Shown here piece after piece: positions 1 to 55,217 of a stretch of DNA of 55,217 nucleotides. Below the pieces are notes generated by a model. It searched no databases and was not told where the DNA came from. It saw nothing but the letters and a program-made list of their open reading frames with translations. A program made the translations under genes and the position numbers. The stretch comes from Hyphomicrobiales bacterium (GTDB lineage Bacteria > Pseudomonadota > Alphaproteobacteria > Rhizobiales > Methyloligellaceae): positions 1 through 55,217 of the forward strand of contig JANQLP010000185.1 in assembly GCA_028280515.1 (NCBI GenBank), read 5' to 3'. How positions within the stretch are numbered: the first letter of the stretch is position 1; every line of letters begins with the position of its first letter.

Positions 1-1
1 C

Positions 2-403
2 ACGGACGCGCGAACTGCGCTCGGCCTTGATGAAGCCTTGCGCCGGGCGGAGGCCTACGCGGAAGCCGGTGCCGATATCCTCTTCATCGAGGCGCCGGAG
101 TCGGAGGACGAACTGGCGCAGATCGGCCGCCGTTTCGATCTTCCCCTGCTCGCCAACATGGTCGACGGCGGGTCCACGCCGGTGCTGCCGCGCGAGCGGC
201 TTGCCGAACTCGGCTTCCAGATCGCGATCTATCCCGCCGCCGGCTTCCTGGCCGCCGCCGCCGCGCTCGACGCCACCTACCGCCAGCTCTGCGAGCACGG
301 CGTATCCAATGGCAGCGCAGCCCGTCTTTACGACTTCAAGGCCTTCTGTGACGTCATCGGATTCGCTGACATCCACGCCTTCGAGCGGCGCTGGGCGGAG
401 TAG
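2..403 (+). CDS. Isocitrate lyase/PEP mutase family protein, C-terminal part
   Basis: The reading frame is open from the left edge and ends at a TAG, so only about 133 C-terminal residues are visible and the true start lies outside the window. The fragment resembles the later strands of the isocitrate lyase/phosphoenolpyruvate mutase barrel: a segment reading ADILFIEAPES, then LLANMVDGG, then a stretch with IAIYPAAGFLAAA and a short C-terminal helix. Members of this family are lyases or mutases on 2-methylisocitrate, oxaloacetate, phosphonopyruvate or carboxyphosphonate substrates. The catalytic part is missing here, so the substrate cannot be assigned. The next gene begins about 117 bases downstream on the same strand. 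Confidence 0.8.
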   Translation, partial: TDARTALGLDEALRRAEAYAEAGADILFIEAPESEDELAQIGRRFDLPLLANMVDGGSTPVLPRERLAELGFQIAIYPAAGFLAAAAALDATYRQLCEHGVSNGSAARLYDFKAFCDVIGFADIHAFERRWAE

Positions 404-428
404 ATTGACCCCCGGAAAACGTCGCACG

Positions 429-443
429 CATCTGCGGCAGATG
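429..443. promoter_or_regulatory. 15-base palindrome upstream of the DeoR-type gene
   Basis: CATCTGC-G-GCAGATG is a perfect inverted repeat with a one-base centre. It lies between the partial PEP-mutase gene and the DeoR-type gene, about 80 bases before the latter's start. It could be an operator. It has no T-run, so it is unlikely to be a terminator. I saw no second copy in the window. Confidence 0.3.
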
Positions 444-520
444 GAAACGCCTCGGCAAATGGCGGTGGTCAGCGGTTCATCGCCGCCAACGTGTCAAGCA
501 ACCGCGAGATCGAGGACCCG

Positions 521-1075
521 ATGAGTCTAGGAGAGACGCGCCATGAGAAGATCCTGAGTTTGCTGGGGGAGAGCCGTGAGGTTTATGTGTCGCGGCTTGC
601 CAAGCAGCTTCAGGTCTCGGAAATGACCATTCGGCGCGATCTCAAGCTTCTGGAGCAACAAGGAAAGCTCAAGCGCGTTTTCGGAGGGGCCGTTTCTGCG
701 ATCGCACAGACGACGGAGATCGTCGAGCGGCGGGTTATGCGGTTGCATGAGGAGAAGCGACAGATCGCCCTGAGAGCGCTCAAGTGCATTGAGCTGGACT
801 CGTTGATCTTCATTGGGGGCAGCTCTGCCACGGCCGTCTTCACCGAGGCGTTTGCTGCAATCCGTTCGGTACGAGTTGTGACCCATTCGATCCAGATCGC
901 ACAGCACAGCCGGCAGGCGATGGTGCTTGCCGACCATTCCAAATTCGGCGCAAAGAGTAGTGCTCTGAGCGCCTTGGATTTTTCGGAGGTCGACACAGTG
1001 GTGACGGACCGCCCAGTCGCCGACGAGTATCTGGACGCCATCAGGGAGCATGGTGGCGAAATCCTTTGGCCCTGA
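521..1075 (+). CDS. DeoR-type transcriptional regulator with internal in-frame deletion
   Basis: The N-terminus is a clear DeoR winged helix: RHEKILSLLGESREVYVSRL, then SEMTIRRDLKLLEQQGKL and the FGGAV turn. DeoR proteins normally have about 250 residues, but this one has about 184. After RVVTHSIQIAQ the frame jumps directly to HSRQAMVLADHSKFG, a motif that normally comes some 60 residues later. The central part of the sugar-phosphate sensing domain is therefore missing while the frame is kept. DNA binding may survive; effector sensing probably does not. I chose the ATG at 521, preceded by GAGGA, over a GTG at 491. It could be a decaying gene. Confidence 0.75.
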   Translation: MSLGETRHEKILSLLGESREVYVSRLAKQLQVSEMTIRRDLKLLEQQGKLKRVFGGAVSAIAQTTEIVERRVMRLHEEKRQIALRALKCIELDSLIFIGGSSATAVFTEAFAAIRSVRVVTHSIQIAQHSRQAMVLADHSKFGAKSSALSALDFSEVDTVVTDRPVADEYLDAIREHGGEILWP

Positions 1076-1424
1076 ATGTACCGTGTGCTTGCGACGTTGG
1101 CCGCGGCGGACGGTCAGGGTGTTGGTCGTGAGGCTGCTGCGATCCAGGGCATGAAGACCTAGCATTGCGGTTCGGTGAAGCAGTGCGCCAAGATGGCAGC
1201 CGACGCCGCCCGGTTGAACTGGCGACATGGGTAACCGTGGCCTTCGGGGATAAGCGAGAACGCGGATCAGGCAGGTAGATTCCGTTGGCGCAAACCGGAA
1301 CGCGCAGGTAAATTTGATTATGTGACACTGTTTCGTCCGACCAAACAACGGCATCGTCATGCACATGCTTGTCACGTCCCAAGCCCACCTAAATAGGTTT
1401 CGATCCGATAATCTGTGATGTGAT
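1076..1424. other. 349-base intergenic stretch, no gene recognised
   Basis: I see no convincing gene, RNA or repeat here. Frames on both strands are short or have unnatural composition. It must contain the promoter of the ROK regulator gene at 1425, but I could not pick out a confident -35/-10 pair. It may hold decayed sequence linked to the deletion in the preceding regulator gene. Confidence 0.4.
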
Positions 1425-2639
1425 ATGGAGCGGATACCTTTTCCAAATACGGTGCGGACCGTTCGCGACATTAATCGCAGCAAGGTGCTGCGTTGTATCG
1501 AACAGTGGCCGGGAATCTCACGCAAGGAAATCACTCAGAAGGTTGGCCTTACGGACGCGGCTGTCTCCCGTATCACCCGTGAAACAATCGACTGCGGACT
1601 CGTCGTCGAGAATGCTGACGGGGAGTCGAACGGTCGGCCGGGGCGCAGACACATCGGACTGAACATCCGGCCGGAGGGCGGATTTGTGTTTGCCGCGTGC
1701 CTGACCGTATCAGACAAGAGCTTGACGCTGTTGGACCTTTCCGGAAAGCCGGTTGCTACCGGCACGCTGGCCGACGATGCGGTCACGGATTTTGACGCGC
1801 TAACTGGCGCGATCGAGCGTCAGTCGAGAAAGCTGCGGAAGACGGCCGATGCGGCGAAGCACCGGATCCTGGGAATTGCCGCGGTCATGGCGGGAAGTGT
1901 CAATCACAAGACCGGGTTCATCAATATCAGTTCACTCAACGCGCTCTCACAAACGCCCTTCGCGTCCGCGCTTGAAGAACGTCTCAAGATTCCCGTGCAA
2001 GTGGAAACTCTCGGCAACGCGCTGAACGTGGCGCACAAGCGAGATGCAAGGGATTTTCGCGACGGGCAAACGACTTTGCTCGTTTACGTTGCGATGGGAA
2101 TGGGATCCAGCTGGATAATCGAGGGTATCCCCCACCGGGCTGAACATGACGAGCGGCTGATCGCGCATGTTCCGACCACAGATGGACGAGATGGGAAGAC
2201 GGCGCCACTTCTGGCAGAAGTATCGGGCTACGCCATTCTCTGTAAACTCCATGGAGTTCCGCCTGATCCGGCGCGCCATGATTTTGCTACACATTTTGAA
2301 TCCGATGTTCTGGCGCAAGCCATCGACACTGCACGCGAAGGCGATCCGCACGTGACCTCTCTGTTCCGGATGGCGGGCCACAAACTGGGCCAGCATCTTT
2401 TCTCAATCTGTGCCGCGCTTTCGCCAGACCACGTTGCGCTGGCAGGTCCGGTTCCGCAAATCGCTGCCTACGGGGATGCCGTGCGCGCGGGCCTCACGCA
2501 GACATTTGGGACGCTTGGATTCGATGCGCCCCATGTATCCGTCTCACCAATGAGTTTTCTGCGTGCCACGGAACTGTTTGCGCTGGAAGAGTTTCTTTAT
2601 GGTTCCCGACTGGATCTGAAGCGGTTGCTTGCTGATTGA
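1425..2639 (+). CDS. ROK-family transcriptional regulator (NagC/XylR type)
   Basis: This 404-residue protein has an N-terminal MarR-like winged helix (residues about 10-65: NRSKVLRCIEQWPGISRKE, then LTDAAVSRITRE and a GRPGRR basic wing). A ROK domain follows, with GIAAVMAGSVN, VETLGNALNVA and AMGMGSSWIIEG in the expected order. The zinc motif CxCGxxGC usual in ROK proteins is absent; that place reads GRDGKTAPLLAEVSGYA. Such proteins bind DNA and release it when a sugar or related ligand binds. The gene lies 57 bases upstream of the cyclase gene on the same strand, with a palindrome in the gap that also occurs before the TRAP genes. It is therefore the best candidate regulator of both, an inference from position. 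The start is the ATG at 1425; the ribosome site is weak. Confidence 0.9.
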   Translation: MERIPFPNTVRTVRDINRSKVLRCIEQWPGISRKEITQKVGLTDAAVSRITRETIDCGLVVENADGESNGRPGRRHIGLNIRPEGGFVFAACLTVSDKSLTLLDLSGKPVATGTLADDAVTDFDALTGAIERQSRKLRKTADAAKHRILGIAAVMAGSVNHKTGFINISSLNALSQTPFASALEERLKIPVQVETLGNALNVAHKRDARDFRDGQTTLLVYVAMGMGSSWIIEGIPHRAEHDERLIAHVPTTDGRDGKTAPLLAEVSGYAILCKLHGVPPDPARHDFATHFESDVLAQAIDTAREGDPHVTSLFRMAGHKLGQHLFSICAALSPDHVALAGPVPQIAAYGDAVRAGLTQTFGTLGFDAPHVSVSPMSFLRATELFALEEFLYGSRLDLKRLLAD

Positions 2640-2655
2640 ACTGCGCCCATCTATA

Positions 2656-2678
2656 TTGGTTCCCGCTGGTAACTAATT
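2656..2678. promoter_or_regulatory. Operator-like palindrome before the cyclase-amidase operon
   Basis: The core has the form GTTnCCnnnGGnAAC and is flanked by TTG on the left and TAATT on the right. The reverse complement of 8334-8356, in front of the TRAP operon, matches it at 18 of 23 positions. The site is about 20 bases upstream of the cyclase start codon. The shared sequence suggests one regulator for both transcription units. Confidence 0.55.
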
Positions 2679-2696
2679 CGCGGGGAGCACCGAAAT

Positions 2697-3389
2697 ATGC
2701 AGTTGATCGACCTCAGTCGCGGCATTTCTCATATGATGCCGCGCCTTCCAAATCATCCCTCCATCGTTGTTTCAACCTACGCCACTCACGAAGAGGTCCG
2801 TGAGGCGGACGGCTACAAATTTACCAACGCGACCATGGCGCTCGCGATGGGAGACCATGCGGGGACCCATGTTGATGCTCCCGTGCATTTTGACTCGTCT
2901 CCCGACGCACTTTCGGTCGACCGGATGCCTCTGGAGAACTTTTTCACGGAAGCGGTATGCCTCGATCTGTCGCATAAGGAACTCAAGAGCGACATATCGG
3001 TCGCCGACCTTGAGGACGCTGAACGGGCTGCCGGCGTCGATATCAGGCCGAAGGATACGGTCCTGCTGCACATGGACTTTTACCGCCGTGCATACGGAAC
3101 GCCCGGATATCTGACGGATTTTCCCGGACTCACAAAGGAGTCCGCGACGTGGCTCGGACAAAAGAAGATCACCATGTTCGGCGTCGAGGCGGTCAGTCCG
3201 GGCCGACCGGGACGGACGAATTTCGAGGTCCACCATGTGTGCCGGGATATGGGCTTCACGCACATGGAAGGTCTGGTCAATATGGAAAAACTCGTAGGCA
3301 AGGGCCGTTTCAGGTTTATCGGATTTCCGCTGAAAATCGTCGGAGGCACCGGCAGTCCGATCCGCGCGGTGGCATGGCTTGACGACTGA
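2697..3389 (+). CDS. Cyclase family protein (kynurenine formamidase-like metal hydrolase)
   Basis: This 230-residue protein carries the family signature HAGTHVDAPVHF (residues about 58-69), which supplies the metal ligands of the KynB-like cyclase/hydrolase fold. It also has LDLS, a DTVLLHMDFYRR segment and the late motif FGVEAVSPGRP. Family members hydrolyse formamides, cyclic imides or lactams with zinc or manganese in the cytoplasm. The length fits the family. It overlaps the amidase gene at 3389 by one base, so the two are surely translated together. Together they suggest hydrolysis of a cyclic or linear amide, perhaps imported by the neighbouring TRAP system. The GGGGAGCAC sequence before the ATG is a plausible ribosome site. 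Confidence 0.85.
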   Translation: MQLIDLSRGISHMMPRLPNHPSIVVSTYATHEEVREADGYKFTNATMALAMGDHAGTHVDAPVHFDSSPDALSVDRMPLENFFTEAVCLDLSHKELKSDISVADLEDAERAAGVDIRPKDTVLLHMDFYRRAYGTPGYLTDFPGLTKESATWLGQKKITMFGVEAVSPGRPGRTNFEVHHVCRDMGFTHMEGLVNMEKLVGKGRFRFIGFPLKIVGGTGSPIRAVAWLDD

Positions 3390-4762
3390 TGTCACCCGGC
3401 CAAGAGTTCTGGTCGCGGACCGCCACGGAGTTGAATCTCTGCTATCAGTCAGGAGAGAGCCACCCGGTTCAGGTGACAGAAGCGTGTCTTGCACGCATCG
3501 AAGAGTCTAACCCGTCACTCAACGCAATCGTGACGCTGGATGTCGACGGGGCGCTCCGCGCGGCAGCCGAATCGAGGGAACGCTGGCGCAAGGGCGATCA
3601 GCGGGGCGTGTTGGACGGTGTCCCTTTGACGGTCAAAGACAACCTCTTCGTTGCCGGCCTTAAGGCGACATGGGGAAGCCTTCTTTTTGAAAACCACGTC
3701 GCTGTCATGGACGATATCGCGGTTACCCGGCTCAAAGATTCTGGCGCGATAATACTTGGCAAAACGAACACTCCGGAATTCTCCCTTGCCGGATATACCG
3801 ACAACCGGGTTTTCGGTTCGACTGGCAACCCCTGGGCGCCGGAAATGAGTTCGGGAGGGTCGAGCGGCGGAGCCGCGTCCGCCGTCATGGCCGGTATGGC
3901 ACCGCTGGCCCTCGTCACGGATGCGGGAGGGTCGACCCGGCGGCCCGCATCTCACGTGGGTTGTATTGGATTGAAGCCGTCCGTGAACCGGGTGCCGCGC
4001 CGCTTCGGGTTTCCCATGCTTGCGGCTGACATGCAGGCAATCGGCGTTCTCGCGCGATCCGCGAAGGACGCTCGTGCGATGTTCAATATCATTGGCGATT
4101 CGGTGCCTGAGCGCCGTTCGGACGCAAGCAGACTGAAGATCGGCGCATTTTGCGCGATTGGGGAACACCCGGTCGAAGCAGATGTCAAAGACTGCTGGCG
4201 TCGTGCCATCGAGACGCTCTCCAACCTGGGGCACACTGTCGAAGAAATCGAGGCGCCTTATGTTCCTGATGACATGAGCAAACTGCTGCTTGATCTTGCC
4301 GCCGTCGGGATCGCACGTGTCGTGAGCCATCATCCGGGCTGGCAAGATAAAGTGACCGGGCCTATGGCGGCCCTGGCAGAAAAGGGTCTGGTCACATTGG
4401 CCGTTGATTATGACGACCTCCTGAAGGAAATGGCGCAGATACGGTGGCGTATTCGCGATCTCTTTGAGAATGTGGATATGCTGCTTACACCCACCGCGCC
4501 GGTTGCGCTGTGGCCGAGAGGCGACCCGTACCCGAAGACGATAGCGGGGGCTACGGCATCGGCGAGAGATAGCGGGATTTACACGACTTTCGTGAATGCC
4601 GCGGGGCTTCCCGCAATAAGCCTTCCATCCGGACTCGATTCCAGAGGGCATCCGGTCGGAGTTCAGTTGGTGGCGCCAATGAACTCCGATTCACTGCTGC
4701 TGGACATGGCCGAGATTTGGGAAGAGGCCGCGCCATGGGAGCCGCTCGCGCCGAACCGATAA
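3389..4762 (+). CDS. Amidase (amidase-signature family)
   Basis: The 457-residue protein has the complete Ser-cisSer-Lys triad of the amidase signature family. Lys83 is in LTVKDNLF, Ser158 is the first serine of GGSSGGAAS, and the nucleophile Ser182 is in DAGGSTRRPA. The VGCIGLKPS segment that usually follows is also present. These enzymes hydrolyse carboxamides to acid and ammonia; the substrate is not visible from sequence. It may be a stand-alone amidase or an AtzF/GatA-like relative, but there is no GatB or GatC nearby, so a role in tRNA amidation is unlikely. It starts at the last base of the cyclase stop codon and runs convergently into the GAF gene. Confidence 0.9.
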   Translation: MSPGQEFWSRTATELNLCYQSGESHPVQVTEACLARIEESNPSLNAIVTLDVDGALRAAAESRERWRKGDQRGVLDGVPLTVKDNLFVAGLKATWGSLLFENHVAVMDDIAVTRLKDSGAIILGKTNTPEFSLAGYTDNRVFGSTGNPWAPEMSSGGSSGGAASAVMAGMAPLALVTDAGGSTRRPASHVGCIGLKPSVNRVPRRFGFPMLAADMQAIGVLARSAKDARAMFNIIGDSVPERRSDASRLKIGAFCAIGEHPVEADVKDCWRRAIETLSNLGHTVEEIEAPYVPDDMSKLLLDLAAVGIARVVSHHPGWQDKVTGPMAALAEKGLVTLAVDYDDLLKEMAQIRWRIRDLFENVDMLLTPTAPVALWPRGDPYPKTIAGATASARDSGIYTTFVNAAGLPAISLPSGLDSRGHPVGVQLVAPMNSDSLLLDMAEIWEEAAPWEPLAPNR

Positions 4763-4796
4763 ACCGCGCATTGATGCTATCCATACCGCAAACAGC

Positions 4797-5402
4797 TCAT
4801 TCGCCATACAAACCCTCAGGAAGCGTGTCGTAGTCGATACTGCTCAACCAATCATCACCGTCATGAGCGTTCCAGACGGCGGCGGCGAGCCCTGCGAATG
4901 CGCGCATGGACTCAAGGTCGGTTTCGGAAAATGTGTTGCGGACCGAACTCGCGCAAATCAAGGTGCCCAGATACCGGTCCTGCCAGAGCATCGGCGCCTG
5001 AACTGCCGATCCGGCCTTGAACGTCTGCAGTATTTTTACAAAGCCGTCGTGATGGCTCGTGTCCCTCAAAAGCAATGGGCGGCGCGTTTTGGCAACGTGT
5101 CCGGGATGCCCCAATGTGATCGGAATCAGCTCGTGGTACTGCTTCGGCAGGAAGTTGACAGGTGCGGTTATGAGATGATGCCGGCCGTCAGGAACCTTGA
5201 TGAACGCCGTTGCCGCGCGCTGAGGTTTTGTGCCTTCGGGCAGGTTTCCCGGCACTGCTGCAGCCGAACCATCTCCCAAAAGTGAAGCCAGCACGCGGGT
5301 CACGTGCCAGAGAGCTCCTTCGACGTCTTCCGCCGCCCCGGCATCGCCGGCAGTGCGTGCCAGGGCGAGCACAACGTTTCGTGCATTTGATTCCAGAGAC
5401 AA
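4797..5402 (-). CDS. GAF-domain protein co-transcribed with the TRAP transporter
   Basis: A single GAF-like domain fills most of this roughly 201-residue protein: GALWHVTRVLASLLG, then APMLWQDRYLGTLICAS, then TETDLESMRAFAGLAAAVWNA-like closing helices. I place the start at a TTG at 5402, because AGGGG lies just before it and this start clears the dctM stop at 5414. A longer frame would overlap dctM by 67 bases. GAF domains bind small ligands or sense redox or light. There is no output domain, so it may act by protein contact. As the last gene of the TRAP operon it may sense the imported compound; that is inference. Confidence 0.7.
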   Translation of the reverse strand: MSLESNARNVVLALARTAGDAGAAEDVEGALWHVTRVLASLLGDGSAAAVPGNLPEGTKPQRAATAFIKVPDGRHHLITAPVNFLPKQYHELIPITLGHPGHVAKTRRPLLLRDTSHHDGFVKILQTFKAGSAVQAPMLWQDRYLGTLICASSVRNTFSETDLESMRAFAGLAAAVWNAHDGDDWLSSIDYDTLPEGLYGE

Positions 5403-5413
5403 AATCGGACCCC

Positions 5414-6697
5414 TTACAATCTTAGAACTTCGGGAAGCCAAAGGCTGAGCTGCGGGAAGATAATCAGGAAGAGCAGGCACACGGCCAGCACTCCGACAAA
5501 CGGCAGCACTCCCTGGATCACTTCGGTGATCGGACGTCGGACCATTCCGGTCATGACGTAGAGAACCATCCCGACCGGTGGCGTGATCAGCGCGATTTCC
5601 ATGTTCAATGTGAAGATGACGGCATACCAGATGGGATCGAATCCCAACTCAAGAATGATCGGGTGGAGCAACGGCAAGACGATAAAGATGATCGATATGA
5701 CCTCCAGTATCATGCCGAGAAAGAACAGCAGGACCATTGTCGCAACGATAAAGACCCACGGTGACAAGTCCAAATCGGCGACAAATCTCAGCAGATCCTG
5801 ACTGAGTTGCATCTTGGTCATCACCGAACCAAGCACGTGCGAGCCGGCAATGATCATCAGGATCATGGCAGACGTTATGAGGGAGTCGCGGAAGGCTTGG
5901 ATAAGGTCCTTCCAACTCAAGGTCCGATAAACAACCATGGAGAGAATGAGCGCGTATGTGACGCCGATGGCTGCAGCCTCGGTTGGTGTAAAGACGCCCG
6001 AGTAAATTCCGCCAACCACGATGACCGGCAGGAGCAGCGCCGGGAGCGCACGGAACGTGTACTTCCAGCGTTCCGACCAGCTGTATTTGGGTATCGGCTG
6101 ATAAACCCCGCCGCGGACGCACACGATCACTGCATAAATCACCAGCATCGCGGTCAGCAACAATCCGGGAATGACACCTGCAATGAACAGTTTCCCGATC
6201 GATTCTTCCGTAATCTCGCCGTAAAGCAACATCGGGATCGATGGCGGAATCATGATGCCGAGTGTCCCGCTTGCCGCGACGAGGCCGTATGTGAAACGCC
6301 GTTCATATCCGCGTTCAAGCATCGGCGGCACGGCGACGATGGCCATGCTCGCCGCATTCGCCACGGAGCTTCCTGTGATGCTTGCCCCGACTGCACTCGT
6401 GAGCACTGTCGAAACCGCAAGCCCGCCGGGAAGATGGCCGACCCAACGTGTGATTGTCTCGAACAGGAGCTCGGTGACACCGCCCCGGCGGAGAATCTCG
6501 CTCATCAAGATGAACAGCGGAATGGCGATCAGGAGAAAGGAGGTTATGCCGGCGAAGAGCGAGGAGGGGAGGCCGAGCAGACTGGACTCGCCAATGACGA
6601 AATAGCCGGACACCAGGCCGACGATCGCCAGCCCGACCCCGACCGGAATGCCGGTCACGAGGAAGGCCAGGAGCCCGATGAGAATTCCGCCGGCCAC
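5414..6697 (-). CDS. dctM: TRAP transporter large permease subunit
   Basis: This is a 427-residue integral membrane protein with many hydrophobic helices and typical DctM segments: GITSFLLIAIPLFILMSEI, SAVGASITGSSVANAASMA, and PPSIPMLLYGEITEESIG. The C-terminal part has the MILEVISIIFIVLPLLHPI and ITPPVGMVLYVM stretches. It forms the sodium-driven permease with DctQ and receives substrate from DctP. The length is normal for the family. The start is a GTG at 6697, seven bases after the dctQ stop. Order and strand (dctP, dctQ, dctM) are those of a standard TRAP operon. TRAP systems import carboxylates and related compounds; this sequence alone does not show which. Confidence 0.95.
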   Translation of the reverse strand: MAGGILIGLLAFLVTGIPVGVGLAIVGLVSGYFVIGESSLLGLPSSLFAGITSFLLIAIPLFILMSEILRRGGVTELLFETITRWVGHLPGGLAVSTVLTSAVGASITGSSVANAASMAIVAVPPMLERGYERRFTYGLVAASGTLGIMIPPSIPMLLYGEITEESIGKLFIAGVIPGLLLTAMLVIYAVIVCVRGGVYQPIPKYSWSERWKYTFRALPALLLPVIVVGGIYSGVFTPTEAAAIGVTYALILSMVVYRTLSWKDLIQAFRDSLITSAMILMIIAGSHVLGSVMTKMQLSQDLLRFVADLDLSPWVFIVATMVLLFFLGMILEVISIIFIVLPLLHPIILELGFDPIWYAVIFTLNMEIALITPPVGMVLYVMTGMVRRPITEVIQGVLPFVGVLAVCLLFLIIFPQLSLWLPEVLRL

Positions 6698-6703
6698 GAT
6701 GCG

Positions 6704-7237
6704 CTAGTCCGCCGTCAGCACTTTGAAGTCGGGGTCGCGATGTTCGACGAGATCCCATCGCGAAAACAATCGGGCAAGAAACTCAAGCGCGAAAATCCCG
6801 AAACCGATGGGAATCGCGAGATACGGAATCCAGAGCGGGGTATCGATCTCCGAAGCGCTGGTCGCCTTCATCAGGAAGGCGATATCAACGAATCTGACCC
6901 CGATATAGCAGGCGTAGGCGCAGAAAATGAAAGCGGTGGCGTCAGTTGTCGTGCCGAGAATAAGGCGGGACTTTCTTGAGATGCGGCTTGTCAGCACGTC
7001 GACTTCCAGATGACGGCCAAGCCGAAGAACGTGGCCCGCTGCCAGAAACCCGACCCAGCATATCGCAAACGTGCTGACTTCATGGCTCCAGCTCGTCGGT
7101 CTCTCGAACACGAACCGCAGCACAACCTCGAGCTGAACAACCAGGAAGATCGCCAACAGAATTGCCGCCGCCAATCCGGCGGCGGCGGCACTTAACGTCG
7201 CAACGCCCCGGTCGAAAAGGGTAATGAGCCTTTTCAT
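6704..7237 (-). CDS. dctQ: TRAP transporter small permease subunit
   Basis: This 177-residue membrane protein has four predicted helices: an N-terminal segment rich in Ala and Leu (residues about 10-35), one around STFAICWVGFLAAGHVLRLG, one around TDATAFIFCAYACYIG, and a last one around IPYLAIPIGFGIFALEFLARL. Length and layout match DctQ, the small subunit that joins DctM in the inner membrane. It lies 36 bases after dctP and 6 bases before dctM on the same strand. Confidence 0.92.
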   Translation of the reverse strand: MKRLITLFDRGVATLSAAAAGLAAAILLAIFLVVQLEVVLRFVFERPTSWSHEVSTFAICWVGFLAAGHVLRLGRHLEVDVLTSRISRKSRLILGTTTDATAFIFCAYACYIGVRFVDIAFLMKATSASEIDTPLWIPYLAIPIGFGIFALEFLARLFSRWDLVEHRDPDFKVLTAD

Positions 7238-7273
7238 CTGGTCAGATACTCCGGGTGCTGGCCGTGTCCTCTT

Positions 7274-8278
7274 CTATTGTAGCGACTTGACCCATGCATG
7301 AAGAGCCTTCTGCTCATCGTTGGCACGGCTCGCCCACGCCTTGTATGCCGGTGCAAACAGCTCTTTCCATTTTGCCTTTTGGTCCGGCGAAAGGACGAGG
7401 GTATTTACGCCGTTCGATTTGAGGAAGTCGGTCGCTTCCTTGTCGCGTGCTGCGCTGGTCTCGATTGACCACTGAAACACTTCCTCGCCGGCGGTCATCA
7501 GCGCCTTCTGCTGTTCGGGCGTCAGGCTGTCCCACTTCTTCTTCGAAATGTTGACAGCCATCACTCCGAACGTCGCGCCGGTGATCGTCGCGTTCTCCAC
7601 GACTTCCCAGATCTTTCGGCTCTTCAAAGACGTGACGCCGGTAATCGCACCATCGATCGTTCCGCGCTGAATTGCGAGGTACATCTCTCCGGGTGACATC
7701 ACAACAGGCGACGCGCCTAGCGCGCGCAATCCCTCTGCCGCCAGCCGGCCGTAGCCGCGGATCTTCATGTCGTCGAAATCGCCTGCAGCCGCCAGCTTTT
7801 TCTTGTTGTTGCCGAAATCGAACAGAGAACCGAAAAACATGACGTGCACGGTCTTCATGCCGCGTTTTTCCATCTCCGCTGAAAATGCCTTGAAGAGTTT
7901 GCCGTCGGCGGCCCAGGCCTTTGCCGCATGTTCGGCGTCTTTGAACAGGAACGGAACGTCGTTGAGTTCGGACACCGGATCGGTTGACCAAACGCTGGTC
8001 AGATTAAACCCCATATCCGCACCGCCAGACACGATCGCGGTCGGGATTTCGCGCGCCTTGTAAAGTTGTCCGGCCGGGTAAACTTCAACCTTAACCGAGC
8101 CGTTCGTAAGTTCGCCGACCCGTTTGGCGAACATCTCCTGGCCTTCGGAGTTATGGTGTTTCACCGGTAGTGTGCCGGCATACCGCAATGTCACATCGGC
8201 CGCGAATGACTCCGAACCGTTGGCCGGCAACAGTATTGCCAATACCGCGAAAATCCCAATCAATCTGGCGCGCAGCAT
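7274..8278 (-). CDS. dctP: TRAP transporter substrate-binding protein
   Basis: This 334-residue protein has an N-terminal signal peptide of about 26 residues (hydrophobic FAVLAILLPA core, likely cut after SFA), then the DctP fold. Visible DctP features are FAKRVGELTNGSVKVEVYPAG, a central KIRGYGRLAAEGLRALGASPV, and PGEMYLAIQRGTIDGAI with the arginine that usually pairs with the ligand carboxylate in this family. It captures the substrate in the periplasm and hands it to DctQM. It is the first gene of the TRAP operon. Upstream lies a palindrome also found before the cyclase-amidase genes. The ligand is probably a carboxylate, inferred from the family. Confidence 0.93.
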   Translation of the reverse strand: MLRARLIGIFAVLAILLPANGSESFAADVTLRYAGTLPVKHHNSEGQEMFAKRVGELTNGSVKVEVYPAGQLYKAREIPTAIVSGGADMGFNLTSVWSTDPVSELNDVPFLFKDAEHAAKAWAADGKLFKAFSAEMEKRGMKTVHVMFFGSLFDFGNNKKKLAAAGDFDDMKIRGYGRLAAEGLRALGASPVVMSPGEMYLAIQRGTIDGAITGVTSLKSRKIWEVVENATITGATFGVMAVNISKKKWDSLTPEQQKALMTAGEEVFQWSIETSAARDKEATDFLKSNGVNTLVLSPDQKAKWKELFAPAYKAWASRANDEQKALHAWVKSLQ

Positions 8279-8333
8279 CTGCCATTCCTCCCTTTGCGTT
8301 TCGCGCTTATCGTTCTATTCACCATAGACGCGC

Positions 8334-8356
8334 AATTAACTACCAGTGGTAATCAA
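8334..8356. promoter_or_regulatory. Operator-like palindrome before the TRAP operon
   Basis: TACCA-G-TGGTA is a perfect inverted repeat at the core. The 23-base stretch, read on the minus strand, matches the site at 2656-2678 at 18 of 23 positions. It is 56 bases upstream of the dctP start codon, where a repressor or activator of this operon would be expected. Confidence 0.55.
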
Positions 8357-8444
8357 ATAGCCTGTTCCAGGCAGCGTCAAGGAAAAAACCTGTTCGCGCA
8401 ATCATCTGATTGGCATTGTTCAGACAGTTGCTGCTGAATTGCGT

Positions 8445-9551
8445 TCAGCCGTCAAGCCGATAATGGTTGAGTTTCTGCGTGTCGATCGACACGCCCAAGC
8501 CATCGGCACGAGGCAGTTTGACAACGCCCTTGTTTATTTGGATCGACTGCTGAACGAGATCATCGGCGAGATACTGATTGGTGATGCTGACACCCCAATC
8601 CACGGTTTCGGCCAACGCTGCCGCATGCAGAACGGCCGCCGCGCCGACCGACGTCTCTGCGATTTTGGACGCGTAGGTCGAATTCCATCCGTATGCCCGG
8701 CAAAGCCGTTCGGCTTCGGCCGCACCCGAATATCCGGCGAGCTTTATGAGCTTTATGCCCGCGCCGCGGGCGGCGCCCGCATCCGCGTGCCGGACGATGC
8801 TCAATGGCGAATGCAGTGCTTCGTCGATGCAAAGCGGCACTGCCGATTTCTGCGATATCGACGTCATGCCCTCAAGATCGTCTTCGGCGACTGGTTGCTC
8901 CAGATACGTGACATCCAGTTCGTTCACACAGTCCAGAAACTCAATCGCATCCGTGACACCCCACCCCATATTGGCATCCGCCGACAAATGGCACTGCGGT
9001 CCGATTGTCCGCCTTAGCAGGTTCGCGTTGTCCACGTCATCGCGCACTTTTGCTCCGACCTTTAGCTTGTAGTGCGAGAACCCCGCGGCGAGGGCTTGCT
9101 CGATGTCTCGCACAAACGACTCCGGTTTGCCGGGGCCGATCATTCGAATAGCGGGAAATGCGCGATGCACCGCGGCACCGAGCAACGTGTGAACAGGACG
9201 GGTTTTGCGTTTGCCGACGAGGTCATGCAGAGCGATGTCGACAGCGGCTTTTGCACCCGGATTGGCGTATATGGAACCGTGTAACGCCTTGTTTGCAGGA
9301 CGCAGGTCGTCGCTCGGCCGACCGATCAGTGCCGGGGCAATCGAGCGTTCGACCGCGGCGACCATTCCCGGAAGCAGTTCTCCGGTCATTGTCGGCGCTG
9401 ATGCCGCCTCACCCCAACCTTCGACGCCGTCGCTGTCCACAACCTGAACAACGAGATTCTCCGCCGACGTGATCATTTCACTCGCCAGTTTCATCGGCGT
9501 CCGCAGGGGGATGGCTACGGGGATGGCGGTGATCGATGTGATATGCGGCAT
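8445..9551 (-). CDS. Mandelate racemase/muconate lactonizing enzyme family protein (MLE subgroup)
   Basis: This is an enolase-superfamily enzyme of about 368 residues. An N-terminal capping domain is followed by a barrel with the expected residues: the KxK pair (Lys162, Lys164 in YKLKVG), metal ligands Asp192 (SADAN), Glu218 (YLEQP) and Asp243 (CIDEA), and a lysine in GIKLIK (267). Lysines on both sides of the pocket indicate the MLE subgroup, which covers cycloisomerases, o-succinylbenzoate synthases and dipeptide epimerases. The reaction starts with proton removal next to a carboxylate. I chose the ATG at 9551 because longer starts add about 95 residues with no family similarity. It may form one unit with the TRAP genes 166 bases further on. 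Confidence 0.88.
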   Translation of the reverse strand: MPHITSITAIPVAIPLRTPMKLASEMITSAENLVVQVVDSDGVEGWGEAASAPTMTGELLPGMVAAVERSIAPALIGRPSDDLRPANKALHGSIYANPGAKAAVDIALHDLVGKRKTRPVHTLLGAAVHRAFPAIRMIGPGKPESFVRDIEQALAAGFSHYKLKVGAKVRDDVDNANLLRRTIGPQCHLSADANMGWGVTDAIEFLDCVNELDVTYLEQPVAEDDLEGMTSISQKSAVPLCIDEALHSPLSIVRHADAGAARGAGIKLIKLAGYSGAAEAERLCRAYGWNSTYASKIAETSVGAAAVLHAAALAETVDWGVSITNQYLADDLVQQSIQINKGVVKLPRADGLGVSIDTQKLNHYRLDG

Positions 9552-9711
9552 GGTGATAGGGAACCGGGTCAATGACGCGCAGACGGGGGGCAGGCAGGTT
9601 TGATCATATGCATCACGGCACCCATTCGCGCCAGAAAACCGACTAAAGCCAGTTTGCACAATTTTCGCACGCCGCTGCCTGGAATTTGCACTTGAGGGTT
9701 GAGAAATTTGC

Positions 9712-9740
9712 TTTACGCTCAACTCTGTTGCTTTTACTAT
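9712..9740 (+). promoter_or_regulatory. Putative sigma70 promoter of the Liv-type importer operon
   Basis: TTTACG (-35) and TACTAT (-10) are separated by 17 bases. The -10 element lies inside the operator at 9732-9751, as expected for repression by blocking polymerase. Both hexamers match the consensus at 4 of 6 positions. Confidence 0.35.
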
Positions 9741-9751
9741 CATTAGTACCA
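9732..9751. promoter_or_regulatory. GntR-type operator upstream of the Liv-type operon (TACTA-N4-TAGTA)
   Basis: The core is TACTA-TCAT-TAGTA. The 20-base site matches the perfect palindrome at 31507-31526 at 16 of 20 positions. It lies in the divergent gap between the enolase-superfamily gene and the importer operon, about 97 bases before the first importer gene. Confidence 0.6.
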
Positions 9752-9847
9752 ATTGGGTCGAAGGCGACGTAGGCCTTGAACTCGGGGCCGCTGCAAGCGT
9801 GAGAAAAAGATCGGATTGGACAAGAAACACGGACAAGGGAGGACGCC

Positions 9848-10999
9848 ATGATATCTACATTCAGCAGATATGCGTTGGCGGCAGCAGCGCTGCTCGCAGT
9901 GAGCTTGCCGGCGCAGGCGCAAGACACAATCAATATAGGTGTAACCCAACCGCTCACGGGAGCGGTTGCCGCATCCGGCAACTATGTGGTGCAAGGTGCA
10001 AAAATCGCCGAGGACGAAGTCAACGCATCCGGCGGCGTGCTCGGCAAGAAGATCAAACTGATCATCGAAGACAACAAGAGCAACCCGAAAGAGGCCGTCG
10101 CCACGGCCGAAAAGTTGATTGTCGGCGACAAGGTGCCTGTGATGATGGGTGCCTGGAGTTCGACCTACACGCTCGCCGTCATGCCGAAGCTGATGGAGTA
10201 CGGTGTACCGATGGTCGTCGAGACTTCATCGTCAGGCAAGATCACGAAGTCCGGGAATCCCTGGATTTTCCGCATCAGTCCGACATCCGAAATGGAAGCC
10301 ATATCCTTCGGCAACAAGGTCGGCGATTTCGATATCAAGAAAGCGGACTTCCTGGTCGTGAACAACGACTGGGGCCTCGGCGCCGCGCAAGAGTTCTCCA
10401 AAATGCTGAAGGAGAAGGGCATCGAGGTCGGCGTCATTGAGACCATGGACGCCAAGGCGACTGATCTGAGCGCGCAGTTGGCCAAAGTGAAGGCGTCGGG
10501 CGGTGACACGCTTTTCCTCACCACGGGTGTCGAGCAAATCACGCTCGTGCTGAAGCAGGCAAAGGAGCAGCAGGTCAAGCACAGGGTGATCACCACAGGT
10601 GGGTCATCGTCGCCGGATCAGCTTATCGCTCAGGCCGGAGCAGCAGCCAACGGCAGCAACCATCTGTTGTTCTTCGCGCCCTGGTTCCCGGAAACCGCAC
10701 CGAATCCGGAAGTCGCCAAGAGGTTCGTGGAAGAATGGAACAAGCGTGACCACAACTTCGCAGGCCTGACCGAGGGCTTCCGCGGATATGACGGCGTCAT
10801 GACAATCGTCGAGGGCATCAAAGCCGCCGGCAAAGCCGACCCGAAGGCCATTCAGAAGGCGCTTTGGGACGTCAAGGTAAAGGGCATCAACGGCAATATA
10901 GAGTTCATCAAACAGGGGCCGGCAGGCAAGGAAAGCGGCCAGAACGTCCCGAACGTCTATATTGTGACGATCAAGGACGGCAAGGTCTCGAAGCTCTAG
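9848..10999 (+). CDS. Branched-chain amino acid-type ABC transporter substrate-binding protein
   Basis: This is a 383-residue periplasmic binding protein. A signal peptide of 24 residues ends in PAQA. The LivJ/LivK-type fold follows: INIGVTQPLTGAVAASGNYV, a helix with DEVNASGGVLGKKI, then EDNKSNPKEAVATAEKLI, and the second lobe with DTLFLTTGVEQI. A strong ribosome site (AAGGGAGG) precedes the ATG. Proteins of this family also bind aromatic acids, amides and urea, so the name does not fix the ligand. It opens a five-gene operon. Its operator is shared with the hydroxylase, deacylase, F420 and CoA-transferase units, so it probably imports the substrate of that pathway. Confidence 0.93.
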   Translation: MISTFSRYALAAAALLAVSLPAQAQDTINIGVTQPLTGAVAASGNYVVQGAKIAEDEVNASGGVLGKKIKLIIEDNKSNPKEAVATAEKLIVGDKVPVMMGAWSSTYTLAVMPKLMEYGVPMVVETSSSGKITKSGNPWIFRISPTSEMEAISFGNKVGDFDIKKADFLVVNNDWGLGAAQEFSKMLKEKGIEVGVIETMDAKATDLSAQLAKVKASGGDTLFLTTGVEQITLVLKQAKEQQVKHRVITTGGSSSPDQLIAQAGAAANGSNHLLFFAPWFPETAPNPEVAKRFVEEWNKRDHNFAGLTEGFRGYDGVMTIVEGIKAAGKADPKAIQKALWDVKVKGINGNIEFIKQGPAGKESGQNVPNVYIVTIKDGKVSKL

Positions 11000-11017
11000 C
11001 ATTTTGACGCGAAAAAC

Positions 11018-11048
11018 GGGTGCGTGGCCGTAACATCGCCGCGCACCC
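11018..11048 (+). promoter_or_regulatory. Stem-loop between binding-protein and permease genes
   Basis: GGGTGCGTGGC (11018-11028) pairs with GCCGCGCACCC (11038-11048), with a single G-U pair and a nine-base loop. No T-run follows. Such hairpins after a binding-protein gene usually protect the upstream mRNA or partly stop transcription, giving more binding protein than permease. Confidence 0.6.
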
Positions 11049-11116
11049 ACTTTCCGATCATTGACGGCCACGGTGGTTTCGGCACCGCACGGCAGTCCGG
11101 TGTGGGGGGCACCGAC

Positions 11117-11989
11117 ATGGACCAACTTCTCCAGCATTTTCTGAACGCGATGATATTGGGCGGGACCTATGCCTTGCTTGGTATCGGGTTGACGTTGATA
11201 TTCGGCATCATGCGGGTGGTGAATTTCACCCACGGCGAGCTCTACACGTTCGGCGCCTACATGATGTTCATGTTCGTCATGCCGCTGCATACGAACTTCT
11301 TTATTGCTCTCGTTCTCGCTGTCATGCTCGGCATCGCGCTCGGGGCGCTCATTGAGCTTATCCTGCTCAAGCCCCTGAGGGGCGCCGACATCGACACCAC
11401 GATGCTGATCATGATCGGTGCGTGGATCGCGATGCAGAACATGGAGCAGTTTGTCTGGAGCGGCATCGCCAAGTCGATCGACAACCCGTTCCCGGCAGAA
11501 CCGCTCGTCATCGGTGCGGTATCGGTCTCGTGGAGTCGGGTGTTCGTCTTTGCCGTCGCCTGCGCGCTCATTGCGGGCACATATGCGCTGATCCAGTGGA
11601 CCAAGCTTGGCAAGGCGATGCGCGCCACTTTTCAGGATACCGAGACGGCGGCGCTCATGGGCGTGCGCATCAACACGGTCTACATCGCCACCTTCGCCAT
11701 CGGCTCAGGCCTGGCGGCTGCGGCGGGCGCGCTGCTCGGCCCGATCTTCGTGGTCTATCCGACCATGGGAGACCTTGCTGCGCTGAAGTCTTTCGCGATC
11801 GTGATCCTGGGCGGCCTTGGCAGCGTCGGCGGCGCGACAATCGGCGGCTTTATCTTGGCGATCATGGAGGAACTGGGTGCGGGTTACATCTCCTCCGGAT
11901 ACCGCGACGCCATGGGCTTTCTGCTTATCATCATCATTCTGCTGTTCCGCCCGACGGGGCTGTTCGCACAGAAGGAGCGGATCGGATGA
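11117..11989 (+). CDS. livH: ABC transporter permease, LivH family
   Basis: This is a 290-residue inner-membrane permease with the LivH opening (LLQHFLNAMILGGTYALLGIG, then LIFGIMRVVNFTHGELYTFGA) and late segments MGVRINTVYIATFAIGSGLAA and SFAIVILGGLGSVGGATIGG. I chose the ATG at 11117 because the longer frame would run through the intercistronic stem-loop and adds residues with no membrane or family character. With LivM it forms the channel driven by LivG and LivF. Its stop codon overlaps the LivM start (ATGA). Confidence 0.93.
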   Translation: MDQLLQHFLNAMILGGTYALLGIGLTLIFGIMRVVNFTHGELYTFGAYMMFMFVMPLHTNFFIALVLAVMLGIALGALIELILLKPLRGADIDTTMLIMIGAWIAMQNMEQFVWSGIAKSIDNPFPAEPLVIGAVSVSWSRVFVFAVACALIAGTYALIQWTKLGKAMRATFQDTETAALMGVRINTVYIATFAIGSGLAAAAGALLGPIFVVYPTMGDLAALKSFAIVILGGLGSVGGATIGGFILAIMEELGAGYISSGYRDAMGFLLIIIILLFRPTGLFAQKERIG

Positions 11990-13026
11990 ACCGCCGGCTG
12001 ACCGAGGTCGGGGTTGTGCTCCTCTTTGCCAGCGTGCCGCTGTGGCTCGGCAACCTCTACTATCTGCACATTCTCATAACGACCGGCATTTTCATCATCG
12101 CCGCAATCAGCCTGAATCTGCTGTTGGGCTATACCGGGCAGCTCAGCCTCGGCCATGTCGCGTTTTTCGGGATTGGCGCCTATACCAGCGCACTCATATC
12201 CCTCGGTTTCGACCTTGAGCTGACCGACACCTACACATTTGTATTCGAGCCGAAGCCGGTCTGGGTTTCGTTCCTGTGCGGCATCGTCTTTGCCGCCGTC
12301 TGCGGCTGGCTGATCGGAAAGATCTCGTTCAAGGTGCGCGGCGCCTATTTTGTGATTGTCACGATCAGCTTCGCGGAAGTCGTGCGCCTTGTCTCACTGA
12401 ACTGGGTCGATTTGACCGAAGGTCCAATGGCGCTCAACAACATTCCGCCGCTCACGCTCGGCATTCCGGGGCTTTGGGAGCTGACCTTCTACAAGAAGGA
12501 ACCCAACTACTGGCTGGTACTGGCGCTCTGTGTCTTGAGTTTCGTGATCGTGCGCCGGCTCGTGGAGTCCCGTGCCGGCCGTGCCATGATTGCGCTTCGG
12601 GAAAATGAACCGCTTGCGACATCGGTCGGTGTCGACGTCACAAAGTACCTGGTTCTCGCAACCGTTATATCCGCCGGCATGGCCGGTGCCGCCGGAGGGC
12701 TCTACACCCACTACGTGCGGATCGTCGACCCCGACGTGTTCCTGTTCATCTATACGGTGACGATGGTGATCATGGTGATCACCGGCGGGAAGGGAACCTT
12801 GCTTGGCCCGGTGGTCGGAGGGATCATCTTCGGCATCCTGCCGGAAGCCTTGCGCGGCGTAGCCGGTCCGGAGGTGCAATGGATCATTTACGGCATCCTG
12901 ATGATCCTCATCGTCTACTTTCTTCCTCAAGGCATCGTTCCGGCGCTCTCAAGCTGGTGGCGACAGCGCAAAGGGGGACAGAACCCGCCGGCGCCGACAG
13001 CCGCGGCGCGGGAGGCGGCGAACTGA
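11986..13026 (+). CDS. livM: ABC transporter permease, LivM family
   Basis: This is a 346-residue permease with the LivM hallmark ISLNLLLGYTGQLSLGHVAFFGIGAYTSA near residues 38-65, the GAYFVIVTISFAEVVRL segment, and AIALRENEPLATSVGV-type cytoplasmic loop residues that contact the ATPases. The C-terminus has GGKGTLLGPVVGGIIFG. The protein ends in a short Pro/Ala-rich tail. It overlaps LivH by four bases and LivG by one base, so all are translated as one unit. Confidence 0.94.
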   Translation: MNRRLTEVGVVLLFASVPLWLGNLYYLHILITTGIFIIAAISLNLLLGYTGQLSLGHVAFFGIGAYTSALISLGFDLELTDTYTFVFEPKPVWVSFLCGIVFAAVCGWLIGKISFKVRGAYFVIVTISFAEVVRLVSLNWVDLTEGPMALNNIPPLTLGIPGLWELTFYKKEPNYWLVLALCVLSFVIVRRLVESRAGRAMIALRENEPLATSVGVDVTKYLVLATVISAGMAGAAGGLYTHYVRIVDPDVFLFIYTVTMVIMVITGGKGTLLGPVVGGIIFGILPEALRGVAGPEVQWIIYGILMILIVYFLPQGIVPALSSWWRQRKGGQNPPAPTAAAREAAN

Positions 13027-13847
13027 TGGCCAGGCAACCGGTACAGGAAAAGGCGTTGAGCGTCGACGGGCTGACGGTCAGGTTCGGTGGCCTGACTGCC
13101 ATCAATTCCATGACGTTCGACGTGCATGAAGGCGAGGTTTTGAGTCTGATCGGCCCCAACGGGGCGGGCAAGACAACCGCCTTCAATGCGATCACCGGCT
13201 ATCTGAAACCCGCAGCCGGAAACATCGCGTACCGCGGCGCCCATCTCGTTGGATTGAAGCCCAACCAGATCGCCGATCTGGGCGTGGTGCGCACGTTTCA
13301 GAAAACCAGCGTATTCGGCGGACAGACCGCTTTCGATAACGTTCTGATGGGGTTGCACCGCCGCCAGAAGCAGACCGCCCTGGAGATTATTTTCGGCCTG
13401 CCGAGTGTGCGCTCGGAGGAGCGGGCGATGCGGGAGAAGGCGGGCGAAGTGCTCGATTTCGTCGGGCTCGGCGGTCGCGCGAACGAACTGGGAAGCGCGT
13501 TGCCTTACGGAGAGCAGCGGTTGCTCGAGGTCGCCATTGCGCTGGCAGCACGTCCCAGCCTGCTGCTGCTTGACGAACCTGTATCGGGCATGAATCCGTC
13601 GGAGACCGCCAGCTTCATGGAAATGCTGGGCGCGATTCGCAAGCTCGGCATCACTGTGCTCCTGGTGGAACATGACATGAAGATGGTGATGGGGGTTTCC
13701 GACCGAGTGGTGGTGCTCAACTATGGTTCGATCATCGCCAACGGCTCACCCGCAGAGATTCAGAAGAATCCGGACGTTATCCGTGCCTATCTCGGCGAAC
13801 GCCATCGCAAGACCAAGTCACATACGAAAGGAAAGAGACGTGCTTAA
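13026..13847 (+). CDS. livG: ABC transporter ATP-binding protein, LivG family
   Basis: This is a 273-residue ATPase with Walker A GPNGAGKT (43-50), the LivG-type signature LPYGEQ (159-164) in place of LSGGQ, and Walker B LLLLDEP (179-185). It ends with the switch histidine in LLVEHDMKMVMG. It powers the importer with LivF. I chose the ATG at 13026, which overlaps the LivM stop; the longer frame adds about 49 residues of unrelated sequence. Confidence 0.95.
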   Translation: MARQPVQEKALSVDGLTVRFGGLTAINSMTFDVHEGEVLSLIGPNGAGKTTAFNAITGYLKPAAGNIAYRGAHLVGLKPNQIADLGVVRTFQKTSVFGGQTAFDNVLMGLHRRQKQTALEIIFGLPSVRSEERAMREKAGEVLDFVGLGGRANELGSALPYGEQRLLEVAIALAARPSLLLLDEPVSGMNPSETASFMEMLGAIRKLGITVLLVEHDMKMVMGVSDRVVVLNYGSIIANGSPAEIQKNPDVIRAYLGERHRKTKSHTKGKRRA

Positions 13848-14544
13848 GGTTGGCGGACTCTCCTGTGCCTACGGCAAGGTCATGGCGGTCCGCGACCTGA
13901 CCATGGAAGTGCGTCAGGGTGAACTCGTAACCCTGATCGGCGCAAATGGGGCGGGCAAGACGACGACGCTGAAGGCGATTTCGGGCGTGCTCGCGCCGCT
14001 GGCGGGGCGGATCGAGTTTGAGGGTGAGGACATTACCGGTGCCTCGGCGCGCACGGTTCTGGAGAAGGGCATCGCCCATTGTCCCGAGGGACGGCGCATC
14101 TTTCCCTACATGACCGTGCGCGAGAACCTGGAGATGGGGTGCTTTTTACGCAATGACGCGCAGGCGATTTCCAAGGACCTGGAGGGTATCTTTGAGCGTT
14201 TCCCGATCCTTTACGAGCGTCGGACCCAGGCGGCAGGTACGCTGTCAGGCGGCGAACAGCAGATGCTGGCGATCAGCCGGGCCCTTATGTCACGGCCACG
14301 CCTCATTCTGTTCGATGAACCGTCGCTCGGCCTGGCGCCAAATCTGGTGGAGCAGACATTCGATATCGTCGAACGGATTCGCGCGGACGGCGTGACCGTG
14401 GTTATGGTCGAACAGAATGCGCTCGCCGCGCTGGAGCTGTGCGACCGTTCCTACGTGCTGGAATCGGGTGAGGTGACGTTGACCGGCACAGGCAATCAGC
14501 TTCTCAAGAACAAGAAGGTGCAGCAGGCCTATCTCGGCGGCTAG
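13840..14544 (+). CDS. livF: ABC transporter ATP-binding protein, LivF family
   Basis: This is a 234-residue ATPase with Walker A GANGAGKT (34-41), signature LSGGEQ (135-140), Walker B LILFDEP (155-161), the typical LivF stretch GIAHCPEGRRIFPYMTVREN and the late VMVEQNALAAL. The start is a GTG at 13840 with GAAAGAG close before it, overlapping the LivG stop by eight bases. It closes the importer operon and runs head-on into the hydroxylase small-subunit gene, with the two stop codons overlapping by four bases. Confidence 0.95.
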   Translation: MLKVGGLSCAYGKVMAVRDLTMEVRQGELVTLIGANGAGKTTTLKAISGVLAPLAGRIEFEGEDITGASARTVLEKGIAHCPEGRRIFPYMTVRENLEMGCFLRNDAQAISKDLEGIFERFPILYERRTQAAGTLSGGEQQMLAISRALMSRPRLILFDEPSLGLAPNLVEQTFDIVERIRADGVTVVMVEQNALAALELCDRSYVLESGEVTLTGTGNQLLKNKKVQQAYLGG

Positions 14545-15770
14545 CCCGGTTTGCGTCCGAACAGACGCGTAAAGAAGCTCCGGAGCCGGTCCCAAAGGAC
14601 GGACAGAACAAGCGAGCCGGCATTGAGCGCCTGCGCCCCCTGTTCGACGTCGCGACCCTCCAGTTTCGCTTCAAGGTTCTGCGCGAATGCGCCGGCCAGC
14701 CGGTTGACGAGATTGCGGACGATTGCGCCGCGGCTGAACTGCGCCAGCGGACCAGCGAGCGAGTAGGCGATCGAGACGGCGATGAGCGTGCCTTTGCCGT
14801 CATCGGTCTCGGTGAGTTCGTATTCGACGCGGCCGCGCGCCAGCGAAGCGCTGCGTGCGTCGCGGCCCTTGCCGTCGATGACGCCACGCCAGTTGTCGGC
14901 ATCGCGTGTTACATCCGCTTCGCCCTTCAGATCGGCATTGATCGGACCAAGTTTGACGAGCATGCGCCCGTCCACGTGACCGTCCCGGGCCGGACCATCC
15001 AGAGAAACGCCCGGCATGCAGGTTGCCACCTTCTCGATGTCCGCCATCAGGTTCCAGACGGCATCGCGCGGGTGGTTCACGGTGATCGTCTGGGTGAGTT
15101 TGGTAAAGCTGCCGTCCTGGGTAATCTCGCCGGTCTGCACGTTCATGCCGGACGGGCTTGCGAGTGTCGGTGCCGCGGCCCGGGCCGCGCGCTGTTCTTT
15201 TTGCGCAGGCGACGTCACGTTGCCCCGGGTTTCGCGCAGACTGTCCTGCGCGGCGGGGCCGGGCGCGGGGCCCAGCGCATCGGCGGACACAGCCGTCTTC
15301 TCGGAGACTTCATGGTCGCAGGCCACCGCCGCGATGGCCTTGACGATCCCCACATAGCCGGTGCACCGGCACAGGTTCCCGCTCATGCCGACACGGATCG
15401 CGTCTTCATCACGCGCCGCACCGCGGCGCACGAGATCGCGCGCGGCGACAAGCATGCCCGGTGTGCAATAACCGCACTGGAGTGCGTGTTCGGCTGAAAA
15501 CGCGTGGCGCAGCTTCTTCATCAACGGATCGTCGTCGAAATCCTCGATTGTGCGGATCTCCGCGCCGTCGCAGGTTACCGCATAGGTGATGCAGGACCTT
15601 GCGATCTCGCCGTCGATGACGACCGTGCAGGCCCCGCAGATGCCGTGTTCGCAACCCACATGCGTGCCGGTCAGAACGAGATCCTCACGCAGAAAGTCGG
15701 CGAGATTGGTCCGGGGAGCGACCTCGCGCGTGACCTTTGTCCCGTTCACGGTCAGCGTGATACGGGTCAT
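14541..15770 (-). CDS. Molybdenum hydroxylase iron-sulfur subunit fused to a CoxG-like SRPBCC domain
   Basis: Two modules lie in one 409-residue chain. Residues 1-155 are the small subunit of xanthine-dehydrogenase/CO-dehydrogenase enzymes, with plant-type [2Fe-2S] ligands Cys40, Cys45, Cys48, Cys60 and the second cluster ligands Cys99, Cys102, Cys134, Cys136. After a linker rich in Ala and Pro, residues about 215-375 resemble CoxG (SRPBCC fold): ITVNHPRDAVWNLMADIEKV and CMPGVSLDG. A C-terminal amphipathic stretch ends in FFTRLFGRKPG and could touch the membrane. CoxG is usually a separate protein that links the enzyme to membrane quinone. The fusion suggests electrons pass to the quinone pool at the membrane, which is inference. 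The gene overlaps the medium-subunit gene by four bases. Confidence 0.88.
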   Translation of the reverse strand: MTRITLTVNGTKVTREVAPRTNLADFLREDLVLTGTHVGCEHGICGACTVVIDGEIARSCITYAVTCDGAEIRTIEDFDDDPLMKKLRHAFSAEHALQCGYCTPGMLVAARDLVRRGAARDEDAIRVGMSGNLCRCTGYVGIVKAIAAVACDHEVSEKTAVSADALGPAPGPAAQDSLRETRGNVTSPAQKEQRAARAAAPTLASPSGMNVQTGEITQDGSFTKLTQTITVNHPRDAVWNLMADIEKVATCMPGVSLDGPARDGHVDGRMLVKLGPINADLKGEADVTRDADNWRGVIDGKGRDARSASLARGRVEYELTETDDGKGTLIAVSIAYSLAGPLAQFSRGAIVRNLVNRLAGAFAQNLEAKLEGRDVEQGAQALNAGSLVLSVLWDRLRSFFTRLFGRKPG

Positions 15771-16603
15771 TGCCCTGCCGCCTCCTGAATGGCCCGTTGC
15801 ATGACAATCGCCCGCAGACTGAGATCATAGTCGTCCGCCGCCATACCGGCATCGGCCAGAGCATTTGCGGCCATATCCACGTCGAAGCCTCGCGCGTCCG
15901 TCGGATCGGCTTCCTTGAAAAGCTCGCGCGGATCGGTGAACACGACTGGCGCGTGTGATCCTCCTGCCGCGACCAGCCGGAAGTATCCCGCCTCATGGTC
16001 GGTCGCTACCGCGCCGATGGCTTCGGCAAACTCGCCGGTTTTGCGGCAAATCTTGTGGTAGCCGTACCGGGCTTTTGGCCCGCGCTTTGCGATGCGGATC
16101 GCCACGACCAGCTCGGCCGTGCCGAGCGCGGTTTCCATCGCGCCTTTGACAAAGTCGTCCAGCGCCGCGCGGCGCATACCGGATCCGCCGGCGATCTCCA
16201 GTTCCGCTGCGAGCGCCAGCAGGGCGGCGAGCCAGTCCGCCGCCGGATCCGCATGGGACAGGCTGCCGCCGATCGTGCCGCGGGTGCGGACGGCGCGGTA
16301 GGCGATGCCCGAAGCAACACGGTCGAGATATCCGTTTGCGGTACCCGTGACTGCGCCGTCTTCGATCGACGCATGGGTGACGCAGGCACCGATTGCGACG
16401 CCGTCGCCGGTTTCCTGCACGGCGGTCAACTCGGGAATCCGGGTGATATCGATAAGCATATCCGGCTGGACTAGCCTGAGGTTGAGCATCGGCCCGAGGG
16501 TCTGGCCGCCCGCGAGAATCTTGGCGCCCGGCTGTGCATCGAGCGTCTCCAGGGCTTCGGCGATGCTGCGCGGACGTGCATAGTCGAAGGCAACCGGTTT
16601 CAT
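15767..16603 (-). CDS. Molybdenum hydroxylase FAD-binding (medium) subunit
   Basis: This 278-residue protein of the CoxM/CutM family has the FAD-binding loop AGGQTLGPMLNLRL (31-44) and the second flavin motif TRGTIGGSLSHADPAAD. The CO dehydrogenase C-terminal-like domain follows. The length is normal. It accepts electrons from the iron-sulfur subunit. It overlaps the large-subunit gene by four bases upstream and the small-subunit gene by four bases downstream, giving the order large-medium-small on the minus strand. Confidence 0.93.
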   Translation of the reverse strand: MKPVAFDYARPRSIAEALETLDAQPGAKILAGGQTLGPMLNLRLVQPDMLIDITRIPELTAVQETGDGVAIGACVTHASIEDGAVTGTANGYLDRVASGIAYRAVRTRGTIGGSLSHADPAADWLAALLALAAELEIAGGSGMRRAALDDFVKGAMETALGTAELVVAIRIAKRGPKARYGYHKICRKTGEFAEAIGAVATDHEAGYFRLVAAGGSHAPVVFTDPRELFKEADPTDARGFDVDMAANALADAGMAADDYDLSLRAIVMQRAIQEAAGQ

Positions 16604-18942
16604 GCTGCCGCGCCCTTGCGTGCGGCGGCGACGGCCTCGACGATCCGTCTCGGCGTCACCGGCGACATGGTCAACTCCGCACCGACACCTCTAAGCGCAT
16701 CATTGATGGCATTGGTGATTGCCGCGGGCGGGGCAATGGCTCCGCCCTCGCCAATACCTTTGACGCCGAAACGTGTGTATGGCGACGGCGTCTCCATATG
16801 GAACACACGGAATGCAGGCACTTCCGTCGGGCCGGGAAGCAGATAGTCCGACAGCGTCGATGCCAATGGCTGTGCCTCACTGTCGAAGATCATCTCTTCA
16901 TAAAGCGCTGTTCCGATGCCCTGCGCGGCACCGCCGTAGATCTGTCCGTCGACGATCATCGGGTTCACCAGGACCCCGCCATCCTCGACGATGACGTAGT
17001 CGAGAAGCTCCACCTCACCCGTCGATGTATCAACGGCGGCAACCGTGGCATGCGCCGCATAACTGAAGGTGCCGGTGTCGCGTTCGGGCTTGTAGCCGGC
17101 GGTGACCTCAAGACCGGCAGGATCGACGTCGTCCGGCAAATCCTGAGGGCGCCGGTACCAGACGCGGGCGATTTGCTCGATGGTCAGCTCACCCGAAGGC
17201 CCGTGCGCGCGTCCATCCTTCAGCGTGACGTCCTCACGTTTACATTGCAGCATTTTCGCAGCGATGCTCCGTGCGCGGTCGGCAAGCTGGTCGCAGGCTT
17301 CGGCCACCGCGCCGCCGGACATCACCATGCAGCGCGAACCCCAGGTTCCGGTCGAGTAGGGGGTATAGGCTGTATCGCCATGCACAACCTTGATCTTGTC
17401 GTGCGGGATGCCGAGGACTTCGTAACCGACCTGTGACAGTGTCGTTTCCAGTCCCTGACCGTGCGAATGGGCGCCGATGCGCAGCTCCAGCCCGCCATCG
17501 GGTGTCAGGCGGGCATTCGCCTGCTCATGTCCCGGAACCATGGGAATGCCCCAACCGGCATAGACCGACGTGCCGTGCGCGGCCTGCTCGCAATACATGG
17601 CGAAGCCGACTCCGATCAGTCGCCCGTCCGGCTCACCCTTCTTCTGGCGCTTGCGCTGCGCATTCAGATCGATCGCATCGATGGCGCGGCGCAGCGCTTC
17701 CGGGTAATCGCCGGAGTCGAAGTGCTTTTGGGTAATATTGTCGAACGGCATCTGTTCCGGTCGTACGAGGTTCTTCAGGCGTACATCTGTCGGTTCCAAG
17801 TCGAGTTCGCGCGCCACCGCATCGATCATCAGCTCCATCGCGAAGCACACACCGGTACGTGCGACACCGCGATAGGGAAGGATCGGGGGTTTGTTGGTGG
17901 AGGCGGAAAATGTATGGCAGCGATAATGCGGGAAGTCGTAAACACCGGGCAATATGCTGGCGACCTGCGCAGCCTCAAGGCAGGCGGCAAACGGATAGGA
18001 TGAGTATGCGCCAGAATCCACCGTTGCCTCCGCATCGAGGCCCAACAATTTGCCTTCCTTGTCGGCGTAGGCGGTGATGACGTAATGATGCTCGCGGCAA
18101 TTTGCGGATGCGGTCAGGTTTTCGCGCCGGTCTTCCAGCCAGCGGACCGGATGGCCGAAGTGCATCGCGGCCCAAGCGAGACAGACCTCTTCGGGGAGCA
18201 GGATTCCCTTGTATCCGAAACCGCCGCCCACATCGGGTGCGACCACCCTGATCTGTCCATGATCGAGCCCGAGGCATTCCGACAGCCCTGACCGGACTAT
18301 ATGCGGCATCTGTGTGGATGAGTGGACCGTGAGCTGCTCCAGCCGGTGATCCCATTCCGCTATGGCACCGCGTCCCTCGATGGGGCTCATGCATTGGCGT
18401 GCGGTGGAGAACTCGCGCGTGACTTTCACGGCCGCTTCACGCTCGGCCTCCGCCATATCGTAGTCGACGAGCGTTTCCAGGAAGATGTTGTCGCCCCATT
18501 CCTCGTGGACAAGGGGGCTGCCGTTCTCACGTGCCTGCAGCATGTCGTGGACCGGAGACAGTTCCTCGAACTGGACTTCCACCTGCGCGACCAGATCCTC
18601 TGCTTCGGCGCGCGTCGGTGCGATGCAGAGCGCGATCATTTCGCCGACGTGGCGCACCTTCCCCTCCGCGAGAACAGATTGGCTTGATGGCTTGAAGCCG
18701 GGCAGGCTGGTGACCGCTGTGATCGGTTTGACGGCAGCCATGTCCGCTACGGTGACGACGCTTTCGCGAATGTCGTCAGGAATGTTGATGGAAACGACGC
18801 GGGCGTGGGCTACCGGACTGCGCACAAAGGCCGCATCCTTCATGCCCGAGCGCCGAATATCTCCGACAAACTCGCCGCGTCCGCGCATATAGCGGTCATC
18901 CTCCTTGCGGACGAGCCGTGCGCCAACCCCCTGTTTTTTCAT
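16600..18942 (-). CDS. Molybdenum hydroxylase large (molybdopterin) subunit, not a canonical CO dehydrogenase
   Basis: This 780-residue catalytic subunit of the xanthine dehydrogenase family has the GGGFGYKG loop, the catalytic glutamate Glu732 in GIGEGGAIAPP, and the usual N-terminal a/b hammerhead (RKEDDRYMRGRGEFVGD). The active-site loop that separates CO dehydrogenase forms reads YRGVART at 357-363. Form I CO dehydrogenase has AYxCSFR and form II has AYRGAGR, so this is neither. It more likely hydroxylates an aldehyde or a nitrogen heterocycle; the substrate is unknown. It is the first gene of the three-subunit operon. An operator with TACTA-N4-TAGTA lies 50 bases upstream. Confidence 0.92.
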   Translation of the reverse strand: MKKQGVGARLVRKEDDRYMRGRGEFVGDIRRSGMKDAAFVRSPVAHARVVSINIPDDIRESVVTVADMAAVKPITAVTSLPGFKPSSQSVLAEGKVRHVGEMIALCIAPTRAEAEDLVAQVEVQFEELSPVHDMLQARENGSPLVHEEWGDNIFLETLVDYDMAEAEREAAVKVTREFSTARQCMSPIEGRGAIAEWDHRLEQLTVHSSTQMPHIVRSGLSECLGLDHGQIRVVAPDVGGGFGYKGILLPEEVCLAWAAMHFGHPVRWLEDRRENLTASANCREHHYVITAYADKEGKLLGLDAEATVDSGAYSSYPFAACLEAAQVASILPGVYDFPHYRCHTFSASTNKPPILPYRGVARTGVCFAMELMIDAVARELDLEPTDVRLKNLVRPEQMPFDNITQKHFDSGDYPEALRRAIDAIDLNAQRKRQKKGEPDGRLIGVGFAMYCEQAAHGTSVYAGWGIPMVPGHEQANARLTPDGGLELRIGAHSHGQGLETTLSQVGYEVLGIPHDKIKVVHGDTAYTPYSTGTWGSRCMVMSGGAVAEACDQLADRARSIAAKMLQCKREDVTLKDGRAHGPSGELTIEQIARVWYRRPQDLPDDVDPAGLEVTAGYKPERDTGTFSYAAHATVAAVDTSTGEVELLDYVIVEDGGVLVNPMIVDGQIYGGAAQGIGTALYEEMIFDSEAQPLASTLSDYLLPGPTEVPAFRVFHMETPSPYTRFGVKGIGEGGAIAPPAAITNAINDALRGVGAELTMSPVTPRRIVEAVAAARKGAAA

Positions 18943-18991
18943 GACCCGAAACCGTTCTTTGGCGGGTGATCACTGCCATGCATATGCAAAT

Positions 18992-19011
18992 TAGTACTAT
19001 TGTTAGTACAA
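18992..19011. promoter_or_regulatory. GntR-type operator upstream of the hydroxylase operon
   Basis: The core is TACTA-TTGT-TAGTA. It matches the perfect palindrome at 31507-31526 at 17 of 20 positions. It lies between the end of the GntR gene and the hydroxylase large-subunit gene, 50 bases before the latter's start. Confidence 0.62.
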
Positions 19012-19078
19012 CAATCCCAGCATAGTGCGTGATGCCGCGTTGGGCAATATGGCGTGTGATGACCTGTGCCGCCAGAGG

Positions 19079-19834
19079 CTAGGTCGAACGGTTCAGGAGC
19101 TCGATGTTCAACTTCACCTTGTCGCCGCGATAGACGATGTCGCCGCTGTAAATCACGATGCCGTCGGCATCGGTCACGACACAATGCGCCTCCGCCGTCG
19201 GGGCGTTCAGGGGGAGTTCAAGCTGCAGCGCGGTCTCCACGTCCGCTGCACCGATGCTCAGTGTCTGACGTGCGCGGCTGATCCTCAGACCGTCCATCTC
19301 GTTGATGACCGCGAGCGCGACCTTCGAACGGAATGCCGCCGGATTTCGCTCATGAATGTGTTTGGCAACATGGACGTTTGCGACCGCGTAGGGTTCGTTG
19401 CCGTTGAACTGGACGCTTCTGAAAAATTCATAGGCTTCGGCAGGCTGCCCATCCTCCGGTCCGATATGCAATTCGTTGGGCGTCTCGACCTCCAGGAACT
19501 TGGGCACGTTGGCGCTGATCAGTTCAATGAGGGAGTCCCAGTCAGTTGCAAGGTGAAGCCACCTGTCGTTTTCCGGCGACCTCATGACGAACGTGCCCTT
19601 GCCCTGATGGGACTTCAGCAAACCTTCGTCCTGCAGCAGTTCGATCGCCTGGCGCACCGTAACGCGGGCGACGCTGAACTCGTTTTCGAGTTCCTCGAGG
19701 GTGGCAATCTTGTCGCCGACAGCCCAACGACCGTCCTGTATCCGGCGGCGCAGGGCCGACGCAACCTGAACGTAGCGTGGTGCGCGCATTTGTGCATACG
19801 TGCTTGCAAGCCCTGTCAGTATGGCATCTGACAT
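19079..19834 (-). CDS. GntR-family regulator with UTRA ligand-binding domain (HutC subfamily)
   Basis: The protein has about 251 residues. Residues about 15-85 form the GntR winged helix (YVQVASALRRRIQDGRWAVGD, then EFSVARVTVRQAIELLQDEGLL and KGTFV). The rest is a UTRA domain with VARVHVAK-like and AVINEMDGLRISRARQTLSI segments. HutC-type regulators bind palindromes and respond to small acids or sugars. I chose the ATG at 19834, which has GGGAGAG before it, over one 51 bases upstream. It sits in the middle of the units that carry the TACTA-N4-TAGTA site, so it is the obvious candidate to bind it. Its own promoter region shows no clear copy of the site. Confidence 0.92.
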   Translation of the reverse strand: MSDAILTGLASTYAQMRAPRYVQVASALRRRIQDGRWAVGDKIATLEELENEFSVARVTVRQAIELLQDEGLLKSHQGKGTFVMRSPENDRWLHLATDWDSLIELISANVPKFLEVETPNELHIGPEDGQPAEAYEFFRSVQFNGNEPYAVANVHVAKHIHERNPAAFRSKVALAVINEMDGLRISRARQTLSIGAADVETALQLELPLNAPTAEAHCVVTDADGIVIYSGDIVYRGDKVKLNIELLNRST

Positions 19835-19969
19835 TCCGCTCTCCCGATATCTGACTGTCTGCTGTCGACTGCTGTCTACCTTCAAGAACTGAAGAACTAC
19901 AGCATTTCAACCTATACGTTGGCGTGAGTCTCCGGCGAATTCAAGATCACGCCGTCCACGATGCCATGT

Positions 19970-21250
19970 CTACTCCACGCCGCACCAGTCGCAGATGCTC
20001 AAGGCATAGACCTTGATCGCGGTCATGTAGTCGTCGATGTCGACATATTCGTCATTGGCGTGCATGACCGACGTCGGGCCGGGTCCGAAGATTACCGTCG
20101 GCGTGTCGCCATTGTTTATGAGGAATCTCGTGTCGGCGGCGCCCTGCCGTCCGCTGATCTCGGGATCCTTGCCGGTCACCTCCCTGAAGCTGTCGACCAG
20201 CGTGGTGACGATCGGATGATCGGCCGGGATGTCCGCCGCCTCGGCATCGAGGCCGCCGAACTTGTTTCCAAAGGTCACTTCCGGCGGGTTGTCCTTCATC
20301 CAGTCGTCTCCGCGCGCCACTTTCGCGATATGGTCGAGGAAGGCCTTCTTGACGCCCTCATGGTCTTCGCCCGGGACCGTCGCGATCGATCCCTTGAGGA
20401 GACACGTGTCCGGGAAGGCGCTCGGAAAGCTCCCCGACTCGATCGTTCCGACAAGGCAGGGCAGCGTACTCAGAATATGCGGGTAGAGCGGGTGCGATAC
20501 AGTCTCAAGGCGGTGTTTCTCATGATCGTCGATCGCGACTTTGATCTTGTAGCCGAGATCGATGGCGTTCACGCCCTCGTATCGCGTCTGGATCCCCGCC
20601 TTTTTGCCGCGAATGAGAATCTGGAACCAGATGCGCCCGATGCAGGCCGGCTGCACGGCGAGCGTGCTGGTCTCGCCGGAAATGGCGGCATCCGCCTTGT
20701 AGCCGCGCAGGACCGTGTCGAGGGTGCCGTGACCTGAGACTTCTTCGTCCACGACCAGGTTCACCAGCACGTCCCCCTTCAGCCTGATACCGGCTTCCTC
20801 GATATATTCGACGGCGAGGATTTGCGAGGAGACTCCGCTCTTCATGTCGGAGGAGCCCCGGCCATAGATGCGGTTGTCGCGGATCTTCGCTTCCCACGGA
20901 TCGTCGGTCCAGGATTCGCGCGGGCCTTCCGGAATCACGTCGGTGTGACCGTTCAGCAGCAGCGACCGGCCACCGCCTGAGCCTTTTCTTGTCGCGACGA
21001 TGTTCGGGCGGCCTTCATAGCTCTCCGTCACAACCGCGGCGGCCGGGTGTTTCTGGATTTCCTCCGCGTCCATGTCCCACATGTCGATTTCGAGGTTGAT
21101 GTCCGCCAGATAGTCCTTCAGGTGCGCCTGGATGGGGCCTTCGTCTCCGGTCACGCTCGGAAACCTGACAAGGGTCTGGAGGAAATCGACCGCGTGATCG
21201 CGCTTGCCGTCGATCAGGTCGAGGAGTTTCTGCCGCTGGGCCTGGTTCAT
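19970..21250 (-). CDS. M20-family metallohydrolase (ArgE/DapE-type deacylase)
   Basis: This 426-residue zinc peptidase-like enzyme has His102 and Asp104 in NGHTDVIPEG, the bridging Asp135 in GRGSSDMKSG, the catalytic pair Glu169-Glu170 in VVDEEVSGHG, and a late histidine in SVMHANDEY. A dimerisation domain is inserted in the middle. Family members cleave N-acyl, N-carbamoyl or N-formyl amino acids and related amides in the cytoplasm. The gene is divergent from the F420 operon. An imperfect copy of the operator lies 14 bases upstream of its start, which ties it to the same pathway. The substrate is unknown. Confidence 0.9.
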   Translation of the reverse strand: MNQAQRQKLLDLIDGKRDHAVDFLQTLVRFPSVTGDEGPIQAHLKDYLADINLEIDMWDMDAEEIQKHPAAAVVTESYEGRPNIVATRKGSGGGRSLLLNGHTDVIPEGPRESWTDDPWEAKIRDNRIYGRGSSDMKSGVSSQILAVEYIEEAGIRLKGDVLVNLVVDEEVSGHGTLDTVLRGYKADAAISGETSTLAVQPACIGRIWFQILIRGKKAGIQTRYEGVNAIDLGYKIKVAIDDHEKHRLETVSHPLYPHILSTLPCLVGTIESGSFPSAFPDTCLLKGSIATVPGEDHEGVKKAFLDHIAKVARGDDWMKDNPPEVTFGNKFGGLDAEAADIPADHPIVTTLVDSFREVTGKDPEISGRQGAADTRFLINNGDTPTVIFGPGPTSVMHANDEYVDIDDYMTAIKVYALSICDWCGVE

Positions 21251-21263
21251 GATTCATCCAATG

Positions 21264-21283
21264 AGTTACTAAGTTTAGAATAA
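21264..21283. promoter_or_regulatory. Weaker operator copy next to the M20 deacylase gene
   Basis: The core reads TACTA-AGTT-TAGAA, matching the palindrome at 31507-31526 at 13 of 20 positions. It is directly upstream of the deacylase start codon. It could serve the M20 gene, while the stronger copy at 21454 serves the F420 operon. Confidence 0.4.
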
Positions 21284-21453
21284 CGGTATAATAGGCACAT
21301 AAAGATGCTGTCAACGAAGCTTCCGGCGACTCCGCTGCACTCCGGATTTTTGTGGCACATTGCCGCCAGCCTGCGTCCGGGCCGTGCATAAAAGCGAATG
21401 GCCGGCAGGCGGTCAAATTTCATTTTCAGTCTGCACTCTTCTGTTTTATATTA

Positions 21454-21473
21454 TTATACTAATAATAGGATGA
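21454..21473. promoter_or_regulatory. Operator copy upstream of the F420 operon
   Basis: The core is TACTA-ATAA-TAGGA, matching the palindrome at 31507-31526 at 15 of 20 positions. It lies about 113 bases before the first gene of the F420 operon, inside an AT-rich tract. Confidence 0.45.
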
Positions 21474-21585
21474 ATTGATCCGTTTTCTGTTTTATCCCAA
21501 AGGGATATGCTGGTATGGAATTTCCCGAATGCGGACCTTGGATGGTTGGGCGTCCGTGCGGGGAAGCGATATTCGAGAGGAATCA

Positions 21586-22254
21586 ATGAACAAGCAGCGT
21601 CCTTCACTTGCCGTCATCGGCGGCACCGGCAATCTCGGATACGCACTCGCCGGGCGCTGGGCGCGCGCGGGCTACGGGATCATCATCGGTTCGCGCAGCG
21701 CGGACAAGGCGGCGCGGGCGGCGGACGAGCTTCAAGCCGTTGATGAGGGCACATCGGTCGAAGGGCGGAGCAACGCAGACGCGGTCCGGGCGGCGGACGT
21801 CGTTGTGCTCACCGTTCCCTTCAGTGCGCAAGGTGCGACGCTTGCGGAAATCGCCGGTGCGGTCAACGGCAAGCTGGTGGTTGATACGACCGTTCCGTTG
21901 GCGCCGCCGAAGGTCGCCAGAGTGCAGTTGCCCGATACGGGTTCGGCGGCCTTGGCGGCGCGCAAGGCGCTCGGCGATGATGCTCGGCTTGTCTCGGCAT
22001 TTCACAATGTGGCCGCCCACAAACTGAAGCAGGGCGGCCATGTTGACTGCGATATACTGATCTTTGGCGATGACCCGGCCGACCGGGATATCGTCGTCGA
22101 ACTGGCCAGGTCCGCCGGAATGCGGGGCATACACTGTGGACCGCTGGCGAACTCCGTTGCCGCGGAAGCGTTGACCTCAATTCTGATCGGCATCAACAAG
22201 CGGTATAAGGCGGATGGTGCAGGCATCCGCATCACCGGCATTGCCGACACCTAG
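21586..22254 (+). CDS. NADPH-dependent F420 reductase-like oxidoreductase
   Basis: This 222-residue Rossmann protein begins with LAVIGGTGNLGYALAGRW and continues with IIIGSRSADKA, the pattern of F420:NADP oxidoreductase (NpdG/Fno). VVVLTVPFSAQGATL and KLVVDTTVPLAPP follow. These enzymes exchange hydride between NADPH and F420. I chose the ATG at 21586, preceded by GAGAGG. It is the first gene of the operon that makes F420, which supports the role: it would keep F420 reduced for the LLM enzyme encoded further on. It stops 27 bases before cofE. Confidence 0.87.
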   Translation: MNKQRPSLAVIGGTGNLGYALAGRWARAGYGIIIGSRSADKAARAADELQAVDEGTSVEGRSNADAVRAADVVVLTVPFSAQGATLAEIAGAVNGKLVVDTTVPLAPPKVARVQLPDTGSAALAARKALGDDARLVSAFHNVAAHKLKQGGHVDCDILIFGDDPADRDIVVELARSAGMRGIHCGPLANSVAAEALTSILIGINKRYKADGAGIRITGIADT

Positions 22255-22281
22255 AATGCGGTCCTGAGAGGCAACCTGGAA

Positions 22282-23046
22282 ATGGCATCGCAATACACAG
22301 TCATGGGCATCGAGAACGTGCCGTTGATTGCGGCTGGAGACGATCTTGCGGCCATCCTGATCGCCGCGGTCGATGCTCAGGGCCTCCGGCCCGTAGACGA
22401 CGACATCCTTGTCGTGGCGCAGAAGATCGTTTCGAAGGCGGAGGGTCGATTCGTCGATCTTGCGACCGTGGAGCCGTCCCCGGAGGCCGTGGAGCTCGCT
22501 CGGACATCTGAGAAAGAGCCCTGTCACGTCGAACTGATCCTGCGCGAGTCCAACGAGTTGGTACGCGCCAAGCCCGGTGTGATCGTTGTCGAACACCGTC
22601 TCGGGCACGTGCTGGCCAATGGGGGTATCGACCGTTCGAACGTCGAGGGGCAAGCTGGTGGAGAGACGGTTCTGTTGCTGCCTGCCGACCCCGATGCCAG
22701 CGCCGCAGCCCTCAAGGCACAGTTCGATGCCCACTGGTCGTGCAATCTTGGCGTGATCATCGCCGACAGCGTCGGACGGGCATGGCGTATGGGAACAGTC
22801 GGCATTGCCATCGGCGCCGCCGGTGTCGCAGCTCTCGATGATCAGCGGGGCAATCCCGATCTGTTTGGCCGGGCCATGGAAACCACCATGACTTGTCCCG
22901 CCGACACCATTGCGTCCGCCGCATCGCTCGTGATGGGTGAGGGCGCCGAGGCGATTCCTGCGGCTCTCGTGCATGGCATTGCGTGCGGAACGCCTGCTCC
23001 CGCACGCACAATCAACAGACCCAAGGCTGAGGACATGTTCCGTTGA
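22282..23046 (+). CDS. cofE: Coenzyme F420-0:L-glutamate ligase
   Basis: This 254-residue protein matches CofE throughout: MGIENVPLIAAGDDL, ILVVAQKIVSKAEGR, HVELILRES, NGGIDRSNVEG, GVIIADSVGRAWRMGTVGIAIGAAG and GRAMETTMTC. CofE adds glutamates to F420-0 using GTP. In mycobacteria the same domain is fused to an FMN nitroreductase-like domain (FbiB) that reduces dehydro-F420-0. That second domain is absent here. The gene overlaps cofD by four bases. Confidence 0.95.
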   Translation: MASQYTVMGIENVPLIAAGDDLAAILIAAVDAQGLRPVDDDILVVAQKIVSKAEGRFVDLATVEPSPEAVELARTSEKEPCHVELILRESNELVRAKPGVIVVEHRLGHVLANGGIDRSNVEGQAGGETVLLLPADPDASAAALKAQFDAHWSCNLGVIIADSVGRAWRMGTVGIAIGAAGVAALDDQRGNPDLFGRAMETTMTCPADTIASAASLVMGEGAEAIPAALVHGIACGTPAPARTINRPKAEDMFR

Positions 23047-24029
23047 CTGCGACCGGCCGACCCGAGAACGGGACAGTGATCGCGCTGTGCGGCGGCATTG
23101 GCGGTGCGAAGCTGGCATTTGGCCTGTCAAAGGTCATTACCGATGAGCGGCTCATTGTTGCCGTGAACACCGGCGACGACTTCAAGCATCTCGGCCTGCA
23201 CATATCGCCCGATGTCGACACGGTAACCTATACGCTTGCCGGCATCGCCAATCCCGAAACCGGCTGGGGCCGCGCCGACGAGACTTGGAATTTCATGGAC
23301 TCCCTCAAGGCAATCGGCGGCGAAACGTGGTTCCAGCTGGGCGACCGCGATCTCGCACTTCATGTGGAACGCACCCGCCGCCTGCGCGCGGGAGACAGTT
23401 TGAGTGCCATCACAACCGACGTTCGTGCGCGCCTCGGCATCACGGCTTGCGTTCTTCCCATGAGCGACGACCCGGTGCGCACGCACGTTGAAACCGACAA
23501 TGGATCGATGCCATTTCAGAACTACTTCGTGGAGCGCAAATGCAAGCCGGAACTTCGGTCCATCCGGTTTGAAGGTGCGCAAAATGCACATGTCCAGCAC
23601 GATATCGCGCGGGCACTGGGCGATCCGGATTTGCGTTGCGTGATCATCTGTCCCTCCAATCCCTATCTCAGCATCGATCCCATGCTCGCCGTCGGCGAAA
23701 TGCGCCAGCTGCTTACGGGAACAACGGCGCCGGTCATCGCCATCTCTCCGCTGGTGGACGGGAAAGCGGTCAAGGGACCGATGTCAAAGATCATGCGCGA
23801 GTTGGGCATCGAGGCGCGCCACGCCGCGATCGCCGGTCATTACGACGGACTGATCGACGGGTTTGTGGTGGACAGCGCCGACGAGAAAATCCCGGATCAT
23901 GTCGCCACTGCGGTTGAAAACACTTTGATGGCGACCCTTGAAGACAAGGTGCGGCTTGCCCGGACCGCCCTTGCATTCGCGGACGAGATTTCCACCGGCC
24001 AGGATGTGCCGGGAGTGAGGTGTGCATGA
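23043..24029 (+). CDS. cofD: F420 phospholactate (or phosphoenolpyruvate) transferase
   Basis: This 328-residue CofD/FbiA-family protein has GGIGGAKLAFGLSKV, NTGDDFKHLGL, SPDVDTVTYTL, and the later VIICPSNPYLSIDPML and SPLVDGKAVKGP blocks. It transfers the tail from a nucleotide-activated intermediate to the deazaflavin Fo, giving F420-0 or its dehydro or 3PG form. The start is a TTG at 23043 within the end of cofE. The stop overlaps the next gene's ATG (ATGA). The tail donor depends on the CofC domain downstream and cannot be read from sequence with certainty. Confidence 0.95.
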   Translation: MTATGRPENGTVIALCGGIGGAKLAFGLSKVITDERLIVAVNTGDDFKHLGLHISPDVDTVTYTLAGIANPETGWGRADETWNFMDSLKAIGGETWFQLGDRDLALHVERTRRLRAGDSLSAITTDVRARLGITACVLPMSDDPVRTHVETDNGSMPFQNYFVERKCKPELRSIRFEGAQNAHVQHDIARALGDPDLRCVIICPSNPYLSIDPMLAVGEMRQLLTGTTAPVIAISPLVDGKAVKGPMSKIMRELGIEARHAAIAGHYDGLIDGFVVDSADEKIPDHVATAVENTLMATLEDKVRLARTALAFADEISTGQDVPGVRCA

Positions 24030-27000
24030 GTGACATTATCGCTGTTGTTCCGATGAAACCGCTGTTGCAGGCGAAAAGGCGGCTTGCCGGCGTGCTCCCC
24101 GAGAAGGCACTTGGGATGCTTGTCCGCCGCATGCTGGTCCGGGTCGTCTCGGCGCTTGGCGATGCGCGCAGCGTCGAACACGTCCTGGTTCTGACGGCGG
24201 ATCGTGAACTGGCCGACCTGGCGGGGGCACATGGGGCCGGGCATATTTCCGAGGCGCGCGCCGCCGGCTTGAACGCGGCGGTCGCGAATGCCGCGCGTCG
24301 GGTTCACGGTCTCGGTGCCGACGCCATGCTCGTTCTGCCCGGTGATGTGCCGCTGGTGACCGGCCCGGACATCGACGCCTTCGTTGCTCGCGCGAAAGGC
24401 AAGGGCGTGGCGATTGTCCCCGCTGACGACGGTGACGGGACGAATGCGCTGTTGCTTGCGCCGCCCGGTGTCGTTGCACCCGCATTCGGACCCGGCAGTT
24501 TCGAAAAGCACAGACAAGCGGCGAGACGGGTCGGTCTCGAGCCACAGGTGCATGTCTCCGACGCGATATCGCGCGACGTCGACACGGCATCGGATCTTCG
24601 CTGGCTGGAGAAAAGCGCTGCGCATTTGCCGGAATTCGCAGACATTCTGGCGCAAGAGCGGCGGCTTGGCAGGGCAGTCGGCGGTTTCGATCCGGTTTCC
24701 GAAAGACCATCGCTCATGCCCGTTCGTCGTGGCGACGGGCTTGCCGCGGACGAGGCTCTGGCACTCACCGATTGCAACGATCTTGACCGGCTCTGCGATA
24801 TGGCCGAGGAGCGGACGCTTGCCGGTTTTGGCGAGCGGGTCAGCTTTTCCAAAAAGGTCTTCATCCCGCTGACCAAACTCTGCCGCGACGTGTGCCACTA
24901 CTGCACCTTCGCACAGACACCGGGGAAGATCGAACAGGCCTATCTTTCCCAGGATGACGTGTTGAACATCGCGCGCGCTGGCGCTGCCGCGGGGTGCAAG
25001 GAGGCCCTGTTCACGCTCGGCGACAAACCGGAATTGCGCTACAGGGCGGCGCGCGACGCTCTCAATGCACTCGGACATGACAGTACGTTGTCCTATCTGG
25101 AGAGTGCCGCACGGCTTGTATTGAAAGAGACCGGATTGCTGCCGCACCTCAATCCGGGCGTCATGGACGAAGACTGGTTGGCGCGCCTGCGCGCTGTGTC
25201 CGTGTCGCAGGGGATCATGCTTGAATCTGTCTCCCCCAGGCTGATGCAGAAGGGCTTTGCGCACCATGGTTCTCCGGACAAGGCCCCACATGTGCGGATG
25301 GCAACGCTGGAGGCGGCGGGAGCCGCGCGCGTACCCTTCACCACCGGGCTGCTCATCGGGATTGGCGAGACACGGGCGGAACGCATTGAGGCCCTGCTGG
25401 CGATCCGCGCGTGCCATGAGCGTTACGGCCATATCCAGGAAATCATCATTCAGAACTTTCGCGCCAAGCCCGGAACCCGTATGGCGCAGGCTGAAGAGCC
25501 GACGCTCGAGGAGCACGTTTGGACCATTGCGGTTGCGCGGCTGATTTTCGGGCCCGACATGAACATTCAGGCGCCGCCGAACCTGCGGGCCGGGGCGCTG
25601 GCGCAACTCGTGCGCGCCGGCATCAACGACTGGGGCGGCGTATCGCCGGTGACGCCCGACCATGTCAATCCGGAAGCGCCCTGGCCCCATCTCGACCAAC
25701 TGGCCGAGGAGACAGATCGCGCAGGCCGCGTCCTCACTGAGCGCCTGGCGCTTTATCCTGAGTATGTGCGCAGCGCGCAGGATTGGGTGGAGCCACGCGT
25801 TCACACCGCGCTCCTCGAACACGCAGATGCGGAAGGGCTTGCCAGGGAAGAGGACTGGTTGGCCGGATCGACAACTCCGCCACCGGACAGGGGACCCCGG
25901 GCTCCGGCGCTAAACCTTCGTCATCGCGCCGTCGCGCGCGCGCTCGATGCTGTTGCCAACGGGCGGCTGGATGAAACCGCCATTGCCAGGCTCTTTACGG
26001 CGCGCGGCGCGATCTTCGACGACGTGGCGTCAGCTGCCGACGACCTGCGGCGGCGGCGAAATGGCGACACGGTCACCTACGTCGTCAACCGCAACATCAA
26101 TTACACCAACCTGTGTACCTATGGCTGCCGGTTCTGCGCCTTCTCCAAGGGCCGTATTTCTCAGGGTCACCGCGACAAACCTTACGATCTGAGCTTGGAG
26201 GAAATCGCGCGCAGAACGTCGGAGGCTTGGGAGCGGGGCGCCAGCGAGGTCTGCCTGCAGGGCGGTATCGGCGCGCGCTACACGGGCGACACCTATATGG
26301 CGATCGTCAAGGCGGTCAAGGCGGCGGCGCGGGATATTCACGTCCACGCCTTTTCACCGCTTGAGGTCACACATGGCGCGGAAACGCTCGGGCTGCCCCT
26401 TGAGGAGTATCTGGCGGGGCTGCGCGACGCCGGCCTTTCGAGCCTGCCGGGAACGGCGGCCGAAATTCTCGATGACGAGGTGCGCCGTGACCTGTGCGCC
26501 GACAAGATCGATACCGCCCAGTGGCTCAAGGTCATGGAAGCGGCGCATGGCGTCGGCCTGCGTTCGACGGCAACCATCATGTTCGGACATATCGACGGTT
26601 ACCGGCATTGGGCGCGGCATCTGCTGCGCGTGCGGGCACTTCAGGAAAAAACCGAGGGCTTCACCGAATTCGTACCGCTGCCCTTTGTGCATATGGAAGC
26701 GCCGATCTACCTCAAAGGCGAGTCGCGGCGCGGGCCGACGTGGCGCGAGGCGGTGCTGATGCATGCGGTCGCGCGGCTGGTGCTTGACCCGGCGATCGTC
26801 AACATTCAGGCTTCGTGGGTGAAACTCGGCGCAGAGGGGGCGGCGCGTTGCCTGTCCGCGGGCGTCAACGATCTCGGCGGCTCGCTTATGAACGAGTCCA
26901 TCACGCGCGCTGCCGGTGCCGTGCACGGACAGGAGATGACACCCGACCGGTTGATCGCAACCATCCGGGCGGCGGGCCGGACGCCCATGCTGCGCAACAC

Positions 27001-27088
27001 GCTATACGGCATGATCGGGGATCGGGACATGCGTGAACGCGAACCGGATGTTTTGCCGGTTTCGCTGCGATTGGCCGCGGCAGAATAG
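24026..27088 (+). CDS. fbiC: Three-domain fusion CofC-CofG-CofH (guanylyltransferase plus Fo synthase)
   Basis: This one 1020-residue chain has three modules. Residues 1 to about 205 resemble CofC/FbiD, the guanylyltransferase that activates the F420 tail (VVPMKPLLQAKRRLAGVL, LVLPGDVPLVTG, DGDGTNALLLAPPG). Residues about 230-560 form the CofG radical SAM half, with Cys286, Cys290 and Cys293 (CRDVCHYC). Residues about 635-1020 form the CofH radical SAM half, with Cys697, Cys701 and Cys704 (CTYGCRFC). CofG+CofH in one chain is the bacterial Fo synthase FbiC; the added N-terminal CofC is unusual. I chose the ATG at 24026 overlapping the cofD stop. With CofD and CofE it completes the path from tyrosine and the pyrimidine precursor to F420. 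Confidence 0.94.
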   Translation: MSDIIAVVPMKPLLQAKRRLAGVLPEKALGMLVRRMLVRVVSALGDARSVEHVLVLTADRELADLAGAHGAGHISEARAAGLNAAVANAARRVHGLGADAMLVLPGDVPLVTGPDIDAFVARAKGKGVAIVPADDGDGTNALLLAPPGVVAPAFGPGSFEKHRQAARRVGLEPQVHVSDAISRDVDTASDLRWLEKSAAHLPEFADILAQERRLGRAVGGFDPVSERPSLMPVRRGDGLAADEALALTDCNDLDRLCDMAEERTLAGFGERVSFSKKVFIPLTKLCRDVCHYCTFAQTPGKIEQAYLSQDDVLNIARAGAAAGCKEALFTLGDKPELRYRAARDALNALGHDSTLSYLESAARLVLKETGLLPHLNPGVMDEDWLARLRAVSVSQGIMLESVSPRLMQKGFAHHGSPDKAPHVRMATLEAAGAARVPFTTGLLIGIGETRAERIEALLAIRACHERYGHIQEIIIQNFRAKPGTRMAQAEEPTLEEHVWTIAVARLIFGPDMNIQAPPNLRAGALAQLVRAGINDWGGVSPVTPDHVNPEAPWPHLDQLAEETDRAGRVLTERLALYPEYVRSAQDWVEPRVHTALLEHADAEGLAREEDWLAGSTTPPPDRGPRAPALNLRHRAVARALDAVANGRLDETAIARLFTARGAIFDDVASAADDLRRRRNGDTVTYVVNRNINYTNLCTYGCRFCAFSKGRISQGHRDKPYDLSLEEIARRTSEAWERGASEVCLQGGIGARYTGDTYMAIVKAVKAAARDIHVHAFSPLEVTHGAETLGLPLEEYLAGLRDAGLSSLPGTAAEILDDEVRRDLCADKIDTAQWLKVMEAAHGVGLRSTATIMFGHIDGYRHWARHLLRVRALQEKTEGFTEFVPLPFVHMEAPIYLKGESRRGPTWREAVLMHAVARLVLDPAIVNIQASWVKLGAEGAARCLSAGVNDLGGSLMNESITRAAGAVHGQEMTPDRLIATIRAAGRTPMLRNTLYGMIGDRDMREREPDVLPVSLRLAAAE

Positions 27089-27102
27089 TGACGGTTGGTT
27101 GA

Positions 27103-27150
27103 GCCCTCATCCACCGCGATCGGAACACGAATTTGCGATAGGATGAGGGC
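27103..27150. terminator. Hairpin between the convergent Fo-synthase and LLM genes
   Basis: GCCCTCATCC (27103-27112) pairs perfectly with GGATGAGGGC (27141-27150) around a 28-base loop. It lies in the short gap between two convergent stop codons, so it could end transcription from both sides. There is no clear T-run, so it may depend on Rho or simply protect mRNA ends. Confidence 0.5.
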
Positions 27151-27164
27151 CCGAGAGGAGTTCC

Positions 27165-28118
27165 CTATGCGGCCCGCAACTTGGGCAGTATTTCGTTTGC
27201 GATCAGTTCGACCTGGTCGTCCTGATAGCGGTAGGGAACGAAAATGATCCGGTCGATGCCGGTGTCGAGGTGTTCCTTCAACTGCTCCACGCATTCATCG
27301 ACTGTGCCGATGATGGCGCTGTCGGGCGTCGATTTGCTCCAGCTTGCAAAGTCCCACTCGGTGTTGAGCCACTCCAGCATGTCGGCTTCGACCTTGTCGC
27401 GTTCGCCGACAATGATCGGGAGCTGGTTGGTCGACTGAAGCGTGTCGGGGTCTTTTCCGCCTTCCTCGGCAAAGGAGCGGATTTTCGCCCAGTCTTCGGA
27501 AAAGCCCTCCGGCGTATAGAAATATGTCAGCCATCCATCGCCTCGAAGCGCGGCGCGTTTCAGCACCGCATCGACGTATCCGCCGATGAGGATTGGCGGG
27601 CGGGGCTTCTGGTACGGCTTGGGAAACATGACCGATTCGCGCATGTTGTGCGGCGGGAACTCGCCTGACACCATGTCCTCGGTCCACAGGCGCTGCAGGA
27701 TCTCCAGGTTTTGATCCATGATCTTGCCGCGCTTGTGGAAATCGATCCCGACGGCGTCGAACTCGCGCTTATACCAGCCTGACGCCATGCCGAGGACGAG
27801 GCGGCCCTTGGAGATCTGGTCCATGCTCGAAAGCTGCTTGGCAAGCACAAGCGGATTACGCAGCGGCAATACGAGGATGCCTGTGCCCAGCTTGATCTTC
27901 TCGGTGCGCGCCGCTACTGCGGTGAGCAGGGAAAGCGCGTCGATAATGGGGAAATGCGGATCGACGCCGAGCAGGATGTGATCCCACACCCACACGGACT
28001 CAAATCCCAGTTCCTCCATGCGCACGCCGTACTCGATGAGCTGCTGCGCGTCCGGCAGGTCGGGGAACGCCTGGAAGTTGCGCATCGCGATGCCGTATTC
28101 GGTCTTGTTCTTTGCCAT
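27165..28118 (-). CDS. LLM-class F420-dependent oxidoreductase
   Basis: This 317-residue luciferase-like TIM-barrel protein has YGVRMEELGFESVWVWDHI, KIKLGTGILVLPLRNPLVLAKQ, DQISKGRLVLGMASGWYKREF, and RPPILIGGYVDAVLKRAA. The family uses F420 or FMN; the variant here is of the F420-dependent type, and its place next to an F420 operon agrees with this. It reduces or oxidises an organic substrate with hydride from F420H2. The ATG at 28118 has GAGGGG before it; the longer frame is not supported. It is the last gene of a four-gene minus-strand operon with the CoA-transferase and the PLP enzyme. Confidence 0.9.
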   Translation of the reverse strand: MAKNKTEYGIAMRNFQAFPDLPDAQQLIEYGVRMEELGFESVWVWDHILLGVDPHFPIIDALSLLTAVAARTEKIKLGTGILVLPLRNPLVLAKQLSSMDQISKGRLVLGMASGWYKREFDAVGIDFHKRGKIMDQNLEILQRLWTEDMVSGEFPPHNMRESVMFPKPYQKPRPPILIGGYVDAVLKRAALRGDGWLTYFYTPEGFSEDWAKIRSFAEEGGKDPDTLQSTNQLPIIVGERDKVEADMLEWLNTEWDFASWSKSTPDSAIIGTVDECVEQLKEHLDTGIDRIIFVPYRYQDDQVELIANEILPKLRAA

Positions 28119-28155
28119 TTGGGTCCCCTCTGTGTGATGTGGTGTTGGTGCGGCG

Positions 28156-28926
28156 TCAGGCGGTGTACAGGCGGTCCGGATCGAGATTTCGCAGCACCGC
28201 GAGTTCGTCCCTCTGAGGTGGTTCGGTGCGCCCGACGTGATCCGGGATGGTAATGTCGAACCCGGTGTTATCGCGCACCTCGTCCGGATCAACGCCCGGG
28301 TGGAGCGCAAGCACCTTCATCTCCCTGGTCTCGTCGTCGAAACCGAGAATGGCGAGGTCCGTAACGACCCGGTACATGCCGCCGGCAATCAGCCCGCTAT
28401 CGGTACGGCTGGAACCGCCGTCGATGAAGCCCGGACTGGTGATGAAATCGACCTTGTCGACGAAGCGGCGCTTTTCGTGCTTCATGGCGACAATCATCTG
28501 GGTCAGGCTCGAGATATCGTTGCCGCCGCCCGTTCCCGGCAGGCGGATTGCCGGTTTTTCCGGGTCGCCGATATAGGAGCTGTTGAGATTGCCGTAGCGG
28601 TCGATCTGCGCGCCGCCCATGAACCCGACATCAATGTAACCGCGCTGGAGCAGCAGCAGCACATCGGTGATCGGCAGCACCATGTTGGCGCGTCGGGTGC
28701 AGCGTTGCTCGTTCGTTGACGGCGGCAGTTCGCCCGGCACGACGAACGGCCCGATCACGCCACCTTCGAACAAGATGGTGAGGCCGGGTGCATGGACGCC
28801 CTGCGCCAGAGTCGCGGCGAGCAGGGGAATGCCGACACCGGCAAAAACAATCTGCCCGTCCTTCAGGATGCGCCCACTCATGACCGCGAGCAGCTCGGAT
28901 GCCGTGTAGTTCTTGCGCTCAGTCAT
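28156..28926 (-). CDS. CoA-transferase family I, beta subunit (glutaconate CoA-transferase/IpdB-like)
   Basis: This 256-residue protein has the beta-subunit pattern: DGQIVFAGVGIPLLAATLA, ILFEGGVIGPF, GFMGGAQIDRYGNLNSSYIG, and GTGGGNDISSL. Glu54 in LFEGG stands where the catalytic glutamate of glutaconate CoA-transferase beta is found. Its presence favours true CoA transfer over the hydrolase-type activity of IpdAB. The ATG at 28926 overlaps the alpha gene by eight bases. With the alpha subunit it would activate or release an acid as its CoA ester. Confidence 0.87.
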   Translation of the reverse strand: MTERKNYTASELLAVMSGRILKDGQIVFAGVGIPLLAATLAQGVHAPGLTILFEGGVIGPFVVPGELPPSTNEQRCTRRANMVLPITDVLLLLQRGYIDVGFMGGAQIDRYGNLNSSYIGDPEKPAIRLPGTGGGNDISSLTQMIVAMKHEKRRFVDKVDFITSPGFIDGGSSRTDSGLIAGGMYRVVTDLAILGFDDETREMKVLALHPGVDPDEVRDNTGFDITIPDHVGRTEPPQRDELAVLRNLDPDRLYTA

Positions 28927-29890
28927 TGTAAATGCTCCGTCCGCGCCGGCTTGCATCGACGAGAGCCCCCGCCCCGAGTTGGTCGAGATAATCCGCCCAG
29001 TCCGACGGGCCATGGTAGAAGTCGTCGATGTATTTCTTGATGCCGCGTTCAGGATCCTTCTTGGTCTGGTCGGCGAGTGCATCCATGTGGTCGAAGAAAG
29101 GCTCGTATACGCCGTAGCACTCGTGCGGAGCTGAGCCATACGGCACCTCGACCACCGCATCGACCGTGAAGAAGGGAATACGGGTGTGGTCCGGCCTGCG
29201 GCGGATGCTGTCGTTGGAAACGATCTGCTCGGTGGTCAGGATCACGCGGTTGGCCGCCATGGCGATGTCGATATCCATGAACTGGAGCCCGTCGAGTTGG
29301 GCGTTGCCGTAGGCATCCGCCCGTTGCACGTGTATGAGGGCGACGTCGGGGTTGAGCGCGGGCAGGGCCAGCAGGCGTTCGCCGGTAAAGGGGCAGGTGA
29401 CCTCTTTCACTTCATCACCAAGGCGCTCATTGACTCCCGACCCGATCATCGAGCGCACGGGTATATAGGGAATGCCCATGGCGCCGGCCCGGTACCGCAG
29501 GCCAATCGACATGTGGCTCCATTCGTCGAATCGTGCCGCGTCGCTCTCGGTATAGTGGCGCATGACCTTGGAGACACCCCACACGATCCCCTGGCTGAAC
29601 CAGCTCGTGATTACGTGATTACTGATGCCCGAGCCGTACAGGACCTCGCCTTCCGACGACATGATGCTGCGCGAAACGACGAGGTTTTTCTTCTTCGCCC
29701 GGACCAGCGCCCAGATCATTGCCGTTGGCGTACGCGACATGGTGCAGCCACCGAGGGCCACATGATCGCCGTCCGAGACGAACGACGCCGCCTCCTCAAG
29801 CGACATGACTTTTTCGCGCAGGCCCCGGTCGCGCTCGGCTGTGCGCCGCCGTAACTCCAGGTGGGGCAATACGAGTGTTTCTTCAGCCAT
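28919..29890 (-). CDS. CoA-transferase family I, alpha subunit (glutaconate CoA-transferase/IpdA-like)
   Basis: This 323-residue protein has the alpha-subunit features MSLEEAASFVSDGDHVALGGC, SRTPTAMIWALVRAKKKNL, the tyrosine- and glycine-rich middle with GSGVNERLGDEV, and ALNPDVALIHVQRADAYGNAQ. GGGAGAG precedes the ATG at 29890. It forms a pair with the beta subunit, which overlaps its 3' end. The alpha chain is longer than the beta, as usual in the family. The acid and CoA donors are not known. Confidence 0.87.
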   Translation of the reverse strand: MAEETLVLPHLELRRRTAERDRGLREKVMSLEEAASFVSDGDHVALGGCTMSRTPTAMIWALVRAKKKNLVVSRSIMSSEGEVLYGSGISNHVITSWFSQGIVWGVSKVMRHYTESDAARFDEWSHMSIGLRYRAGAMGIPYIPVRSMIGSGVNERLGDEVKEVTCPFTGERLLALPALNPDVALIHVQRADAYGNAQLDGLQFMDIDIAMAANRVILTTEQIVSNDSIRRRPDHTRIPFFTVDAVVEVPYGSAPHECYGVYEPFFDHMDALADQTKKDPERGIKKYIDDFYHGPSDWADYLDQLGAGALVDASRRGRSIYND

Positions 29891-29924
29891 CGTGCAAACG
29901 TCTCTCCCTTCCCGGCATCGCCCC

Positions 29925-31433
29925 TCACGCGGCGGCCGATCGCGTGTCCTTGTTGAAGCGCATGATCAACTCGTCCCAGATCGGTATGAGGTCGTGAAGG
30001 CCGCGCCAGAATGACTGGTCGCGGCGTTTGTCGAAATCGGCAACGGAAATGCCCTGCTGCTCGACCCAGGTGTAGTAGCCGAGATTGAACATGCGGTTGC
30101 GGTCCACCTCGTCCGTCTCCAGCACATGGTCGGTGGCAACGCTCTGCAGATGCGCGCCACACAGCTGCGCCGCGCCGTCGGAGTCGACACCGTCCCATCC
30201 CAACTTATGCAGCGTTCGCGCCTTTTCGGTCTCGTACATGGAGGCCGGATCGGTTGCGACCGTGACGATCACATCCTGCTCTTTGAGGTTGAGATACTTC
30301 GCCAGCTTGATGGCGGCGAGCATGTTGCAGATGCTCGACAGGCCGAAATACTGCAGCGCCGATACGATGCCTGCGTCCACGCCTTTGCGTTGCGAGAGAT
30401 AGCGCTGACCTTCCGCGGAGTTGAACAGGACATTGAGCCCGTCCGTCGCGGCGTCCGGGACGGCGATGACGAAATCGCTGTTCGTCACGTTGTGAATGAG
30501 CGGTACGTGCTTGTCGCCGATGCCCTGGATGTTGTGTTCGCCATAGCCGTTATAGAGAAGCGTCGGACATTCAATCGGCTCCACGACCGCAATGCGGGCC
30601 GACAGCTTGTCCTTCAGATAGTCGCCGGCGCCAAGGGTGCCGGCCGAACCGCTCGCTGCGACGAATGCCGTCAGCCTCGTGTCGGGACTATCTTCCTGAA
30701 TATCTTCAAACACGCGCCGCAGAGCAGGACCTGTGCAGGCGTAGTGGCCGAGGTAGTTTCCGAACTCAGAGAACTGGTTGACGATCTCGTTGTCCGGATT
30801 GCGTTCGAGCTCGGAGCACTTGTCGTAAATCTCCTTGACGTTGCTTTCGGTTCCGGGCGTGCGAATGATATCGGCCTCGTCCGCGACCCACGCTTTCAGC
30901 CAGTCGAAGCGTTCCTGGCTCATGCCTTCGGGCAGCACGGCAACGCCCCTGCAGCCGAGAATGCGGGAGATGGCAATGCCGCCGCGGCAGTAGTTCCCGG
31001 TCGACGGCCATACCGCGCGCTGTCGCGACGGGTCGAACCGGCCGGTCACCAGACGCGGTGCGAGGCACGCATAGGCCGCGAGCACCTTGTGCGCGTTGAT
31101 CATCGGGAAGTTGGCGCCCAATGCAACGACGATCTTTGCCGGGACACCGGTCAGGCTTTCCGGAAGCACGATATGGGCAGGTGTTCGCGCCAAACCCTTG
31201 CGGTCCGGCGCATTGTACCAATGCACGCGGAACAGGTTCGCCGGATCGGCGGCATCGGGATCTACAGACATGAGGCTCGAACGCAAGGTGTCGGGCAGGG
31301 CGAACGGGTCCGCGAGCTGCGCGAATGTGGGCAGTGTTACGCCGTTCTCGCCGAGCCGCGCGACCGTCTGGCGATAGACCTGCTGATCGTCTATTTCGGT
31401 TGGAAAATCGAAAGGCCCCATTACGTGTTCCAC
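29925..31433 (-). CDS. PLP-dependent fold type II enzyme (cysteine synthase/threonine dehydratase superfamily)
   Basis: This 502-residue protein shows the fold type II layout. A lysine in PMINAHKVLAAYACL (Lys116) is placed to bind PLP. The substrate loop STGNYCRGG (144-152) follows, then SRILGCRGVAVLPEGMSQE, and a glycine-rich phosphate loop AASGSAGTLGAGD. Family members eliminate or replace a beta substituent of amino acids. It is longer than standard cysteine synthase or threonine dehydratase, and I do not recognise a named enzyme. The start is a GTG at 31433 or an ATG at 31421. It is the first gene of the operon behind the perfect palindromic operator at 31507. An amino-acid intermediate in the pathway is therefore likely. 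Confidence 0.82.
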   Translation of the reverse strand: MEHVMGPFDFPTEIDDQQVYRQTVARLGENGVTLPTFAQLADPFALPDTLRSSLMSVDPDAADPANLFRVHWYNAPDRKGLARTPAHIVLPESLTGVPAKIVVALGANFPMINAHKVLAAYACLAPRLVTGRFDPSRQRAVWPSTGNYCRGGIAISRILGCRGVAVLPEGMSQERFDWLKAWVADEADIIRTPGTESNVKEIYDKCSELERNPDNEIVNQFSEFGNYLGHYACTGPALRRVFEDIQEDSPDTRLTAFVAASGSAGTLGAGDYLKDKLSARIAVVEPIECPTLLYNGYGEHNIQGIGDKHVPLIHNVTNSDFVIAVPDAATDGLNVLFNSAEGQRYLSQRKGVDAGIVSALQYFGLSSICNMLAAIKLAKYLNLKEQDVIVTVATDPASMYETEKARTLHKLGWDGVDSDGAAQLCGAHLQSVATDHVLETDEVDRNRMFNLGYYTWVEQQGISVADFDKRRDQSFWRGLHDLIPIWDELIMRFNKDTRSAAA

Positions 31434-31506
31434 TCGCTCCTGCGTGTCCCCGCCAGAACCATCAATTCGCCCTGTCTGTTGGCTTCACTCTTGGCAATTG
31501 ATATGG

Positions 31507-31526
31507 TTGTACTAATATTAGTACAA
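31507..31526. promoter_or_regulatory. Perfect 20-base palindromic operator (best copy of TACTA-N4-TAGTA)
   Basis: TTGTACTAAT is followed directly by its own reverse complement, giving a perfect 20-base palindrome. It lies in the divergent gap between the PLP-enzyme operon (minus) and the DUF1989 gene (plus), so one bound dimer could control both. Weaker copies lie at 9732, 18992, 21264 and 21454. A second small inverted repeat, GTATCAATGATAC, follows at 31530-31542. Confidence 0.7.
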
Positions 31527-31670
31527 CTAGTATCAATGATACATTACGCGACGCAACCCCTTTGCGTGGAAAAACAGTTGGTAAGGCGGTGATTGTGCCG
31601 AAGGTGAGATCAGATTTCGGGCGTTTGCCGTGACATGGCATGCATTGGCAGGGGATGAGGACACAATTTC

Positions 31671-32306
31671 ATGACTGAAGGGCAAATGACAATTCCGGGG
31701 CAGGTGATTGAAGATACCGTTGTGCCTGCCTGTGAGCCGTGGAGCGCGGAGGTGCGCAAGGGAGATGTTGTCCGTCTGGTCGACATTGAAGGGCAGCAGG
31801 CGGTGGATTTTCTCTGTTACGACCTGGCCGACAGGGCAGAGCGCTATAACGCTGCCAACACGATCAAGCTCAACAACAACATCTATCTCGGGCAGGGGAC
31901 CGTTCTCTGGTCGGTGCGCGCGCGTCCGATGATGACGATCATTGCCGACACCTGCGGATCCCATGACACATTGTACGGGTGCTGTTCGATCGAGATCGAC
32001 CGCGTCCGTTTCGAGAAGGAGAACAGTTGGGGTTGCCAGCAGAATTTCGAGAAGGAACTTGCCAAGCACGGCATGGGCGAAAAGGACATCGCCGCGAACG
32101 TGAATTTCTTCATGTACGTTCCGGTTCGTGAAGACGGGCAGATCGCGATTGCAGACGGCCTTTCCAAGCCCGGCGACTATGTGGACCTGATGGCGGAACG
32201 AGACGTACTGGTCATCATTTCCAATTGCCCCGAACGGGACAATGCCGCCGCCGGTTACGAGCCGACACCCGTCCGGGCTATCGTTTACACGCCGGCAGAT
32301 TGCTAG
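31671..32306 (+). CDS. DUF1989 (urea carboxylase-associated type) protein
   Basis: This 211-residue protein of the DUF1989 family has VRLVDIEGQQAVDFLCYDL, ERYNAANTIKLNNNIYLGQG, a central TCGSHDTLYGCCS, and a late MYVPVREDGQIAI. Members of the family often sit next to urea carboxylase or amine and amide catabolic genes; their biochemical role is poorly defined. Conserved Cys and His residues in the middle suggest metal binding. It is divergent from the PLP/CoA-transferase/LLM operon and shares its operator. That points to a role in the same pathway, perhaps in handling released nitrogen. Confidence 0.85.
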   Translation: MTEGQMTIPGQVIEDTVVPACEPWSAEVRKGDVVRLVDIEGQQAVDFLCYDLADRAERYNAANTIKLNNNIYLGQGTVLWSVRARPMMTIIADTCGSHDTLYGCCSIEIDRVRFEKENSWGCQQNFEKELAKHGMGEKDIAANVNFFMYVPVREDGQIAIADGLSKPGDYVDLMAERDVLVIISNCPERDNAAAGYEPTPVRAIVYTPADC

Positions 32307-32441
32307 AGCATCATGCGTTCAGATTGACGCGTTTCGTCGCGAAATCCGAGTGCATAAAGATGCTCTAACACTTCAAGATATAGAGCAAATTTATCCGATC
32401 AGGTTGAAACAGGGTGAGGCAACCTAATCGGATTTTGCTTT
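32304..32441. repeat. Two tandem palindromic elements (intergenic repeat)
   Basis: The first hairpin pairs TAGAGCATC (32304-32312, including the DUF1989 stop codon) with GATGCTCTA (32359-32367). The second pairs 32382-32406 with 32420-32441; both arms carry AGCAAA, TCCGAT and AGGTTG or their complements. Elements with these words are common between genes in alphaproteobacterial genomes. It may act as a terminator or mRNA stabiliser for the DUF1989 transcript. Confidence 0.6.
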
Positions 32442-32776
32442 AGGGACCCCGACCGGGGCCGTGGGAATGCTGGCGCCCTGTTTTTGGGCGTCCGTCACGT
32501 ACTGACTCGGTCTTTCTGACACGGCCTTTGCGGGCTCGCCAGATGGTCGTTTTCATACTCCCAGTTTCCAGAATGTCAGGATATGAACGCGCTGTCCGCC
32601 GTCGATATCGAGGCGCCGGTACATTCGCGCTACCCGCATAACGTCCCAGTCAAGCGAGCACAGACTGCCGACAATCCGTTCCGACCAGCGGATTTGCGAG
32701 CGTTCCGGACCCCGTCTTCAAAACGCAGCACCAATTGAACCGCTGAACCGGATTTGGCGCGTAATGCCATATCGGC

Positions 32777-32806
32777 TTGACACAATGGGTGTCGTTCCAC
32801 TAAGAT
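32777..32806 (+). promoter_or_regulatory. Sigma70-type promoter of the tricarboxylate-type operon
   Basis: A consensus TTGACA (32777-32782) is followed after 18 bases by TAAGAT (32801-32806). The predicted start site near 32813 falls at the edge of the palindrome at 32814-32830. This would give tctC a leader of roughly 215 bases. Confidence 0.55.
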
Positions 32807-32813
32807 GAACAGT

Positions 32814-32830
32814 GTTCGGTTATACCGAAC
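32814..32830. promoter_or_regulatory. IclR-type operator over the transcription start
   Basis: GTTCGGT-TAT-ACCGAAC is a perfect inverted repeat with a three-base centre. IclR-family sites such as those of PcaR and PobR have similar GTTCG-type half-sites. An IclR regulator is encoded in the operon downstream at 37612. Its place at the expected start site suggests repression. Confidence 0.6.
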
Positions 32831-32945
32831 GATAAGGGGGCGAAGATCGGGCGTTAAGTCAGAATCTCCTGAACAATAAAACTCAGAACAAAATAAAAAT
32901 TGTAATCGCCAAACAAAAAGTCGCGTCTTACCAGTCAAAATCACG

Positions 32946-32996
32946 AGATATATAGAATAAATTTCGATTAATTTAATTCATCAGATCTATATATCT
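32946..32996 (+). promoter_or_regulatory. AT-only stem-loop in the tctC leader
   Basis: AGATATATAGA (32946-32956) pairs perfectly with TCTATATATCT (32986-32996) around a 29-base loop, ending about 18 bases before the AGGGAGG ribosome site. The stem has few G-C pairs and would be weak. It may be a regulatory leader structure or only a product of the local AT-rich composition. Confidence 0.3.
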
Positions 32997-33029
32997 TATC
33001 AAAAACAAAATAAAGGGAGGAATATCGAA

Positions 33030-34043
33030 ATGAAATTTGTGAACAAGGTCCAATTTTGTTCGCTTGCGGCCATGGTTGCGGTGGGTGTGTGCTCCGCCTC
33101 GACGCCGGGTTTAGCGGATTGGGCCCCGGAAAAAGATGTCGAATTCGTGGCCACGTCGAAGCCGGGTGGCGGCACTGACCGCTTTACGCGCGCTATCCAT
33201 TCCGCGATCAAGAACAACAACCTGGTAAAGAAAGACATCAGGGTCGTCTATCAGGGTGCCGCGAATGGAACCCAGGGGCTCGTCTATATCGACCAGAACG
33301 CCGGCAATCCCCACAAGCTCGCCTTTGCCACCAGCCAGGTCTGGATGCTGCCGCTGACGTCGAAGCTCGGCTATGACCGAAAAGACCTGACGCCGCTGGC
33401 AGCCATGGCATTCGATGAGTTCATAATCTGGGTAAATGCGGATCGCCCCTATGACACCGTCGCCGAGTTTCTCGAAGCGGCACGGAAGAACCCTAAAGGG
33501 ATCAAAGTGGGGGGCGGCAAGTCAAAAGACGCCGATCACGTCTTCACGAAGCTGATTGAGGCACGGGCGGGCGTACAGTTCACATACGTGCCCTATAAGG
33601 GCGGAGCCGAAGCCGCCGTGCAACTTGCCGGCGGGCATGTGGATGCCAACACCAACAATCCTGCAGAAAACCTCGCCCAGTGGCAGGCCGGCAAAGTGGT
33701 CCCGCTCTGCGTCGCCAGCCCGACTCGCATGGTGAACACGGGGGTTGTGGCACAAGGGAAATCATGGGCGGATATTCCGACATGTATCGAGAGCGGCCTC
33801 GACATAAAGAGTTTCCGTTTCCCGCGAACCGTCTTCATGCCCGGCGGGTTGAAGGATGGCCAACTGTCATTTTGGCAGGATGTGATGCAACAGGTCGTCG
33901 AAACAGAAGAATGGAAAGCCTACGTCTCCAAATCGGGTCTGACGTCGGCGTTGAAAGTAGGCGACGAATTCGATGCCTTCATTGAGGATTCCGAGGGCGT
34001 CGGCACGCAGATCTTCGAGCGCGCGGGCTGGCTGAAAAAATAA
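33030..34043 (+). CDS. tctC: Tripartite tricarboxylate transporter substrate-binding protein
   Basis: This 337-residue periplasmic protein of the Bug/TctC family has a signal peptide of about 29 residues (hydrophobic centre, ending GLA), then DVEFVATSKPGGGTDRFTRAIH, a domain with VWVNADRPYDTVAEFLEAARK-like sequence, and FTYVPYKGGAEAAVQLAGGHVDA. It has a strong ribosome site (AAAGGGAGGAATA). It delivers a carboxylic acid to the TctAB permease. Bug proteins bind many di- and tricarboxylates, aromatic acids and amides, so the ligand is open. Promoter, operator and an AT-rich leader lie upstream. Confidence 0.93.
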   Translation: MKFVNKVQFCSLAAMVAVGVCSASTPGLADWAPEKDVEFVATSKPGGGTDRFTRAIHSAIKNNNLVKKDIRVVYQGAANGTQGLVYIDQNAGNPHKLAFATSQVWMLPLTSKLGYDRKDLTPLAAMAFDEFIIWVNADRPYDTVAEFLEAARKNPKGIKVGGGKSKDADHVFTKLIEARAGVQFTYVPYKGGAEAAVQLAGGHVDANTNNPAENLAQWQAGKVVPLCVASPTRMVNTGVVAQGKSWADIPTCIESGLDIKSFRFPRTVFMPGGLKDGQLSFWQDVMQQVVETEEWKAYVSKSGLTSALKVGDEFDAFIEDSEGVGTQIFERAGWLKK

Positions 34044-34079
34044 CTGATACGCCCGAACTCAAGGCCCGAAAGGTCTGCA

Positions 34080-34559
34080 ATGTTGCGCTTGGATTTCGAC
34101 GTGAAACGGTTTGGCGCCGAGTTGGCGTTCGCCTTCTTTCTGCTATTGATCGGAGGCGCGGCGGTCGCCGGCGCACTCCAGATGAATGTCGGCTGGAAAG
34201 ACGATGGCCCCGGGGCGGGTTTTTTCCCACTGCTCGTCGGACTCGTCCTGTGCGCCGCATGCGTCGTGCAGATCGTCCTCACCTTGAAACACAGGCGCAC
34301 CTTGCAGACCCCGATCTTCGACGGTGAAGCAGTCCGGAATTTGTCCGGCATCGTCGTGCCTACCGCACTCTGCGCGGCGGCAATAACGGTTGCGGGAATT
34401 TATCTGCCCGCAGCCTTTTTGCTGGCCTATTTCGTGCACCGTCGAACCAAGCGCTCGCCCATTGAAATTGCGGCGATCGCGACGGCAGTTCCAACGGCGC
34501 TCTATCTGCTTTTTGACGTTGCTCTCGAGATCAAACTGCCCGGCGGCTGGCTTTACTAG
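34080..34559 (+). CDS. tctB: Tripartite tricarboxylate transporter small permease subunit
   Basis: This 159-residue protein has four hydrophobic segments: FGAELAFAFFLLLIGGAAVAG near residue 10, FFPLLVGLVLCAACVVQI, GIVVPTALCAAAITVAGIY, and a final one around AIATAVPTALYLLFDVAL. The WKDDGPGAGFFP loop between the first two is typical of TctB. It follows tctC by 36 bases and precedes tctA by 22 bases. Confidence 0.9.
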   Translation: MLRLDFDVKRFGAELAFAFFLLLIGGAAVAGALQMNVGWKDDGPGAGFFPLLVGLVLCAACVVQIVLTLKHRRTLQTPIFDGEAVRNLSGIVVPTALCAAAITVAGIYLPAAFLLAYFVHRRTKRSPIEIAAIATAVPTALYLLFDVALEIKLPGGWLY

Positions 34560-34581
34560 TTCGCAGGGCGAAGACGAGAAC

Positions 34582-36105
34582 ATGGACTTCATTTTTGATC
34601 AGTTGGGTCTGCTGTCGGGTGGATTTTCCGTCGCGCTGAGCGGCCAGAACATGGCGTTCCTCCTGTTCGGTGTCGCGATCGGAATCCTGGTCGGTGTGCT
34701 TCCTGGCCTCGGCGCGGCCAATGGGGTCGCTATCCTGTTGCCGCTCACCTTCGGTCTGGAGCCGGTCACGGCCATGATCATGCTCACCGCGACATATTGG
34801 GGTGCGTTGCTGGGCGGGTCGATAACGTCGATTCTCTTTAACATCCCCGGCGAACCGGCGGCCCTTCCAACAACCTTCGACGGTCATCCGATGGCATTGC
34901 AAGGCAAGGCGTCCGAAGCCATGGCGCTGGCTTTCACATCGTCCGCCGTGGGTGCAATGATCGGCACGCTGCTTTTGACCTTTGCAGCGAGTTCGATTGC
35001 GGATTTCGGCCTACGGTTCGGCGCACCGGAGTATTTCGCAATCTACACTCTGGCCTTTGCCAGTTTCATCGGCATGGGCGGGCCGGAGCCCATTAAGACC
35101 CTGATCGCGATCATGATCGGTCTCGGTCTTTCGACCATAGGCCTGGACACCGTGTCGGGCGATGTCCGCATGACGTTCGGTTTGCTCGATTTGATCAAGG
35201 GCATCAGCTTTATGCTCGTCGTCATCGGCATGATTGGCATCGGCGAGCTATTGATCACGATGGAGCGTAACCTGGAGTTGCGCGGTGTGGTCGCCCGGAT
35301 GGATCCGCGCGTTATCTTCCGGACGATCATTACGCTGCCCAGATACTGGGTTGCTCTGATCAGAAGCGCCGCCGTGGGATGCTGGATGGGGGTGCTGCCC
35401 GGCAGCGGTGCGACCATCGCGTCCATGATGAGCTACGGGTTTGCACGCCGGTTCAGTTCCAATCGTGAGGCATTCGGTAAGGGCGCGCGAGAGGGCGTCG
35501 TGAGCCCCGAAACCGCCGATCATGCGGCCGCGACGAGCGCAATGCTGCCCACCTTGACGCTTGGAATACCAGGTTCCGGAACCGCGGCCGTGTTGCTTGG
35601 CGGCTTGCTGATGTGGGGGCTGCAGCCGGGTCCCATGCTCTTTGTCTCGCAGCCGGACTTTGTCTGGGGTTTGATTGCGAGCATGTATCTCGGCAATGTC
35701 ACGGCGGTGGTGGTTGTCCTGCTGAGCGCGCCATTGTTCGCCGCGATCCTGAGAATCCCCTTCGCCTACATAGGCCCGGTTATCCTCGTGGTGTGCATGA
35801 TTGGTGCATTCGCAATCGCCATGAGTCTGTTCGATATCTACATGACGCTTCTATTCGGCCTCTTCGGATATCTCTTCAAGAAGCTCGACTATCCCATAGC
35901 ACCTCTGGTGTTGGCGCTCATACTCGGCGACCAAGCCGAGGAATCCTTCCGTCAGTCGATGATCCTCTCAAATGGAGGTGTCGGAATTTTCTGGGACAGC
36001 ACGTTGTCGAAGATCCTCATGACCTGCTCCGTGCTGGCGCTTGTGGCTCCGATAATTCTGAAAAATTCAACGCGCATCACGTCGCGTCTGCGTGATCAAA
36101 ACTAA
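34582..36105 (+). CDS. tctA: Tripartite tricarboxylate transporter large permease subunit
   Basis: This 507-residue integral membrane protein of the TctA family has GVLPGLGAANGVAILLPLTFG, AYWGALLGGSITSILFNIPGE-type sequence, TTFDGHPMALQGKASEAMAL, and the repeat-related GVLPGSGATIASMMSYGFARR and TLGIPGSGTAAVLLGGLLMWG. These two glycine/proline-rich re-entrant segments are the family signature. I chose the ATG at 34582; upstream codons overlap tctB in another frame. It imports the acid captured by TctC, driven by an ion gradient. Confidence 0.94.
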   Translation: MDFIFDQLGLLSGGFSVALSGQNMAFLLFGVAIGILVGVLPGLGAANGVAILLPLTFGLEPVTAMIMLTATYWGALLGGSITSILFNIPGEPAALPTTFDGHPMALQGKASEAMALAFTSSAVGAMIGTLLLTFAASSIADFGLRFGAPEYFAIYTLAFASFIGMGGPEPIKTLIAIMIGLGLSTIGLDTVSGDVRMTFGLLDLIKGISFMLVVIGMIGIGELLITMERNLELRGVVARMDPRVIFRTIITLPRYWVALIRSAAVGCWMGVLPGSGATIASMMSYGFARRFSSNREAFGKGAREGVVSPETADHAAATSAMLPTLTLGIPGSGTAAVLLGGLLMWGLQPGPMLFVSQPDFVWGLIASMYLGNVTAVVVVLLSAPLFAAILRIPFAYIGPVILVVCMIGAFAIAMSLFDIYMTLLFGLFGYLFKKLDYPIAPLVLALILGDQAEESFRQSMILSNGGVGIFWDSTLSKILMTCSVLALVAPIILKNSTRITSRLRDQN

Positions 36106-36122
36106 GAGGAGTGGACGTCATC

Positions 36123-37124
36123 ATGGTTACGGGCAGCAATCGTGTGGCTCTTGTACTGGGCGACCCCGGTGGCATCGGTCCGGAGCTTGTCGCAAAACTG
36201 CTGGCGGACAAGAAGAATTTGGAGGATGCGAGCGTTCTGTTGATCGCCGATCGTGCTGAAGTCGATCTCGGTGCAGAGATCGCAGGGATGCCCTTCTCCT
36301 ACAGGCTGGTGAATTCACCGGACTCGATCGTTGACGCCGAGGCCGGCGAGGTCTTGCTCTTTCACCATCGCGGAGACGCGGTCGGACCTTTCGCGCGCGC
36401 GGCCTCCAGCGAGAGTGGGGGAGCGTACACCCTGGCGACCCTCGCAATCGCCCTTGATCTTGCCCGCTCGGGCATTGTCGACAGCGTTTGCTACGCGCCG
36501 CTCAACAAGGCTTCGCTCCACAAGGCAGGCATGACCCAAAGCGATGAACTGCACTGGTTCGTCGATTTTCTTGAACATGATGGAGCCATCTCGGAAATCA
36601 ATATCATGAGTGGCATCTGGACCTCTCGCATCACGTCCCACGTGGCGTTGAAGGATGTCGCCGGCCTCTTGACCGCCGAGAAGATCGCGGTCTCCGCGCA
36701 GCTCCTGTTCAATAGCATGACCGATGCCGGCAGAAAGGACATCAAGCTGGGCGTTTGCGGTCTTAACCCGCACAACGGAGACGACGGTGCATTTGGCAGC
36801 GAAGAAAGCGAGATCATCGAGCCCGGTATCGCCTTGGCGCAGAATTGGGGCATTCCGGCGAAGGGGCCCTATGCGCCCGACACTGTCTTTGTTCGCGCCC
36901 AGGAAGGCGAGTTGAACGCGGTTGTCACCATGTATCACGACCAGGGCCAGATCGCGATGAAGCTGATGGGCTTTTGGCAGGGCGTCACACTAAACGGCGG
37001 GCTCGACATCCCCGTTGTGAGCGCCGCACATGGAACGGCATTCGACATCTACGGCAAGGGTGTGGCGCGGGTCGGGCCCATGGAGGCGGCTTTTTCGATC
37101 GCCAAGCAAATGGGGCGCTTATGA
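36123..37124 (+). CDS. PdxA-family dehydrogenase (4-hydroxythreonine-4-phosphate dehydrogenase-like)
   Basis: This 333-residue protein of the PdxA family has LVLGDPGGIGPELVAKLL at the N-terminus, a TLATLAIALDLARSG helix, and the metal and substrate motif MYHDQGQIAMKLMGF. PdxA oxidises 4-phosphohydroxythreonine for vitamin B6, but catabolic homologues (PdxA2) act on 4-phosphothreonate and related acids. Its place after a carboxylate importer suggests a catabolic role. The DUF1537 kinase that makes the phospho-substrate in known threonate pathways is not in this window. I chose the ATG at 36123 rather than the GTG at 36111, which overlaps the ribosome site. The stop overlaps the MaoC start. Confidence 0.87.
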   Translation: MVTGSNRVALVLGDPGGIGPELVAKLLADKKNLEDASVLLIADRAEVDLGAEIAGMPFSYRLVNSPDSIVDAEAGEVLLFHHRGDAVGPFARAASSESGGAYTLATLAIALDLARSGIVDSVCYAPLNKASLHKAGMTQSDELHWFVDFLEHDGAISEINIMSGIWTSRITSHVALKDVAGLLTAEKIAVSAQLLFNSMTDAGRKDIKLGVCGLNPHNGDDGAFGSEESEIIEPGIALAQNWGIPAKGPYAPDTVFVRAQEGELNAVVTMYHDQGQIAMKLMGFWQGVTLNGGLDIPVVSAAHGTAFDIYGKGVARVGPMEAAFSIAKQMGRL

Positions 37125-37612
37125 GCTCGAAGATCAAACAGCCGCCGGAAAAACCACCGGCAAGCGAGATGTCGGCGGTGGCGTCGCAAGCCATGCAGAA
37201 GATCGCCGTTGGCGATGAGAAGACCATTTGCAAGACGATCTCTGAATCCGACGTTTATCTTTATGCCGGCATCATCGGTGATCTTCATCCAAATCATACC
37301 GACGCAGAATATGCCGGGGAGCGGTTCGGGGGCCGGGTCATGCATGGGGCTCTTTTGCCTGGCTTCATTTCCAGATGCACGGTTGATCTTGTCGGCGATC
37401 GCCTGGATCCGCCTGGATATGCTGCGCAATCCTTCAGCGTAAAATGTGTCGCACCGATCCTCATCGGGGACACGATTTCGGTTCGTGTCACCGTTGCCGA
37501 TATCAATGTCGAACGCCGCAAGATCACGTTCGATGCACTCGTTACGAACCAGGACGGAAAAACTTGCGCCTTCGGTGACTCGGTCGTCAAAGTGCTCCGG
37601 AGCAATGGCTGA
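37121..37612 (+). CDS. MaoC-like hot-dog fold dehydratase/hydratase
   Basis: This 163-residue protein with the MaoC motif GDLHPNHTDAEYA (residues about 51-63) contains the aspartate and histidine of the hydratase dyad. GGRVMHGALLPGFIS follows, as in enoyl-CoA hydratase 2 and mesaconyl-type hydratases. It would add or remove water on a CoA ester or a related acid. It overlaps the PdxA-like gene by four bases and the IclR gene by one base. With the CoA-transferase downstream it suggests that part of the pathway runs through CoA esters. Confidence 0.87.
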   Translation: MSSKIKQPPEKPPASEMSAVASQAMQKIAVGDEKTICKTISESDVYLYAGIIGDLHPNHTDAEYAGERFGGRVMHGALLPGFISRCTVDLVGDRLDPPGYAAQSFSVKCVAPILIGDTISVRVTVADINVERRKITFDALVTNQDGKTCAFGDSVVKVLRSNG

Positions 37613-38409
37613 TGCTGATTGAAAGACAGGAGTTCGACTTGGCAGATGGCGACAATTTCAAACCCATACGGTCGGTTTTGCGTGCACTCTCAATCATCGA
37701 GTGCATCGGTGACGGCGTAAAGGGTATTAGCGAGATTTCAAAAGAGATCAAACTGAGCAAGAGCACCGTTTTCGGCTTGGTCAAAACCCTGGAGCAAAAG
37801 AACTACATCGTTCAGGATCGTTCGAGCGGGGCGTACCGTCTCGGGCCATCGATGCTCAAACTCGCGATCGACCGCTTTGAGCGCATCGATATCGTGGAAA
37901 TATCAAGGACGTATCTGCAGGCACTTTCCGACGACATCGGCGAGGTGACTCATCTGGCACGTCGCGAAGGCTTCAACGTCACCTATTTGCTGCGGGCGGA
38001 CAGCAGAACGGTGCACCGGAATCTGATCCTGAATTCGCGCGTGGGTTCTGTTTCCCCGCTGCATTGCACCAGCATGGGCAAGATCTTTCTGGCGGATATG
38101 GGCGAGAGCGAAATGCATGAGTTCTTGGAGCAGGACCTAACCGAATACACCACCAACACCATCTCATGCCCTGAGGCGCTCAAACGAGAATGCGAGAATG
38201 TCAGGAAGCAAGGATACGCGCTCAATCTGAGCGAGTTCGAGGAGGGTATTGCTGCGATTGCCGTACCGGTCCGTGACAACACACGGCGGGTGGTGGCTGC
38301 CATCAACTGTGCCATGCCCTCTGCGCGTGGACCGGAGCCGCAACTCATGAAGTATTTCGAGAAACTCAAACAAGCGGCACGCGAAATCGAAGCCGAATTG
38401 GGAGCTTAG
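37612..38409 (+). CDS. IclR-family transcriptional regulator
   Basis: This 265-residue protein has an N-terminal IclR winged helix (RSVLRALSIIECIGDGVKGI, then EIKLSKSTVFGLVKTLEQKNYI) and a C-terminal effector domain with LAVIR-like ligand loops (LQALSDDIGEVTHLARREG, then GSVSPLHCTSMGKIFLA and GIAAIAVPV). IclR proteins sense organic acids. It is encoded inside the operon it likely controls, and a GTTCGGT-N3-ACCGAAC palindrome covers the operon's start site. The ATG at 37612 overlaps the MaoC stop; a TTG at 37639 with AGGAG six bases before it is a real alternative. Confidence 0.93.
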   Translation: MLIERQEFDLADGDNFKPIRSVLRALSIIECIGDGVKGISEISKEIKLSKSTVFGLVKTLEQKNYIVQDRSSGAYRLGPSMLKLAIDRFERIDIVEISRTYLQALSDDIGEVTHLARREGFNVTYLLRADSRTVHRNLILNSRVGSVSPLHCTSMGKIFLADMGESEMHEFLEQDLTEYTTNTISCPEALKRECENVRKQGYALNLSEFEEGIAAIAVPVRDNTRRVVAAINCAMPSARGPEPQLMKYFEKLKQAAREIEAELGA

Positions 38410-38419
38410 AGCTGACGGC

Positions 38420-39949
38420 ATGGCGGGAAACACGGAGATCATTGATGCGGAGACTGCGGCCGGAATGGTCGAGGACGACCATACGATTGTCATCTGCGGT
38501 TGCGAGAATCTGCTGCTGCCAGATGCCTTGCTCGGCGCACTCGGCGACCGGTTCGCCAGGACGGGCGCACCCAAAAACCTGACGGAAATCCATCCGGTCG
38601 TCGTCGGCATGGGACCGGAGAAGGGACTGGAACATCTTGCGCATCCAGGCATGGTGCGCCGGGCGATCGGAAGCGGCTTCAGCTATCTCAAAACCTCCCG
38701 CTACACCAAGCTTCTGAAAGAAAACGCCTTTGAAGCCCACATGCTTCCAATGGGCACGCTGTTCCAATTGCTGCGGGACATGGCGGCGGGCCGGTCGATG
38801 ACCCTGACTCAGGTCGGTCTCGGCACGTTCGTCGATCCGGCCGGTGAGGGGGGGCTGATGAACGACAGGGCCCAGACCTCATTGGCCGAGCGCATTGAAC
38901 TCGATGACCAGACCTTTCTGCGCTACCGGAGCGAAGGCATTGATGTCGCTTTTCTGCGCGGATCGACTGCCGACGAGGCCGGCAATATCAGCATGGAGGA
39001 CGAGCCTGTTTCGCTTGGTGTGAAAACGCTTGCGATGGCGACAAAACGCTCCGGGGGAAAGGTGGTCGTTCAAGTTCGCCGATTGACGCGCAACGGCACG
39101 CTCCATCCGCGCATGATTGAGATACCGGGAATCGTTGTCGATGCCGTTGTGGTGGAGCCGACTCAGAGCATTTCAGGTGGCGCATTGAATCCGGCTTTGA
39201 CGGGCGCGATCCGTTTGCCGGACCAACTCATCCAGAAGGCCGAGCCCGGAATCTCAAGGATCATCGCAAGCCGTGCGGCAGAAGAGGTTTCGGCGCACGA
39301 CGTCGTCAATCTTGGCGTCGGAATGCCCATAGAGATTCCCAAGTTGCTGGCGAGCCGCGATTTCTTCCAGACCGTCACCTTCTTTCCGGAGCACGGTTCG
39401 ATCGGCGGGACGCTGGGTGACCGGGAGATATTCGGGGCGAACATCAATCCGCAGGCGATCATCGATTCCACGCAGGTGTTCGACTATTTCCAGGGCGGCG
39501 GTCTGTCGATCTCGTTTCTCGGGTTCGGCCAGATCGATTCAGTCGGCAACGTTAACGTCAGCAAATTCAACGGGATTGTTCCCGGCTGTGGTGGTTTCAT
39601 CGACATCACAGACGCGACTCCGCGGCTTGTCTATTGCGGTTCATTTTCAGCCGGCGGCCTTCAGGTCGCGGCAAAGGATGGGCGTCTGCGGATCGAGACC
39701 GAAGGGAAATACGAGAAGTTCGTTCCGCAAGTCGAGCAGACCACATTCAGCGCAGAACAGTCCCTGCGCAAAAAACAGAAGGTCTTGTATGTGACCGAGC
39801 GTGCGGTCTTTTCCTTGAGAAAGGACGGGCTCACCGTCGAGGAAATCGCGCCGGGAATTGACCTGCAAGCCAATGTTCTTGACCGCCTGCCGTTCGCGGT
39901 GCGCGTAAGCCCCGATTTGAAAGAAATGTCACCGCAGCATTTTCAGTAA
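38420..39949 (+). CDS. Acyl-CoA:acetate/3-ketoacid CoA-transferase (fused alpha and beta, YdiF type)
   Basis: This 509-residue single-chain family I CoA-transferase has an alpha-like N-terminal half (IIDAETAAGMVEDDHTIVICG) and a beta-like C-terminal half with NLGVGMPIEIPKLLASR. The catalytic glutamate is Glu324 in FFPEHGSIGG. A late GCGGFIDITDATPRLVYCG follows, as in YdiF/PCT enzymes. It moves CoA between short acids. It starts 10 bases after the IclR gene. It likely activates an intermediate for the MaoC-type hydratase or recovers CoA at the end of the route. Confidence 0.9.
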   Translation: MAGNTEIIDAETAAGMVEDDHTIVICGCENLLLPDALLGALGDRFARTGAPKNLTEIHPVVVGMGPEKGLEHLAHPGMVRRAIGSGFSYLKTSRYTKLLKENAFEAHMLPMGTLFQLLRDMAAGRSMTLTQVGLGTFVDPAGEGGLMNDRAQTSLAERIELDDQTFLRYRSEGIDVAFLRGSTADEAGNISMEDEPVSLGVKTLAMATKRSGGKVVVQVRRLTRNGTLHPRMIEIPGIVVDAVVVEPTQSISGGALNPALTGAIRLPDQLIQKAEPGISRIIASRAAEEVSAHDVVNLGVGMPIEIPKLLASRDFFQTVTFFPEHGSIGGTLGDREIFGANINPQAIIDSTQVFDYFQGGGLSISFLGFGQIDSVGNVNVSKFNGIVPGCGGFIDITDATPRLVYCGSFSAGGLQVAAKDGRLRIETEGKYEKFVPQVEQTTFSAEQSLRKKQKVLYVTERAVFSLRKDGLTVEEIAPGIDLQANVLDRLPFAVRVSPDLKEMSPQHFQ

Positions 39950-40008
39950 TTCCTGTGCGCGGCAATCGTCGCCAATAGAGCGCTGCCGGAGCCAGAGGAG
40001 CCCGTACA

Positions 40009-41727
40009 ATGCCAAAATATCGCGAGATACATACAGACGTGCTGGTCGTCGGAAGCGGTGGCACGGCGCTGCGGGCCATTCTTGAGGCCGATGATGCCGG
40101 TGCCGAGGTCCTTGCTGTCATCAAAGGTGCATTTCGAAAGAGCGGCGCCACCTTTCACAGCGTTGCCGAGGTCGGCGCCTTCAACGTTCCCGATGGCGCC
40201 GGCGACCCGGAAGACAATCCGGAAGTCTATAGCGCCGATATCCTGCGGGCAGCGCAGGGAATGGCCGACGACCGGCTCGTTTCGATCCTCGCCAATGAAG
40301 CCTACGACACAATGAAATATCTGGAGCGTCACGGCGTCCACTTCGAGAAAAAGGACGGAAACTATCTGGTCTTCAGAGCCTGCTTTTCGTCGAAACCTCG
40401 CTCCCACGTGATAAAGGATCATTTCAAACCGGTCATCAAGGCACTGGGAGGCGAGGCCTCGCGGCGTGGTATCAAGGTATTGGACCAATTGATGATCGTG
40501 AACCTGATCGCACGGGACGGCCAGTGTTGGGGCGCCTATGCGATCGACGCGGACGGTCAGTCGGTCGTCATCCGCGCGAAATCAACAATCCTGACGACCG
40601 GCGGCGCCAGTCAACTCTTCGCAACCAATCTCTATCCGACCGATATCACGGGCGATGGCTACGCCATGGCGTATCGGGCGGGTGCACACTTGGCAAACAT
40701 GGAGTTCATGCAGGCCGGTGTGAGCATAACCGAGCCTTTCATCAATCTCTTTGGTAATTATCTTTGGGACGCCGAACCGAACCTGACTGACCGGAACGGC
40801 GAGCGTTTCATTGAACGTCATCTGCCGGACAATCTGAGCCTCTCGCAAGTCATCGCCGAGAAGGAGCGGCACTTCCCCTTCAGCTCAAGCGATATCTCGA
40901 AATACATCGAGATATCGATTCAAAAGACGATCAATTCAGGCGCTGGCACGGACGAGGGCGGCGTTTATATGGATTTCATCGGGCGCGATTTCGACGCTAT
41001 CCTCGCGGACGAGAGCCGCAGCATCGCCAATATGTGGCCACTGACCTATGACTGGTACAAGGAGCGTGGCGTCGACCTGTACACCGACAAGGTTCAGATC
41101 GCCTGTTCGGCGCATGCCATAAATGGTGGGCTGAGAATTGACACCGACGCCCAATCCAATCTGAAGGGGCTTTTCGCTGCGGGCGAGACCGCCGCCGGGC
41201 CGCATGGTGCGGACCGGCTCGGCGGAAACATGGCGCTGACCTGCCAGGTCTTCGGCGCACGTGCCGGTCGAGCTGCGGCGCTGCGCGCCCAAAACACGGG
41301 ACATCTCGAGATATCGGACATCTTCGAAGAACAAGCGGAATATCTCGCCCGGTTCGGGGGCAAGGGTGGCAGCGATGTGCACGACATCAGGAAACGTTTG
41401 CAGGCCGTCGCCAACCGGCACCTTCTGATCATCCGCAACGAGCAGGGCCTGAAAGACTTTCTCCTGGCGACGGAAGAGTTGCGCGAAGAGCTCTACGCCG
41501 CCGCAGACATAAGCGAACCCGATCGCCTGAAGTTGGCCATCGAGAACGACAATCTGATCGAAGTGGCTCAGATCATGACACGGGCGGCGCTCTATCGTCA
41601 GGAGAGTCGTGGAGGCCACTACCGTGAGGATTTTCCAACGGCGAGCGATGACCATCTGCATAGTGTCATTCACGACAGAACTGTCGAGAATGGTTATTTC
41701 ACAAGCCCGCTGGTCGAGATGAACTGA
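40009..41727 (+). CDS. FAD-binding oxidoreductase, fumarate reductase/succinate dehydrogenase flavoprotein type
   Basis: This 572-residue flavoprotein has the dinucleotide fold HTDVLVVGSGGTALRAILEA near residue 10, STILTTGGASQLF, TGDGYAMAYRAGAHLANMEF, and LFAAGETAAGPHGADRLGGNM near residue 390. These are the marks of the family that includes fumarate reductase, L-aspartate oxidase and APS reductase alpha. No iron-sulfur or membrane-anchor partner is encoded nearby, so electrons must go to a soluble acceptor or to a partner elsewhere. The family oxidises or reduces a carbon-carbon bond next to a carboxylate. It lies 59 bases after the CoA-transferase gene. Confidence 0.88.
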   Translation: MPKYREIHTDVLVVGSGGTALRAILEADDAGAEVLAVIKGAFRKSGATFHSVAEVGAFNVPDGAGDPEDNPEVYSADILRAAQGMADDRLVSILANEAYDTMKYLERHGVHFEKKDGNYLVFRACFSSKPRSHVIKDHFKPVIKALGGEASRRGIKVLDQLMIVNLIARDGQCWGAYAIDADGQSVVIRAKSTILTTGGASQLFATNLYPTDITGDGYAMAYRAGAHLANMEFMQAGVSITEPFINLFGNYLWDAEPNLTDRNGERFIERHLPDNLSLSQVIAEKERHFPFSSSDISKYIEISIQKTINSGAGTDEGGVYMDFIGRDFDAILADESRSIANMWPLTYDWYKERGVDLYTDKVQIACSAHAINGGLRIDTDAQSNLKGLFAAGETAAGPHGADRLGGNMALTCQVFGARAGRAAALRAQNTGHLEISDIFEEQAEYLARFGGKGGSDVHDIRKRLQAVANRHLLIIRNEQGLKDFLLATEELREELYAAADISEPDRLKLAIENDNLIEVAQIMTRAALYRQESRGGHYREDFPTASDDHLHSVIHDRTVENGYFTSPLVEMN

Positions 41728-41808
41728 CAACTCCCTGTCCGTAACGCGCAACTCATCCATGCCTTGCAATGGCCGCAAGGCCAATTCCCGAGATCAGAGA
41801 GAGCTCAA

Positions 41809-42729
41809 ATGATGCCGAAGAAGTACTCCGGCGTTTGGCCGGTGGCGCCAACGCCATTCACGCAAGACGGAGAGCTGGACATCGCCGGTTTGAAGCGGGT
41901 GATCGATTGCATGATCGATCAGGGAAGCGATGGCATATGCATCCTTGCCAATTTCTCCGAACAATTCGTACTGAGCGACGAAGAACGCAGCGCGGTGATG
42001 CGCGCATCGCTCGAGCAGGTGGACGGTCGTGTCCCGGTCATCGTAACGGTCTCGCATTTTTCCACCGCGGTCGTTGCCGCCCGGGCGCGCGACGCGGCCG
42101 CCATGGGTGCCGCCATGGTCATGATGATGCCGCCCTATCATGGTGCAGGTCTGGCGGTGGAAGAAGATGCGGTCTTTGAGCACTATGCCGAGGCGAGCGC
42201 GGCAGGCGGCATTCCCATAATGGTGCAGGACGCGCCCTTATCCGGGGTCCGCCTTTCCGTGGCATTCCTGGTTCGCATGGCGCGCGAGATCGAGCACGTC
42301 AAACTGTTCAAGATCGAGATGCCGCAAACGGCGGCAAAGCTCCGGGCGCTCATCGAAGCCGGTGGCGATGCAATTGAAGGTCCGTTCGATGGTGAGGAAG
42401 GGATCACCCTTTTCGCCGACCTCGACGCGGGTGCGAGCGGAACCATGACATCAGCCACGTTGCCGGATCTCATCCGGCCCGCCGTCCTCGCCCATCTTGA
42501 GGGGGATCGCGCCACATCCATGGCCACCTATGCGCGCCTGCTGCCGCTGATCAACTTCGAGAACCGCCAATGCGGTTGGCGCGCCTGCAAGACCGTCATG
42601 AAGGAGGGTGGTGTCATCAACTCGGACCATGTTCGGCATCCGATAAGGCCGCTGCATCCGGACACGCGCCGGCAATTGCTTGAACATGCGCGCGCTGTCG
42701 ATCCCCTGGCGTTGCGCTGGGGCCGCTGA
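41809..42729 (+). CDS. Dihydrodipicolinate synthase/KDG aldolase family protein
   Basis: This 306-residue TIM barrel of the DapA/NAL family has the N-terminal GVWPVAPTPFTQDGELD, MMMPPYHG in the usual tyrosine region, and a Schiff-base lysine in LFKIEMP (Lys168). Members perform aldol cleavage or dehydration of 2-keto acids. Next to an aldehyde dehydrogenase of the 2-oxoglutarate-semialdehyde type, a dehydratase role giving that semialdehyde is possible but unproven. I chose the ATG at 41809, after AGAGAGAG; an ATG directly after it is equally possible. Confidence 0.9.
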   Translation: MMPKKYSGVWPVAPTPFTQDGELDIAGLKRVIDCMIDQGSDGICILANFSEQFVLSDEERSAVMRASLEQVDGRVPVIVTVSHFSTAVVAARARDAAAMGAAMVMMMPPYHGAGLAVEEDAVFEHYAEASAAGGIPIMVQDAPLSGVRLSVAFLVRMAREIEHVKLFKIEMPQTAAKLRALIEAGGDAIEGPFDGEEGITLFADLDAGASGTMTSATLPDLIRPAVLAHLEGDRATSMATYARLLPLINFENRQCGWRACKTVMKEGGVINSDHVRHPIRPLHPDTRRQLLEHARAVDPLALRWGR

Positions 42730-42815
42730 ACAAACCGTATCGCATACCTGGAACACTGCATTTCAACTATTGGCGCCGGCTTGGCGATTTTGGATCGAAG
42801 GACGAGGACAACCAG

Positions 42816-44348
42816 ATGCTGACTGGACGACACCTTATTGCGGGAGAGTGGATTGAGGCCCGAAGCACATTCACAGCCGTGGCCCCGGCGACAGGACAGG
42901 CTATCGAGCCGAACTTTTGGGAAGGGGACCTGGACATTGTGACGCGTGCCGCAATCGCTGCCGACCGGGCGTTTCCGGACTATCGCGTGCGTCCCGCCGG
43001 CGAGCGCGCCGAGTTTCTGCGCACCATCGCCGCGAAGATTGACGCTCGACGCGAGGCTCTTGTCGAAAGAGGGCAAATTGAAACCGCGTTGCCGGAGGAG
43101 AGACTGACGCTTGAATGTGGTCGCACAACCGCGCAGCTCCGGATGTTTGCTGATCTGATCGAGGATGGCAGTTATCTCGGACCACGCATCGACCATGCAT
43201 TGCCCGAGCGGCGGCCGTTACCGCGGCCGGACATCCGCATGACCCGCGTTCCGATAGGACCGGTCGCGGTGTTCGGCGCGTCGAATTTCCCGCTCGCATT
43301 CTCGGTCGCCGGCGGGGACACGGCAGCCGCTCTTGCCGCGGGTTGTCCGGTCATCTTCAAGGGTCATCCCGCCCATCCGGGTGTCAGCGAGATCGTTGCG
43401 ACCGCAATCGAGGACGCGGTGAATACATGCGCGATGCCGGACGGCGTGTTTTCATTGATTCACGGTGCCAGTCATGATGTCGGTCAGGCGCTGGTCCGGC
43501 ATGAGCTTGTGCGTGCGGTGTGCTTCACGGGTTCGCTGCGCGGCGGTCGTGCCCTGTTTGACATTGCCGTGTCCCGCCGCGAACCCATCCCCTTTTTCGG
43601 CGAGCTTGGCAGCGTCAATCCGGTTTTCATCCTACCGGGAGCGCTTGCGGTGCGCGGTCATGCGTTGGGAGAGGCCTGGGCAGCTTCACTCACTCTTGGC
43701 GTGGGCCAATTCTGCACCAATCCGGGACTTGTGGTCGGGTGCGCCGGCCCGGCCTTTGACACCTTTGTCGAGGCCGCCGAGGGCGTTGCGTCCGAAACGG
43801 AACCGCAAACCATGCTTACGCCGGCGATCGCGTCATCTTATCGGAAGGCGCTTGATGCTCTGGGTGTAGGCGGCGGACAGGAAGATAGCGCCACCGGACC
43901 GTGCGCGGTGATACCGGCAATCGTGCGGTGTTCAGCGGAGCAATGGCTCTCCGACACGTCGCTGCACAATGAGGTTTTCGGCCCGGCGGGCATCGCGGTT
44001 GGCTGCCGGACCGACGCGGAACTCATGGAAGTCGCACGTGCCTTGGAAGGACAGCTAACGGCGACGATTCAGATGGAGGAAAGCGATACCGATTTGGCGC
44101 GTGACCTGACGCCCGTTCTTGTCCAAACTGCCGGACGACTGATCAGAAATGGCTTCCCGACCGGGGTCGAGGTCTGTGATGCGATCGTACATGGCGGGCC
44201 TTACCCGGCGAGTACAGATGCCCGCACGACATCGGTCGGGACTCTGGCGATCGAGAGATTCCTCCGGCCGGTCGCATTTCAGGATTTTCCGGATTCTCTA
44301 TTGCCCTTGGAACTCCATGACCGCTCGCGTGCCCTCTCGGGAACATGA
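42816..44348 (+). CDS. Aldehyde dehydrogenase (NADP+), 2-oxoglutarate semialdehyde type
   Basis: This 510-residue aldehyde dehydrogenase has nucleophile Cys300 in GQFCTNPG, general base Glu263 in FFGELGSVNP, Asn157 in GASNFPLAF and the cofactor lysine Lys182 in FKGHPAHPG. The GHPAHP and FGELGSVNP variants are typical of the 2,5-dioxovalerate (2-oxoglutarate semialdehyde) dehydrogenase branch. It would feed the carbon into the citric acid cycle as 2-oxoglutarate. It is the last gene of the long plus-strand run, 86 bases after the DapA-family gene. Confidence 0.92.
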   Translation: MLTGRHLIAGEWIEARSTFTAVAPATGQAIEPNFWEGDLDIVTRAAIAADRAFPDYRVRPAGERAEFLRTIAAKIDARREALVERGQIETALPEERLTLECGRTTAQLRMFADLIEDGSYLGPRIDHALPERRPLPRPDIRMTRVPIGPVAVFGASNFPLAFSVAGGDTAAALAAGCPVIFKGHPAHPGVSEIVATAIEDAVNTCAMPDGVFSLIHGASHDVGQALVRHELVRAVCFTGSLRGGRALFDIAVSRREPIPFFGELGSVNPVFILPGALAVRGHALGEAWAASLTLGVGQFCTNPGLVVGCAGPAFDTFVEAAEGVASETEPQTMLTPAIASSYRKALDALGVGGGQEDSATGPCAVIPAIVRCSAEQWLSDTSLHNEVFGPAGIAVGCRTDAELMEVARALEGQLTATIQMEESDTDLARDLTPVLVQTAGRLIRNGFPTGVEVCDAIVHGGPYPASTDARTTSVGTLAIERFLRPVAFQDFPDSLLPLELHDRSRALSGT

Positions 44349-45283
44349 AGCAGTCCTGAGAACCTTCAATCAAGATCACTTGTGCGGCTTCCAGCGGCCC
44401 GCCGTAACCCTAGATCATGACGCGAATGTCCGCTTTTGGCATTTACGGCTGGTTCAAGGGCTGTCTCATTCTCGTCCGCCGTCAGAGGTACTGCAGAGAT
44501 GCCGATATAGACATCATGCGCGTCGGTTAGCGTCGACTATCTCTGACTTCTGAATCTTTGCCTGCTGGGCAAAGGATGGCCACACAGGTTTCGTACCTTT
44601 CTTAGGTCATTTCGTGTGCGCTGTGTGTGCACTCGGGGATCAATGCCGTTACGGCGTCGTCAAACTCACAGAAATAGGTGACTCTGTCCAAGATCGAAGT
44701 GGTAGTCGACCTTCGCGCGGCGTGTCGGCTCAAGAGTTGGAAGGGGAAGCCTTTCGCCAAGCGCTGTGTCGCGCGGTCCCTACTGAAACCGGACGAGTTT
44801 TCTGCACTTCATCCATGGACTGAACCAGTGGCGTCGGCACAGCCGCTGTTGCGATCAGCCTGTCATGGTTGCGCCGCCTCAATGGGGCTGTCGCGAGCAG
44901 CCCAATATCTTCAGATGTATTGCTTCTTCCAAATTGCGAACATGATGATCCGCTATGTCGATTTGCGGTCTGTGCGGATCAAGAATCAGCTCACGCGTTC
45001 CGATGGCGTGGCCGCCTGAACACTCAAGCGCTGCAGGTTGACGCCCGGCCCGGTCTTGGACCGAGTGGAGGGCGGTGGCGGTCTTGATCTTGCGAGCGTT
45101 TACCGGACCCGTATCGTTACGGAAATACTTGACCTTCTCCCGGTCGACATTGGCGACGAAGGTGGCCAGGGCGGGACGCAAGGCAGAAGCCTGTCTCACC
45201 TCCCGCTCGGCTGAGCCTGCGGGGCGTTGCGCAAGACCGGCATATATTGGCCAACCTCCGGGCGCTCAATCAAAGGACTGCGC
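44349..45283. other. 935-base gap between the catabolic block and the secreted-protein gene
   Basis: I see no gene I can support. Open frames of 70-110 codons exist on both strands but overlap each other and lack family features and good ribosome sites. The stretch AATGTCCGCTTTTGG near 44425 resembles AATGTCCGCTTTGGG near 55016, so a short dispersed element may be present at both ends of the large gene. The downstream ends of two convergent genes also lie here. Confidence 0.4.
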
Positions 45284-48200
45284 CTAGATCACCATCGTGT
45301 TTGTAGCCCCCGAGTCATCGTCATGGGTAATGGTGATGTTGGCGGGCGCGTTGATCAGAGTGGCAACCTTGGTTTGCTCGCTGAAGTTGCCCTGGCCCGT
45401 TGTGTCCACATGCAGATCGCCCGTGCCGCCCTTGTCCGGGCCGTCATAGCGGACGGTCTCCAGCGTGGGCAGCGCATCATCGAGCAGCGCAGTCAGGTCG
45501 ATGGCGTCGCCGTCCTCGAGGGAGAAATCCACGATCTGGTCCACATCGAAGTCCGACAGCACGAAGGTGTCCGCGCCTTCGCCGCCGATCATGATGTTCT
45601 CACCCGACCCGCCATCAAGAATGTCGTCGCCCGCACCGCCGAGTAGGATGTCATCGCCCTCGCCACCGAACAGGATATCGTCACCTTCTGTGCCCAAGAT
45701 CGTCTGGCCGACAACCACGTCCGTTTCCAGGGAAGCGGTGGCGGTTTCGCCTTGGCCGTTGCCGGATGCGGCTGGCCCAAGGTCCGCCTCGAGGTTTGTC
45801 CCGTCATTGAAGGAGACGGAAACGTTGACCGCACCGGGCTCGAGATCCTCGCCGTCCGCGGTGGTGACGCCGATGGTCAACTCGTCGTCTTGCGTCACCA
45901 CACCGTCGGGCAAGGTGATGGTGAGCGTGTTGCCGTCTTGCGAGACTTCGGCGCTTGCATCGGAGAGATCTCCGCCCGAGTCGAGCGTGAGTTGCAGACC
46001 GGTCGCATCGAAGGTCGCCGCCTGTGCCGAAATGTTGATGGTCACCGATGTGATGAACTCGGACGCGAAGGCCGCGCCGAGGAACGCGAAGGCCAACTGG
46101 TTGCCCGACAGGCTCGCTTCGACCTGTCGCTTGGCGACAATCGGCGAGGCGACAACGTCATTGCCGGTCTGGATTATCGTATCGAAATTCAAGCCCACAT
46201 AACTGCCGGTCGAGCCGTCGGCCCACTGGAATGTCCCTTCGGCGAAGATCTCATTGCCCGCGACATTCCTGCTTGTCGTAAGCGCTTCGAGATCGATTGC
46301 CATGATGTCAAGCTCGGCAAGCGTATTTAGCTCACCCGGATCGGTGATGCCGTCGCTGTCGGCGTCCAGCCAGACACTGATCTCGTCGAAACGAACGTCC
46401 GATGCGTTGAGAATGCCGTCGCCATTCGTATCGAGCGAACGCAGTGCCTCGAGCGAATTGGCGTAGGAACCGCCCTCGAAGACCTCTGAGAAGACTTCCG
46501 CGCCGTTCTCAATAAGCCCTGAACCGTCGCTGTCGACGACCAGCATGCCATCATTTGGGCCCACCCAGCCGATCTCTTCGGCCACGCCATCGGCATCGAT
46601 GTCGAAAGACACACCATCCAGGGCAGCGATCAGGTTAACCCCGTCGCCATCGAGGTCGAGGATAATGGGATCGGCGGTTGCCTGAACCGTCGCAGTAGCG
46701 ACGGTCAAAACGCTCTCGATGTTTCCTTCATCATCGGTGTAGCCGTATTGGAGCGATAGTGTGGTACCGAGGTCTGCATCGACAGGCGTATAAGTCGATG
46801 CCGTTGCTCCCGGAATTTCCAATCCGTCACGGAACCACTGGTAGGTGGCTCCAGTGCTGCCGCCGTCGGGGTCGGCTACAATCCCTGGCACCACCTCGAC
46901 TCCGACTTTGATGGTATTGGGCAAAGAGACCGACGCAGCGCCATCGTTCACAGCATTGACGGTGACGGTCACCGTGCCCGTTGCTGTATCGCCATCCCCA
47001 TCGGTGATGGTGTAGGTGAAACTGTCCTGTCCGTTGAAGTTGGCGTTCGGCGTGTAGGTGAACGTGCCATCCACGTTAAGGACAACGGTTCCGTTGGTTG
47101 GATCCGTTGCCTTGGCCAAGGCTGCTGCTCCGTTGAAGATACCGTCTGCACCATAGCTGTCATTCGAAACAACATTCACTGTGACAGCCGTATCCTCGTT
47201 GGTCGTCGTTGTGTCGTTCACCACAAGCGGTGTGTCGTCATCGACATTGATTGTCAGCGAGCCCGTGGCGCTGTCGCCATCGCCATCGGTGACCGTAAAG
47301 TCGAAGGTCAGGCCGATATCGTCCTCGTCATTGGCCGTCTCATGCACGAGAGGCATCCCGCGCTGCCGGAAGACGTAAGAGCCGTCAACGCCTATTGTCA
47401 GCGAGAATACCAGATCGCCACTCGCGGTACCGAACGCATCCAGCCTTACGCTACCGTTCGGATTGGTTGTGCTGACATATCTGATGGCCTCTTGATCCGC
47501 GATGCCGTCACCGTTGGTGTCATGAATAGCCTGCACCCCGGCAGGACCGGTGATGGCAATCGAAGCAAAGCCATCGGCGCCGGCCTGGAACAGGGTTCCA
47601 GGATCACCCCGAACTGTGTCGGGACTGCCGGTAACATCGGTGCCTTGGGTGCCGGTGGGGACGCCCTCGTTGGACAGAGGCGCGAAGTCGCCCTTGCCCT
47701 CGTCGTCGGTCAGGTCTGTGGCGGTGACGATATTGGCCACCGGCGTGTCGTCGTCGATATTGATGGTCAGCGAGCCTCTGGCACGATCGCCATCGCCATC
47801 GGTGACGGCGAAGCGGAAGGTTAGAGCCAGATCGTCCTCGTCATTGCCGGCCGGGTGGACCAGAGGCTGGAACTGGGTGAAGGTGTAGGAGCCGTCAGCG
47901 TTGATCAGCAGCGTGAACACCGTCGCACCGCTGTCAACGCCGATGGCGGTTGTCGTCATGCTATCCGACGTGATCGCTGTCTGGTAGCGAAGGGACTCCT
48001 GATCGGCGATCCCGTCATTGCCTGCATCATGGATGGCTTGAATGTCGCCCGGCTGGATGCTGCCCGCAGATAAATTGCGAAGGCCATCGGCCCCGGGCTG
48101 GAACAGAGACCCGGCAGCACCTGTGATCGTGGACGGGCTGCCGGCAACATCCGTGCCCGCGGCGCCCGTGCCGACACCGTCATTGGAGAGACCTGAGAAG

Positions 48201-51200
48201 CCGCCCTTGCCCTCATCGTCGGTGGCACCGGTGGCGGTGACGATATTGGCCACCGGCGTGTCGTCGTCGACAGTGAAGATCACCAGGCCGTCGGTCAGCG
48301 GCACGGTATCACCATCGAGGTCGGTGGCGGTGACGAGCGCGCTCACATCGATCTGGAGTTGGTCGGTTCCCGGCAAAGGGTGATCCAGTTCGTCAGAGAG
48401 GGTGAAGGTCAGCTGGCCGTTGCTGGTGAGCGACAGGTTGAAGACGGTTACGCCGTTGGCGGTAGCAGTAAGGATCGTCACGCCGTTCAATGTGCTGAAG
48501 CTCGAGAAGACGACCGGGTTGCCGCTGGCGGTGAGTGCGTTGCCGCTGTTGTCGAGCACGGCGGGCGTGACGGTGCCGCCGACAGTGACGTCGTTCAGTG
48601 CAAAGCCGCCGCCCGTCGCCGGTCCATCGGTACCGAAGGCTACCTTGGCTGAGACGTCGATGGTGGCGGAGGTCGAACCTGGCAGGACCACGGGATCGGA
48701 TATTACGAACGAACCTGCGCCTGGAAACGAAGCGTTCAGGTCGGCGACCAGCGTGGTGGTGCCTGCCGCCGGGTCATGCACGTAAAGCTCGTTACCGACA
48801 TTGCCGTCTGTGGCGTTGTTGCCGCTCGCTCGAAAATACAGCTTGCCGTCGAGGGCTGCGAGCGCGAAGGGATTGGAACTCGCGCCCACGGCATCGGCGA
48901 GGTCGGCGACCAGCGTGGTGGTGCCCGCGACGGGGTCATGCACGTAAAGCTCGGAGCCGACATTGCCGTCGGTGGCGTTGTTGCCGAAAGCTCGGAAATA
49001 CAGCTTGCCGTCGAGCACCGTGAGATCCTGCGGGCCCGAATTTATGCCCGGGCCAACGTTCAGATCGGCGACCAGCGTGGTGGTGCCCGTCACGGGATCA
49101 TGCACGTAAAGCTCGGAGCCGACATTGCCGTCGGTCGCGTTGTTGCCGTCTGCTTGGAAATACAGCTTGCCGTCCAGGACCGTGAACGCGGCGGGGGTCG
49201 AGCCTGCGCCTGCCGCCGAGGTGTTCAGGTCGGCGACCAGTGTGGTGGTGCCCGCGACAGGGTCATGCACGTAGAGCTCCTCGCCGACATTGCCGTCGGT
49301 GGCGTTGTTGCCGAAAGCTCTGAAATACAGCTTGCCGTCCAGGACCGTGAACTCGTCTGGGCCCGACCACCTTGCACCGGTTGAAAGATCGGAGATCAGC
49401 GTGGTGGTGCCCGCGACGGGATCATGCACGTAAAGCTCGCGGCCGACATTGCCGTCCGCAGCGTTGTTGCCGAAAGCCCCAAAATACAGCTTGCCGTCGA
49501 GGGCCAGGAGCGAGGTCGGGAAGGAATCCGCGCCAATGGCATCGGCGAGGTCGGCGACCAGCGTGGTGGTGCCCGTCACGGGATCATGGACGTAGAGCTC
49601 GGAGCCGACATTGTTGTCGGTGGCGTTGTTGCCGTCTGCTCGGAAATACAGCTTGCCGTCCAGGACCGTGAACGCGGCGGGGGTCGAGTCTGCGCCTGCC
49701 GCCGAGGTGTTCAGGTCGGCGACCAGCGTGGTGGTGCCTGCCGCCGGGTCATGCACGTAAAGCTCGTTACCGACATTGCCGTCTGTGGCGTTGTTGCCGC
49801 GAGCCGCAAAATACAGCTTTCCATCGAGGACTGTCAGTCCGGTCGGGCTCGAATTCGTGGCCGGAAACAAATCGTTCAGGTCCGAGACCAGCGTGGTGGT
49901 GCCTGCCACAGGGTCATGCACGTAAAGCTCGCGGCCGACATCGCCGTCGGCGGCGTTGTTACCGCGGGCCGCAAAATACAGCTTGCGGCCGATGACCGCG
50001 AAATCTCCCGGGAACGAACCTGAGCCCGGGGGCTCTTCCAGGTCGGCGACCAGCGTGGTGGTGCCCGCCACCGGATTGTGGACGTAAAGCTCTTGGCCGA
50101 CATTGCCGTCGGTGGCGTTGTTGCCATTGGCTGAAAAAAACAGCGTGTTGACGCCGATGCCCAGGTTCGTCTCGCTCACGGTGGCCGTCATCCCTGGCCC
50201 GACGATCCTGGGTGAGTCGTCGTCGATCTTGAGGTTGATCGTGCCGTCGGCGGTGTCGCCATCGCCATCGGTGACCCGATAGGCCAGTGAGAAGTCCTGA
50301 TCGTTCTCGCGGTTCGCCGGATCATCGAAGTGCAGCAGTTTGTTGTTCTGCGTGACCGTATAGGCACTCGTGACCTGATCGAGCGTGATGGTGGCAACAG
50401 TGACGTCGCTGCTATCTTGCTGCTGAATGATCAGCAGCGATCCGTTGCTATCGGTCACAAAGCGTATGCCGGTCGCACCGCCGGAGGTCGTGCTGCTGGC
50501 TGGCAGCCAGGCCACGCCGCCGCCGCCATCGGCGCCGAAAGAAAGATCAAGCGTGCCCGTGGTGTTAGCAGGTATGTCGTCGGTGTCCGCACCATCGGTG
50601 GCATTGGACCCGAAACCCGGATTACCATCCGCACCGGCCAAATCATCATCGTCAATGACAATGTCGGCATTGTTCGTGCTGTCCACCACCGGCGTGTCAT
50701 CGTCGACACTGATCGTCAGAGAGCCTCTGGCACTATCGCCATCGCCATCGGTAACGGTGAAGGAGAACCTGATATTGATATCGTCTTCATTGTCTCTGGA
50801 GGCGGGGGCCTCATGCGCCAGAGCCCGGGACTGGGTGAAGGTGTAAGAACCATCTGCATTGATGACCAGCGTGAACACGGTCGCACCGCTGACATCGCCG
50901 GTCGCGGTCAGCGTCGCAGCACCGGTGTTCGAATCGGTCGATCTGGAATAGCTGACACTTTCCAGGTCGGCGATGCCGTCATTGCCGGCGTCGTGGATTG
51001 CGCGCAGGCTTTGGGTGACTGTGGTGATGGCAACCGAGCCGAAACCATCGGCGCCAGCCTGGAACAGCGTGCCTGCAGCACCTGTGATCGTCGCCGGGCT
51101 GCCCGGGACATCGGTGCCTTGGGTTCCGGTGGGGACTCCCTCATTCGACAGGGCCGCGAACGGGCCCTTGCCCTCATCGTCGGTCTGCCGGGTGGCCCGC

Positions 51201-54200
51201 ACCTCATTGGCCACCGGCGTGTCGTCGTCGACCGTGACCGTCAAAGAGCCTCTGGCACTATCGCGATCGCCATCGGTGACGGTGAAGGAGAACCTGACAT
51301 TGATATCGTCTTCATTGTCTCTGGAGCCGATGGCCTCATGCGCCAGAGGCCGGGATTGAGTGAAGGTGTAGGACCCGTCGGCATTGATCACCAGTGTGAA
51401 CACCACATCGCCGCTGACGTCGCCGGTGGCAGTCAACGTTGCAGCACCGGTGTTGGTGTCGGTCGTTCGCGTATAGGTAAGCGACTCCAAGTCGGCGATG
51501 TTGTTGGCATCAGTGTCGTGGATTGCGCGCAGGCTTTGGGTCACCGCGTCGATGGTCACCGAAAGGAAGCCATCGGCGCCGGCCTGGAACAGCGTGCCTG
51601 CAGCACCTGTGATCGTCGCCGGGCTGCCCAGGACATCGGTGCCTGGGGTTCCGGTGGGGACGCCCTCGTTGGAGAGGCCTGAGAAGTCGCCCTTGCCCTC
51701 ATCGTCGGTCTGCCGGGTGGCCCGCACCACATTGGCCACCGGCGTGTCGTCGTCGATCGACACCGTCAAAGACCCGTTGGCGTCGTCGCCGTCACCATCA
51801 AGGACGAAGAATGTGAAAGTCAGGTCCCGGTCGTCCTCGCCGGCGCTCGGATGTACCAATGCTGCGGATTGGGTGAAGGTGTAGGAACCGTCACCGTTGA
51901 TCGTCAGTCGGAATGCCTCGGCGCCACTAAAAGCGCCGGTCGCGGTCAGCGTTGTGCCGCCGTCCGGATTGGCATTTTCCGAATAGATGACATCTTCCTG
52001 GTCGGCGATACCGTTGGCATTGGTATCGTGGATGACCCGTACGGCATTCGGGCCGGTTATGCGAACCGCGAGCAAGCCATCTGCACCGACCTGAAACAGC
52101 GTTCCGGCTGCACCTGTGATCGTCGCCGGGCTGCCCAGAACATCCGCGCCTGGGGTTCCCACAGGAACGCCTTCATTGGAGAGAGCCTCGAAGGGGCCCT
52201 TGCCTTCATCGTCGGTCTGATCAGTAGCGGTCACCGAAAAAGCCACCGGCGTATCGTCGTCGACCGTGACCGTCAGCGAGCCCGTGGCCGTGTCGCGATC
52301 ACCATCGGTGATGGTGAAGCCGAAGGTGAGGGCAAGATCGTCCTCGTCATTGGTGGCCCGATGAAACAGCGCCATGAACTGCGTGAAGCTGTAGGACCCG
52401 TCAGTGTTGATTGTCAGCGTGAACGCCACGTTGGTGGTGACATTGGTAGTCGCGGTCAGTGTCACGCTGCCGTCCGCATTGGTGACGCTCGTGTAGCCGA
52501 TAAACTCAAGATCGCTACGGCCATCGCTGTCGCGGTCATGGACGGCCAAGACATCGGCGGGACCGGTGATGGCGACCGAACCGAAGCCGTCGGCGCCGGC
52601 CTGGAACAAGGCACCCGCCGCGCCCGTCACCGTCGACGGGCTGCCGGAAACATCGGTTCCGGCTGTGCCCGTGCCGACACTCTCATTGGACAGAGCCGCG
52701 AACGCCCCCTTGCCCTCATCGTCGGTCTGATCGGTAGCGGTCACTGAAAAAGCCACCGGCGTGTCGTCGTCGACCGTGACCGTCAGCGAGCCTGTGGCCG
52801 TGTCGCCGTCGCCATCGGTGACGGCGAAGCCGAAGGTGAGGGCAAGATCGTCCTCGTCGTTAACGGCCGCATGCACCAGCGCCAATGACTGGGTGAACAC
52901 ATAGGAACCATTTGCGTTGATCGTCAGCGTGAACGCCGTATCGCCGCTGGTGGTGCCAGTCGCGGTCAGCGTTACACCGCCGTCTGGATTAGTGACGCTC
53001 GTATAGGTGACGGCTTCCTGGTCAGCGATGCCGTCGGTATTGGTGTCGTGGATCGCCTGAACACCGTTCGGACCGTTGATGACAAGCGCGCCGAAGCCGT
53101 CGGCACCGGCCTGGAACAGGGTTCCGGCAGCACCGGTCACCGTCGATGGGCTGCCGGCAACATCCGCGCCCGCGGCTCCCGTGCTGACTCCTTCATTGGA
53201 GAGACCTGAGAAGTCGCCCTTGCCCTCATCGTCGGTAATTTGGGTGGCCCGCGCGACATTGGCCACCGGAATGTCGTCCTGAATCGCCACCGAAATCACA
53301 TCGTCGCCGGTGGCGAGGATGGACAGCCCCGCGCCGTTGGTCACCAGGAACTGGAACTGCAGGATGAAGACCTCTTCGCTGTTGATCTCGTTCGGGAAAT
53401 TGTCGAGATCGCCGTCCACACCGTTCCTGGTTGGCGTGAAATGGTCGATGCTCTCGAACAGCGTGAAGGTGAATCTGCCCGTCGGATTGGCTGCAAAGTC
53501 CTGGTCCAGCGTGATCTCGAAGACCGTGACACCGTCGCTCTGCCGCACGCCTGTAAGCGAGAAACCGTTGTTGGAAACAACAAAATCAATCCGGCTGCCG
53601 TTGGACGTAAAGTTGGTTGGGGCCGAGATGTTCGCGGGAAATATGACGCTCCCTGGGCCGCCGGAACCGAAGCTGATGGCCAGAGTCCCCGAGCCGGTGA
53701 AACGGCCGGACGAATCGTCCGGATCGACCTGATTGCCCTGTCGGAGAAGATCGTCTTCCTCGATGAAGACCATTTGCGGAACGCCGATGCTCGGAGGGAT
53801 CAGTTCATCGTCCGGATTGGAATCGTCCCGCTCCTGATCCGCCGGTACCAGGACTGTCGGCTCCAGCAGGTCGGCCAGATCCAGGTCCGGACCGATGGGG
53901 CCGGGATCGACTGCAAAGTCACCTCCGCTGCTGCCCGGGCGACTGGCCTGCGGGCCGGCGGCGACTTCGCCTTCCGGCGCACCCTCAACCGCCGTCGTCA
54001 GGGCATCGGGCGGAATCTCGATGCCGCTCACGACCAGGGTCACGGGGGTCGTGGCGCCGCCTATGATCTTGATCAAATCGCCGTTCGGTTGAAGCAGGTA
54101 AAGGTCGTTGCCGGCCTTGATGATTTGATCGACCGTCGCGCCCGTTGGGAGCTCAACGCGGCCGCCAACCGTTGCCGTGAAGGTCAGGATGACCCTGGTC

Positions 54201-54400
54201 TCATCGGCCGCCGGGGTCGTCGTCGAGCCGCCGGTGTCCGCTTGGGCCATCTGCATGTCCCCGGCGGTCGCCTTCGAGTTGTCCCCGCCTTCATTGGCAA
54301 GTGAATCGTTCTCTCCAGTCTCCTGACCCTTGGTCACGCCGCTATCCGCTGAACGGTCCATCCCGACCTCCGGTGTCGGCCCGTGTCTTTTCCGGGCCAT
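45284..54400 (-). CDS. Giant RTX/VCBS-type secreted protein, probable adhesin
   Basis: The protein has 3038 residues and no signal peptide. Residues 1-160 are an acidic, glycine-rich start with TVGGRVELPTGATVDQI. Five repeats of about 170 residues follow, each beginning TDDEGKG and ending in a DGDGDTA...DDDTPVA segment (T1SS-143/VCBS-like). After a diverged copy come nine repeats of about 54 residues (GNNATDGNVG-ELYVHDP-AGTTTLVADL), two more long repeats, a tandem Ig/cadherin-like domain (YTITDGDGDTATGTVTVT), and EF-hand-like calcium loops (DLDGDGVNL, DTNGDGILN). RTX nonapeptides GGEGDDILLGGAGDD follow before the C-terminal secretion region. This is the plan of calcium-folded adhesins exported by type I secretion. 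No exporter genes are in the window. Confidence 0.92.
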   Translation of the reverse strand: MARKRHGPTPEVGMDRSADSGVTKGQETGENDSLANEGGDNSKATAGDMQMAQADTGGSTTTPAADETRVILTFTATVGGRVELPTGATVDQIIKAGNDLYLLQPNGDLIKIIGGATTPVTLVVSGIEIPPDALTTAVEGAPEGEVAAGPQASRPGSSGGDFAVDPGPIGPDLDLADLLEPTVLVPADQERDDSNPDDELIPPSIGVPQMVFIEEDDLLRQGNQVDPDDSSGRFTGSGTLAISFGSGGPGSVIFPANISAPTNFTSNGSRIDFVVSNNGFSLTGVRQSDGVTVFEITLDQDFAANPTGRFTFTLFESIDHFTPTRNGVDGDLDNFPNEINSEEVFILQFQFLVTNGAGLSILATGDDVISVAIQDDIPVANVARATQITDDEGKGDFSGLSNEGVSTGAAGADVAGSPSTVTGAAGTLFQAGADGFGALVINGPNGVQAIHDTNTDGIADQEAVTYTSVTNPDGGVTLTATGTTSGDTAFTLTINANGSYVFTQSLALVHAAVNDEDDLALTFGFAVTDGDGDTATGSLTVTVDDDTPVAFSVTATDQTDDEGKGAFAALSNESVGTGTAGTDVSGSPSTVTGAAGALFQAGADGFGSVAITGPADVLAVHDRDSDGRSDLEFIGYTSVTNADGSVTLTATTNVTTNVAFTLTINTDGSYSFTQFMALFHRATNDEDDLALTFGFTITDGDRDTATGSLTVTVDDDTPVAFSVTATDQTDDEGKGPFEALSNEGVPVGTPGADVLGSPATITGAAGTLFQVGADGLLAVRITGPNAVRVIHDTNANGIADQEDVIYSENANPDGGTTLTATGAFSGAEAFRLTINGDGSYTFTQSAALVHPSAGEDDRDLTFTFFVLDGDGDDANGSLTVSIDDDTPVANVVRATRQTDDEGKGDFSGLSNEGVPTGTPGTDVLGSPATITGAAGTLFQAGADGFLSVTIDAVTQSLRAIHDTDANNIADLESLTYTRTTDTNTGAATLTATGDVSGDVVFTLVINADGSYTFTQSRPLAHEAIGSRDNEDDINVRFSFTVTDGDRDSARGSLTVTVDDDTPVANEVRATRQTDDEGKGPFAALSNEGVPTGTQGTDVPGSPATITGAAGTLFQAGADGFGSVAITTVTQSLRAIHDAGNDGIADLESVSYSRSTDSNTGAATLTATGDVSGATVFTLVINADGSYTFTQSRALAHEAPASRDNEDDINIRFSFTVTDGDGDSARGSLTISVDDDTPVVDSTNNADIVIDDDDLAGADGNPGFGSNATDGADTDDIPANTTGTLDLSFGADGGGGVAWLPASSTTSGGATGIRFVTDSNGSLLIIQQQDSSDVTVATITLDQVTSAYTVTQNNKLLHFDDPANRENDQDFSLAYRVTDGDGDTADGTINLKIDDDSPRIVGPGMTATVSETNLGIGVNTLFFSANGNNATDGNVGQELYVHNPVAGTTTLVADLEEPPGSGSFPGDFAVIGRKLYFAARGNNAADGDVGRELYVHDPVAGTTTLVSDLNDLFPATNSSPTGLTVLDGKLYFAARGNNATDGNVGNELYVHDPAAGTTTLVADLNTSAAGADSTPAAFTVLDGKLYFRADGNNATDNNVGSELYVHDPVTGTTTLVADLADAIGADSFPTSLLALDGKLYFGAFGNNAADGNVGRELYVHDPVAGTTTLISDLSTGARWSGPDEFTVLDGKLYFRAFGNNATDGNVGEELYVHDPVAGTTTLVADLNTSAAGAGSTPAAFTVLDGKLYFQADGNNATDGNVGSELYVHDPVTGTTTLVADLNVGPGINSGPQDLTVLDGKLYFRAFGNNATDGNVGSELYVHDPVAGTTTLVADLADAVGASSNPFALAALDGKLYFRASGNNATDGNVGNELYVHDPAAGTTTLVADLNASFPGAGSFVISDPVVLPGSTSATIDVSAKVAFGTDGPATGGGFALNDVTVGGTVTPAVLDNSGNALTASGNPVVFSSFSTLNGVTILTATANGVTVFNLSLTSNGQLTFTLSDELDHPLPGTDQLQIDVSALVTATDLDGDTVPLTDGLVIFTVDDDTPVANIVTATGATDDEGKGGFSGLSNDGVGTGAAGTDVAGSPSTITGAAGSLFQPGADGLRNLSAGSIQPGDIQAIHDAGNDGIADQESLRYQTAITSDSMTTTAIGVDSGATVFTLLINADGSYTFTQFQPLVHPAGNDEDDLALTFRFAVTDGDGDRARGSLTINIDDDTPVANIVTATDLTDDEGKGDFAPLSNEGVPTGTQGTDVTGSPDTVRGDPGTLFQAGADGFASIAITGPAGVQAIHDTNGDGIADQEAIRYVSTTNPNGSVRLDAFGTASGDLVFSLTIGVDGSYVFRQRGMPLVHETANDEDDIGLTFDFTVTDGDGDSATGSLTINVDDDTPLVVNDTTTTNEDTAVTVNVVSNDSYGADGIFNGAAALAKATDPTNGTVVLNVDGTFTYTPNANFNGQDSFTYTITDGDGDTATGTVTVTVNAVNDGAASVSLPNTIKVGVEVVPGIVADPDGGSTGATYQWFRDGLEIPGATASTYTPVDADLGTTLSLQYGYTDDEGNIESVLTVATATVQATADPIILDLDGDGVNLIAALDGVSFDIDADGVAEEIGWVGPNDGMLVVDSDGSGLIENGAEVFSEVFEGGSYANSLEALRSLDTNGDGILNASDVRFDEISVWLDADSDGITDPGELNTLAELDIMAIDLEALTTSRNVAGNEIFAEGTFQWADGSTGSYVGLNFDTIIQTGNDVVASPIVAKRQVEASLSGNQLAFAFLGAAFASEFITSVTINISAQAATFDATGLQLTLDSGGDLSDASAEVSQDGNTLTITLPDGVVTQDDELTIGVTTADGEDLEPGAVNVSVSFNDGTNLEADLGPAASGNGQGETATASLETDVVVGQTILGTEGDDILFGGEGDDILLGGAGDDILDGGSGENIMIGGEGADTFVLSDFDVDQIVDFSLEDGDAIDLTALLDDALPTLETVRYDGPDKGGTGDLHVDTTGQGNFSEQTKVATLINAPANITITHDDDSGATNTMVI
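47224..48270 (-). repeat. Two long T1SS-143/VCBS-type coding repeats (C-terminal pair)
   Basis: Two units of about 510 bases run between DDDTPVA-coding boundaries near 48250, 47736 and 47224. They encode TDDEGKGGFSGLSN and TDDEGKGDFAPLSN versions of the long repeat. They are separated from the first five copies by the short-repeat array. Confidence 0.8.
48690..50155 (-). repeat. Array of nine 54-residue coding repeats (propeller-like)
   Basis: Nine tandem units of about 162 bases each encode LYF-GNNATDGNVG-ELYVHDPVAGTTTLVADL followed by a variable 12-20 residue spacer and LDGK. Units are so alike that several share long identical stretches. The pattern resembles ELWxxDGT-type repeats, which are thought to form beta-propeller blades. 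In-frame gain or loss of units by recombination is likely. Confidence 0.85.
50690..53285 (-). repeat. Five long T1SS-143/VCBS-type coding repeats (N-terminal block)
   Basis: Boundaries coding DDDTPVA or DDIPVA fall near 53270, 52755, 52240, 51735, 51210 and 50690, giving five units of 505-525 bases. Each encodes TDDEGKG, then LSNEG, then GSP-T-TGAAGTLFQ-GADG, then a calcium-loop end. The near-identical DNA could mislead assembly. Confidence 0.85.
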
Positions 54401-54556
54401 TGCTTGTTCTGTCGAAACTCATCTGGAAGGCGCTGACTTGAGACATCGCGCATGCCCCCAAATTGTCAGTGAGCGAGCCATTCAACTCGCCGCTGACGAT
54501 TTGATATATGAACTTTCCAGACAGGTACTAGGGCAAGATCAAAATAAATGGTATAT

Positions 54557-54573
54557 CAAATTAGTCTAATTTG
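54557..54573. promoter_or_regulatory. Palindrome upstream of the adhesin gene
   Basis: CAAATTA-GTC-TAATTTG is a perfect inverted repeat with a three-base centre in an AT-rich tract, 157 bases before the start codon of the large gene. It may be an operator in its promoter region. Confidence 0.4.
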
Positions 54574-54805
54574 TAGCTTATATGACATATAATTAATGGC
54601 CAAGATATCAGGCGTGCCGGATGGCCCGATATTTCTGTGCATCTGGTTGTGAATTGGTCGGTCAGGAGCTTTTCGCGAAGGTTGAAGGAGAATTGCGGGT
54701 GGTAGGGCATGCCGCGCCGAAGCGCCATTGATTCGGTCCACAGCCTTGTTTGTTTCGTCTTTGCTAACTCAATCCGCGCGCCGAATCACCACAACAACTC
54801 TGGCT

Positions 54806-54904
54806 TATTGATATGTAGGGTGGCCTGCGATTGTGGTATCCGAGGATTATGGGCGTCGTGCCATCGGCCTTGAGGCAATTCCGAAGCGCATCGGCGTCGC
54901 AGGC
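54806..54904 (-). pseudogene. Remnant of an IS5-type transposase
   Basis: The minus-strand frame reads CDADALRNCLKADGTTPIIL followed by HNRR. This fits the DKAYDADALR...LK..G..P.IP...NRR segment before the last catalytic glutamate of IS5-family transposases. The usual YDK..YK and RIE.MF.RLKD parts do not follow in frame, so only a fragment is left. I saw no terminal repeats. Confidence 0.45.
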
Positions 54905-55217
54905 ATTCTCGGCAGCCAGACGGAGGGGGAGGGTGATTGTCTTCGTCGTCACCCCGACCTTCATGACGTTGCGAGGATCCGGCCACGTCCCCGCGCCAAC
55001 CTGGATCGGTGCCAATGTCCGCTTTGGGTCGATTTTGTTGATTTAGTCGTCGATCAGCGTGTTCCCGACATCCGCTCCTAGTAGAAGCGGACGTTTTGAT
55101 TGCCGCCGCCGGTTGATCCGGAGTGGAATGATGCCAAAGCTAGCATGATCTGGCCATCCTGTTCAAAGTTACGGGCTGTGAAAGATTTGGGCCCGGACCA
55201 CGGCCAAAATTCGACCC

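Follow-up and report, generated by a model that had tools for sequence, protein, structure and literature searches.

A locus in the 55,217-nucleotide stretch of DNA analysed here (the window) probably forms a dedicated catabolic regulon that also provides its own cofactor: F420 would be produced for one hydride-transfer step in the breakdown of an N-heterocycle. Our computations established the gene content, an operator shared by the transcription units, the co-occurrence of the LLM-class oxidoreductase with F420 genes across genomes, and the repeated linkage of these genes in operons.

Gene content of the locus

Pfam and NCBIfam profile searches of the locus (9,732-32,306) confirmed, at its coordinates, every gene type that an earlier note on this DNA had claimed. 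The genes are as follows.

9848..10999, + strand: periplasmic substrate-binding protein of a LIV/HAAT-type ABC importer (PF13458, 215 bits)
11117..14544, + strand: two permeases and two ATPases of the importer (11117-11989, 11986-13026, 13026-13847, 13840-14544; PF02653, PF00005, PF12399)
14541..15770, - strand: Mo hydroxylase 2Fe-2S subunit fused to a CoxG-type domain (PF01799, PF00111, PF06240)
15767..16603, - strand: Mo hydroxylase FAD subunit (PF00941, 162.7 bits)
16600..18942, - strand: Mo hydroxylase large subunit (PF20256, PF02738, PF01315; loop PYRGVARTGVCFAMEL)
19079..19834, - strand: GntR-family (UTRA) regulator, candidate reader of the operator (PF00392, 61.9 bits; PF07702, 29 bits)
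19970..21250, - strand: M20 deacylase of the ArgE/DapE family (TIGR01910, 288.5 against a cut-off of 217.6)
21586..22254, + strand: Fno/NpdG, NADPH:F420 oxidoreductase (TIGR01915, 195.9 bits against a cut-off of 149.8)
22282..23046, + strand: CofE, F420-0:glutamate ligase, 254 aa (TIGR01916, 253.5 against a cut-off of 180.65)
23043..24029, + strand: CofD (TIGR01819, 291.4 against a cut-off of 257.45)
24026..27088, + strand: CofC-CofG-CofH triple fusion (TIGR03552, TIGR03550 and TIGR03551, above cut-offs)
27165..28118, - strand: LLM-class oxidoreductase of the TIGR03619 F420-dependent family (199.4 against 166.9 bits)
28156..28926, - strand: CoA-transferase subunit B, glutaconate-CoA-transferase type (PF01144)
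28919..29890, - strand: CoA-transferase subunit A (PF01144, 105 bits)
29925..31421, - strand: PLP enzyme, 498 aa, of cysteine-synthase/CBS-type fold with extra N- and C-terminal parts (PF00291 and fold matches)
31671..32306, + strand: DUF1989 protein, related to urea-amidolyase-associated proteins (PF09347, 212 bits)

The F420 synthesis set, previously described as complete-looking, held up against the curated NCBIfam cut-offs, with CofC (143.8 vs 105 bits), CofG (496.8 vs 213.35 bits) and CofH (546 vs 374.1 bits) passing alongside CofD and CofE. The radical-SAM CX3CX2C motif is present in both the CofG and the CofH part (CRDVCHYC and CTYGCRFC), and the CofD match is the single one in the whole genome. 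Beyond what had been noted earlier, Fno stands first in the F420 operon, CofC, CofG and CofH are fused in one protein of about 1,020 aa, and a GntR-UTRA gene lies inside the cluster. Inspection of the CofE protein revealed a stand-alone enzyme with no fused FbiB C-terminal reductase; the F420 tail may be supplied by the 3PG or lactate route, or by an unlinked FbiE for the PEP route. The DUF1989 protein reached 248.5 bits against TIGR03424, short of the 284.7 cut-off.

A shared operator ahead of catabolic and F420 units

The claim that catabolic and F420 units share an operator was borne out by a core palindrome, TACTAATATTAGTA, found ahead of four units, the F420 operon included. Allowing up to three mismatches, we counted five sites in the window (shuffled expectation, 0.05); allowing up to two, the whole 5.41 Mb genome contained five sites, four of them at the locus (9735, 18995, 21457, 31510), and the reversed-pattern control returned three sites genome-wide at the same threshold. 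The fifth genomic match is probably due to chance. The sites at the locus are listed below.

9732..9751, no strand: operator before the importer (core TACTATCATTAGTA at 9735-9748; mismatches 2/14 in the core, 4/20 in full)
18992..19011, no strand: operator before the Mo hydroxylase operon (3/20 mismatches; aligned in relatives L092-L094)
21267..21280, no strand: weak operator-like site before the M20 gene (3/14 mismatches; aligned in A2)
21454..21473, no strand: operator before the F420 operon (core 21457-21470, 2/14 mismatches)
31507..31526, no strand: perfect palindrome TTGTACTAATATTAGTACAA between the PLP/CoA-transferase/LLM operon and the DUF1989 gene (0 mismatches; aligned in L092-L094)

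Among the four operator copies, the one ahead of the F420 operon is the poorest match to the full palindrome (5/20 mismatches), and an imperfect palindrome is aligned there in four genomes, with 4, 6 and 7 mismatches out of 20 in L092, L093 and L094, respectively (the 7 in L094 being a hand count). In these close relatives the hydroxylase, M20, F420 and LLM sites all align, often with both arms changed; the importer site fell outside the stretches compared. A conserved palindrome before each unit, as in a GntR-controlled regulon, was thus found in the three closest relatives, importer site excepted, and a simple palindrome scan recognised no comparable shared operator in 13 more distant loci. 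Judging from the position of its gene, the GntR protein (19079-19834) would be the reader of the shared palindrome. The fifth genomic site lies across the end of a reading frame whose product, on visual inspection, resembles an Mrp/Nuo membrane subunit.

Co-occurrence and linkage in other genomes

The earlier proposal that a single regulon makes F420 and also uses it is supported by the operator ahead of the F420 operon, by the co-occurrence of LLM and cofD, and by linkage in relatives. A search for the neighbourhood in other genomes, which the earlier note had suggested, located cof or Fno genes within the stretch at 46 of 76 loci carrying this LLM family, so they are not consistently lacking. 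Where the stretch was at least 20 kb long, F420 genes were present at 38 of 48 loci, with none in the stretch at the other 10, and at 24 of the 76 loci LLM and F420 genes formed one co-directional run. Gene calling in the relatives relied on codon scores; applied to the window, it overlooked one of the importer's ATPases. The carriers include Kaistia, Aminobacter, Afipia, Labrys, Azospirillum and Sinorhizobium, with Kaistia granuli and Afipia massiliensis among the culturable ones.

Co-occurrence of the LLM family with F420 synthesis is near-obligate. Among 74 searchable LLM-carrying genomes, 71 had a strong cofD match (E 1e-40 or better) and 69 a match over the cut-off, the latter being the safer count because CofD at E 0.001 also matches control genomes, such as E. 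coli, below the cut-off. The two sub-cut-off matches (E 6e-71 and 1e-40) are fragments from the L114 and L149 genomes, in each of which CofH does pass its cut-off; the three carriers with no cofD (L097, L165 and L167, all MAGs) likewise showed no CofH over cut-off. For comparison, CofD exceeded the cut-off in 58 of 385 sampled members of the class, and all six genomes with this LLM in that sample (own genome included; G007, G229 and G312 are also among the 74) were CofD-positive over the cut-off.

Linkage is also clustered on a CofH tree (a quick tree, without bootstrap, of the 71 out of 137 sources in which CofH and CofD segments covered at least 80% of the query), where LLM-linked CofH required 7 label changes, against a mean of 24 after shuffling, and 0 of 500 shuffles were as low. 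A row counted as linked when its stretch contained an LLM match with 55% identity or higher, and three 'unlinked' rows (L054, L069, L078) come from genomes that carry the LLM elsewhere; the 35 linked rows amount to 33 distinct ones, since L047 and L161, and L056 and L106, are identical contigs.

The LLM oxidoreductase and its partner enzymes

The LLM protein is the sole PF00296 (luciferase-family) match found in the genome, passes the TIGR03619 cut-off and has the LLM fold (structure model, pLDDT 94.4). Its fold matches include both F420 and FMN enzymes, and the model does not separate the two. Taking family membership and genomic context together, we infer F420 as the cofactor and propose that the protein is a hydride transferase.

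CoA-transferase was the most frequent partner counted (subunit A in 71 and subunit B in 73 of the 76 LLM loci), mostly directly adjoining the LLM gene, and subunit B matched 1poi_B at E 5.5e-49 with a Glu aligned. The PLP enzyme was present in 44 loci; its fold search returned the general cysteine-synthase/CBS group and nothing narrower. In stretches of limited length, the M20 gene (39/76), the Mo large subunit and the GntR gene (33/76) each occurred in 33-39 loci, and the importer binding protein in 20 (identity of at least 50%). Further partners were PxpA (21), diaminopropionate ammonia-lyase (16), the transhydrogenase PntA (12) and HyuAB (5). No ring-opening enzyme was found within the window's own regulon; the genome encodes a fused, unlinked HyuAB with 60-62% identity to the linked ones over 926-1,014 aligned residues.

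The nearest solved structure of the Mo large subunit is quinoline 2-oxidoreductase (1t3q_B, E 2.9e-143). The active-site loop of aerobic CO dehydrogenase is AYRCSFR. Identity with that enzyme was rejected for the Cox-like genes, which reach 552.6 bits where the CO dehydrogenase cut-off is 950 and 484.2 bits where it is 991.15, and have the loop PYRGVARTGVCF. Because PxpA and HyuAB recur, we considered 5-oxoproline as the sole substrate and rejected it, since its use would need no Mo hydroxylase, F420, M20 enzyme or diaminopropionate lyase. Schemes for pyrazinoate, imidazole-carboxylate, picolinate, homarine and a heterocyclyl-alanine were worked through by reasoning alone, and none accounts for all the conserved genes; for this reason we name no substrate.

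Proposed pathway and alternatives

The order of reactions, the class of substrate and induction 'on demand' are what we infer from this gene set. A GntR-type regulator would control, through the shared palindrome, four or five transcription units: the importer, the Mo hydroxylase, the deacylase, the F420 synthesis-and-reduction operon and the LLM/CoA-transferase/PLP operon. The importer would take up an N-heteroaromatic compound, and the Mo hydroxylase would place oxygen adjacent to the ring nitrogen. CofG/H, CofC, CofD and CofE would build F420, Fno would use NADPH to reduce it, and the LLM enzyme could then hand a hydride to the hydroxylated ring, perhaps presented as a CoA thioester by the neighbouring CoA-transferase. 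Opening of the reduced ring would fall to an ATP-dependent lactamase, whose gene is linked in many relatives but not here; the M20 enzyme may then strip an N-acyl or carbamoyl group and PLP enzymes may liberate ammonia and a keto acid. The locus points to a pathway for N-heterocycles, probably a reductive one.

More tentatively, and with somewhat less than even confidence, we suggest that the genes form a mobile module whose F420 is synthesised solely on need and serves a single enzyme, an LLM hydride transferase. This enzyme would dearomatise a hydroxylated N-heterocycle, perhaps in the form of the CoA thioester, and the lactam would next be hydrolysed at the expense of ATP. If true, this module would be a reductive, F420-driven N-heterocycle route; it would account for the trace or niche F420 known across many Proteobacteria, and would underlie the nodule competitiveness that is linked to F420 in some strains of Sinorhizobium meliloti.

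The same regulon might instead serve a different step, with the LLM enzyme acting once the ring has been opened, its substrate being an open-chain CoA thioester or an imine that the CoA-transferase helps to make. We regard this as rather unlikely. In its favour, the two CoA-transferase subunits are the commonest and mostly adjoining partners of the LLM gene, and subunit B resembles glutaconate CoA-transferase, an enzyme of an open-chain C5 acid. The lactam-opening enzymes nearby and the quinoline-type hydroxylase nevertheless suit a cyclic substrate, and hydride addition to an aromatic ring by an F420-dependent LLHT is known from picrate reductase, as described in the review text drawn on (PMC8498797). 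It is improbable that the LLM enzyme uses FMN while the F420 operon serves an enzyme encoded elsewhere. LLM folds do bind either cofactor, and luciferase is the first match in both Foldseek and phmmer; however, the TIGR03619 cut-off is passed, the genome holds a single LLM match, and cofD accompanies the family in 71 of 74 carriers. No other F420 user was found either, although PF04075, the one further family tried, also gave no match in its positive controls, so that this search is uninformative.

That F420 is a housekeeping trait here, with the catabolic genes its neighbours by chance, would fit the occurrence of CofD across the class (58/385) and the 57 of 59 cofD neighbourhoods fetched from the class sample that have no copy of this LLM within the stretch. 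We consider it very improbable in view of the shared operator, the co-directional run at 24 loci, the clustering of linkage on the tree, a plasmid-borne copy of the block, and the lack of cofD in the four other sampled genomes of the same order. Least probable of all is membership of the reductive uric acid pathway (XdhD, YgfK, SsnA, HyuA, YgeY, YgeX; an F420 variant has been proposed for Chloroflexota). The types of step are alike, but neither an SsnA-type amidohydrolase nor a HyuA dihydropyrimidinase (PF01979), nor any carbamoyltransferase, was found among the window proteins scanned, and CoA-transferase and 5-oxoprolinase-type enzymes are not among the genes listed for that pathway in the text drawn on (PMC12507026). 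Having weighed these alternatives, we favour a regulon that makes F420 for a hydride transfer within N-heterocycle breakdown.

Comparison with known systems

Actinobacterial degradation of picrate and dinitrophenol is encoded by an npd gene cluster with its own Fno, and in the picrate degraders F420 synthesis is part of general metabolism. There, F420H2 supplies the hydride that an F420-dependent LLHT (Fht) adds to an electron-poor aromatic ring (PMC8498797). Our locus resembles that system in having an LLHT-family enzyme and a proposed F420H2 hydride transfer to a ring in a growth pathway, and differs in that the synthesis operon bears the catabolic operator and, in relatives, sits inside catabolic operons. 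Our searches of the open-access literature did not find F420 dedicated to one catabolic regulon.

The Chloroflexota variant of the reductive uric acid pathway includes a putative F420 luciferase-family reductase (PMC12507026). Types of step in common with that pathway are a Mo enzyme, an M20 enzyme and, as proposed here, reductive dearomatisation and ring hydrolysis. A 2,3-diaminopropionate lyase occurs in 16 of 76 relatives; the window itself has the M20 enzyme, and its PLP enzyme belongs to another PALP subfamily than the lyase. Unlike that pathway, no SsnA-, HyuA- or YgeW-type protein was seen among the window proteins scanned, whereas a CoA-transferase, a DUF1989 protein and F420 synthesis genes are present here and 5-oxoprolinase-type enzymes in relatives.

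In a genome-wide association study of S. meliloti nodule competitiveness, an 'fbi operon' is among the matches, as are CofD, FbiC, a LIV importer, GctAB, a luciferase-family protein, M20, a Mo-binding subunit, PntAB, diaminopropionate lyase, PyrC and GntR, gene types shared with the present block; in the parts of that paper drawn on, unrelated genes also feature, the genes are treated as separate functions and the role of F420 is left undecided (PMC8407117). In strain R28 such genes form one pSymA block, transhydrogenase genes included, and in GR4, a strain of that study, the LLM gene is on a plasmid. The locus thereby ties together these scattered association matches (PMC8407117).

F420 was already known in Alphaproteobacteria, in trace amounts, from Oligotropha and Paracoccus, which share the biosynthetic gene types, an FbiC-type fusion and Fno with the present locus; Fgd is also predicted in alphaproteobacterial producers (PMC8498797). 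The passages of that 2021 review drawn on assign F420 no use in these producers, unlike our proposal, and count the reason for its synthesis in Proteobacteria among the unanswered questions (PMC8498797). The recurrence of the same gene package in many bacteria suggests one reason for their making F420, and the locus and its relatives offer a testable answer for one group: a cofactor built within one catabolic regulon.

Gene content and host

The window corresponds to contig C49 in an assembly of 5.41 Mb with 98% completeness. Judged by the locus of the proposed regulon, its nearest relatives are L092–L094, loci of Hyphomicrobiaceae/Hyphomicrobiales MAGs whose LLM proteins share 91–96% identity with that of the window; because the locus is closest to these MAGs, the host is alphaproteobacterial, as the earlier note had thought probable. 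Family searches recovered all gene types named in that note, and further revealed Fno as the first gene of the F420 operon, CofC-CofG-CofH encoded as a fusion, and a GntR-UTRA regulator gene sited between the hydroxylase and deacylase genes. No FbiB-type reductase is fused to the CofE of the window. The host genome holds a single CofD and a single luciferase-family match, the LLM protein of the window. The remainder of the window contains:

5414-9551, opposite strand to the importer and directly upstream of it: muconate-cycloisomerase/mandelate-racemase-family enzyme, then TRAP transporter
33030-44348, co-directional: TctCBA, PdxA-like, MaoC, IclR, CoA-transferase, FAD dehydrogenase, DHDPS-like and aldehyde dehydrogenase genes; likely to be a catabolic unit of its own
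45284-54361: protein of ~3,025 aa carrying DUF5801 repeats plus cadherin-like and RTX domains; a likely secreted adhesin

A shared operator

A perfect copy of the palindrome TTGTACTAATATTAGTACAA separates the PLP/CoA-transferase/LLM operon from the DUF1989 gene. Allowing ≤3 mismatches, the full palindrome occurs at only two sites genome-wide, this one and one before the Mo hydroxylase operon. The 14-base core (≤2 mismatches) occurs at five sites in 5.41 Mb, four of them within the 22 kb of the proposed regulon; the reversed pattern, scanned as a control, gave 3 occurrences in the genome. The four core sites precede:

the importer
the hydroxylase
the F420 operon
the LLM operon

The fifth, elsewhere in the genome, overlaps the end of a frame resembling, by eye, an Mrp/Nuo subunit. 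A weaker operator-like site is found upstream of M20. Alignment with L092, L093 and L094 matched the sites of the hydroxylase, M20, F420 and LLM units in these relatives, whose aligned stretches end inside the hydroxylase gene, with the importer site beyond; changes often fall on both arms (e.g., TTGTCC...GGAC in L094). The copy before Fno, at the F420 operon, is the least perfect, and its palindrome is imperfect in each of the four genomes; in L094 it stands ~7/20 from the consensus and is therefore below the limit of the operator scan. A simple scan of 13 more distant loci found no comparable motif. Flanking the palindrome at the LLM operon (window 31496-31533), AATTGATATGG and CTAGTAT show no differences among the four aligned genomes; these conserved flanks are perhaps a promoter or a second protein site.

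Co-occurrence of LLM and F420 synthesis

Of 385 genomes sampled from the class, 58 carry CofD over the cut-off; none of the 4 other genomes from the host's order listed in that sample does. The LLM family (E 1e-80 or better) was found in six of the 385, host included, and all six were CofD-positive over the cut-off; with the host left out, 5/5 vs 57/384 yields ~6e-5 (hand arithmetic, kinship ignored). A separate scan identified 76 LLM loci, among which three of these six genomes recur. Among 74 LLM-carrying genomes searched (those of L098 and L132 left out), 71 gave a strong CofD match, 69 over the cut-off. The three with no such match are the genomes of L097, L165 and L167, all titled as MAGs; a follow-up search of these found no CofH over the cut-off either, although in the genome of L097 the C-terminal end of CofH has a short, weak match. 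Multiple CofD matches were observed in G457, the MAG holding L166 (three genes over the cut-off), and in the genomes of L131 (two, both over) and L120 (two, one under).

Gene linkage across LLM loci

The fetched stretches span 3.9 to 21 kb, and the linkage counts are therefore lower bounds.

Gene types found in the 76 LLM loci
CoA-transferase B: 73
CoA-transferase A: 71
large PLP enzyme: 44
Fno: 40
M20: 39
CofD: 37
Mo large subunit: 36
GntR: 33
PxpA: 21 (directly adjoining Fno in 17)
same-type importer binding protein: 20
diaminopropionate ammonia-lyase: 16
PntA: 12
L-serine ammonia-lyase: 11
PxpC: 8
PxpB: 7
fused HyuAB: 5

F420 genes lie within the stretch at 46 of 76 loci overall and at 38 of the 48 with stretches ≥20 kb; the other 10 long stretches have none. 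At 24 of 76 loci, LLM and F420 genes form a single co-directional run (gaps <350 bases; genes from a caller made for this analysis), as in:

Afipia: PxpA-Fno-CofE-CofD-CofC-CofGH-PALP-CoAA-CoAB-LLM-Sda-importer
Kaistia: ATPase-Fno-cof-PALP-CoAA-CoAB-LLM-M20-PntAB-CoxLMS-GntR

In a quick CofH tree, LLM-linked sequences clustered (7 changes vs a shuffled mean of 24), with one 21-row clade, mostly Hyphomicrobiales, in which every row is LLM-linked, and a separate four-row clade containing the window. As far as its starred branches go, the linked sequences may have a single origin.

A variant block was observed in seven loci of Nitrospinota and other bacterial MAGs (L101, L102, L104, L105, L107, L119, L162), which encodes a LysR protein, UbiD decarboxylases and an additional LLM protein, and whose CoA-transferase/M20/LLM/PLP operon is ordered differently. 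Importer and Mo hydroxylase genes come next in most of them; F420 genes are absent from these stretches. L126, L134 and L149 have in common a pair of biotin carboxylase and carboxyltransferase close to the LLM gene.

Chemistry suggested by partner enzymes

Several unrelated cyclic-amide-opening enzymes and several enzymes deaminating 2,3-substituted propionates adjoin the same core (names taken from one representative of each cluster). Such variety would be expected if the core yields a reduced cyclic amide to be opened and stripped of nitrogen. The host encodes a fused HyuAB on another contig, 60–62% identical to the LLM-linked HyuAB. Among solved structures, quinoline 2-oxidoreductase is the nearest relative of the Mo large subunit. 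Subunit B of the CoA-transferase has glutaconate CoA-transferase as its closest relative and retains the catalytic glutamate of that enzyme; a mycobacterial CoA-transferase-like protein aligns an aspartate there. Transhydrogenase genes close to Fno are consistent with provision of the NADPH that reduces F420.

Plasmid copies and published parallels

Plasmid records of Sinorhizobium that carry the LLM gene number 11, and these are predicted to be conjugative. The block itself was examined on one of them, S. meliloti R28 pSymA (L168, CP130049.1), where it includes transhydrogenase genes and a PyrC-like gene at the upstream end. Its diaminopropionate ammonia-lyase frame (31462-32760), adjoining the binding protein, is broken by an in-frame stop codon; the incomplete gene table omits this frame and a nearby open CofE frame. 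The association hits listed in a nodule-competitiveness study include the gene types of this block (PMC8407117); in R28, which is not among the strains named in the available part of that study, such genes form one block.

The simplest account of the observed gene content, operator sharing, co-occurrence and linkage is a catabolic regulon with synthesis genes for its own rare cofactor. The LLM enzyme's cofactor, the reaction order, the substrate class and induction are inferred. Two published parallels, as far as the consulted sections describe them, are picrate degradation, in which F420 transfers hydride to the ring (PMC8498797), and the reductive uric acid pathway, through an F420 reductase that its authors propose for Chloroflexota (PMC12507026).
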